Shown here in pieces: positions 1-64,000 of a DNA stretch of 64,000 nt (positions are counted from its first letter, which is position 1; each line of letters starts with the position of its first letter). Source of the DNA: Apostichopus japonicus (lineage: Eukaryota; Echinodermata; Holothuroidea; Aspidochirotida; Stichopodidae); contig NC_092570.1 in the NCBI RefSeq assembly GCF_037975245.1, forward strand, positions 3,380,001-3,444,000, written 5' to 3'. The notes below the pieces were generated by a model, which saw only the letters and a program-made list of their open reading frames with translations, searched no databases and was not told the DNA's origin. The position numbers and the translations under genes were made by a program.

Positions 1-2
1 AG

Positions 3-11329
<11,327 letters not shown>

Positions 11330-11600
11330 ATATGTATCCCCGGGGAGGGGAGGGGAGGAAGGTGAAGCAGCGATGTATTTGGAAGCTGCTTTATTTCAGC
11401 TATGACTTTTGTTCTCTCTGATGGTATTGGTTTTTTTCTGATATATTTCTAACGTTTATCAGCGTTGGAAGTGGTGTTCATTTGAAATACAGTACAACCT
11501 TTGGGAGTGTCTCTTGAGGTTCTGTGGGCAAAACCTGACAATTAACCATTTTGACAGGCTATATGCGGTAAGCCTCTGGATATTTTCTGGTTAAATGCTA

Positions 11601-11668
11601 AACAGTGCCAGTGCTTTAAGTCTAAACTATCGGCCAGAGTCTTGTTCTCACTGGCATCTTTTTCGAAT
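11601..11668 (+). repeat. Short dispersed repeat, copy 2
   Basis: Partner of 10531-10603, starting aacagtgccagtgcttta. It lies just beyond the CATSPERD stop codon, immediately before the first array unit begins. Confidence 0.6.
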
Positions 11669-12564
11669 AATGTTTTTGCACAACTCTGGAGAGATTACAC
11701 AGAAAGTAGTTTGTTAGAACAGGATTCAAACAGTGATGAGAGTGGAGACATTTGTTCTCTGGTGGTCAGAATATGTGATTCATATTTGGTTTATGCTGGC
11801 TATTAAATGTTTGAAAGTAACTAGGAACAACAAAGTGCTGTTGTACCCATCACATATTCTCAGTTCTCACAACTGGTAATTTGACAGAGGAGGGGATGGG
11901 GGGGGGTGGGTTTGGAGAATGGGGCTAGTAATATGTTTCAGAACTCAAGTTAAGTCCATTTTGTCTTACCAATGCCTATGTCTCTTGTTGTTGTCATCAT
12001 ATTTGAAATGAGTAATTATTCAGAAAATGAAATATTTTTTAAACTGAACCCAGCTTCAATTCAAAATTATCTTCAAAATGAATTGCTTTTCTACATTTCT
12101 ATTTTGTTATTGTTGCTTTTCCTTTCTGTCGTTATAACAACAACATCTTGAATGGAGATACCGTAATATCCATGATACAATTATTTTGTGTTTTTATTTT
12201 TGTGTCCAAGGTTCAAATATTTATGTTGCATCTTATTGTTAGGAATCTCCTACTTTGCCATTAAAAATTTTAGCTGCGATATTTAACCTGTACATAACAA
12301 ATATTCTTGTTGTACCATTCTCTTTTCCTATAGTTTATGGTTTTGTACCAATAGCTACTACGGTGTATGTAAAGTTCACCCCAAAGGTTACCCAGCAACT
12401 TATCTCACCCCTCCCCATGTCATCTATCCCTCCCTCCTAACTCACCACCAAATGGATTCATTTTGACACTACTTTTAGATAACAAATAAAATCAAAAGCA
12501 GTGAAGTAGAGTAACCTCAACTGCCCCTAATTCCCTCAACTATCCCCAATCCCACACTGATGTT

Positions 12565-13530
12565 ACTACTATCTCACCCCCCCCCATTTCACCAACATCT
12601 CACTCTTATGTCACCCCATCTCACCCTATCTCACCCCTGTCTCACCCAGTGGCGTCGCCAACGGGGGGCCAGGGGGGGCACGTGCCCCCCTGGAAAACCT
12701 AGTGCCCCGCGAGTGCCCCCATCTGAGATTTGGGTTGGTAAAAAAAATATATATATATTTTGTTATATTCAACTCCCATCATCTGAGTTGGTTTTTCATA
12801 AGGACAAAGAAGCACAGTAATTCGTATTTTCTTCAAATGAGCTGCGAAAAAATGAAAAAGTTTATCCTTGACCGTCGGGTATCGAAGTCGTAACCCGCGC
12901 CATCACAACAGGTGAGCCATACTCGATGTGTGATCAAACTGTGGATTGCATGGTGAGATCCCTGATAGGAGCCAATAACGATGCTGGAACCTGTTACATC
13001 TTAATAGATAATGGGAGAAAACGAGAAGGACAAGAAAGGAGTTAATTAATTCAACAAATGTAGGTTCTATTGATAGGGTTAGGCATAATATCGACAGCAT
13101 GTGGTTCATATCCTCTGCAAAATTCTGTGCGTTGTTAAAATCATTACCTAAAAAATAGCAATTTCTGGAGATCTCTGCAGATCGAATTTAGCATCAAATG
13201 TGGCACCACTTTGCATATAGCCCATCCTCCGTATGCGAAAATAGACCCCTCCCCCAGGACGGCGATCCGTATCCACCTAAGTGCCCCCATCAAATGCTGG
13301 TGCCCCCCCTGTGCCCCCCTGACTGAAAAGTCTGGTGACGCCACTGGTCTCACCACCATCTCACCCCCAACTCAAGACATCTCACCCAAACTTACAGGCA
13401 TCTCACCCCCATTTCATTTACAACTGACCCCAAACTTATACCCATCTCACCCCCATTTCACCGGCATCTCACCCCTAACTCACAGACATCTCACCCCAAA
13501 CTCACAGGTGTCTCACCTCCATCTCACCCC
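12565..13530. repeat. TCTCACCCC(CA) satellite, interrupted by a hAT element
   Basis: Degenerate 9-12 bp units of tctcaccccca type run from about 12565 and resume after the transposon at 12647-13346. Sister arrays occur at the same place in the other A units (20285-20405 and 24120-24350), so the satellite predates the duplications. Confidence 0.8.
12647..13346. mobile_element. Non-autonomous hAT-type DNA transposon, 700 bp
   Basis: It begins CAGTGGCGTCGCCA and ends TGGTGACGCCACTG, giving inverted ends of about 14 bp. It is flanked on both sides by a perfect 8-bp target-site duplication, gtctcacc (12639-12646 and 13347-13354). An 8-bp duplication with CAGTGGCG-type ends fits the hAT superfamily. 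No transposase frame is visible. The subterminal parts are G- or C-rich. It inserted into the satellite, whose register resumes afterwards. Confidence 0.88.
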
Positions 13531-13668
13531 AATCTCGTTATGTAGGGTCTGCCTTGTATCTATTAACCTATAGGGATAAGACAGCTCACTACTCGAGTAC
13601 TGTTAAGAGGCAAGAAATAAAAAAGGAAATGGAAGTTGAACATAGGTTGGGGTGTAAGTCCCCACCCC

Positions 13669-14085
13669 CAGTGGCGGAGCTAGGGGTGTTGGTTAGGAGG
13701 GGCGAGAATGGTCTGTAGGGGCGCCATCGACACTATCAGAGCTATATACAGCTCTGGACACATATCTAAGCGGAGCGCCACAACTGGTTGGCGCGTAGCG
13801 TACCGAAATTTTTGAGTAAAGATACTCCCTAGATCGCCGGAAATGACCCTTTCCGGGCCTGGCTAATTTGCAGATAAACGAAGAATAAATAGGTGTCATC
13901 GCCAAATTACACCAACAACATGTGACAAATGTCAATAAGTAGATGAGAGAGCAATTAAAAAGTCAATAATCACGAATAAGTAAAAAGTGGTAAAGAGCTG
14001 AAAAGGGCGCCAGCAGCCCATTTGAGTCTGTCAGGAGGGGGTGGGGGTGGGATCCGCCCCTGATTATATGGACGCTCCGCCACTG
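13669..14085. mobile_element. hAT-type MITE, 417 bp, with an empty site in a sister unit
   Basis: It starts CAGTGGCGGAGC and ends GCTCCGCCACTG, a perfect 12-bp terminal inverted repeat. The flanks are cccacccc (13661-13668) and cccacacc (14086-14093), an 8-bp target duplication with one mismatch. The matching place in unit A3, near 24385-24393, reads straight through with one copy of the site. No coding sequence is present. Confidence 0.88.
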
Positions 14086-14504
14086 CCCACACCATATACT
14101 GGATCCTCGCCTGCAGTTCACATACATAAAAATCATTAAAGACGTGATAAAGTGGCATAAATATGTTAATTTATTTACCTTCATTTTACATTAAGATTAA
14201 TAAGATTGCCAATATAACTGCTTTAAAAAGGAGGAACTGACCCCTTCCTCCAGCGAACACACATTCTCTGTGGTCCGGTCTATTTCGTGCCCCACTCCAC
14301 ATTTACACTATACATAAATACCACCAAAATAAAGGCGTATATCACTTTTGAAAAGATAAAATGATGGAATAAAATACATCATGTGGCGGCATCTAGATAT
14401 GTTCCCATTGGTTGGTGTCTTGACATAAAACACTTAAAATTGAAGGACGGAACTTTTGAGTTATGAAGAAAAGTGTCCACAAGCCAACAAGTATAACTTC
14501 ATAC

Positions 14505-14870
14505 AAGCGCGTAGCTAAGGGGGGGGGGGTGCGAAGGGGGAGACCGCCCCCCTTGAGCATATTTTTAATTATTTTTTATAATATCACTAGTAATTTCAAA
14601 ATGAAACATGCTTAAATGCAGTATTCAAGGCCTGGGAAGTGTCATTTCCAGCGATCTGGGAGGCATTTTCGGCCAACATTTTGTTGTACGCTTCGCGCCA
14701 ACTCATGGTGGCGCTAAGATTAGATAGATTGCCTACAGGCTTCGCCCTCCATGGCAAATTCCTCACTAAGCGCTTGACTTCACATGTTACACCACAGTAT
14801 ACTGGCTACCAAAACCAAAATACTAAGCTAGTAACGTTTTAGCCATCTAAGTTCCCTTGGCCCCATTTTT
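14505..14870. mobile_element. Degraded relative of the 417-bp hAT MITE, opposite orientation
   Basis: The stretch is absent from unit A3 (near 24800-24835), so it is an insertion. Its - strand carries gttggcgcgaagcgtac and ctcccagatcgctgg, which match gttggcgcgtagcgtac and ctccctagatcgccgg inside the MITE at 13669-14085. The left end (gcgcgtagctaagg) is degenerate, and the right border is approximate. Confidence 0.6.
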
Positions 14871-15248
14871 GAAGCATTCCCCTGTCCTCAACTATACAAT
14901 CAAAATAGAATAAACTATGCTTCATCAATATAATATCTAACCCCCAATTGACACCACCCTCTGGAAGAGAATCCCTCGACCCCCCTCCTCACCCACTCAC
15001 GCCAGGCTTCCTTGATCTTAAGTGTATAGCCTCCTACTACAAGTAATTTAACCTTGTGAGTTCATAATTCAATAATTGCATTGTTGTTTTGACGCTATAT
15101 GTGCCATTTTATATGCTATAATCTAGCTAAATGATTACGGTTATTTGCTACCTTGCTAGTCTATGTCTTTCAGCCGTTTTTAATTAAGTATCAAAATATA
15201 AACTCAATGTGATTACAGCATCAACCTAATCGATTAGACCTTATACAA

Positions 15249-15500
15249 GCAGAGGCGCAACTACAATTTTATTGTACAGTGGGGGAGGGGCGGGGTGGGT
15301 GTGTTTGGGGGGGGGGTGGGAGTGGGGAGTTAATATGTTATGTCCTACAGGGGAGGAGTCTATGTATGGAAGATGGCCCCTCCCTTTTGAGAAATTTTGG
15401 TGCAATTTAGAGTGTTTAGTTTACGGGCGTAACCATCTTTTTTGTAAGGTGGAGAATTGTAGGGCCTACTATATTTTGCAATTTTTGTAACGATGTTGAA
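15249..15500. repeat. Conserved spacer block (G-rich), A1 copy
   Basis: The block starting caagcagaggcg, then ggcccctcccttttgagaaatttt, is repeated in A3 at about 25156-25400 and in a diverged form at about 28911-29070. The last copy is the only one outside the shared order, so this may be an old dispersed element. No coding potential is seen. Confidence 0.5.
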
Positions 15501-16291
15501 GATCTTTCGACTTGTTTTTAACGCATATACATATAATTTTTTTATGATTTTGTCTACCGGTAGAAGGCAAAGTCCCCATAATTCCTGGGAGGGGGGTGGT
15601 GGTGGGTTGGGGTAGGCCCATGAAGAGGAATGTGGTACTGTAATTTTGAAACAATGTAGAAGAATTGTTTTCGACTGGTTAGGTTGTACCACACATACAT
15701 GTAACATATTAATGTGCTGCACAGTATTATTGTCAGTTTGGTAATATATAGGCTACTGTCTACCAGCAGAGGGGGAAGAAATCCCTCATTTTATTCGCCA
15801 ATAAGTTTTTCGATTGGTCAAATTGCTCCTGTGGTTCAAATAGATAAGTTGTACATCATAAAAGGTAAAGTTATATATCCGGCTTCTATTGCGTTTGTCC
15901 TGTTATATGAGAAAAAAGAAATTTGGTTACATCGTCTATAGTCCGCCCCCATCCCCCACCCCCCCACGTATTTCCTTTCCTCTTAACTGCAAAAACAACG
16001 TCACCCAGTATAGCCTGGCGGTACGCAGTGTTTTGAATCCCACGACGCCAGATCTTCATGACTAAGCCAAGACCACAACCCCTCAGAAACGATTCTCAGA
16101 AAGCAAGACATTCAGCCTGAACTTTAAGAGTTAAGATGTTAAATAATAATTAAACTCATCTAGATCGGCAAGTTCCGAAAGTCTGTAGATAAAGTTCCCG
16201 CGATTCACCGAACATTTTTCGCCAAACACCTCTTATCCCACAGTTTCCGTACCTTCGTAGTAACTTGTGTATTCTGTTGCTGTTTAGGTTA

Positions 16292-18242
16292 TCAATGCTT
16301 GCCTGGTATTTTAGTTACCCTACGTATGACACAGAGAGTACGGGTTATTACTGCAGTCCCACGCCTATTACGTATTTCCAGTTTATACTCCCCCTCACGG
16401 TCGAAGGTGACATTCTTTATTGTACACTGGAACATCGTCATATCCGTCTTGTATTTCTTTTTCTTTATCCTGTGATTGTCTTTGTAAAGCTTGATGGTGA
16501 GTTTTCGCCTCCCTTTAATCCTCATCCGCCATTTCCAATCGTTTTCCTCATATATTTGATCAGAATTACCAAGGGGTGCTTGCGTTATTTTGGGAATTCC
16601 TGTAAGAAAAGGGATTGTTTGTCATCTATTTCTTGTTTATGTTGTACACTCTAACAGGCCCATGTGATATCATGTAAAATGTGGTTGATGTAGACGGGAA
16701 AGGGATAGGAGGGAGGGTTCGGGGGTGGGGGCGGTGGTGGAGGTTGGGGTGGATAACTACCTCAGTGTTAAGTTTTAATCCATCTAATGAAGATGAGTCG
16801 GTTCTTTGAAAAATAGAATTGTCAGTGTCGAAGGGATATTTAAAACAAAGAAGTTGACGAAGTATTATACTTCGAAACTGAAAAATAATGAATACTGTTT
16901 CATGAACTATCTTTATGTACACATTTAGCATGTCAGTCATCGTTAGTCAACTGCAAGATCTCTGAACCAATTGTTGCACAGCGTCCTCTATTTTGCTATA
17001 TAACTCTGATAGCACACACATAGCAGTTTACATGATATCTTGTAGTACATAATCACGTATGATCATCATTTTGCATGGACACCATTTCTATTCACTCGTT
17101 GTTGTTGTTTTGAAGATTGTATCGATGACATGAAGGAATATAAAAATGAAATTCCAATAGTTTGTACATTAGTATTTCATTTGACTTAATTTTACTGGCG
17201 TTTTTGCATCATATAGCCCATGGCAGTGGCCTAAGTAAACAATCGCAAATAATAATAATAATAATAATAATGCATCGCGTTTCTATAGCGCTCACTCCTA
17301 TAGACACTATGCAGTGGCGCTTTACAAAAACAACCACACCCAAAATCAGTACTAGTGAAATGCAACCCGGAAGAGATGTGTTTGATCTTAAAACTCGTGG
17401 AAGAATAACAAGACTGAATTTCAGGGGTATAAGCTGTTCCACTCTTTTGGACCTGCTACAGAAAAGCCCGATCACCGAAGGTCTTCGTCCTAGTTCTCGG
17501 AACAACGTAATTAGTTCCAGACCTAGGAGAAATTTGCTTTCAACGTCAACACGAGAATGTGTACCAATACTCGATTACCGTAGATTGGTCTAAACATTAT
17601 AAGGCGAAATAATAGCAGGGGCAGTGGACGTAGAAATGGCCTTTTTCCTAGGCATATGGTGTATTCTATCACTAATACCAATTGCGGTCGAGACAGTGCT
17701 TTAGATTCACTTGTTACTGTAGTGTATTAGGCGATATAGTTAACTGAACATCTAACAGTATTCACACTGTAGCTTAACGATGAATGAACAAATATTACCA
17801 TAACACACTGGGCAATGGGATTATATTTGTGTTGACCATTCAGAAATCGGATAAATTAAGGCAGACACGAGGGGGGGGGGGGGTTGTTGTTAGTCACATA
17901 AAATCAGTTCCCTTTTGCAAATACAAAATCTGAATAGGATTGCGAAAGCAATGCGAATGGCTATATTCCAAATGCCAACCCTCCCCCTTTCCTAACCTAA
18001 ATACCAGTCCTTTTCGTTTATTTTCTGTTAAAAACTTGTTAGTAGTAGATATCATAATCACTAATGAGATTATCCCTTCTCTCTCCCTGACCCTCTTTGA
18101 AACCTATCGAATATTTTCTGAGACGGTGCTGACAGTTAAGAAAAACGAAATTTATAAGTTTACCTTTCCAGTTTCGATTGGCATCAGTTCGATTATTGCT
18201 CCATGAATCATTCCAATTGATGTGAATATCTGATGGTTCCAT
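16292..18242 (-). CDS. IGT1: two-exon Ig-like protein, 128 aa
   Basis: Family not recognised; described from sequence. Exon 1 is 18242-18164 (26 codons plus 1 base; starts MEPSDIHINWNDSW) and exon 2 is 16599-16292, joined by a phase-1 intron of 1,564 bp with gtaaac and cttacag borders. Exon 2 resembles an I-set immunoglobulin domain: RIKGRRKLTIKLYKDN (strand and turn), then MTMFQCTIKNVTF, then REGEYKLEIRNRRG. The paired cysteines and core tryptophan of a classical Ig fold are missing. No signal peptide or membrane helix is visible, so a cytosolic product is likely. Compared with IGT2 and IGT3 it is strongly basic (IKKKKYK, RNRRG) and reads about ten codons past the stop position used in IGT3. 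A 5' noncoding exon cannot be excluded. Confidence 0.72.
17249..17530 (-). mobile_element. 3' end of a CR1/L2-like LINE with (ATT)n tail
   Basis: On the - strand one frame reads VPRTRTKTFGDRAF and, further on, SFKIKHISSGLHF, the usual extreme C-terminus of many CR1/L2-type ORF2 proteins. An internal stop follows GDRAF. It ends in gcgctatagaaacgcgatgc and an (ATT)n tail, seen as (aat)n at 17249-17270. Sister units A2 (near 21640) and A3 (near 27265) lack it, so it inserted in A1 only, inside the IGT1 intron. Confidence 0.72.
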
Positions 18243-18405
18243 TTTTTTTGTGCGGATAAAATTGTATTTTCCACAGGTACAGACAATGTTTCTAGTATTG
18301 AGTTGACGTTTGGTGTGTGCAAAATGCTCTGTAATATCTGCTGGTGTCGTCCAGTATTGAAATTGCCTGGTATTGATTCGTGTTTCTAACAATTGATTTA
18401 TGTTC

Positions 18406-18413
18406 TGACGTCA
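18406..18413. promoter_or_regulatory. CRE-type palindrome upstream of IGT1
   Basis: TGACGTCA, a consensus CREB/ATF bZIP site, lies 164 bp upstream of the IGT1 ATG inside a block kept in IGT1-3 (tatgaatatgtattacat on the - strand). Conservation of position in three copies supports a regulatory role; this is inference. Confidence 0.5.
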
Positions 18414-20529
18414 AATGTAATACATATTCATATTTTCCTTCCAACGGCACACGTGTATAAATGGCCACAGCAGAAATCCACAGTGGGATTGGGTGGCAAG
18501 TGGGGGAAAAGGAACCATTTTAATGGAGGGGGGGGACATTTCCAGAAGATAAAATACACCTGTATATAGTGCAGATAGCGGGAACATTTAGGGGCTAGTG
18601 AATCTCTCTAACCATCTAACCACACTCACCCACCCACACCATAATTCATTGATAAACCAAATTTTGGTTTAAGAAAAGTTCAATTTTGGTATGAAATTCA
18701 AATTAAGACTGCAATGAATAGCTGGGAAACGTTTCGAATAATTAACCCAAAACATTTTATTAAAATTCTTTAGCAAGCATTTTCAGATTTTTTTTCTTCA
18801 TTTTTGCTTCATATATTTATACATTCGGATTTTCTGCATGAGCTATTTACCAAAATGTTTCAATGAAAACGTTTACACCATTTACACCTTGCAAACTGAA
18901 TCTTTAGCATAGACGGCCAGAACACCAGCCCACGTCACGTGTTTGTAAACACTGTCCAGACTCCGACAACAATATATATAGAGCAATCTATTTTAAACAC
19001 AAATAACTATAGTAGAAATCATAATTGTAAAAATCATAATCATAACAAAACGGTACAGATATCTTAGTCTAACCCTCACTTACGAGAAAAATGTGTCCAT
19101 ATCAACTCAATATCAAATATGTATAGTTCGATATCAATTTACAGCTTAATTATTTTCATTCATTATTATCGGGCTGCCCGAATAGAGCCTGTACAGTTTA
19201 CGTAGATTTTTAATGGTGGCATAGTTTAGCAAGTACAGTCTAAAACGTGTTAAATTCTATGCCTGATATGAGAACCAATTTTATTACTCACAAAAGTCAG
19301 ATATGTATAAAGTCAATAAACGAGCAATAGAAAGTAACTGGCTGGAGGGGGGGGGGTGTAATTTTACACAACTCTGGAGAGATTATACAGAAATTTGTTT
19401 GTTAAAACAGGATTCAAACCAGTGATGAGATTGGAGACATTTGTTCTCTAGTGGTCAGAATATGTGATTCATATTTGGGTTATGCTGGCTCTTAAATGTT
19501 TGAAAGTAACTAGGAAGAACAAAGAGCAGTTGTCTCCATCACAAGTTCTCAGTTCTCACTACTGGTAATTTGACAATGTTCTTGGTATTATACTCACTCT
19601 CTCTCTCCCAGAGGCGGGGTGGGGGGGGGTGGGGGTGTGATTTGGAGGATTGGGTGGTAATATGTTTCAGAGCTCAAGTTAATTCCATTTTGTCTTACCA
19701 ATGCCTTTGTCTCTAGTTATTGTCATCACATTTGAAATGAAAAATTATTCAGATAATGAGGAATAATGAACCCAGCCTGAATTCAAATTATCTTCAAAAA
19801 GAATGGCTTTTCTACATTTTGGTTTGTGTTTGTTGCTTTCCTTTCTGTCGTTTTAGCTAACACATCTTAAATGGAGATACTGTAATATCCATGATACAAT
19901 TGTTTCTTTTGTGTCCAAGTTTCAAATATTAATGTTGCATCTCATTGTTAGGAATCTCCTCCTTTGCCATTAACATATTAGCTGCGATGTTAAATTACCT
20001 TTACATAGCATACATTGTATCGTTCTCTTATCCTATAGCTGTCTATGTTTTTTTTTTACCCATGGCTACTGCGATGTATATAACGTTCACCCCAATGGAT
20101 ACCCAGCAACTCATCTCACCCCTCCCCATGTCATCTATCCAACCCTCCTAACTCACCACCAAAATGGATTCATTTTGAACACTACTTTTAGAGAAAAAAC
20201 AAAAATCCAACAAACACGGTGGAGTAGAGTAACCTCAACAGCCCTTAATTCTCTCAATTATCCCCAAACCAAGCTGATGTCACTATTATCTCACCCACAA
20301 CTCACCCCCATCTCACCCCATCTCACCCCCATCTCACCCCCATCTCATCCCTCTCTCACCACCATCTCACCTCCATCTCACCCCAACTCACAGACATCTC
20401 ACCCTGAAAACTGCTTGAACAAAACAAAATTTGGATATTGTATTTCTCTGATGACTGAGGAGCTACCTCCTCCCCGCCCCACCCACCTGCAAACCCACAT
20501 TCCCTGTGGTCTTTTCTATTCCGTACTGC

Positions 20530-20692
20530 GATGTATGTAACGTTCACCCCAAAGGATACCCAGCAACTCATCTCACCCCTTTCCATGTCATCTATCCCAC
20601 CCTCCTAACTCACCACCAAAATGGATTCATTTTGAACACTTTAGACTTTTATACAACAAATAAAAATCCAACAAAAACGGTGAAGTAGAGTA
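20530..20692. repeat. Partial duplication inside A2
   Basis: About 160 bp starting gcgatgtatgtaacgttcac repeats the segment at about 20070-20230 with few changes. It marks the left side of the A2 deletion junction. Confidence 0.7.
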
Positions 20693-20827
20693 ATCTGTAG
20701 ATAAAGTTTCTGCGACCCACCGAACATTTTTCGCCACCCACTTCTCGTCTCACGGTTTCCGTACCGTCGTTGTAGCCAGTATGTGTTCTGTTGATTTGTA
20801 GGTTACCAATGCTTGCCTGGTGTTTCA

Positions 20828-22346
20828 TCACTCTACGACGTAGAGAGTGCCTTTCGTCGTTACAGTCCCATTCATATTACTTATTTTCAGTTTATACTCC
20901 CCCTCATCGTAGAACGTGACATCATTAATTGTACACTGGAACATCGCCATTTTCGTACCGTAAGCCTGTTCCTTAATCTTCTCATTGTCTTTGTAAAGTC
21001 TGATGGTGATTGGTCGCCTCCCTTTAATCATAATCTTCCATTTCCAATCGTCTTCCTCATCTACTTCATCAGAATCACCAGGGGGTCCTTGTGCTATTTT
21101 GGGGATTCCTGTAAGAAAAGTGATGTTTTTCATCTATTTTTTTGTTTAATTTTAAGTACCGCACCAGCGCTGTTAATTTTTTCATCTAATGAAGATGAGT
21201 CGCTTCTTTGAAAAATAGAATAGTCAGTGTCGAAAGGATATTTAAAAAAGAAGTTGACGAAGAATTATACTGAAAAAGTAAAAAAATGAATACTGTTTCA
21301 TGACCTCTTTTTATGTACACATGTAGCATGTCAGATATCGATATTCAACTGCAAGATCTCTGAACCAATTATTGTTGCTCAGCGTCCTCTATTTTGCTAT
21401 ATAGCTATGAGAGCAGTTCATATGAGACGTTGTAATACAGAACATCATTTTTAATATGAACAACTTTTTGTATGGACAACATTTATGTTCACTCGTTGTT
21501 TTGAAAGTTGTATCGATGACATGAAGGAATATGAAAATGAGTTTCCTATAGTTTGTACATTGGTATTTCATTTGACTTATTCCGATCATTTTTCTGGCGT
21601 TTTTGCATCATATATGGCAGTGGCCTAATTAAACAATAATGAATTTGCTTTCAACGTCAACACGAGTATGTGTAACCACACTCGGCGACCGTAGACTGAT
21701 CTAAACATTAAAAGGTAAACAAAAACAAAAAACAAGAGGGGAAGTGGTCGTTGAAATCGCCTTTGCCTTAGCATGGTTTTAATGCATTCTATCAGTAATA
21801 GCATATTAACGTCGAGACGGTGCTTTAACTTCATTGGTTACCGTAGTGTATTAGGCGATATAGTGAACTGAACTTCTAACAGTATTCACACTGTAGCTTA
21901 ATCGACGAATAACCAAAAAATACCATAACACACTGGGCAATGGGAGTATATACGTGTTGACCATTCAGAAATCGGATAAAGGAAGGCAGGCAAGAGGGAA
22001 GAGGGAAATGTTTAGCCATCAAATCAGTTCCTTATTGCAAATACAAAATCTGTATAGGATTGCAAGAGCAATGCAAATGGCCATATTCCAAAATGCCACC
22101 CATCTCCCTTTCCTCACTTGAATGCCTGTCCTTTTCGTTAAGTTTTTATTGGATATGTGTAGTCAATATCATAATTATCACCAAAGAGATTATACCTTCT
22201 CACTCCCTGCCCCTTCTTTAACCCTATCGAATATTTTTGGAGACGGCGCTGGCAGTTAAAAAGCACGAAATCTGAGCTAAGAATTATGTATCACTCCGTC
22301 GAGGTGGTACGTCAATAGAAATAAATCAAAATGGCGTCAAGTATAG

Positions 22347-22416
<70 letters not shown>

Positions 22417-22519
22417 ACACTGCATCGAATTTTCGATTACCTCTCCAGTTTTGTTCGGCATCACTTCCACCATTGGTCCAAGAATTATACCAATTGAAGT
22501 GGATATCGGATGGTTCCAT
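20828..22519 (-). CDS. IGT2: two-exon Ig-like protein, 119 aa
   Basis: Exon 1 is 22519-22441 (MEPSDIHFNWYNSW at the start, 26 codons plus 1 base) and exon 2 is 21108-20828, with a phase-1 intron of 1,332 bp (gtaatc donor, cttacag acceptor). Exon 2 opens with an acidic linker (GDSDEVDEEDDWKWK), then RIKGRRP-type sequence as IKGRRPITIRLYKDN, MAMFQCTINDVTF, DEGEYKLKISNMNG and a final TLYVVE. The I-set-like strand order is visible; disulphide cysteines and a signal peptide are not. A 62-bp (TA)n tract sits in the intron just after the donor. Expression is unproven, but both exons are open and the splice phase matches all other copies. Confidence 0.72.
22347..22408. repeat. (TA)n microsatellite
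   Basis: About 60 bp of pure TA just inside the IGT2 intron, near the donor site. Absent at the equivalent spot of IGT1; IGT3 has only a short tatata run there. Confidence 0.95.
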
Positions 22520-22699
22520 CGTTTGATTGTTTTCTTCGTTAAATTGTACTTTCCACAGGTACGAACAATGTTTATTGTATTGGGTTGTTGTTTGGTGTAT
22601 CAAACGCAAAGTTGTGTGCAAAGTGCTCAGTTATATCTGCTCTGTGTCGTCCAGTATATCCTGGTATAGTCTCGTGTTTATTATAAATGCTTTATGTGC

Positions 22700-22707
22700 T
22701 GACGTCA
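22700..22707. promoter_or_regulatory. CRE-type palindrome upstream of IGT2
   Basis: TGACGTCA, 181 bp upstream of the IGT2 ATG, within the block shared by IGT1-3. Confidence 0.5.
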
Positions 22708-22983
22708 TATGTAATACATATTCATATTTTCCCTCCAACATTACACGCGTATCATTGGCCACAGCAGAAATTCCAGTGGGACCTGGAGGCAAGTGGGGAA
22801 AGGAACCATCGTTTTTTTTTGTTTGGGGGGGGGGGGGGGCAACAATTTTGGAAGGGGAAAAACACAAATTTAGGGGTTAGGGAACATTTCTTACCATCCC
22901 ATATTTTAATGTAAGACACCTAAGTTAAGACTGCAGGGAATAGCTGGGCAACGTTTCGAATAATTAACCAAAAAAGCGACAAC

Positions 22984-23289
22984 GTGCTTTATAATTACAA
23001 CCATACACTTAAAGCACAAATTACATTTGTGAGAGAGAAATTCAATTTATATGGAATTCACTTAAAAGCTCTGGTTGGTATGCATGGTGAGCAGCCCCAG
23101 AAGTTGTTGGATATGGAGATAATTGAGATGTTAAGATTTTTCTCCTGTAGCGACTTTAAAGCAAAAAAAGCAAATGTCAGAAAAAGGAATTGTCATTTCT
23201 CTGGAATGTATGCCAAGCCCGAAAGCTGCAGTGCTTTCAAACAGTTCTTATATAGCTACTTTGACTTAAGCAGAAAAAATGCATGTTGA
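22984..23289 (+). other. Unassigned 101-codon open frame inside A2
   Basis: This stretch interrupts the match between A2 (from about 22980) and A3 (about 28860), so it looks like inserted DNA. It is open for 101 codons with a mixed composition (for example FNLYGIHLKALVGMHGEQ) and a lysine- and cysteine-rich C-terminal half. I do not recognise it. It could be a transposon or retrocopy scrap, or chance. Confidence 0.2.
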
Positions 23290-26200
23290 TAAATGATCCA
23301 GGATATTTCAGTATGCATGTGTCTGTCTGTCTGTGCCTATTATCATGTTTACAGACACTTAAACAGTTTAAGATGCCACAATTTAATCAAAAGCGAAGCA
23401 TTATGCAGTTCACATGAGGTTCATTAAACCACCCCTCCCTCCCTCCATGACCAAGGTCCTGGCAGTTTATATAGACGTGTTTTCGTTTGAACTACCTATG
23501 TGATCAAAGACATATTGTAATAAACGTGTTACTCCGATGCGTAATGGAACATATTTAGCACGTTAATTATACACTAAGTTTAAGATAGGGCTGCCGCGAA
23601 GAAGGAAATTTAATATGGACCCAGCTTGAATTAAAAATTCTCTTCAAACAGAATTGCTTCTCTACATTTCCATTTTTTGGGGGGGCTTTTTAGTTATAGC
23701 AACAACATCTTGAATAGAGATACTGTAATATCCATGGTACAATTGTTTTTGTTCTGTGTCCAATTTTCAAATATTAATGTTGCATCTCATTGTTAGGAAG
23801 CTCCTACTTTGACATTGAAAATATTAGCTGCGATGTTTGTAACCTGTACATAATTATCCTATAGTTTATGGTTTTGTACCCTAGGCTTCTGGGATATATT
23901 TAAAGTCAACCTCCAAAAGATACTCACCAACTCATTTCACCCCCCCCCCCCCCCATGCATCTATCCCTCCCTCCCACTCACCACCAAAGTGGATATAATC
24001 GATTTTGAACACTAATTAAAACAACAAATAAAAATCCAACAAAACGGTGGAGTTGAGTAACCTCAACTACCCCTTATTCCCTCAAATATCCCCAATTCCA
24101 CGCTGATGTCACTTCCATGTCACCCCCCATCTCACCGATATCTCACCCCCATCTCACCCCCATCTCACCGACATGTCACCCCATCCCACCCCATCCCACT
24201 CCATCTCACCACCATCTCATCCCCATCTTAACCCCATCTCACCCCTTCTCACCCCCATCTTAACCCCATTTCATCGACATTACACCCGATCTCACAGACA
24301 TCTCACCCCTCTCACAGACATCTCCCTCCAATCTCACCTCATCTCATTATGTTGGGTCTGTCGAAAAGGGGTTGGGGTGTATGTCCCTACCTCATCTACT
24401 GGATCTTCGTTCGCAGCCCACATACATAAAAAGATTGAAGACATGATAAAATGGCATAAATATGTTAATCTATTTAGCTTCATTTAACATTATGGTTATA
24501 AGATTGCCAATAAACAATATAATTTAGATATATGTATTTATCTGATGACTGAGGAGCTACACCCTCCCCACCCTTCAGGGAGCTCACTTTTCCTGTGGTC
24601 CTTTCTATTTCGTGCCCCAGTTTACATTTACACAAGACATAATTACCATCAAATAATGGATATATCAGTTTAAAAAAAATAAAATATTGGAATAAATACA
24701 TCACGTGGTGGCAGCTATGTTTCCACTTGTAAGTGTTTTGATATAAAACACTTGGAATTGAAAGACGGAACTTTTGAGTTATGAAAGAAAGTCTCTTAAG
24801 TCGTTAAATATTATTTCCTGTCATTCACCTGTCCTTAACTATATAATCAAAATAAAATTTCCAGTCCCCCTCCTCCAATCGACCTCCCAACCCCACTCAC
24901 GCTAGGCTTCCTCGGACTTAAGTATATAACCGCTCACTGCAACTAAGTAAACCCTATGAGTTCATAATTCAAAATATTGCATTGTTGCTTTTATGCTAAT
25001 TTGCAAAATATATGCCATTTTATATGCTATTATCAAACTAAATGATTACGGTTATTTGCTACCTTGCTAGTCTATGTCTTCCAGCCGTTCTCAAATAAGT
25101 ATGAAAATATAAACTCCATGTGATTATAGCATCACCTAATCGATTAGATATATACAAGCAGAGGCGTTACTACCAAGTTTTTGTACTGTGGGGGAGAGGG
25201 GAGGGGCTAAGATGTTATTTCGACCAGGAGTCTATCGGGAAGATGGCCTCTCCCATTAGAGAAATTTTGATGCAATGGAGAGTGTTTCAATAACTATCGT
25301 AACCACCTCTTTTGTACTCGGGGGGGGGGGGGGGGTGCTATGATGTTCAATTTGCCAGAGTTATGGTCTAATGTGCAGAATGGTACTATATTTTGCAACT
25401 TTTGAAATGATGTTGATGACTTTTGTTTATAATGTATTCACATATTAGGTACAGAACATTATCATTTTTCTATTATGCTGCCTGCTTGTGGATTGACTAA
25501 GTCCCCCTGATTCCTGGGAGTGGGGGGTGGCTAGGTCCATGAAGAAGAATGCGGGGTGCTCCGCCTCTGGCCTAGATACAAAGTAGTACTATTCTTAACA
25601 ACTTTTGAAACAATGTAGAGAATTTTCTACTGTTTAGGTTGTACCTCATATAAATGTAACATATTAATGTACTGCACATTATTATTATCAGTTTGGTAAT
25701 ATACTGTCTTCCAGCGGAGGAGATGTGATCCCCTGAATTTATTCTAGGCCAATAAATCCCTCCCCCTTACATGTAGATTATATAAGTTATATAGAATAAT
25801 ATAAGTTTTTCAATTGGTATAATTGCTTCTGTGGTAAAAATGGATAAGTTGTGCATCCCAAAAGGTAAAGTTATATATTCAGCATCTACTGCGCATGTCA
25901 TGAGAAAATAAAGAAAAACTCCGGTTACATCGTCTATAGTTCGCCCCCTCCCCCTCTCCACGTATTTACTTTCCTCTGAACTGAAAAACAACGTCACACA
26001 GTATAGCCCAGCGATACGCAGTGTTTTGAGTCCCACGACACTAGATCTTCATGACTAAGCCAAGACCACAACCCCTCAAAACCGATTCTCAGAAAGCAAG
26101 AAAGTGAGCCTGCACTTTAAGAGTTAAAACGTTAAGTAATAATAAAACTCATCTAGAGAGGCAAGTTCCGAAATCTGTAGGTAAAGTTTCCGCGACCCAC

Positions 26201-26311
26201 CGAAAACTTTTTGCCACCCACTTCTCGTCTCACAGTTTCCGTACCGTCGTTGTAGCCTATATGTATCCTGTTGTTGTTTAGGTTATCAATGCTTGCCTGG
26301 TATTTCGTTCG

Positions 26312-28339
26312 TTACTCTAGGACATAGAGAGTGCGGTACGTTGTTACAATTCCATGCGTATTCATTATTTCCAGTTTATACTCCCCCTCATCGTCGAACG
26401 TGACCCACTTTATTGTACACTGGAACATCGTCATATCCGTATCGTAAGTCTGTTCCTTTATCACTTGATTGTCTTTGTAAAGCTTGATGGTGATTGGTCG
26501 CCTCCCTTTAATCCTCATCGTCCATTTCCAATCGTCTTCCTCATATACTTCGTCAAAACCATCATCACGGGGTGCTTGTGTTATTTTGGGTGATCCTGTA
26601 AGAAGAAAAAAAAAAGAAAAGAAATGTTTTATTCTTCTGTTTTTTGTTTATTACATGTGTACGCTCTAAGAGGCCAATGCGATATGGAAGATCATGTTAA
26701 CTGTTGTTATTGTAGACGGAAAAGGGAGAGCAGGGGAGGGGTTGATGGAGGTTGGGGTGGATAACTACCCCAGTGTTAAGTTTTAATCCATCTTATGAAG
26801 ATGAGTCGCTTCTTTGATATATAGAATAGTCAGTGTCGAAGGGATATTTAAAACAAAGAAGTTGACGAAGAAGTACACTTTAAAGCCGAAAACGTCAATG
26901 AATACTATTTTATTATTTATTTTTAAGTACACATGTACATTAGCATGTCAGTCATCGTTAGTCAACTGCAAGATCTCTGAACCAATTGTTGCACAGCGTC
27001 CTCTATTTTGCTTCATAGCTCTGGTAGCACACACAGAGCAGTTCATATGAGACCTTGTAGTACAGAATCACCTATGATATGAACATCATTTTGCATGGAC
27101 AACATTTCTGTTCACTCGTTGTTTTATGTTTTGAAAGTTGTATCGATGACATAAAGGAATATGAAATTGACATTTCCTTAGTTTGTACATAAGTTTTTCG
27201 TTTGACTTATTCCGATAATTTTACTGGCGTTTTTGCATCATATATGGCAGTGGTCTAAGTAAACAATCGCAAAAGTAGCTTCCACGTCAACACGAGTATG
27301 TGAACCACACTCGGCGATCGTAGATTGGTCTAAACATTATAACTTAAAAAGAACCAACAGCAGGGAAGTGGACGTTGAAATGGCCTTTTCCTAGGCATAT
27401 GGTGTAATTTATCAGTAATACCAAATCCCGACGAGACGATGCTTTAGATTCACTGGTTTCTGTAGTGTATTGAGGTGGCATATTCCTATTAGAGTCTATA
27501 TCAATCCGCCCGGAACCTTCAGAAACAGTGCTTAAATGCAGTAGAAGAACATATTTTTTTGATATGTTATCAACCAGGATCTGGTTTTTGTGGCTTGCAT
27601 ACTTAAGAGCATGAATGGAAGTACATGTGGTGCATAAATTGGTCAATTGAGACAAGTGTAGACCCCTTTAGGGCTCCCAGGAGCAGCGTGCAAAAATTGT
27701 TTACTAGTTAAGGGGTTTGTTTACAAGTGACGAAAATTTCAGGCTCTGATATCATGAAATCTTCACGGTCAAGGTATAAAAAAATGATAGTGCCATGAAA
27801 GGCCAACTTATCAGCTATCCAGTGATGGTTAGCGTTTAGCTAGTGAGGACTTCTATCTAGACATAGAGACCACATTACTTGTGCGATTTAGTGTGTAAGT
27901 TAATGGGGCCTTTAATAGACATGTGCTACCTTAGGAGACACAGTGAACTGAACGTCGAAAGCAATGCATATGGTCAATATGCCAAATGCCACCCCTCCCC
28001 CTTTCCTCACCTGAATGCCTGTCATTTCTGTTTTAATTTTCTTGAAATTGTTAGGTAGATATCATAAAAATCACCAAAGAGATAATCTCTTCTCCCTTCT
28101 ACTTCTACTTCTGGAGACGGCGCTGACGTTTAAGAAAGAGGATATTTGAGCTGAGAATTTTACCTCACTCTGTCGAGGTGGTACGTTAATTGAAATACAT
28201 AAAAATGGCGTCAAGTATATATATGTAACCTGGCATTACGTATTTGTTTACCTTTCCAGTTTCGTTCGGCATCACTTCGATAATCGCTCCAAGAATTATT
28301 CCAATTGAAGTATATCGGGACAATATCGGATGGTTCCAT
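26312..28339 (-). CDS. IGT3: two-exon Ig-like protein, 123 aa
   Basis: Exon 1 is 28339-28252 (29 codons plus 1 base) and exon 2 is 26595-26312, with a phase-1 intron of 1,656 bp (gtaaac donor, cttacag acceptor). Exon 1 starts MEPSDIVPIYFNWNNSW; the VPIY stretch is a 9-base in-frame insertion relative to IGT1 and IGT2. Exon 2 reads SPKITQAP, acidic DEVYEEDDWKW, RIKGRRPITIKLYKDN, MTMFQCTIKWVTF, DDEGEYKLEIMNTHG and TLYVLE, the clearest I-set-like pattern of the family. The last two thirds is acidic to neutral, unlike basic IGT1. A 460-bp MITE lies in the intron. There is no signal peptide, so it is probably intracellular. Confidence 0.75.
27472..27932. mobile_element. MITE-like insertion in the IGT3 intron, about 460 bp
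   Basis: Sister units read gtgtattagg across this point, but A3 has about 460 extra bp. The ends form an imperfect inverted repeat: left GAGGTGGCATATTCCTATTA against right (reverse complement) AAGGTAGCACATGTCTATTA, about 18 of the first 25 positions. No clear target duplication beyond 2 bp and no coding sequence. The superfamily is unknown. Confidence 0.55.
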
Positions 28340-28521
28340 TGTTTGCTTTTTTTCGTTAAAATTGTATTTTCCACAGGTACGGACAATGTTTCTTGTATTG
28401 GGTTGGCGTTTGGTGTGTCAAACGTAAATGTGTGCGCAAAGTGGTAAGAAATATCTGCTGGTGTTTTCCGGTATTTAAATTTGTGGTATTGACTCGTGTT
28501 TATTACAATGGTGTCATGTGC

Positions 28522-28529
28522 TGACGTCA
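28522..28529. promoter_or_regulatory. CRE-type palindrome upstream of IGT3
   Basis: TGACGTCA, 183 bp upstream of the IGT3 ATG, in the same conserved block as in IGT1 and IGT2. Confidence 0.5.
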
Positions 28530-29810
28530 AATGTAATACATATTCATAGTTTCCTTTCAACGGTACACTTGATACATTGGCGACACCAGATATTCTACAT
28601 TGGGATTGGGGTGGCAATTGGTGGGAAAGTAAACAGTTGGGGGGGGGGCAACAATTCTGGAAGGGAAAAAACACCTGTATAAAGGGCAGATATCGGGATA
28701 ATTTAAGGGCTAAGGAACATTTCTTACCATCCCACCACCCGCTCACCAACCCACCCATACTTCATCGGTGGACCTAAGTTTGATTTAAGAAAAGTAAAGT
28801 TTGGCATAAAACTCAAATTAAGACTGCAGTGAAAATAACTAGGCAACGTTTGACCAATAACAGCGACATCGTGCGTTATAATTTCAATCAAACACTGTTC
28901 TTGGCTGGCAGTACTGTGGCGGAGGGTAGGGGGCTAAAATGTTATTTAGTCCAGGGAGGGCTCCCTTTTGAGAAATTTTCGTACAATGGAGTGCTTAGAT
29001 TGCGGGCGTAACCACCTTTTTATACCGGGGGCAGGGGGGGGGATGCTATGATGTTGAGTTCTCCAGGGGAGAGATCTAAGCTGCAAAATGCATCTGTTTT
29101 GTTTACAGAAATAAACTTTAACATTTCTGTGAATCATTATTGTAAAGATTGATTTCATTGAAATTCCTTTGCTATAATCATGCTTATAGACACTTTAAGA
29201 ATTATTGATGCCACCATCTAATCAAAAGCGTGGCATTATGCAGTTCACATGAGTTTCAGTACCCCCCCCCCCCCGCCCTCCCTCCTTCCATGACCAAGAT
29301 CCTGTTAGTTTATTTAGACGTGTTCTCGTTTAAACTATCTATATGATCAAAAACATCTTGTAATAAATGTGTTACTCCGATGCGTAATGAAAATATTTAG
29401 CGCGTCAATTATACACATATATAGTATAAGACACAGCTGTCACGAAGAAGGAAATTTAAGAATTGATCTTTCTCTCTAAAAACAGCTGAGCCAGAAACCC
29501 CCAATCCCTGGATTAATGCTACACCTGGTTCAAATAAACAATCAATAATGAATACACAAAAAATCACCAGATTGTTTAATAAAACTGCATAAAAATCATC
29601 CCGTTCCTTGTATTTTGCCAGGATATTGAACGTGACCAACGTTTTGCTACTTTCGCCCGAATCTAGGTGAGAAAGTATAAATAGAAACGAATGAACAAAA
29701 GACTAGATATGTATGATGATTGTGATGACTTAAGGTTGTGAAGACGGTCATGGAAATGGTCGTGATGATGTTGGTTGTGGTGGTGGGTTTGGTAGTGATG
29801 GTATTGATGG

Positions 29811-29884
<74 letters not shown>
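29811..29884. repeat. (GAT)n microsatellite
   Basis: About 25 uninterrupted GAT/TGA trinucleotides. It generates poly-His and poly-Ile open frames on the - strand that are not genes. Confidence 0.95.
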
Positions 29885-29885
<1 letters not shown>

Positions 29886-30109
29886 CGACACCAGTCCATG
29901 TCACGGGTTTGTAAACACCGTCCAACACCGACAACTAGATAAAGAGAACAATAATTTTAAGCATAAATATTGATAGTAAAAGTCATAATTGTAAAAACCA
30001 TAATATCATAATCATAATAAAATGGTACAGATATCTTAGTCAAACCCTCAGTCAAGAGAAAAATGATGTCCACATCAACTCACTATCATGTATGTAGATA
30101 TGTATAGTT

Positions 30110-32800
30110 CTATTTAAATTTTGCCTTATATCCAAAAATGTCGCCGAAATGACGAAACAGCTCCCCTTTTAAATATTTATATAGATGATGATAAGAATAG
30201 AAAATTCATCATCTGATTTTCTCTCAAGTAGTAATTTTTTGTGAAGTTTTTTTTTAATTTTTTTTTTTTTATAGTGAAAGCAAGTATATAAATTGTCTCA
30301 TTATAAGTTTAACGGTTCTTACTTAGCTGAAGCCACTCATAGCAACTTCAAATAAAATTCATCGAAATTTTGCCAATACTAAAAAAAATTTAAGTAAACT
30401 TTGGCAATTTACTGGCCTTTTTGTTTCAGTCAACTTCTACAATCTAACTTGAGAGACAATCTGGTATAATAATTAAATCCTGTTGAAATGTGCATATGGG
30501 TTGGTCTCGGCTACAATGCTGATGTCAAACCTTTAACCTATCCAACCACCCCACCCACCCCACCGCAGACCCCGCCACCGCCCGGACCACTGCACCACTT
30601 CTCTCACCACTATTTGAAACTATGGATGTAAAACTTTCCTCTCTCGCTCTACTCATAATCTGCATTAGTCCTTAATTACTCGCCAATTAATGCTCTTGGT
30701 AGGGAAAACTTTCGGCTAGTATCTTAGTTTGCTGTTTTGTGATGAACATATGTAAACAAAACTCGATGGACATGTCAAAAGGGTTGCAAAACAGCGACTA
30801 AACGCAAAATGCTGCATTAATATACGACACAGGACCACAACGCAGATAAGTGCCGATGTGGATACCGTAGAAGATTGATTCTTTAAGAGCGCCATCACTT
30901 TTACTGTAACGTCATATATTCTTGTGTTGGCAGTATTATTAGCCTACAAATGATGTATACCACATAAATAAGACTGAATGCATTGCAGATGTTTATAATT
31001 GTGATATATATTCACAAAATTTAGACTTTAAGTGACAATATCAAGCAGAAAAAGGACTGAATTTCGATTCCACTTTAGGATATTCGTTTATAAGAGATGA
31101 CATTCTTTATCAGATAAATTGATATAATTCTTATATATTACCTTAAGCAATGTGGTAACAACATGTACAACTATAGTTTAAGTACTTAGACAGGATAGGA
31201 GTAATGAAACTGTGTTCAATTTCCATATAAGTGTCCTAAGACCGTGTTTGTGTCATATTATCGAGCATATTATCGAGCAATCTTCTACAAAAGAGAATGA
31301 AATTTACTTGGAATTACCTGAAATGAGTTACAAATAAAACGCTATATGTTAATAACAACATGACAATTCACAATAAAAAAAAATAAAAAAAATAGGAGTT
31401 GAGGTGATATAAGTAAGCTAACATTTTCTAATACAATTCGAGTTGGTTTTTCTTTCTTTCTTTTACGAATTTTGTTCTGGCAAAAATCATGATTTTTTTG
31501 CAAAAATGATTGATAGCCTAATTGCCATATTAAAACACCATACCAGGTATCGTAAGCCTATGTGGATATGCATATAGGTGTATAGGTCTATGAGTATAGT
31601 ACTCCCCGGGTAATGAATGAGTATCTTCAAGCAACGCCCATTTAGTAGTAATACTTACCATCGCCTGGTTCAAGAAGAATTCATGTTGTCGCTGAATGAC
31701 TATATCCTTTAAAGATGTGACCTGATACCTGATACAGACATCTTTGAAAATATCTCAGTAATATGTTTTGTTTTTTTTTAATAAATTGAAAAGCATGTAT
31801 GGCGATTGGCGTTGTCTCTCTAATTCTGTTCCCAACAGAAATAATGCCGCATAATTACTCATGTAACTACAATATAGGAAGGGTATGGGCGATAGTAGGG
31901 ATCGTAGGGGTGACAGTTGGGGTGATCGTATGGGTGACAGTTGGGGTGATGGTAGGGGTGAGTGTAGGAGAATGGTAGGGGAATGGTAGGGGGTTAAGCT
32001 AGGATGATGGTAGGGGTGATAACTGGGGTGGTGATAGGGTGTTCTTTGATTACCAAAGTTCCATAAGTCATTTTGACATTTTTTCACCACTTTTTTTTTA
32101 ATGATTAAGTTTAGACAATATTGTATGGTGATGTAAATAAAACGTCACACCGTGGTGAGGCTTCAGTGACCACCATTTACTCGTTGTTTCACTCTTGTGT
32201 AAATATAAGCCTAAACATATTTGTTTTCCTTTTGATTTCAGAGCAATATCTTCTGCCATTTTGTTTTATTCTTGTTTGTCGATATGATATTGTCTAGATT
32301 GTCATAATAATTACGTTTTTGTTTACAAGTTACAAATTAACATAACCTTAATGAGTTCATCAATGACGCAATCCTTGTCGTTTTTATGTGTAAATATTAA
32401 TATTTCATAAATTTGAAAAAAGTCTTTGTTTTGTCATTGTTCTCTGCAAAAGTATGCGGATCGAATGTTAAATGACGTCATGCTTCGGATTCGCCGATAA
32501 TCCGATGGATTTGGTGCTTTTTTTTTAAAGTCAGTTATTTGTTTGTACTCAAACTAAATCCTTTTCCCAGTGGTGTGAAGCTCTCGCATTATATTCGATA
32601 AAATCAGTTAATGTTTGTGCTTTGTTAAAGTGTTTTTTTTTCTCTTTATGAATTTAATTTACTACAAAGTTCACAAACTTTCGGTTCAATCAATCACTCT
32701 GGAAGTCCCTGCTAGCCTTTCTTCTAGCCCCCCCCCCTCATCCCCTGACCAAGCACACTCAACATAACACACACATACACAAAATACAATCTTTACGTTG
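30110..32800. other. Spacer between IGT3 and IGT4, no gene seen
   Basis: AT-rich, no convincing exon. The part at about 30420-30640 (tctggtataat, then ccaccccacccacccc, then actatttgaaa) is a diverged copy of the IGT4 and IGT5 downstream flanks (about 32890-33310 and 39470-39610), so an older family copy may once have ended here. Confidence 0.5.
31877..32045. repeat. GGGGTGATGGTAG-type minisatellite
   Basis: Degenerate 12-15 bp units such as gacagttggggtgat and ggtaggggtga repeat for about 170 bp. It is purine-rich on this strand and loosely resembles the reverse of the TCTCACCCC satellite. Confidence 0.7.
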
Positions 32801-33499
32801 AAATTTTGCAAAATAAGGTGTTTACCTTCAACTTATGCAATCTACTAACATTTTATAATAAACTTATACAATCTAAAATTCAGAGACAGTCTGGTATAAT
32901 CACAAACCTTAAGATATGCCCCTATAAAACACTGCAACGAATTCAGTCAATGTACAGTATAAAAACCATTTTTTTAATGATTTTTGTCATTAGTGGTCTA
33001 TCGTATGTTCCAGAAAATCAAATTAATTTGTTTTTTTTCACTCATTTGAACGAAAAATCTGTAGCAAATCCCGCTTTTTGGGGGCATTTTCCTTACACAC
33101 AAAAAATAGAAACAGGATAAAGAAAAGAGAGAGGGGTGAATGTGTAAATGTGCAAAATATTAACACCTTTTTAATCAACAGTGATGACGTCAAACCTCAG
33201 ATATATGCCCCACCCCCCACCCACTACCACCCACTCCCATCCACCACCACCGCGTGCCACCGCACCACTGTCTGTACCACTATTTGAAATTATGGATATT
33301 AAACTTTCCTATTTGGCGTTACGTATTTTAAGCGATACCTTAATAAAGAAAGCAAAACAACCCTCCCTCCTCCCCGAATAAAGGCCCTCGCGTCAAAAGG
33401 AATAACCGCTACCCAAGTGACGTCCAAACATGCCTATATACTACTTCCAATAGGCGATGGTGACTGTCTATCAATTGTTGTAAGATTGAGCACATCTCG

Positions 33500-34650
33500 C
33501 TAGTAATCATCTTCGATGTCAAAGTTTTCTTGAGCCTCCCCTTTAACGTTTGAAATGACCACCTCAAAGTCAGAAGGTAAATTGCGGCGTTTAAAATAGA
33601 TTTTCATCCAACTCTTCTCTTCTATCACTTCGTCGCAGTGCACAATATCCTGTCCTCTTCGTATAGTCAACTCCAATGGTCGTTCTCCACGAATACGTAG
33701 AAGTGCATGGTCTTGGTAGATCCTTGTTTTTTTGCTTAAAAATTGTGGGTCACCTGAATTACAGAAACATAAAAACCGATTAAAGATTTCAGACAAATAA
33801 TGATTAGTACTTGATGTATAGGTAGTGTGTATATTACAATACGCTTCATCGGAATCAGATTGCCCCCGCCACCTCCCCCCTCCCCGTTTACCGGCTCGGA
33901 ACTGGTGTACCGATGGGTCTAATGCGCCAATAGGTGCTGCTAATATGTGTTGCTGTAAGCTTAAAAGCGAGAGAGTTAAAGAGAAAACAAAGCTCGTGAC
34001 ACAGAGATTTATATAATTAGAGATAGGTAGAGAGGGAAGGGGGGGGGGGGGTGGAACGTCATAGTAGTATTATAACTTTATCTTAATGATTCCTCTCGAC
34101 ACAGGTCTTAATACCATCTCAAGTATTCTACAACCCCTTTCAGATTAGACAGCAAATCATACCACTAAGATAAAAGAATAAGAAAATAATGATGTGAGCA
34201 AACCGCCCTATAATAACCTGTCGCTGTAGTAACGCTAAAAATTGAGAGTTTATCACATAAATGTTTGGATGATATTAACTAACAATCCCTTGGCTATCTC
34301 TGCAGGACTATTTGAATTGAACTTTGAAATGATAACGCAGCTAATAAGTTGTATTGTATGACGATAAAATCGTTATATTCGCACACTGATACGATAAGCT
34401 ATAGTCCCTCGAAATGTATTCTAACATGGTAAGGTATAATGTGCATGACTATTGATAAGGCGTTCTATAACTTACACTGTTACACTGTGATAGGATAAAG
34501 ACCACGTACCATGCTGTTGAATAATAAACAAAATGATTCTTACTGGTTTTTACCTTTAGCTTGAGAAGTGTCAGCGTTATATCTTTTATTACTGCCATTA
34601 CGCCAGGTCCATTTAACTTTAATATCACTAGGTTCCACGTTGTGTGCCAT
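33500..34650 (-). CDS. IGT4: two-exon Ig-like protein, 116 aa
   Basis: Exon 1 is 34650-34554 (32 codons plus 1 base) and exon 2 is 33753-33500, with an intron of 800 bp in phase 1 (gtaaaa donor, aattcag acceptor). Exon 1 reads MAHNVEPSDIKVKWTWRNGS, carrying the family EPSDI and tryptophan spacing. Exon 2 keeps the core as LLRIRGERPLELTIRRGQD, then FKRRNLPSDFEVVISNVKG and an acidic end (NFDIEDDY), aligning with the RIKGRRP and DEGEYKLEI blocks of IGT1-3. No signal peptide. An acceptor-like ctgttttag lies 9 bp before the ATG and is in frame, so a further upstream exon is possible. Confidence 0.75.
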
Positions 34651-35052
34651 AATTTTCAACTAAAACAGCTAAAAGTATCAATTAAGAATGTTATAAGGTC
34701 AAATTCCCGCTCTCGATTATATATCCGCAAATCTCGGTATGAGATGATACTACGTTTGTGAGCATGCTCAGACAAAATTCTGGAAAATTATTGAAAATGA
34801 TAATAATCTGTATAAGGCGATACCAATTAACAAAATCATGGGTGCAAAATGATAAAATGATAACATGACAAAAATCTAATTCCTTCCCTATAAAGTCAGT
34901 TAGATATATTTTTTAACCGAAATTCGCTGTAAATATTTTACCAAAAGTTTTAATGATTCTCCTGATTTTTAAGTATATCATTTTTGTTCCAACTCGAACG
35001 CTATCAAACCATATGAGTTAGACTGAAGCTCGAATCACTCTTTGCGATTCGT

Positions 35053-35058
35053 CAGCTG
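35053..35058. promoter_or_regulatory. Conserved CAGCTG block upstream of IGT4
   Basis: gattcgtCAGCTGattcaac lies 403 bp upstream of the IGT4 ATG, with tatatatca-type TATA-like sequence beside it. The same block occurs 402 bp upstream of IGT5 and at 51822. A bHLH (E-box) site is one reading; function is inferred from conservation. Confidence 0.4.
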
Positions 35059-35970
35059 ATTCAACTCGCTATAATAGTGGTTATATATCATAGGGAAAAA
35101 CAAAACAAACCAAAGAAAGTGTCTGTGACATGTTGGCGTGCGAAAAAATGGTTGGAATAGAGAAATCGGTAAAACTGAATAGATTTAAGGTTCGTCACCT
35201 CACCAGACAGCAGCGATACATTATATTTTCGATTTTCCTGAATGGGTATAGGACAATATATGAGGAATTAACAAAATCAGTATTGTTGATCATAAGAAAG
35301 GAAAATCCCTCACCTTACCAACACAACAGTTCACCCACACCCCTTGTCCCATAAATGAGACCGAAAGCCGAAGAGGTTTGAAGTCCTGTTACTCAACTCG
35401 TCTACCAAACTATATCATGAAAATCTTTCCAAAATCTTCGACTTAAGTATGTAAAGAAACTACAGGTAAACATCAATCGAAATTTGTTTGATATGTCTTT
35501 GAATATCAGCTATACTACTTTTCAACACCTTGTACAGTTTCGGTAACACCATAATGCACCCGCCATATACCAATTATGCGAAGTTATTTGATCACGGTGT
35601 AGAGGGGGGGGGGGGGGGGTTGTGTCCTCTCCAGTAAATAGAATTAAAATAGTAGGATCAATGCATTTTGAGGCATATTTAGGCTTTAAATTAGGTATAT
35701 ATTTAGGTCTAATCTCAAAATTGTGCTAATAAATACTTTCAACTTTGGAAATTCCTCAACTGGACGTTAACCTCTTCGATCGGGGTAGGGGATGAAGGGG
35801 TATCAAATAGCGCACTAAAAGTGTGATCATTCAATGCATAGTTGATGATATACTTTGTTGGAGGGGAAATGGTTGACTGTGCGACTTTATTTTGTTTGTC
35901 GAACGAGGATTAGCTTTGTGCGGGTGTAGGTCACTGAAACACGTATGTTATGGACAGTGTTGGGTATGGG

Positions 35971-36301
35971 GGCGTTGTGGTCAAGTGGTTAAGGCAGTGG
36001 ACTGGTGATCTAAGGATTACAGGTTCGAGTCCTGGCCAGATCATTGCGTTGTGTCCTTGGGCAAGGCACTTTATCTCCATTGCCTCTCTTCACCCAGGTG
36101 TATAAATGGGAACTTGCGAAGTAACTTGTAAATATGTGGTGCCCCAGGAGAGATTGATTGAATTGCGCACACTTTGGTGTGCATGTGTGACAAGTTACCA
36201 ATGACCAAGGCTAAGTTGTACACGTTATGGTACAATTAGCGCATTTGAACAATTTCTGTTGATTTTGGCGCTATATAAATGTCTTATGATTGATTGATTG
36301 A
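35971..36301 (+). mobile_element. tRNA-derived SINE, copy 1 (331 bp, internal deletion)
   Basis: The head has an A-box-like tggtcaagtggttaaggca and an intact B box, ggttcgagtcc. The body has the ttgtgtccttgggcaaggca block common in marine invertebrate SINEs, and the tail is ctatataaatg then (gatt)n. It is flanked by tatggg on both sides (35965-35970 and 36302-36307). Relative to copies 2 and 3 about 70 bp are missing from the middle. Confidence 0.88.
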
Positions 36302-36307
36302 TATGGG

Positions 36308-39250
36308 TAGTTATTTTTTATTCAATTGACAGGTGTAATTTATATTTGTTGTATTGTGTTTTATTTCTCAGAGTTGGTAGAAAAGAAACAAAAAGGGTAT
36401 ATTTTACCTGACAACTATATGACCATGCCACTACATCAAATGACAGGACAGGCATTGGCGACGGAAGAGGGTTAAATCGGGGGGAGGTTTGTGGATGGGT
36501 GGGTTAATGGATGGGAAACGAACTTTGATTTGATTTGAGGCAGAAAAAGTAAATTCACCCTAAACGTCCATACAAAATATAACCTTTGTTCATTCTCTGC
36601 TATACTTTCCAGTATTTGAAAATGCTTTTTCAATAACCGAAGGTGTACGTTATCTTATTTGTAGCAAAAGGTCATTTTCGAACTATACAGTGTTTGTTTA
36701 AACTTCTCAGCACAAAATTTAAGTGGGGGTCAATACTGATTTATGAAATTGGGAATTTCAATTTTTTTTTTTTTTTAGAAATCGGATGGTGAGGGGGTGG
36801 GGGTACATTGTACAGATTTTTGATGTAAGACAGCCTTTTATATTTCACTATAAACTATGACTGGGTAAAGATGGGTGACGATAGGAACGAAGAGGGTATA
36901 CATAGAAAAACAAGATATGCAATTTTTTAAAGTTTATTGTTAAGTACCGAACATCAAAAAAGCAGAAGCAAAAGAATAATTAAAGTATAAGTAATGATTT
37001 ACAAGGCAGCCTCGGTGTTTGTGCTCACATTTCATTTCTATAACAGAGAATCAATCTCTAAACATTTATAACCTGTTAATTTCTTTCTTGCATAATTCAA
37101 AACAAAGGAATAAAACTTTCACCGGGGGTTAATGACGTAGTTTATGACGTAGTATAATCGTCACCATCCTGTTGTAAGAGGATATTATATATAATCCGAG
37201 GCGGTTATTATACCTCATATTGAATTTTGATTTAAACATGTTATTTCTGAAAAGAGAAAAGTTAAAGCTAGAATATTGATAAAGTCAATAAAATATTCGT
37301 TCACATTCCTCATATAATCCATAATTCATTTACCATCGAACATTCTTTTCGTAAATTCATTTTACTGTAGAGGATTGTTTGTCAAGAGTATGTCCTTAGT
37401 CCATGTTATATGATTTTGAGCAATATGAAATATTGATATAAAATGTGATATTCCACCCCCTTATAATCTACCTTAGTATTAACACCCCAATGATACCCAA
37501 CACCACCATTCCCAGACGAGGAGAATGTTTAAGTATAATACAATGTAATATAGATATTCGAAACAAAGGATGGTTACATTTTGAATTAACAATTTAACTT
37601 TATTAAACTTTATTAAACAAAAGAAAAAGTTAAATGGTAAAGTCAGAATTTTTTTTACCACTCTCCCTTCTTTCACTACATGTCCAACCATCTATGATTT
37701 ATAATTCGGATATTAGGACACCTCCAGATGTCGTAAGACTCTACTGACTACAGCCGTCAGTTAGACATCAGTTTTATGATAATGATAGAATAATATATAT
37801 AATGAAACAAAAACAGGTATTATTTTTGACATTTAGGTTAATTAAACAGATCAATCGTCTTCCTTTATGGGAGGATGGAGGGAGGGGAGGAGTGAGAGGG
37901 GCAAGGCAATAAAGCATCAAAGGGGGAAGCACGGTAACTAATTTTTACCCTAGGATTTGAAGAGCAAATATGTGGTACTGATTGACGAATTGTGCAATAT
38001 TAGGACGAACAATGAGAAAATGTAAATATTTAGATAATTTAAATAAAAACTACATATGGTATGCGTTATTTCGACTAGATATAATTGGGGCTATTTTGGA
38101 GTAGATATAGTAAGGTTTACTTGGAGAAGAGATGAGTTAGTTTGGTTATTTTGTTTACGTATGTATAGAAAGCTCACTGCAATTCTTCAACAGCGCCATT
38201 GTGTATTGAATACCTAGCTCGTTGGGGGGCAATACTATACAACGTTAAAATTCATGGTACGATAAAAATGAATACATATTTGCTAGATAAATAACTACTA
38301 GAAAATACTCAAAACAGTGACTTTTTCATTTGAAATTTTGAGAATTCGTTAAAATTTCCCGAAGTCTCCATACACCCCATTGCTGCATTTCGTGTATTTC
38401 TTTTACGTTACATACGCAGTGTTTACCACACGTTAGTATGTGTATTTGTATGTATAAGCATGCTAGGTATACGCAAGTCTCCAAACATTTACGAAAAACG
38501 ATAAATTGTACAGTGTATTACTAAATTCGTTTGCGAAGGATATAGGAATCACATGCGAGTTGAAAGGAAATTGCACCACATATTAAAAATTGCACATGTG
38601 AGTTCATGACTGTTTTGTAATGTTACATGGGAAAAATTGTTTCGTTGAAATGGTTCAAAATGTACGTGAAGCGAGTGAGTGAATTTTCAGTTACAGGATA
38701 TTGGCTATGTATGTTATATATTAGGTATAGGCTTACGGTACTGTAATGAGATAACAACAAATATACAACGACAGTAACCAACTATTTCGGAGGGGAGGGG
38801 GGTGGAAACCAATAGCTTTGTTTAATATGATGATATAACTTGATGGGGAAACCCGTCGAGTCTATAAACATGGGCATCATTATCCAATCAGGGTTAGACA
38901 CGAGTGTCATTTTAGAAATTTCAACTTTCGGAATGACTTGTTTGTGATTCCTGCTCAATAAGGAATTTTTATTATGACGTATCTGAGTAAGATGAATATG
39001 AATTATACTCTCAGCCAATCAGCGATCGTTTTGCAATAGATACTTATTTCAAAATAACCGGAATCTCCCCATGATGTTGCAATCATTCCAGAATATTCGA
39101 TGGCCTATTGTTTACGTATTCTAACTGTTATCCATTTGTTAACAACAGCTGCTGTTAAACTAGAAATGTAAATCTGCAAGCGAAATTTTATATGCAATAC
39201 GCGGTACGGAAAACACTGCAACGAATTCAGTCAATGTAAATTATATAAAC
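36308..39250. other. Spacer between IGT4 and IGT5, no gene seen
   Basis: Holds the paired TGACGTAG module at 37133-37152 and a block at 38165-39300 that recurs at 61015-62200. The remaining sequence is shared with the spacers at 47.3-48.9 kb and 56.3-57.8 kb. All open frames are short and not shared with the paralogous spacers. Confidence 0.55.
37133..37152 (+). promoter_or_regulatory. Paired TGACGTAG sites, spacer copy 1
   Basis: Two TGACGTAG octamers 12 bp apart (37133-37140 and 37145-37152), followed by a tatatataa stretch about 40 bp on. The same module occurs at 42471-42490, 48139-48158 and 57086-57105. It resembles tandem CRE/AP-1-like bZIP sites ahead of a TATA box. Confidence 0.4.
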
Positions 39251-39810
39251 CAATTTTTATGATTTTAGTAATTAGTGATCTATCGTATGTTCCAGAAAAC
39301 CGAATTAGTTTGTTTTCTTTTCACTCATTTGAATGAAGAAATCTGTAGAAAATACCGCTTTTTGGGGCATTTTCCTTACAAAAAAAAACAAGAAAAAGAA
39401 AAGAGGGGGGGGGGGGAATGTGTGAATGTGCAAAATATTAACACCCTTTTAATCAACTTATGCAATCTAAGTTCAGAGACGGTCTGGTGTATGCACTACA
39501 ACAGTGATGAAGTCAATCCTTCAGATATGCCCCACCCCCGCCCACTCCCCTCCACCGCCACCACGAGCCACCGCACCAATGCCTGTACCCCTATTTTAAA
39601 ATAATGGATATTAACCTTTCCTATTTGTCGTTACTTTTTTAAGCGATACCTTAATAAAGAAAGCAAAACAACCCTCCCTCCTCCCCGAATAAAGGCCCTC
39701 GGTTCAAAAGGAATAACCGCTACCCAAGTGACGTTCAAACATGCCTATATACTACTTCCAATAGGCGATGGTGACTATCTATCAATTCTTGTAAGATTGA
39801 GCACATCTCG

Positions 39811-40936
39811 CTAGTAATCATCTTCGATGTCAAAGTTTTCTTGAGCCTCCCCTTTATCGTTTGAAATGATCACCTCAAAGTCAGAAGGTAAATTGCGGCG
39901 CTTAAAATAGATTTCCATCCAACTCTTCTTTGTTGTCACATCGTCATTGCAGTACACAATATCCTGTCCTCTCCATATAGTCAACTCCAATGGTCGTTTT
40001 CCACGAATACGAAGAACTGCATAGTTTTGGTAGATCTCTGCTTCTCTGCTTAAAAATTTTGGTTTACCTGAATTACAGGAATATAAAAACAGATTAAAGG
40101 TTTGAGATAAATGATGATTAGGACTTGATATATGGGTAGTGTGTATGTTACAATACGCCCGTTAACCGACTCGAAACTGGTGTACCAAGGGCTCCTATGC
40201 GCCAATAGGTGCTGCCAATATGTGTTGTCGAAAGCTTACATTGTTCAAAGCGAGAGACTTAGAGAGAAAACAAAGCTCATGACACAGAGATTTATAGAGT
40301 GAGAGATAGGTAGAGGGGAAGGGGGGGGGGTAGGAACGTAATAGTAGTATTATAATTTTACCTTAATGATTCCTATCAACACAGGTCTTAATACCATCCC
40401 AATTATACTACAACCCCTTTCAGATAGGAAAGCAAGTAATACCACTAAGATAAAAGAATAAGAAAATAATGCTGTGAGGTAAACCGCCCCTATAATAAAC
40501 CGGTCGCCGAAATAACGCCGAAAATTGAGAGTTTATCACACAAATGTTTGGATGATATTAACTAACAATCCCTTGGTTATCCCTGCAGGACCATTTGAAA
40601 TGAACTTTAAAATGATAACGCTGCTAACAAGTTGCATTGTATGACGATAAAACCGTTATATTCGCACACTGCTACGATAAGCTATAGACCCTCGAAATGT
40701 ATTCTTATATGTTAAGGTATATTGTGCATGACCATTGGTAAGGCGGTCTATAACTTACACTGTGATAGGATAAGGGCCACGTATAATACTGTTGAATAAA
40801 AAAATAAAAAAAAATAAATCGATTCTTACTGGCTTTTACCTCTAGCTTGATTAGTGTCACCTTGATATCGTTCATTACTGCCATTACGCCAGGTCCATTT
40901 AACTTTAATATCACCAGTTTCCACGTTCTGTGCCAT
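39811..40936 (-). CDS. IGT5: two-exon Ig-like protein, 117 aa
   Basis: Exon 1 is 40936-40840 (MAQNVETGDIKVKWTWRNGS, then QARG at the splice) and exon 2 is 40067-39811, with an intron of 772 bp in phase 1. It is the closest sister of IGT4: exon 2 reads VLRIRGKRPLELTIWRGQD, then FKRRNLPSDFEVIISNDKG and NFDIEDDY. Almost every difference from IGT4 changes the amino acid, with about three silent changes, while the last 20 residues are nearly fixed. IGT5 is the only copy with ETGDI in place of EPSDI. There is no signal peptide or membrane helix. The function is unknown. Confidence 0.75.
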
Positions 40937-41337
40937 AATTTTCAACTAAAACAGCTAAATGTATCAATAAAGAATATTATATGGTAAGAATCCCGCGCTT
41001 GATTATATCCGCAAATTTCGGTATGAGATGATAGTACGTTTGTGAGCATGCTCAGACAAAAATCTGGAAAATTATTGAATGTTATAATAATCTGTATAAG
41101 GCGATACCAATTAACAAAATAATGGGTGTAAAATGATAAATTGATAAAAAAGACATAAATTTAATTCCTTTCTAATAAAGTAAGTAAAGCATATTAAACC
41201 GAAATTCGCTGTAAATATTTTGTCAAAAGTCGTAATGATTCTCCTGATTTTTAAGTTTATCAATTTTTGTTCCAACTCGAACGCCATGAAACCATTTGAG
41301 TTAGACTGAAGCTCGAATCACACTCTATGCGATTCGT

Positions 41338-41343
41338 CAGCTG
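41338..41343. promoter_or_regulatory. Conserved CAGCTG block upstream of IGT5
   Basis: Same block as at 35053, placed 402 bp upstream of the IGT5 ATG. Confidence 0.4.
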
Positions 41344-42470
41344 ATTCAACTCGCAATAATAGTGGTTATATATATTCAGGAAAAAACAAACAAAAGTAGT
41401 GTCTGAAATATGTTGGCGTGCGGGAAAATTGATGGAATAAAGAAATCGGTACTACTGAATAAATTTAAGGTTCGTTCGTCACCTCACCAGACAGCAGCGA
41501 TACATTAAATTTTCGATTTTCCTGAATGGGTATAAGGCAATATACGAGGAATGAACAAAATCGGTATTTTTGATCATAAAAAAGGAACATCCCTCACCTT
41601 ACCAACACAACAGATCGCCCACACCCCGTGTCCTATAAATGAGACCGACAGCCGATGAGCTTTAAGTCCTTTTACTCAACTCGTCTACCAAACTATATCA
41701 TGAAAATCTTTCCAAAATCTTCGACTTAAGTATGTAAAAAAAAACTACAGGTAAACACCAGTCGACATCTCTTTGAATATCAGCTATACTAATTTTCAAC
41801 GACTTGTACAGTTTCGGTAACACTATTATGCCCCCGCCATCTACCAATCATTTATGAAATCACTGTATAGAAAACATCGGAGGGGATTCCAAAATCCATC
41901 CGATGATAAATGGTATATAGGGAAATGAACCTTTATGGGTATGGAATGGAAAATAATATAAATGAGATGTGTGGCTGTGTGGTCTTTAAATGTCTTCCTA
42001 TTTGGCGGGTGGGGGAGGTGTCCTCCCCGTTAAATAAATTAAAATCGTAGAGGTCAATGCATTCTGAGGCATATTCAGACTATAAATTAGGTTTAGAACA
42101 TCTTACAGGATTTCCATATTAGTGAAGCAGCCTTTTATATTCCACTATAACCTTTGACTGGGGTAAATGCGGGTGACGAAGTAACGAATAGTGTACATAG
42201 AAGAACAAAATATGTCATTTTTCAGTATATTGTGATGTACCAAAGAAAAAGAAAAAGAAAATGAAGGTAGAAGTTATGATTGACAAGGCAAGAATTTGTG
42301 CTTACATTTCATTCCTATAACTAATAATCAACCACGGAACATGTATAACTTGTTCTCAGCCCATTTACAAAGATCATGTCAACTATAAGCGCACTCATGT
42401 TTTGTTATTTATTTACCTTTTTTTTTTGTATGACTTTAAATAAAGGAAGATAACTTTCACAGGGGGTTAA

Positions 42471-42532
42471 TGACGTAGTTTATGACGTAGTCTAATCGTC
42501 CCCATCCTGTTGTAAGAGGATCTTATATATAA
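42471..42532 (+). promoter_or_regulatory. Paired TGACGTAG sites plus TATA-like stretch, spacer copy 2
   Basis: TGACGTAG at 42471-42478 and 42483-42490, then tatatataa at 42524-42532. About 60 bp further on comes a conserved acceptor-like ctttcttttgtttcag, also kept near 48240 and 57190. This could be the start of an unrecognised + strand transcript. Confidence 0.4.
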
Positions 42533-43486
42533 TCTGTTAATTTGTGTATTTCTCTATGATATCTTAAAGCTTGATCTTTCTTTTGTTTCAGATCATATTC
42601 GGACTTCTCTTACCACAAGTTAAGGGGACGGTTATTTATACCTCCACCCTTCCTTCCTTCACTATATGTCCAACCATCTATGATTCATAATTGGGATATT
42701 AGGATATCATCAGTTGGAGTAAGACTCCAATTAATATCTCCATCACTCAACCCCCTCACCCCCACGCCACTGCCACCGCCACGTCCTACCCGACACCCCT
42801 GTATTGGAATTATTTATTAACAATGACTGATTAATTTAATGAATAGTCAAAGGCAAACTTCACTTAATCAAGCTTGAAAATACTCAACATTTTAGCAACA
42901 GTTAAATTAAATACGAAGTTTATTTAGTGCAAATTTTCCCAATGTCTTGTCTCCGTGAACCGGTTCTTGTAACAGAAAATGTAGAAACTAGTATAATCGG
43001 ATTCAAGCCCAATGACATCCTCCAGTGGGGTAAATCTGCAAGAGAAATATATATGAATATGGCGTGGATATAAGAATGCGATATTGAGGCAAAAAAGAAA
43101 AGAAAAGAAGGTAACACTTATATAAAGACCGTTTGTGTCCAAGTTTCGAAGTTCCACATCATTTTTGTCATAATGATAGAATAACATATATTATGAAACC
43201 AAATCGGGTATTATTATGGATAGTTTGGTTATTTAAACAGATATATCTTCCCTTTATGGGAGAATGGGGGAGGGGAGGAGTGGAAGGGGGAAGGCAATGC
43301 ATTATCAGAGGGGTAAGCACGCTAACTAAATCTTACCCTACGATTTGATGAGCAAATACGTGGTACATATTGACGAATAATGCAGTATTAGAACGAACAA
43401 TGAGAAAATGTAAATATTTAAATAATTTAACCAAAAATGGACTAGGTATGGTAGGAGTTATTTCGACTATATATTGCAGGGGTTAT

Positions 43487-43558
43487 TCTTGTAAAGTGCT
43501 TTGAAACGTTCGTTATGTAAAGCGTTATATAAATGTTTATTATTATGATTATTATTGG
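43487..43558 (+). mobile_element. LINE/SINE 3' tail fragment
   Basis: gtaaagtgctttgaaacg, then aagcgttatataaatg and a (ttatta)n tail form a typical CR1/L2-like or SINE 3' end. The matching spots at about 49530 and 58485 lack it, so it is a short, severely 5'-truncated insertion. Confidence 0.65.
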
Positions 43559-43898
43559 ATATACAGTAGCGATTATTTAGAATAGATATAGTAGGGTTCT
43601 TTGATGGAGTAGACATGGTAGGAGTCTTTTGGAGAAGATATGGTATTGGTTCATCAGCAATGTGCAGGTAGTATAAGTAATTAGGAGGGCCGGGGGGTGG
43701 GGGTGGCTGTGATTGCAACACATATGAACTATGTTTTGAAGGCTCCTAACCAAAGAGCTATTGTTCTATAGCAATACCAAGTTGCAGATATGATCTTTTA
43801 TGAGATTCGTTTTGCCATCATCAAGAAAAGGCGAAGCGAGGCGAGGCAGGGCGAGGCTGGGCAAGGTGAGGTAAAGAAATTTTGCATTCATACCAATA

Positions 43899-45181
43899 TC
43901 ATACTGTAAATCGAGCAACCACAGTAGCTCCATCGACTGCCTTGACATATACAAAGTAAGTACCAGGGCTACAATTTCCCACGCGGATAACGCTCCCAGG
44001 TTGTCTGTATTCGAAAGATCGGATGATTCGTCTATAAATGTCGCGTATGGTCACATTTAATGGTCTCTTCCCTCCAATCCTTAAGATATATTCCTTTGTG
44101 CGTGGATCGTAACTTGGGTCTGAAAGGAATTTCGCGGTGCCTATATCATTATGTTGAAACGAAAAAATGAGAAATACGTGTTTTTGCTTTGTTTTCTTTC
44201 GCTTGGGTCAATGAGTGGGGTACTCGTATCGGCGTAAAGACCAATGCCGAGAAATGCATCAATCAATGTTCAGAGATAAATCTATTTAGTATACCCCTCC
44301 TTACCGGTAAATTTCTATTCAACATCTCAGAAAAATTTGTAAGTCTGGATTCTAATATTTTTTAATAAAAGGGGAAAAAACGTTGGAAAATCTGATCCTT
44401 TTTCATAAGTGAAGGTTTGAAAAGAATAGAGCATTAAGTAACCCTGCCATGAACCATCAAGATCCTTGCTTTAGGAAAAAAAGACATGTGAGGTACAGTT
44501 TGATATGGTTCCACACGCGTGTACAGAAGCGGTGGAAGCGGGTACGATCAGGTTGGTTGGAGGGTGGGTGACTTCGAAGGGATTAGGGACAACCGAAAAC
44601 TCACCCCAGAAAGTACCCACAAATTGCAGTCCTGGAATATTTTTTTGAACAAAACGGCACAATTCAATTATCTTTTCTTTCTTTTGTTGTTGTTATTTTC
44701 CAACGACATGGCTTTTTTCATTACAGTTTTGCAAGTTTCTCAACATCAATAAAATGATCGTTTCCATTACGGAAATGGAAAAAGGGTAGTTTATATTCTC
44801 GAAAAAGGGCTATGCCATTACTAGGCCCCCAAATATATATATATATATATTTTTTAGAACATATATTCTGTTTATTGGTTGCCTTCACCCCCCCCCCCAC
44901 CCCCGTCAAAGCATTTCACCTCCTTAAAAAAGTAGTCTAGCAACGCCCTGTTTCGAATTCGTTAAAATACACAAATATCTAGCGTGCAGTTTGACTTTAC
45001 AATATAGCCAAATTTATGTTTACTCTGGCCGTATATTTGGCGCGTCAAAAATGCTGTAAGGACGTTACGGTGGTATAGGTTCCATTAATTGCAGCCTACC
45101 ATATACTGTATTGGCGTCCGAGTTACTTTGAGGCGTTCCGGAATGTTCCCATTTTAATGTGATATCCGAGGGTTCATTCAT
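43899..45181 (-). CDS. IGT6: two-exon Ig-like protein, 107 aa
   Basis: Exon 1 is 45181-45100 (27 codons plus 1 base; MNEPSDITLKWEHSGTPQSN) and exon 2 is 44140-43899, with a 959-bp phase-1 intron (gtaggc donor, gatatag acceptor with a weak pyrimidine tract). Exon 2 keeps a strand core as YILRIGGKRPLNVTIRDIYR, then NCSPGTYFVYVKAVDG and ends VARFTV. It bridges the classes: the GKRPLNVTI block is like IGT4-5, while the CSPGTY block and exon 1 are like IGT7-8. No signal peptide is visible. The weak acceptor makes exon 2 slightly less certain than in the other copies. Confidence 0.68.
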
Positions 45182-45467
45182 GATGTAAGTATTCTACAAC
45201 GTTTTGTCCTCCTAAAGATCAACGACTGGAGATATCTGACTAGATTCCGTGATCGAGGCTGTGTCACTGTTTTTCAACGACCGACTTCACCAGATGTGTA
45301 GACTCACGAGGTAATCATGTAACTATGCCAAAACTAGTTAACTAAGCATACCGTATTACGGACAATGGGTATCATTTCACATATAATTTAAGACCAGTTA
45401 TGAATATATGAAATCTTCCAAAGTTAGAAAAATAATGTTATTACAAATGTCTATAAACGAAGTGTCG

Positions 45468-45477
45468 TGCCGGCACT
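45468..45477. promoter_or_regulatory. GTGCCGGCAC palindrome upstream of IGT6
   Basis: A perfect 10-bp palindrome 287 bp upstream of the IGT6 ATG, inside a block (cacttaataacgactata) shared with IGT7 and IGT8. Its position and palindromic form suggest a binding site for a dimeric factor. Confidence 0.45.
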
Positions 45478-46912
45478 TAATAACGACTATACCAGATTTT
45501 TTTTAATTAATTAATTACTTCATTAATTATTACAATAATCAGTAAATGTTTTTAGTAAAATCGGTTAATTGTTCAATTTTAAATGTAAACTTTCGGTATT
45601 TTCGTCCGTGTGATAACTGTTAATCACGAGGTTTGCTTAAAGTCCTACTTGTATTCCTCGTTCGCCATAGCGTGTAAGAAGTGCTAATACAACCGGCTCG
45701 ATGATCACCATTTATGGAGAGCGCCACCATTTTTCGCAATTGTTATCACCTCGATTTTATCAGCTAATAGTCATTAGGGTAATATTATATGATAAAAACC
45801 TGTGGTGTTGTGACGAAAACGTATGTGAGGGACTTGGAACATTCTACACTACAACAATAATGGAAAAAGGGGAACAGTTTATTTTGTAATCTCGATTATT
45901 CGATGTAGCTCTCAGGCTATTTCTGGGACTGAGAACTTCAGTCCGCTTCTAAATAATGAGTAGGCCTTAAACAAGGCGAGTTAATTCAACTTGCCTTTTA
46001 TTAATAAACGTTAAACTGCAACGGTACAAATAACACACACTAAGAATAACAATTCAAGATAGTTATTTGTTATTGGTAGAACTATCAAAACAAGTCTAAC
46101 TACTAGTAATAATGTACACACTAAAATATGAACATTTGCCTATTTTTATTACAAGGATATATACATCTTCCATACAATTTCAAAACTATTTTCGGAGTAC
46201 AGTTGTACAGTTTCGATAACACCATGATGCACCCCCCATCTACCAATTATGCGAAGTTATTTTATCAAAGAGAGGCAATAGGTTAGGCTATGTTTACATG
46301 TTCTAAATATCATTGACTTGACACAGTATAAGTTGCCGACTACTAATAACCTTTATGGTTGCAATCATTTATGAAATCTCTGTAACGAATAAAAAAAAAC
46401 AAGCGGGATTCCCAAATCAATCCGACTGATAGAAGGTATAGGGGCTTGAACCTTAATGGGTATGGAATGGAAAATAATGCAAATGAGATGTGTGGCTGTG
46501 TGGTCTTTAAATGTCTTCCTATGTTGCTGGTAGTGGTGGTGGTGGTGGTGGTGGGGGGGGGGAGGTGTCCTCCCCATTAAATAGAATTAAACTAGTAGGA
46601 TCAATGCATACTGAGGCATATTAAGACTATGCATTAAGTCTTTTTTTAGGTCTAATCTAAAAATTGTGAAAATAAATACTTTGGAATTTGGAAATCCCTC
46701 AACTGAACGTTAACCTCCCCGATCGGGGGTAGGGGATAGAGGAAGGGGGAATCAAATAGCACACTTTAAGTTTGATCAATCAATGCATATTTGATGATAC
46801 ACTTTGGGAAAGTTGGAGTGGAAATGGTTGACTGTGGAACTCGAACGAGGATTAGCTTTATGCGGGTGTAGGTCACGGAACCACGTATGTTATGGACAGT
46901 GTTGGGTATGGG

Positions 46913-47310
46913 GGCGTTGTGGTCAAGTGGTTAAGGCAGTGAACCGGTGATCTAAGGATTACAAGTCCTAGTCCTGGCCAGATCATTGCGTTGTGTCCTT
47001 GGGCAAGGCACTTTATCTCCATTGCCTCTCTTCACCCAGGTGTATAAATGGGGACTTGCGAAGTGACTTGTAAATATAGTTTACGCCGGTTTGTGGCTGC
47101 ACCCTATGGGAAGTCCCCCGGGGGACACGTGGTTGTGGTGCACTGCGGTGCCCCAGGAGAGATTGGTTGAATTGCGCACACTTTGGTGTGTAGGTGTGAC
47201 AAGTTACCAATGACCAAGGCTAAGTTGTACATGTTATGGTACATTTAGCGCATTTGAACAATTTCTGTTTATTTTGGCGCTATATAAATGTCTTCTGATT
47301 GATTGATTGA
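46913..47310 (+). mobile_element. tRNA-derived SINE, copy 2 (398 bp)
   Basis: Same family as 35971-36301, with the same flanking tatggg. The B box has decayed (tcctagtcc in place of ttcgagtcc). It holds a middle segment (gtttgtggctgcacc to ggtgcactgcggtgcc) missing from copy 1. It moved by segmental duplication, not by fresh insertion, because all copies share the same target site. Confidence 0.88.
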
Positions 47311-48138
47311 TATGGGTAGTTTTTTAATTCAATTGACAGATGTAATTTAATTTTTGTGGTATTGTGTTTTATTTCTCAGAGTTGGTAGAAAGGAAACAAA
47401 AAGGGTATATTTTACCTGACAACTATATGACCATGCCACTACATCTATATGACATGACAGGCATTGGCGACGGATAAGGGTTAAATCGAGGGAGGGGTGG
47501 ATGGGTGGGTTAATGGATGGGGAACGAACTTTGATTCGATTTGAGGTAGAACGAGTAAACTCACCCCAAACGTCCATACAAAATATAACCTTTGTGCATT
47601 CTCTGCTATACTTTCCAGTATTTGCAAATGCTTTTTCAATAACCCAAGGTGTACGTTATCTTATTTGTAGCAAAAGGTCATTTTACAGTTTTTTTTTAAA
47701 ACTTCTCAGCACAAATTATAAGTGGGGGGTCAATGGGGGAATTTGAAGACATTAATTTTTAAAGAAATCGGATGGTGAGGGGTGCGGGGCGGGGGGGGGG
47801 GGGGTACACTGTACAGTTTTCCATGTTAGTGAGACAAACTTTTATATTCCTCTATAAACTATGACTTGGTAAAGATGGGTGACGATAGGAACGAAGAGGG
47901 TATACATAGAAAAAACAAGATATGCCATTTTTTCAGTTTATTGTTAAGTACCAAACAACAACAAAAGCAGAAGCAAAAGAATAATTAACGTATAAGTAAT
48001 GATTTACAAGTCAGCCTCGGTGTTTTTGCTTACATTTTATTCCTATAACAGAGTATCAACCTCTAAACATTCATAACCTGTTATTATTTTTTCTTGTATG
48101 ACTTAAAACAAAGGAAGAAAACTTTCACCTGGGGTTAA

Positions 48139-48158
48139 TGACGTAGTTTATGACGTAG
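48139..48158 (+). promoter_or_regulatory. Paired TGACGTAG sites, spacer copy 3
   Basis: Two TGACGTAG octamers 12 bp apart, followed by ttatatataatatg, as in the other spacers. Confidence 0.4.
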
Positions 48159-49748
48159 TCTAATCGTCCCCATCCTGTTGTAAGAGGATATTATATATAA
48201 TATGTTAAGTTTTGTATTTCTCTATGATATCTTAAAGCTTGATCTTTCTTTTGTTTTCAGATCATATTCGGACTTCTCTTACCACAAGTTAAGGGGACGA
48301 TTATTTATACCTCATATTGAATTTTGTTTTAAACATTTGTTTAGGAAAAGAGAAAAATGAAAGCTATAATATTGATAAAGTCAATAAAATATTCGTTTAC
48401 TTTCCTCATAATCCATAATTCATTTACTATCGAACATTCTTTTCGTAAATTCGTTTTACTGTAGAAGATTGTTTGTCAAGAGTCTGTCCTTAGTCCTTGT
48501 TATATGATTTTAAGCAATATGAAATATTGATATCAAATATGATATTCCACCCCCTTATAATCTACCTTAGTATTAACACCCCAATGATACCCAACACCAC
48601 CATTCCCAGGCGAGGAGAATGTTAAAGTAGAAGACAATGCATTACAGATCTTCGAAATAAAAGACGATTAAAACTTGCATTAACCAATGTAACAGTATTA
48701 AACAATTAAAAAAACCAAAGAATTAATTTAACGGTAAAATTCATGTTTTTCCACCATCCCTTCCTTCATTAATTACATGTCCAACCATCTATGAATCATA
48801 ATTTGGATATTAGCATATCTTCAGTTGGAGAAAGACTCTACTGACTACAGTCCGCCCCCCCCCCACCGCCGTGCCAGACTATACACCACACTATGGGAAA
48901 TATGCAATTAATAACAATGACTAATTATTTAATGATTAGTGAAGAGTAAACTTTACTAAAGCAAGCTTGAAAATACTCAACGTTTTGCAACAGTTAAATT
49001 TAATGCGAAGTTTATTTAGTGCGAATTGTCCCCATGCCTTGTCTCCGTGAATCGGGTCTTGTCACAATACATGTAGGAAGAAGTTGGATTCAAAGAATGA
49101 TGCAACAATTGCACTGTAAGAGAAATATATATGAATATGGCGTGAATATAAGAATGCGACCTTCAGGCAAGAAAACTAAAAGCACTTATAAAAAAAGACC
49201 ATTTGTCTCCGAGGTTCGAAGTTATACATCAATGTTATTATAATGATAGAATAATATTATATTATGAAGCAAAATTGTGTATTATTATTGATAGTTAGGA
49301 TATTTAAACAGATTTATCTTCCCTTGATATGGGAGGATAGGGGAGGGGGAGGAGTGGGATGGGCAAGGCAATAAAGCACCAGAGGGGTAACTAATTCTTA
49401 CCCTAGGATTTGAAGAGCAAATATGTGGTAATGCAATATTAGGACGAATAATGTGAAAATGTAACTATATAAATAATTTAAAAATTGGACTAGGTATGGG
49501 AAGAGTTATTTCAACTAGATATAATAGGGGTTATTAAGAGTAAATATAGTATAGGCCCATCAGCAATGGGTAGGTGGTATAAGTAATTGGGGGAGGGGGG
49601 GGGGGTGATTGCCACACAGATGAACTATGTTTTGAAGGCTCCTAGCAAAAGAGTTATTGTTATATTCCAACACCAAGTTGCTGATCTGATTTTTTATGGA
49701 ATTCGTCATGCCATCCTCAAGACAAAGCGAGAAATTTTGCATTCATAC

Positions 49749-50979
49749 TCATGCAGGTACTGTGACTAAAGCCCGCACACTAGTTCCGTTGTTGACATCT
49801 ACAGAGTAAGTACCAGGTTTACAGTTTCTCAAGTGACAAATACTCCGAGAATCGTTAAGTGTGTGACCTTTGATGAATTTTCTATCTATGTATATACCCA
49901 CCCTTGATGGTCTCTTCCCTGAGTTCCTGGTGTTTTCATATTTTTTACCTGAAACGAGAAAAAGGAAAACCATATTTTTGCTTTGTTTTCTGTCGCTTTA
50001 GGTCAATGGGTGGGGTTGAGCAGGTATTAGACGGGTACTAGTATCGGCGTAACAGACAATGTCAATAAATGCAATAATAAATGTTCAGTGATAAATCTAT
50101 TTAGTATACCCCTCCTCACCAGTTAAGTTCTATTCAACTTCTCAGAAAAAGTTGTAAGACTGGCATTCTTACAGTTTGGAATAACCGTTGGAAGAAACAA
50201 ATCCTTTTTTTATAATTGAAGGTTTGCAAAGATGAAAGCGTTTAATAACCCTTCCATTTACCATCAAGAACTTTGTTTTAGGAAAAAGGTACCTGTGAGG
50301 TACAGTTTGGTATGGTTCCACACGTGTACAGAGACGGTGGGAGAGGGTACGATCAGGGTGTTTGGAGAGTGGGGTGACTTCGAAGGGCTGTGAGATAACC
50401 GACAACTCACCCTAGAACGTATACCAACAAATTGCAGTCCTGGAATATTTTTTTGAACAAAACGGCACAATTCAATTATCTTTTCTTTCTTTTGTTGTTG
50501 TTATTTTCCAACGAAGAGTTTTTTTCATTACAGTTTTGCAAGTTTCTCAACATCAATAAAATGAACGTGTCCATTACCAAAATGGAAAAGGGTAGTTTTC
50601 ATTCTCGAAAATGGCTACGCCATTACTAGGCCCCCGAACATATATAGAATTTTAGGAATAAATTCTGCTTATTACGTGCCTCCAACCCCCCCCCCCCCAG
50701 GAAAGCATTGCGCCTCCCTAAAATAGTAGTCTAGCTACGCCCCTGTTTCGAATTCGTTATAATACGAAAGCATCTAGCGTGCAGTTTGCCTTTACAATAT
50801 AGCTAAACTTATGTTTACAATTGCCGTATATCCGGCTCGTCAAAAATTCTGTGAAATCCTCGTTACGGTGGTATATGATCAATTAATTGCAGCCTACCGC
50901 TGTTTGTACTGGTCTCCGGGTAATGTCCATGCGTTCCGGAATGACTCCATGTTATTGAAATATTGGAGGGTTCATTCAT
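49749..50979 (-). CDS. IGT7: two-exon Ig-like protein, 93 aa
   Basis: Exon 1 is 50979-50898 (MNEPSNISITWSHSGTHGHY, 27 codons plus 1 base) and exon 2 is 49948-49749, with a 949-bp phase-1 intron (gtaggc donor, tcgtttcag acceptor). Exon 2 is shorter than in other classes (65 residues): it lacks the LRIRG-type strand and goes from KKYENTRNSGKRPSRVGIYI to CHLRNCKPGTYSVDVNNG and a final VTVPA. Two cysteines sit close together, one at each end of CHLRNC. It has no signal peptide. Its sister IGT8 differs by about 15 coding changes, nearly all altering residues, while the shared intron differs at about 1-2 percent of sites. Confidence 0.75.
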
Positions 50980-51208
50980 GATGTAAGTATTCTACAACGT
51001 TTTGTCCTCCTAAAAATCAACGACTGGAGATATCTTGACTAGCTTTCGTGATCGAGGCTGTGTCACTATATTTCAACGACCGACTTCACCAGATGTATTA
51101 TAGACAAGGGATATGAATTGACACATAATTTAAGACCAGTTATGAATATATGAAATCTTCCAAAGTTAGCAAAATAGTGTTATTAAAAATGTCCATAAAC
51201 ATACTGTC

Positions 51209-51218
51209 GTGCCGGCAC
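51209..51218. promoter_or_regulatory. GTGCCGGCAC palindrome upstream of IGT7
   Basis: Same palindrome as at 45468, here 230 bp upstream of the IGT7 ATG because the intervening DNA is shorter. Confidence 0.45.
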
Positions 51219-51429
51219 TTAATAACGACTATACCATATTTTTTAAATTAATTGATTACTTCATTAATTATTAGAACAATCAGTAAATGTTTTTTTAGTA
51301 AAATCGGTTAATTTTTCAATTTTAAATGTAAACTTTCGGTATTTTCGTCTGTGTGATAACTGTATATCACGGGCTTTGCTCATAGTCCTGCTTGTATTCC
51401 TCGTTGGCCATAGCATGTAAGAAGTGCTA

Positions 51430-54400
51430 ATAAAACAGCTAAATGTATCAATAAAGAATATTATATGGTAAGAATCCCGCGCTTGATTATTTCCGCAAAT
51501 TTCGGTATGAGATGATAGTACGTTTGTGAGCATGCTCAGACAAAATCCTGGAAATTTATTGAATGTGATAATAATCTGTATAAGTCGGTACCAATTAACA
51601 AAATAATGGGTGTAAAATGATAAAATGATAAAAAAGACATAAATTTAATTCCTTTCCAATAAAGTAAGTAAAGCATATTAAACCGAAATTCGCTGTAAAT
51701 ATTTTGTCAAAAGTCGTAATGATTCTCCTGATTTTTAAGTTTATCAATTTTTGTCCCAACTCGAACGCCATAAAACCATTTGAGTTAGACTGAAGCTCGA
51801 ATCACACTCTATGCGATTCGTCAGCTGATTCAACTCGCTATAATAGTGGTTATATATATTCAGGCAAAAAACAAAACAAAAGAAGTGTCTGAAATATGTT
51901 GGCGTGCGGGAGAATTGATGGAATAAAGAAATCGGTACTACTGAATAAATTTAAGGTACGTCCGTCACCTCACCAGACAGCTGCGATACATTATATTTTC
52001 GATTTTCCTGAATGGGTATAAGGCAATATACGAGGAATGAACAAAATCGGTATTGTTGATCATAAGAGAGGAACATCCCTCACCTTACCAACACAACAGA
52101 TCACCCACAACCCTTATCCCATAAATGAGACCGAAAGCCGAGGAGCTTTAAGTCCTGTTACCCAACTCGTTTACCAAATTATAGATGAAAATCTTTCCAA
52201 AATCTTCGACTTAAGTATGTAAAAGAAACTACAGGTAAACACCAGTCGATAATTCTTTGAATATCAGTTATTAATTTTCAACGACTTGCACAGTTTCGGT
52301 AACACCATGATGCACCCGCCATCTACCAATTATGCGAAGTTATTTTATCAAAGAGAGGAAAAAGGTTAGGCTATGTTTACATGTTCTAAATATCATTGAT
52401 TTGACACAGTATCATTTATGAAATCACCGTAACGAAAACACCGGACGGGGATTCCAAAATCCATCCGACTGATAGAAGATACAGGGGCTTGAACCTTAAT
52501 GGGTATGGAATGGAAAATAATATAAATGAGATGTGTGGCTGTGTGGTCTTTAAATGTCTTCCTCCTAGCGAGTGGGGGAGGGGGGTAGGGGAGGTGTCCT
52601 CCCCATTAAAAAGAATTAAAATAGTAGGCATATTTAGACTATGCACCAAGTCTTTATTTAGGTCTAATCGCAAAATTGAGCTAATAAATACTTTTGAATT
52701 TGGAAATCCCTTAACTGGACGTTAACCTCCCGATCGGGGTAGGGGATGGAGGAAGGGGTATCAAGTAGCGCACTTAAAGTGTGATCATTCAATGCATAGT
52801 TGATGATACACTTTGTTGGAGGGCAAATGGTTGACTGTGGGACTTTATTTTGTTTGTTGAACGAGGATTACCTTTGTGCAGGTGTAGGTCACTGGACCGC
52901 GTATGTTATAGACAGTGTTGGGTATGGGTAGCTTTTTATTCAATTGACAGATGTAATTTCGTTCATTCTCTGCTATACTTTCCAGTATTTGCAAATGCTT
53001 TTTCAATAACCGAACTTGTACCTTATCTTATTTGTAGCAAAAGGTCATTTTCTAACTACAGTTTTTTTTTTAAAACTTCTCAGCACAAAGTTTAAGAGGG
53101 GGTCAATTCTGATTGATGAAATTGGGAATTTGAAGTATTTTGTTTAAGAAATCGGATGGTGAGGGGTGGAGGGGGGGGGGGGTACATTGTACAGTTTTTC
53201 CATGTTCGTGAGACAGTCTGTTATATTCCTCTATATAAACTATGACTGGGTATAGATGGGTGAAGAAGGAACGAAGAGGGTTTACATAGAAAAACAAAAT
53301 ATGTCATTTTTTTTTCATTTTATTGTTAAGTACACCCCACAGACAAAAAAAGAAATAAATAACATATAAGTAATGATTTACAAGGCAGCCTCGGTGTTTG
53401 TGCTCACAGTTCATTCCTATATAACAGAGTATCGACCACGAAACATGTATAACCTGTTCTCAGCCCATATACAATGATCATGCCAAGATTAAGTGCACTT
53501 ATGTTTTGTTATTTATTTACCTTTTATTTGTATGACTTAAAATAAAGGGAAAATAACTTTCAACGGAGTTTATAAAGCACTTTGTGACGTAGTCTAATCG
53601 ACACAATCACGTGTTTCCCATCCTGATGTAAGAGGATGCCATATACCATCTGTTAAGTTGGGTACTTCTCGATGCTATCTTAAAGTTTGATCTTTTATTT
53701 TGCTTTCATATTATGTTCGAACTTCATTTTCCAAAATTTAAAGTAGGCGGTTATTATACCTCACATTGAATCTTGTCTTTAAACATATCTTGATGAAAAG
53801 AGAAATATAAAAGCTAGGATATTGATAATGACAATAACATATTCGTTTACTTTCCTTATATAATTCATAAATCAGTAACTATCGAACCTTGCTGTTGTTA
53901 AATTCATTTTACTTGAGAGGATTGTTTGTCAAGAGTCTGTCCTTAGTCCATGTTGTATGATTTTGAGAAATATGAAATATTGATATAAAATATGATATTC
54001 CACCCCCTCAGTATCAACACCCGCACTATATACCCAACCCAGATCTTCGTACCGCATAAATCAAGCAAAAACGAATTAAAAAAGGAATAAAAACTGCTTT
54101 CCGTTGTGATCTTTTTCTTTCCTTGTAAAAGATTAAACTAAATTGATACTTGAGCCATAAAAGTCAACACGAACACACTAGAGAATGTTTAAGTGAAAGA
54201 CAATGCAATATAGATCTTCGAAACAAAGGACGGTTACTTTTTGAATTAACAATGTAACTTTATTTAAAAAATTATAAAATTGTATTAAAAAAAACAAAAG
54301 AAAGAATTTAACGGTAAAGTCAGTATATGTTTACCACCCTCCCTTCCTCCATTACATGTCCAACCATCTATGATTCATAATTTGCATATTAGGATATCTT

Positions 54401-54480
54401 CAGTTGGAGTAAGACTCTAGTGACTACGACTACAACCCCCACCCCAACACCCACCCCACACCCGACTGTACTAACTAATT
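51430..54480. pseudogene. Orphan upstream region of an IGT4/5-class gene (body lost)
   Basis: At 51430 the sequence switches from the IGT6-8 upstream type (gtgctaata) to the region that starts about 13 bp upstream of the IGT5 ATG (aaaacagctaaatgtatc, as at 40951). It then follows 40951-43000 and beyond, including the CAGCTG block at 51822. Neither exon is present. At about 54480 it switches again to IGT6-type upstream sequence. This looks like the scar of unequal exchange. Confidence 0.65.
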
Positions 54481-55855
54481 TCTCTATTAATTATTAGAAT
54501 AATCAGTAAATGTTTAGAGTAAAATCGGTTAATTTTTCAATTTTAAATGTAAAGTTTCGGTATTTTCGTCTGTGTGATAACTGTAAATCACCGGCTTTGC
54601 TTATAGTCCTGCTTGTATTCCTCGTTGGCTATAGCGTGTAAGACCGGCTCGTTGATCACCATTTATGGAGAGCGCCACCATTTTCCGCAATTGTTATCAC
54701 CTCGATTTTATCAGCTTATTGTCATTAGGGTATTATTGGATTAGAAAAACCTGTGGTATCGTGACGAAAACGCATGTGAGGGACTTGGAAAATTCTAGAA
54801 CTACAACAAAACTGTAAAAAAAGGAACAGTTTATCTTTTAATCTCGATTATTCGATGTAGCTCTCAGGCTATTTCTGGGACTGAGAACTTCAGTCCGCTT
54901 CTAAATAATGAGTAGGCCTTAAACAAGGCGCGTAAATTCAACTTGCCTTTTATTAATAAACGTTAAACTGTAACGGTACAAATAACACACACTAAGAATA
55001 ACAATTCAAGATAGTTATTTGTTATTGGTAGAACTATCAAAACTTGTCTAACTACTAGTAATAATGTACACACACAAATATGAACATTTGCCTATTCTTA
55101 TTACAAGGATATATACATCTTCCATACAATTTCAAAACTATTTTCGGAGTACAGTTGTACAGTTTCGATAACACCATGATGCACCCCCCATCTACCAATT
55201 ATGCGAAGTTATTTTATCAAAGAGAGGCATAAGGTTAGGCTATGTTTACATGTTCTAAATATCATTGACTTGACACAGTATAAGTTGCCGACTACTAATA
55301 ACCTTTATGGTTGCAATCATTTATGAAATCTCTGTAACGAATAAAAAAGAAGAAGCGGGATTCCCAAATCAATCCGACTGATAGAAGGTATACTGAGGGG
55401 CTTGAACCTTAATGGGTATGGAATGGAAAATAATACAAATGAGAGGTGTGGCTGTGTGGTCTTTAAATGTCTTCCTATGTAGCTGGTGGTGGTGGTGGTG
55501 GGGGGGGGGTGTCCTCCCCATTGAATAGAATTAAACTAGTAGGATCAATGCATACTGAGGTATATTAAGACTATGCATTAAGTCTTTTTTTAGGTCTAAT
55601 CTAAAAATTGTGAAAATAAATACTTTGGAATTTGGAAATCCCTCAACTGAACGTTAACCTCCCCGATCGGGGTAGTGGATAGAGGAAGGGGGAATCAAAT
55701 AGCACACTTTAAGCTTGATCAATCAATGCATATTTGATGATACACTTTGGGAAAGTTGGAGTGGAAATGGTTGACTGTGGAACTCGAACGAGGATTAGCT
55801 TTATGCGGGTGTAGGTCACGGAACCACGTATGTTATGGACAGTGTTGGGTATGGG

Positions 55856-56256
55856 GGCGTTGTGGTCAAGTGGTTAAGGCAGTGAACCGGTGATCTAAGG
55901 ATTACAGGTCCTAGTCCTGGCCAGATCATTCCGTTGTGTCCTTGGTCAAGGCACTTTATCTCCATTGCCTCTCTTCACCCAGGTGTATGAATGGGGACTT
56001 GCGAAGTAACTTGTAAATATAGTTGCGTGCGCCGGTTTGTGGCTGCACCATATGGGAAGTCCCCCGGGGACACGTGGTTGTGGTGCACTGCGGTGCCCCA
56101 GGAGAGATTGGTTGAATTGCGCACACTTTGGTGTGTAGGTGTGACAAGTTACCAATGACCAAGGATAGGGTTGTACACGTTATGGTACATTTAGCGCATT
56201 TGAACAATTTCTGTTTATTTTAGCACTACATAAATGTTTTCTGATTGATTGATTGA
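55856..56256 (+). mobile_element. tRNA-derived SINE, copy 3 (401 bp)
   Basis: Duplicate of copy 2 within the segmental repeat, flanked by tatggg on both sides. It shares the decayed tcctagtcc B box and the gtttgtggctgcacc segment. Confidence 0.88.
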
Positions 56257-57085
56257 TATGGGTAGTTTTTTAATTCAATTGACAGATATAATTTAATTTT
56301 TGTGGTATTGTGTTTTATTTCTCAGAGTTGGTAGACAGGAAACAAAAAGGGTATATTTTACCTGACAACTATATGACCATGCCACTACATCTATATGACA
56401 TGACAGGCATTGGCGACGGATAAGGGTTAAATCGAGGGAGGGGTGGATGGGTGGGTTAATGGATGGGAAACGAACTTTGATTCGATTTGAGGCAGAAAAA
56501 GTAAACTCACCTCAAACGTCCCTACAAAATATAACCTTTGTGCATTCTCTGCTATACTTTCCAGTATTTGCAAATGCTTTTTCAATAACCCAAGGTGTAC
56601 GTTATCTTATTTGTAGCAAAAGGTCATTTTACAGCTTTTTTTAAAAACTTCTCAGCACAAATTATAAGTGGGGGTCAATGGGGGAATTTGAAGACATTAA
56701 TTTTTAAAGAAATCGGATGGTGAGGGGTGCGGGGCGGGGGGGGGGGGGGTACACTGTACAGTTTTCCATGTTAGTGAGACAAACTTTTATATTCCTCTAT
56801 AAACTATGACTTGGTAAAGATGGGTGACGAAGGAACGAAGAGGGTATACATAGAAAAACAAGATATGCAATTTTTTAAGTTTATTGTTAAGTACCAAAAA
56901 AAAAAAGCAGAAGCAAAAGAATAATTAACGAATAACGTATTAGTAATGATTTACAAGGCAGCCTCGGTGTTTGTGCTCACATTTCATTCCTATATCAGAG
57001 TATCAACCTCTTAACATGTATAACTTGTTATTTATTTTTCTTGTATGACTTAAAACAGAGGAAGAAAACTTTCACCTGGGGTTAA

Positions 57086-57105
57086 TGACGTAGTTTATGA
57101 CGTAG
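57086..57105 (+). promoter_or_regulatory. Paired TGACGTAG sites, spacer copy 4
   Basis: TGACGTAG at 57086-57093 and 57098-57105, followed by ttatatataag, as in the other spacers. Confidence 0.4.
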
Positions 57106-58702
57106 TCTAATCGTCCCAATCCTGTTGTAAGAGGATCTTATATATAAGCTGTTAAGTTTTGTAATTCTCGATGGTATCGTAAAGTTTGATCTTTCTTTTG
57201 TTTTCAGATCATATTTCGGGCTTCTTTTATCACAAGTTAAGGGGACGATTATTTATACCTCATATTGAATTTTGTTTTAAACATTTGTTTAGGAAAAGAG
57301 AAAAATGAAAGCTATAATATTGATAAAGTCAATAAAATATTCGTTTACTTTCCTCATCATAATCCATACTTCATTTACCATCGAACATTCTTTTCGTAAA
57401 TTCATTTTACTGTAGAGGATTGTTTGTCAAGAGTCTGTCCTTAGTCCATGTTATATGATTTTGAGCAATATGAAATATTGATATCAAATATGATATTCCA
57501 CCCCCTTATAATCTACCTTAGTATTAACACCCCAATGATACTCAACACCACCATTCCCAGGCGAGAGAATATTAAAGTAGAAGACAATGCATTATAGATC
57601 TCCGAAACAAAAGACGGTTAAAACTTGCATTAACCAATGTAACAGTATTAAACAATTAAAAAACCAAAGAATTAATTTAACGGTAAAATTTATGTTTTTC
57701 CAACCTCCCTTCCTTCATTAACTACATGTCCAACCATCTATGAATCATAATTTGCATATTAGCATATCTTCAGTTGGAGAAAGACTTTACTGACTACAGC
57801 CCCCCCCTCCCTCCCCACCGCCTCACCCGACTCTACACCACACTATGGGAAATATGCAATTCATAACAATGACTAATTAATTTAATGATTAGTGAAGAGT
57901 TAACTTTACTAAAGCAAGCTTGAAAATACTCAACGTTTTGCAACAGTTACATTTAATGCGAAGTTTATTTAGTGCGAATTGTCCCCATGCCTTGTCTCCG
58001 TGAATCGGTCCTTGTCACAATACATAGGAAGAAGTTGGATTCAAAGAATGGTGCACCAATAAGACTGTAAGAGAAATATATATATAAATATGGCGTGAAT
58101 ATAAGAATGCGACCTTCAGGCAAGAAAACTAAAAGCACTTATAAAAAAGACCATTTGTCTCCGAGGTTCGAAGTTATACATCAATGTTATTATAATGATA
58201 AAATAATATTATATTATAAAGCAAAATTGTGTATTATTATTGATAGTTAGGATATTTAAACAGATTTATCTTCCCTTGATATGGGAGGATAGGGGAGGAG
58301 AGGGAGGATTGGGATTGGCAAGGCAATAAAGCACCAGAGGGGTAACTAATTCTTACCCTAGGATTTGAAGAGCAAATATGTGGTAAAACAATATTAGGAC
58401 GAATAATGTGAAAATGTAACTATATAAATAATTTAAAAATTGGACTAGGTATAGGAAGAGTCATTTCAACTAGATATAATAGGGATTATTAAGAGAAAAT
58501 ATAGTATGAGCCCATCAGCAATGGGTAGTTCGTGTAATTAATTGTTGGGGGGGGGGGGTGATTGCAACAGAGATGAACTATGTTTTGAAGGCTCCTAGCA
58601 AAAGAGTTATTGTTATATTCCAACACCGAGTTGCTGATCTGATTTTTTTATGGAATTCTTCATGCCATCATCAAGACAAGGCGAGAAATTTTGCATTCAT
58701 AC

Positions 58703-59935
58703 TCATGCAGGTACTGTGACTAAAGCCCGCACACTAGTTCCGTTGTTGACATCTACAGAGTAAGTACCAGGTTTACAGTTTCTCAAGTGACAAATACTCC
58801 GAGAATCGTTAAGTGTGTGACCTTTGATGAATTTTCTATCTAAGTATATACCCACACTTGATGGTGTCTTCTCTGAGTTCCTGGTGTTTTCCATTTTTTT
58901 ACCTGAAACGAGAAAAAGGAAAACCATATTTTTGCTTTGTTTTCTGTCGCTTTAGGTCAATGGGTGGGGTTGAGCAGGTATTAGACGGGTACTAGTATCG
59001 GCGTAACAGACAATACCAATAAATGCAATAATAAATGTTCAGTGATAAATCTATTTAGTATACCCTCTTCACCAGTTAACTTCTATTCAACTTCTCAGAA
59101 ACAGTTGTAAGACTGGAATTCTTACAGTTTGGAATAACCGTTGGAAGACACAAATCCTTTTTTATAATTGAAGGTTTGCAAAGATGAAAGCGTTTAATAA
59201 CCCTTCCATTTACCATCAAGAACTTTGTTTTAGGAATAAGGTACCTGTGAGGTACAGTTGGTATGGTTCCACACGTGTATACAGAGACGGTGGGAGAGGG
59301 TACGATCAGGGTGTTTGGAGAGTGGGGTGACTTCGAAGGGCTGTGAGATAACCTACAACTCACCCTAGAGCGTATACCAACAAATTGCAGTCCTGGAATA
59401 ATTTTTTTGAACAAAACGGCACAATTCAATTATCTTTTTTTTCTTTTGTTGTTGTTATTTTCCAACGAAGGGCTTTTTTCATTACAGTTTTGCAAGTTTC
59501 TCAACATCAATAAAATGAACGTTTCCATTACCAAAATGGAAAAGGGTAGTTTTCGTTCTCGAAAATGGCTACGCCATTACTAGGCCCCCGAACATATATA
59601 GATTTTTAGAAATAAATTCTGCTTATTACGTGCCTCTCCCCCCCCCCCCCCCACAGGAAAGCATTGCGCCGCCCTAAAATAGTAGTCTAGCTTCGCCCCT
59701 GTTTCGAATTTGTTATAATACGAAAGCATCTAGCGTGCAGTTTGCCTTTACAATATAGCTTAACTTATGTTTACAATTGCCGTATATCCGGCTCGTCAAA
59801 AATTCTGTGAAATCCTCGTTACGGTGGTATATGATCAATTAATTGCAGCCTACCGGTGTTTGGACTGGTCTCCGGGTAATTTCCAGGCGTTCCGGAATGA
59901 CTCCATGTTGTTGAAGTATCCGAGGGTTCATTCAT
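58703..59935 (-). CDS. IGT8: two-exon Ig-like protein, 93 aa
   Basis: Exon 1 is 59935-59854 (MNEPSDTSTTWSHSGTPGNY) and exon 2 is 58902-58703, with a 951-bp phase-1 intron. It is the sister of IGT7. The second half of exon 2 (from DRKFIKGHTLNDSRS to VTVPA) is identical in protein, while the first half and exon 1 differ at many residues (for example K-Y to K-M, G to E, R to T, R to S, I to L). The clustering of changes at the N-terminal side suggests a variable face next to a fixed one. No signal peptide or membrane segment is seen. Confidence 0.75.
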
Positions 59936-60221
59936 GATGTAAGTATTCTACAACGTCTTGTTCTCCTAAAAAATCAACGACTGGAGATATCTGACTAGCT
60001 TCCGTGATCGAGGCTGTGTTACTAAATTTCAACGACCGACTTCACCAGATGTGTAGACCCAAGAGGTACTCATGTAACTATGCCAAAACTAGTTAACAAA
60101 GCATCACGTATTATAGACAAGGGGTGGCATGTCACACATAATTAAAGACCAGTTATGAATATATGAAATCTTCCAAAGTTAGAAAAATAATATTATTAGA
60201 AATGTCTATAAACGAAGTGTC

Positions 60222-60231
60222 GTGCCGGCAC
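60222..60231. promoter_or_regulatory. GTGCCGGCAC palindrome upstream of IGT8
   Basis: Same palindrome as at 45468 and 51209, 287 bp upstream of the IGT8 ATG. Confidence 0.45.
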
Positions 60232-61014
60232 TTAATAACGACTATATACCATATTTTTTGACTAATTAATTTCTCTATTAATTATTAGAATAATCAGTAT
60301 ATGTTTTTAGTAAAATCGTTTTTTTTTCAATTTTAAATGTAAACTTTTCGGTATTTCGGTATTCACGGGCTTTGCTCATAGTCCTGCTTGTATTTCTCGT
60401 TGGCCATAGCGTATAAGAAGTGCTAATACAACCGGCTCGATGATCACCATTTATGGAGAGCGCCACCATTTTGCGCAATTGTTATCACCTCGATTTTATC
60501 AGCTAATTGTCATTAGGGTAATATTATATGAGGAAAAACCTGTGGTATCGTGACGAAAACGCATGTGAGGGACTTGGAACATTCTAGAACTACAACAATA
60601 CTGTAAAAAGGAACATTTTATCTTTAAATCTCGAATATTCGATGCAGCTCTCAGGCTATTTCTGGGATTGAGAACTCGTCCGCTTCTAAATAAAGAGTAG
60701 GACTACAACAAGGCGCGTTAATTCAACTTGCCTTTTTTAATAAACGTACAACTGTAACGGTACGAATAACACAAACAAAGAATAACAATAAAAGACAGTA
60801 TTTTTTATTGGCAGAACTATTAAAACAAGTCTAACTACTAGTAATATTGTACACACATACAACTATGAACAGTTGCCTATTCTTATTACAAGGATATATA
60901 CATCTTCTATACAATTTCAAAACTATTTTCGGAGTAATATATATATCTCGTGCACGTTATATTCTCGTTATAGGCCTATGTGTGTTTATGCACGCTATTC
61001 CGCACGTATGTAAA

Positions 61015-62310
61015 AGCTCACTATAATTCTTCAACAGCGCCATTGTGTATCGAAAACCTAGCTTGTTGGGGGTAAATACTGTACAAGGTGTAAATGCACG
61101 GTTCGTTAAAAATGAGTGTCTACATATCGTATACAGAAATAACTACTCGAATATACTCGAAATACTGACATTTTCATTGTACATTTTGAAAATTCGATTA
61201 AATTCCCCGAAGTCTCCAAACACGCCAATGTTGCATTTCGTGTATTGTTTTTACGTTACATTCGCAGTATGAACAACATGTTAGTATGTGTATTTTTATA
61301 AATATAAGCATGCTAGGTATACGTAGGTGTCCGTACATGCACGAAAAACGAGAAATTGTTCAGTGTGTTACTAAATCGTTGTAGTAAATTGTGAAGTTCG
61401 CGAATGCATTTAGGAATCAAATGCGAGTTGAAAGAAAATGCGTTATAAATGCACATAACTGTTTTGCCATGTAAAATGGGACAAAATCGGTTCGTTGAAA
61501 TGGTTGAGAGTGTTCGTAAAGCGAGTGAGTGAATTTTCAGTTACAGATTATAGGTGATGTATGCTATATATTAGGCATAGGCTTAAGGTAACTGTAATGA
61601 GATAACAACAAATATAAAACGACAGTAACCAACTATTTCGGGGGGTGGGAAACAAATAAATTTGGTCAAAATGATGACATAATTTGATGGGGAAAGCCCG
61701 TCGTGTCTATATATATGGGCATCATGATGCAATCAGGGTTAGACACTAGTGAAATGTTAGAAATTTCAGCTTCGGAACTACTTTTTTTGTGATTCTTGCT
61801 CAATAGGGAATTTTTTATGACGTATCGGAGTAAGATGAATATTAATTATTACATTCTCAGCCAATCAGCGATTGATTTGCAATAGATACTTATTTCAAAA
61901 CAACTGGAATCTCCCATGATGTTGCAACAATTCCAGAATATTCGATGGCCTGTTGTTTATGTCTTCTAAACGTTATTTCGGTAGTTAACAGCTGCTGCCA
62001 AACTGGAAACGTAAATCTGTATGCTATTTGCTATGTGCTGTACACTATTGGAAAATAGACTACAACGAATTCAGTCAATGTACATTATATAAACACAATT
62101 TTTATGATTTTAGTTGTTAGTGGACTATCCTATGTCCCAGAAAACGTAAATGATTTGTTTTCTTTCCAATCATTTGAATGAAGAAAATCGTAGAAAATCC
62201 CACATTTGAGAGGAATTTTCCTTACAAAAAAATTAAATTAAAAAATAAAGAAATATACAGGGAGAAAACAGAGAGGGTTCTGGGGAATGTATGAATAGGT
62301 GAAACACAAA
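61015..62310. repeat. Copy of the IGT5 downstream flank (no gene body)
   Basis: Matches 38165-39430 (for example attcttcaacagcgccattg, then caatcagggttagacac, then gcgagtgagtgaattttcag). In the left copy this flank leads into IGT5 exon 2; here the match fades near 62310 and no exon follows. This is the right edge of the array. Confidence 0.7.
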
Positions 62311-62595
62311 TCAACGTGTTAGGAATTGATTCCATTTCATTGCTAAAAAAAAGATCACAAAGCACCTTAAGATTCTGCATTATTGAGACATTTTTTTAAT
62401 GGTATTTAAGGTAGGCTATGATTAATTATATACAGTGTACTTTTATATACAGCTTAAGTAAAATGACACTCATGTTAACTATCTATGTACATATCACGTT
62501 GATGACATTATCCTACTAACTTGAATCATTCAATTTCTATTAATTGTTAATCTGATATGTTCCAATAAATATTTTAATATTTTTTGTTGTTGCAG

Positions 62596-62685
62596 TGACC
62601 TGTTATAATGTACAGAGTAACACATTAAACAATCCAAAGTCTCAGTGGAGAGAAAGCGTGTTGAGGATTGATACAGTCAGTATTG
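62596..62685 (+). CDS. Possible single exon of an unidentified gene
   Basis: A 90-bp segment lies between a good acceptor (tttttgttgttgcag) and a donor (gttagt). One frame is open across it: TCYNVQSNTLNNPKSQWRES, then VLRIDTVSI, with phase 2 in and phase 1 out. It lies just past the array edge on the opposite strand to the IGT genes. I do not recognise the peptide, and no partner exon was identified to the right, so it may be chance. Confidence 0.3.
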
Positions 62686-62847
62686 GTTAGTGAAAAAAGG
62701 ACACCAGTGACCATATTCCAAATCCAACATACTTGTGATATATTTATAACATATTTAAGTATACCTTATCTATACCACCCGCATTACGTCTTCTAGTTTC
62801 CTAACCCCATTTATGAACACCATAAAGGGCCTATATATATATATATC

Positions 62848-63029
62848 TCCACTCATCATGCGAAACAGCAGTACAATGCAAGACTGCATATACGTACATA
62901 TATACAATACAACAGAACACAATATTTGGCATATATATATATATATGCCAAATATTGTGTTCTGTTGTATTGTATATATGTACGTATATGCAGTCTTGCA
63001 TTGTACTGCTGTTTCGCATGATGAGTGGA
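62848..63029. repeat. Perfect 182-bp palindrome
   Basis: Two 91-bp arms meet at 62938/62939 with no spacer and no mismatch. The left arm starts tccactcatcatgcgaaac and the right arm ends with its exact reverse complement. The centre is an ATATAT tract. The overlapping open frames on both strands are reflections of the palindrome, not genes. Confidence 0.95.
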
Positions 63030-63042
63030 TCTGTCCACTATC

Positions 63043-63068
63043 TATCCATCCATCCATCCATCCATCCA
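63043..63068. repeat. (ATCC)n microsatellite
   Basis: About six tandem ATCC units directly beside the palindrome. Confidence 0.9.
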
Positions 63069-63069
63069 G

Positions 63070-64000
63070 TTTTTTTCGGGCAGACTATCATTTGGAGCCG
63101 ATATACTGATATATGTTGAGCTTCTACAGGACAAGCAAGCAACGAAGAATATAACAACACTGCAAAAGTTGACATATATAGTAAACTTCATTTTGAACAA
63201 AGATACAGCAATATCGATGGTGTTCAGTCACTATATAGACTATATACTCCAGGGTCACAACACCTGCTTTGCAGAGCGGGAGGATAAGATGATACGTCTT
63301 GCTGGGGAAGGGTCTTCTCTAATGTATCCCCTCCCTTTTGTAAAACTTGGTCCAAAAGGAGGTTGCTTCATAGCAAAACTGAACTATAGATGCCACTTTT
63401 CAAACAACGTTGACGAATTTTCGACTGTATATACTATATATACCGTGTTTATATGTTATGGTTGGGTACTGTACTTCCCCTGAGTTTTCTCTTGTTGCTG
63501 AAGTCCCCGACCCACGGACTTATTACGTGGTATTTCCCCTGCTCTACCCTCTTTCACGTTTTGGATTTTTGTTTCGGTGGGGTTGGGAGGGGTTGGAGGG
63601 CCAGGGGGGGGGACAACATTAGTCTGCCATCCGTTCCAGGCAGGGGTCTTGGGAATTTGTTTCGGTAAGAGGGCTTCAATGCAAAATTGTCCTATCATTT
63701 CCATCACTTTGACTACGTGTCTGTATTAAATCTGTGAATCTTACCAATGTATCAGAAATCACGTTCAGGCTTCTTTTTTTTGGCGACAACGTGTCGTCCA
63801 GAACTCTTCTGTGGTTGAACTCTTCCCCTGCCCCACCCCTTGGCTACACATGCATTCAAAGTGCTCATGTTGTTAGTATAGGGCAATAAACTAATTTCAT
63901 AAGGGGCCTCTTAAGGTTAATAAAGTTTAAGAAAAAAGAAAATCAGATATATTTCTCAGACATTGAAGCAAATTTATTCAAATTAAATCAATTCTTTAAT
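63070..64000. other. Right edge, nothing assigned
   Basis: A G-rich tract near 63580-63612 and a spacer-like piece near 63300-63350 (gtatcccctcccttttg) loosely recall the block at 15249. The open frames here lack splice support or recognisable motifs. Confidence 0.4.

What the first reader, a model, noticed from the sequence alone, without database searches (positions are those of the whole stretch)
16292..59935. Tandem array of at least eight small two-exon genes with an Ig-like core and no signal peptide
Eight copies on the - strand share one layout: a short first exon with M(x)0-4-EPSDI and spaced tryptophans, a phase-1 intron, and a last exon with an RIKGRRPITI / DEGEYKLEI-type strand pattern. 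All eight have open frames and matching splice phase despite large sequence divergence, which argues for function. I know of no named family with this layout. Tandem two-exon, fast-changing genes with microsatellite-rich spacers recall immune-effector arrays such as sea urchin SpTransformer (185/333), but the encoded proteins are unrelated and lack a leader.
Basis: partly seen in the sequence, partly recalled or inferred. Interest (0 to 1): 0.88.

Follow-up and report, generated by a model that had tools for sequence, protein, structure and literature searches.

The report
Fast-evolving intracellular single-Ig gene cluster
A sea-cucumber chromosome appears to carry a private cluster of small genes, each for a single muscle-protein-type immunoglobulin domain without an export signal, whose surfaces seem to change about as fast as unconstrained DNA while their reading frames stay intact, a pattern that would fit an arms race inside the cell but still needs experimental proof.

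Summary
In detail: eight two-exon genes on the minus strand at 16292-59935, with open frames, GT-AG boundaries and a phase-1 intron. Assembly size points to Apostichopus japonicus (inference). Five more relatives, n1-n5, lie just right of the window: 13 genes in about 75 kb. Whole-genome searches with eight members found, besides this cluster, only two chance-level hits. The core is an I-set immunoglobulin domain: 2 of 4 full-length window proteins pass Pfam's cut-off; the 13-member profile reaches single titin domains at about 1e-3. All 13 ATGs have an upstream in-frame stop and no leader-like stretch. Coding exceeds intron divergence in 5 of 8 pairs, equals it in 1 and is lower in 2, yet frames stay open against neutral expectation. 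Codon tests favour positively selected sites; this weakens when multi-nucleotide changes are allowed and vanishes when such codons are dropped. Best reading: cytosolic single-Ig binding proteins diversified by tandem duplication, perhaps for defence. Expression, partners and function are untested.

The parts
18164..18242 (-). g1 exon 1 (MEPSDIHINW...)
   Evidence: ATG, donor AAG|GTAAAC, phase 1
16292..16599 (-). g1 exon 2, I-set-like domain with extended tail
   Evidence: acceptor TTACAG|G; stop of g2/g3 lost, tail VTKIPGKH
22441..22519 (-). g2 exon 1
20828..21108 (-). g2 exon 2, I-set domain
   Evidence: full-length g2 Pfam I-set 32.5 bits, cut-off 23.7
28252..28339 (-). g3 exon 1
26312..26595 (-). 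g3 exon 2, I-set domain
   Evidence: full-length g3 Pfam I-set 28.7 bits, cut-off 23.7
34554..34650 (-). g4 exon 1
   Evidence: in-frame stop 12 nt upstream
33500..33753 (-). g4 exon 2, I-set-like domain
40840..40936 (-). g5 exon 1
   Evidence: in-frame stop 12 nt upstream
39811..40067 (-). g5 exon 2, I-set-like domain
45100..45181 (-). g6 exon 1
   Evidence: in-frame stop 15 nt upstream
43899..44140 (-). g6 exon 2, I-set-like domain
   Evidence: weak acceptor
50898..50979 (-). g7 exon 1
   Evidence: in-frame stop 15 nt upstream
49749..49948 (-). g7 exon 2, shortened Ig-like domain
59854..59935 (-). g8 exon 1
   Evidence: in-frame stop 15 nt upstream
58703..58902 (-). g8 exon 2, shortened Ig-like domain
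45508..51096 (.). duplicated segment carrying g7; pairs with 54472-60052 carrying g8, 94.7% identical
54472..60052 (.). duplicated segment carrying g8; pairs with 45508-51096
32926..35577 (.). duplicated segment carrying g4; pairs with 39210-41851 carrying g5, 84.8%
39210..41851 (.). duplicated segment carrying g5; pairs with 32926-35577
18406..18413 (-). TGACGTCA (CRE-like) in the 5' flank of g1; the same at 22700-22707 (g2) and 28522-28529 (g3)
   Evidence: regulatory role inferred only

Best explanation
A tandem family of 13 genes at one locus (eight in the window), each encoding a small soluble protein: a short variable N-terminal segment (exon 1) followed by one I-set immunoglobulin domain (exon 2). 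Shown by sequence: gene structure of the window genes, homology to I-set domains, tandem segmental duplication, intact frames, coding divergence near or above that of introns in most pairs. Inferred: with no leader and without the canonical B-F cysteine pair, the domain folds and works in the cytosol, like titin-type Ig domains, on a hydrophobic core. Inferred: each copy is a binding module whose exposed surface and charge are retuned after duplication while the core is kept. Least certain: the partners change under an arms race, most likely with pathogen molecules or their defence targets in sea-cucumber cells. I put about 0.75 on 'expressed cytosolic I-set binding proteins with diversifying surfaces' and about 0.4 on defence as the purpose.
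For: Eight consistent gene models and five flanking relatives. I-set homology: Pfam 9.3e-8 and 1.4e-6 for g2 and g3; 13-member profile to single-domain titin chains 9.1e-4 and 0.001 and to multi-domain titin 2e-19, the latter summing several domains. Low-confidence seven-strand model whose first Foldseek hits are an obscurin Ig1/titin M10 complex and titin M4, telokin seventh, all weak. By my reading of the alignments the F-strand cysteine position is L or V in 8 of 8 window genes and the B-strand position hydrophobic in 6 of 8. Upstream in-frame stop and no in-frame upstream ATG before it in 13 of 13; highest N-terminal 9-residue hydropathy 1.12. Frames kept against neutral simulation. M0 omega 1.69 (p 0.007); M2a over M1a p 2e-7; without g6 p 3.4e-6 and 0 of 63 simulated nulls reach it; with a free multi-nucleotide rate p 0.0018 and 0.006. 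Coding vs intron: g6-g7 0.346 vs 0.159, g6-g8 0.356 vs 0.156, g7-g8 0.053 vs 0.025, g1-g2 0.215 vs 0.173, n1-n2 0.210 vs 0.152. In g1-g3 exon 2, 33 of 63 polar but 9 of 30 hydrophobic positions vary (p 0.035); 32 of 54 variable sites of the whole protein change charge; net charge spans +16 to -7 over g1-g8. Single locus apart from two chance-level hits.
Against: No transcript, protein or expression data. Four pairs tested singly show no significant N excess (p 0.12-0.63); g4-g5 and g7-g8 pooled p 0.03. n1-n2 omega is 0.99. Dropping every codon with two or more differing bases leaves omega 1.5-1.56, not significant, M2a p 0.27-0.43. In the g6 pairs dS (0.32-0.46) also exceeds intron divergence (0.17), so exon segment exchange or misalignment contributes. 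Coding divergence equals intron in g4-g5 (0.103 vs 0.116) and is lower in g1-g3 and g2-g3 (0.179 vs 0.338; 0.153 vs 0.243), whose intron alignments seem to include non-homologous stretches. g7 and g8 have T, not a hydrophobic residue, at the B-strand position and two cysteines each. n1-n4 have a donor-like site right after the Ig exon, so they may be longer proteins. Pfam finds nothing in g4, g6 or the n1-n4 Ig exons; g1, g5, g7, g8 and n5 were not scanned. Model confidence is low (pLDDT 60.5; best Foldseek E 0.089, TM under 0.4).
Confidence: 0.5

Rival explanations
1. Telokin/APEG-1-like cytoskeletal or contractile regulators: single I-set proteins tuned to muscle or body-wall filaments, expanded for physiological reasons rather than defence.
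For: The closest sequences and (weakly) folds are titin, obscurin and telokin domains; APEG-1 and telokin are also small single-Ig muscle proteins (PMC1352370 passages).
Against: Muscle I-set domains are usually conserved (recalled); here coding divergence is near or above intron level in most pairs, with large charge swings. Most of the 150 best I-set matches of the genome are on C23, none on C10.
Confidence: 0.2
2. Relaxed constraint: redundant young duplicates drifting towards pseudogenes, with omega near 1 by default.
For: In M2a about 77-81% of sites fall in the omega 1 class; no significant omega above 1 once multi-nucleotide codons are dropped; n1-n2 omega 0.99; one lost stop (g1) and a weak acceptor (g6).
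Against: Frames intact where neutral simulation gives 0 to 0.183 per pair; hydrophobic positions vary less than polar ones in g1-g3 (p 0.035); the exon-1 motif is recognisable across subfamilies.
Confidence: 0.2
3. Leaderless but exported immune effectors, acting outside the cell on microbes like SpTransformer proteins.
For: Tandem small two-exon genes in an echinoderm; one member strongly basic (g1 net +16).
Against: No leader in any of 13; the canonical cysteine pair is absent in the window genes; other members are neutral or acidic.
Confidence: 0.1

Closest known systems
I-set Ig domains of titin, obscurin and smooth-muscle MLCK (telokin)
   Same: Sequence homology to the I-set profile and to titin; hydrophobic residues in place of the F-strand cysteine in 8 of 8 and the B-strand cysteine in 6 of 8 window genes (reading)
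   Different: Stand-alone tandem genes with their own variable exon 1, on another contig from most strong I-set matches, diverging near intron rate
Telokin and APEG-1 (small single-Ig proteins)
   Same: One I-set domain with a short N-terminal extension; no disulfide found in the APEG-1 structure (PMC1352370 passages)
   Different: [quoted passage not shown] telokin also has core cysteines that could pair); the window genes have their own ATG, intron and stop, in 13 tandem copies
SpTransformer (Sp185/333) genes of the purple sea urchin
   Same: Echinoderm cluster of small two-exon genes with segmental tandem duplications (PMC3091723 passages)
   Different: There exon 1 encodes the leader, GA microsatellites flank the genes, introns are generally more diverse; here a different protein, no leader, and coding above intron divergence in 5 of 8 pairs
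Viperid three-finger toxin genes (accelerated exon segment switching)
   Same: Similar introns with divergent exon segments and a kept fold (PMC2474615 passages), compare g6 vs g7/g8
   Different: Unrelated secreted disulfide-rich toxins; only the mode of change is compared

Membership tests
I-set immunoglobulin domain (PF07679) | Profile match above curated cut-off | tested here: met
   Met by g2 (32.5 bits) and g3 (28.7) vs 23.7, not by g4 and g6 (4 window proteins tested); n1-n4 Ig exons no hit; g1, g5, g7, g8, n5 not scanned; family profile to single titin domains about 1e-3
I-set immunoglobulin domain (PF07679) | Two-sheet Ig sandwich | tested here: inconclusive
   seven strands predicted but pLDDT 60.5; best Foldseek E 0.089
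Telokin/APEG-1-type small single-Ig proteins | Single I-set domain with short N-terminal extension and no leader | tested here: met
   (for window genes; n1-n4 may have a further exon)
Telokin/APEG-1-type small single-Ig proteins | Part of a larger muscle kinase gene | tested here: inconclusive
   own ATG, intron and stop; no kinase recognised by eye among flank ORFs of 140 aa or more; no kinase profile search of the flanks was run
SpTransformer | Exon 1 encodes a leader | tested here: not met
   no N-terminal hydrophobic stretch in 13 of 13
SpTransformer | GA microsatellites flanking the genes | tested here: not met
   8 tandem-repeat rows of score 60 or more in 14000-64000, none a GA array
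SpTransformer | Induction in immune cells on challenge | not testable with these tools
   no expression data

The most novel reading that the evidence does not exclude
A germline-diversified set of cytosolic immunoglobulin-domain recognition proteins: an invertebrate that uses free I-set domains inside cells as a repertoire of binders against pathogen molecules, diversified by tandem duplication and exon-focused change.
Probability: 0.22. Interest if true: 0.85.

Novelty: new variant of a known kind. Interest (0 to 1): 0.55.

Why it matters
Diversified immunoglobulin repertoires are usually extracellular (recalled). A compact single-locus cluster of leaderless Ig proteins whose coding sequence diverges about as fast as introns, with frames kept, would give a testable case of intracellular Ig-based recognition in an invertebrate, in a farmed and well-studied sea cucumber. 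Even if the purpose is not immune, it is an example of exon-focused divergence on a kept fold.

Tried and rejected
Rejected: chance open frames; for g2-g8, internal exons of an unrelated gene (upstream in-frame stops, own stop codons), though only RNA can exclude it; SpTransformer membership. Open: whether g1 uses a donor-like AGG|GTAACT near its 3' end; a third exon of n1-n4, for which the conserved n1/n2 stretch gave no clear exon. Rfam gave one marginal tRNA hit (29.9 vs cut-off 29) and ARAGORN none. NCBIfam, given four Ig exons, gave one sub-threshold match. The own-genome I-set search scored the best 150 of 904 candidates and lists none in the array, so it names no parent gene. Paper searches that showed no description of this family, listings only: 4 papers; none; 10 of 872 listed; 12 of 85 listed; passages of the Holothuria glaberrima preprint PMC13228809, where 'immunoglobulin', 'Ig domain' and 'I-set' occur zero times. 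Other papers seen as passages only: PMC10344927, PMC1352370, PMC3091723, PMC2474615; some searches were listings. The reversed-ORF control failed (stale files) and was redone; there the g exon-1 profile reaches E 0.11 on reversed ORFs, so its own hits to n exon 1 (E 0.15 to 2.1) are not significant. The 13-row protein tree had 3 of 10 well-supported inner branches, and the g/n split was weak. The site list rests on an alignment that misplaced the g6 exon boundary and is not used; the null fits used one starting point, the observed fits two.
Full report
Observation. The eight reported copies are real. Exact models: g1 18242-18164 + 16599-16292; g2 22519-22441 + 21108-20828; g3 28339-28252 + 26595-26312; g4 34650-34554 + 33753-33500; g5 40936-40840 + 40067-39811; g6 45181-45100 + 44140-43899; g7 50979-50898 + 49948-49749; g8 59935-59854 + 58902-58703. 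All are on the minus strand with GT-AG introns in phase 1. By a simple weight matrix the donors lie in the 93rd-98th percentile of GT sites; by pyrimidine count seven of eight acceptors lie at the 87th percentile of AG sites or above, g6 at 47.5. The copies sit in segmental duplications and fall into three subfamilies.

Origin and extent. The window is C10:3380001-3444000 of an assembly of 671,581,487 bases in 35 contigs. The published A. japonicus assembly is 671.6 Mb in 34 scaffolds (passages of PMC10344927); the species is inferred from size and contig number. I fetched 80 kb to the left and 120 kb to the right. Five further genes, n1-n5, lie at C10 3.447-3.471 Mb on the same strand, with an exon 1 of the same type (LEPGDI, IETSDV, EPGDL) and an Ig exon. 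Phase-1 junctions were checked by translation for n1 and n2 and read by eye for n3-n5. A 13-member profile, searched in ORFs of 264 kb, lists its 13 exon-1 and 13 exon-2 training ORFs and one other hit at E 2.4. Cross-tests: the n exon-1 profile finds six g exon-1 ORFs next after its training set (best 1.1e-4), and the n exon-2 profile finds g1 (1.1e-3), g3 and g2 next; reversed controls reach 2 and 1.6. In the other direction the g exon-1 profile gives n4, n1, n2 and n3 only E 0.15-2.1 (reversed control 0.11) and the g exon-2 profile only n1 at 1.2, none significant. The n exon-1 candidates had been chosen partly by likeness to the window motif, so that test is not fully independent. Profile against profile, g and n Ig exons align at E 8.6e-8, probability 94%. 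Whole-genome protein searches with the Ig exons of g3, g5, g6, g7, n1, n3, n4 and n5 return the cluster and two chance-level hits (E 0.78 and 0.83); each search scores only its best candidates.

What the proteins are. Of four full-length window proteins scanned, g2 and g3 pass the Pfam I-set cut-off, g4 and g6 give nothing; four n Ig exons give nothing. The profiles reach titin in the PDB at 3.2e-8 (8 members) and 2e-19 (13 members); these values sum weak matches over several titin domains, and single-domain titin chains score 9.1e-4 and 0.001, telokin's parent kinase 0.013. AlphaFold2 on the eight-row alignment gives seven strands at low confidence (pLDDT 60.5); of 542 Foldseek matches none has E under 0.001, and the first (E 0.09-0.25, TM under 0.4) include an obscurin Ig1/titin complex, titin M4 and telokin. 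By my reading of the alignments the F-strand cysteine position is L or V in 8 of 8 window genes, the B-strand position M, I or L in 6 of 8 and T in g7 and g8; each protein keeps one or two other cysteines. Intracellular Ig domains rely on a hydrophobic core (PMC1352370 passages). In all 13 genes an in-frame stop precedes the ATG within 171 nt with no in-frame ATG between, and no N-terminus has a leader-like hydrophobic stretch. An upstream exon spliced just before the ATG is not formally excluded for g4/g5, where TTTTAG ends 9 nt before the ATG.

How they evolve. Of eight pairs compared, coding divergence exceeds intron divergence in five: g6-g7 0.346 vs 0.159, g6-g8 0.356 vs 0.156, g7-g8 0.053 vs 0.025 (p 0.02), g1-g2 0.215 vs 0.173 (p 0.04), n1-n2 0.210 vs 0.152 (p 0.009). 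It is equal in g4-g5 (0.103 vs 0.116) and lower in g2-g3 (0.153 vs 0.243) and g1-g3 (0.179 vs 0.338), whose intron alignments seem to include non-homologous stretches. Codon models on g1-g3, g4-g5 and g6-g8 give one-ratio omega 1.69 (p 0.007) and M2a over M1a p 2e-7; without g6 p 3.4e-6, with 0 of 63 simulated nulls reaching it. Allowing multi-nucleotide changes gives p 0.0018 and 0.006; dropping codons with two or more differences removes significance (omega 1.5-1.56). Pairs tested singly are not significant (p 0.12-0.63); g4-g5 and g7-g8 pooled give 0.03; n1-n2 omega is 0.99. In g6 comparisons dS itself exceeds intron divergence, so segment exchange between paralogues, or misalignment, adds to point change. 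Against this rate, frames stay open where simulation predicts disruption, and in g1-g3 exon 2 hydrophobic positions vary less (9 of 30) than polar ones (33 of 63; p 0.035). Together: a constrained core with a fast surface; positive selection is likely but not proven.

Mechanism. Most likely each gene makes a small cytosolic Ig module that binds a partner through its variable exposed surface; duplication and exon-focused change give variants. Shown: structure, homology, duplication, rates. Inferred: cytosolic location, binding role. Speculative: defence. The DED plus P-loop ATPase gene about 66 kb beyond n5 on the same strand (DED 2.6e-17) is neighbourhood evidence only.

Novelty. I found no description of this family in the paper searches listed, in a library that lacks most subscription papers. 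No other species' genome could be searched, so how old or widespread the family is remains unknown. The fold family is known; leaderless single I-set domains as an independent, diversifying tandem family is a new variant of a known kind.

Noticed in passing
L032, C10 about 3.537-3.543 Mb (right of window): Gene on the same strand with an N-terminal death-effector domain (Pfam DED 2.6e-17) and a P-loop ATPase segment (STAND/NB-ARC matches below cut-off), NLR/APAF1-like, about 66 kb beyond n5.
   Followed up: partly
window 51431-52333: 94.6% copy of the 5' flank of g5 (40947-41851), ending about 10 nt short of where its ATG would be, now upstream of g7: a chimeric junction between two subfamily flanks.
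   Followed up: no
window 18406-18413, 22700-22707, 28522-28529: TGACGTCA (CRE-like) box in a conserved stretch 171-190 nt upstream of the g1-g3 ATGs.
   Followed up: no
L033, C10 3,545,013-3,549,934: Two long ORFs of a gypsy-like LTR element (zinc-knuckle gag, pol); label from reading the ORFs by eye. Observed only.
   Followed up: no
window 9662-10222: Three tandem copies of a 187-bp unit.
   Followed up: no
n1-n4 Ig exons, C10 3.447-3.466 Mb: Donor-like site directly after the Ig exon (CAG|GTAAGA, AAG|GTAAGA, CAG|GTTAGC, GGG|GTGCGT), suggesting a third exon absent from g2-g8.
   Followed up: partly
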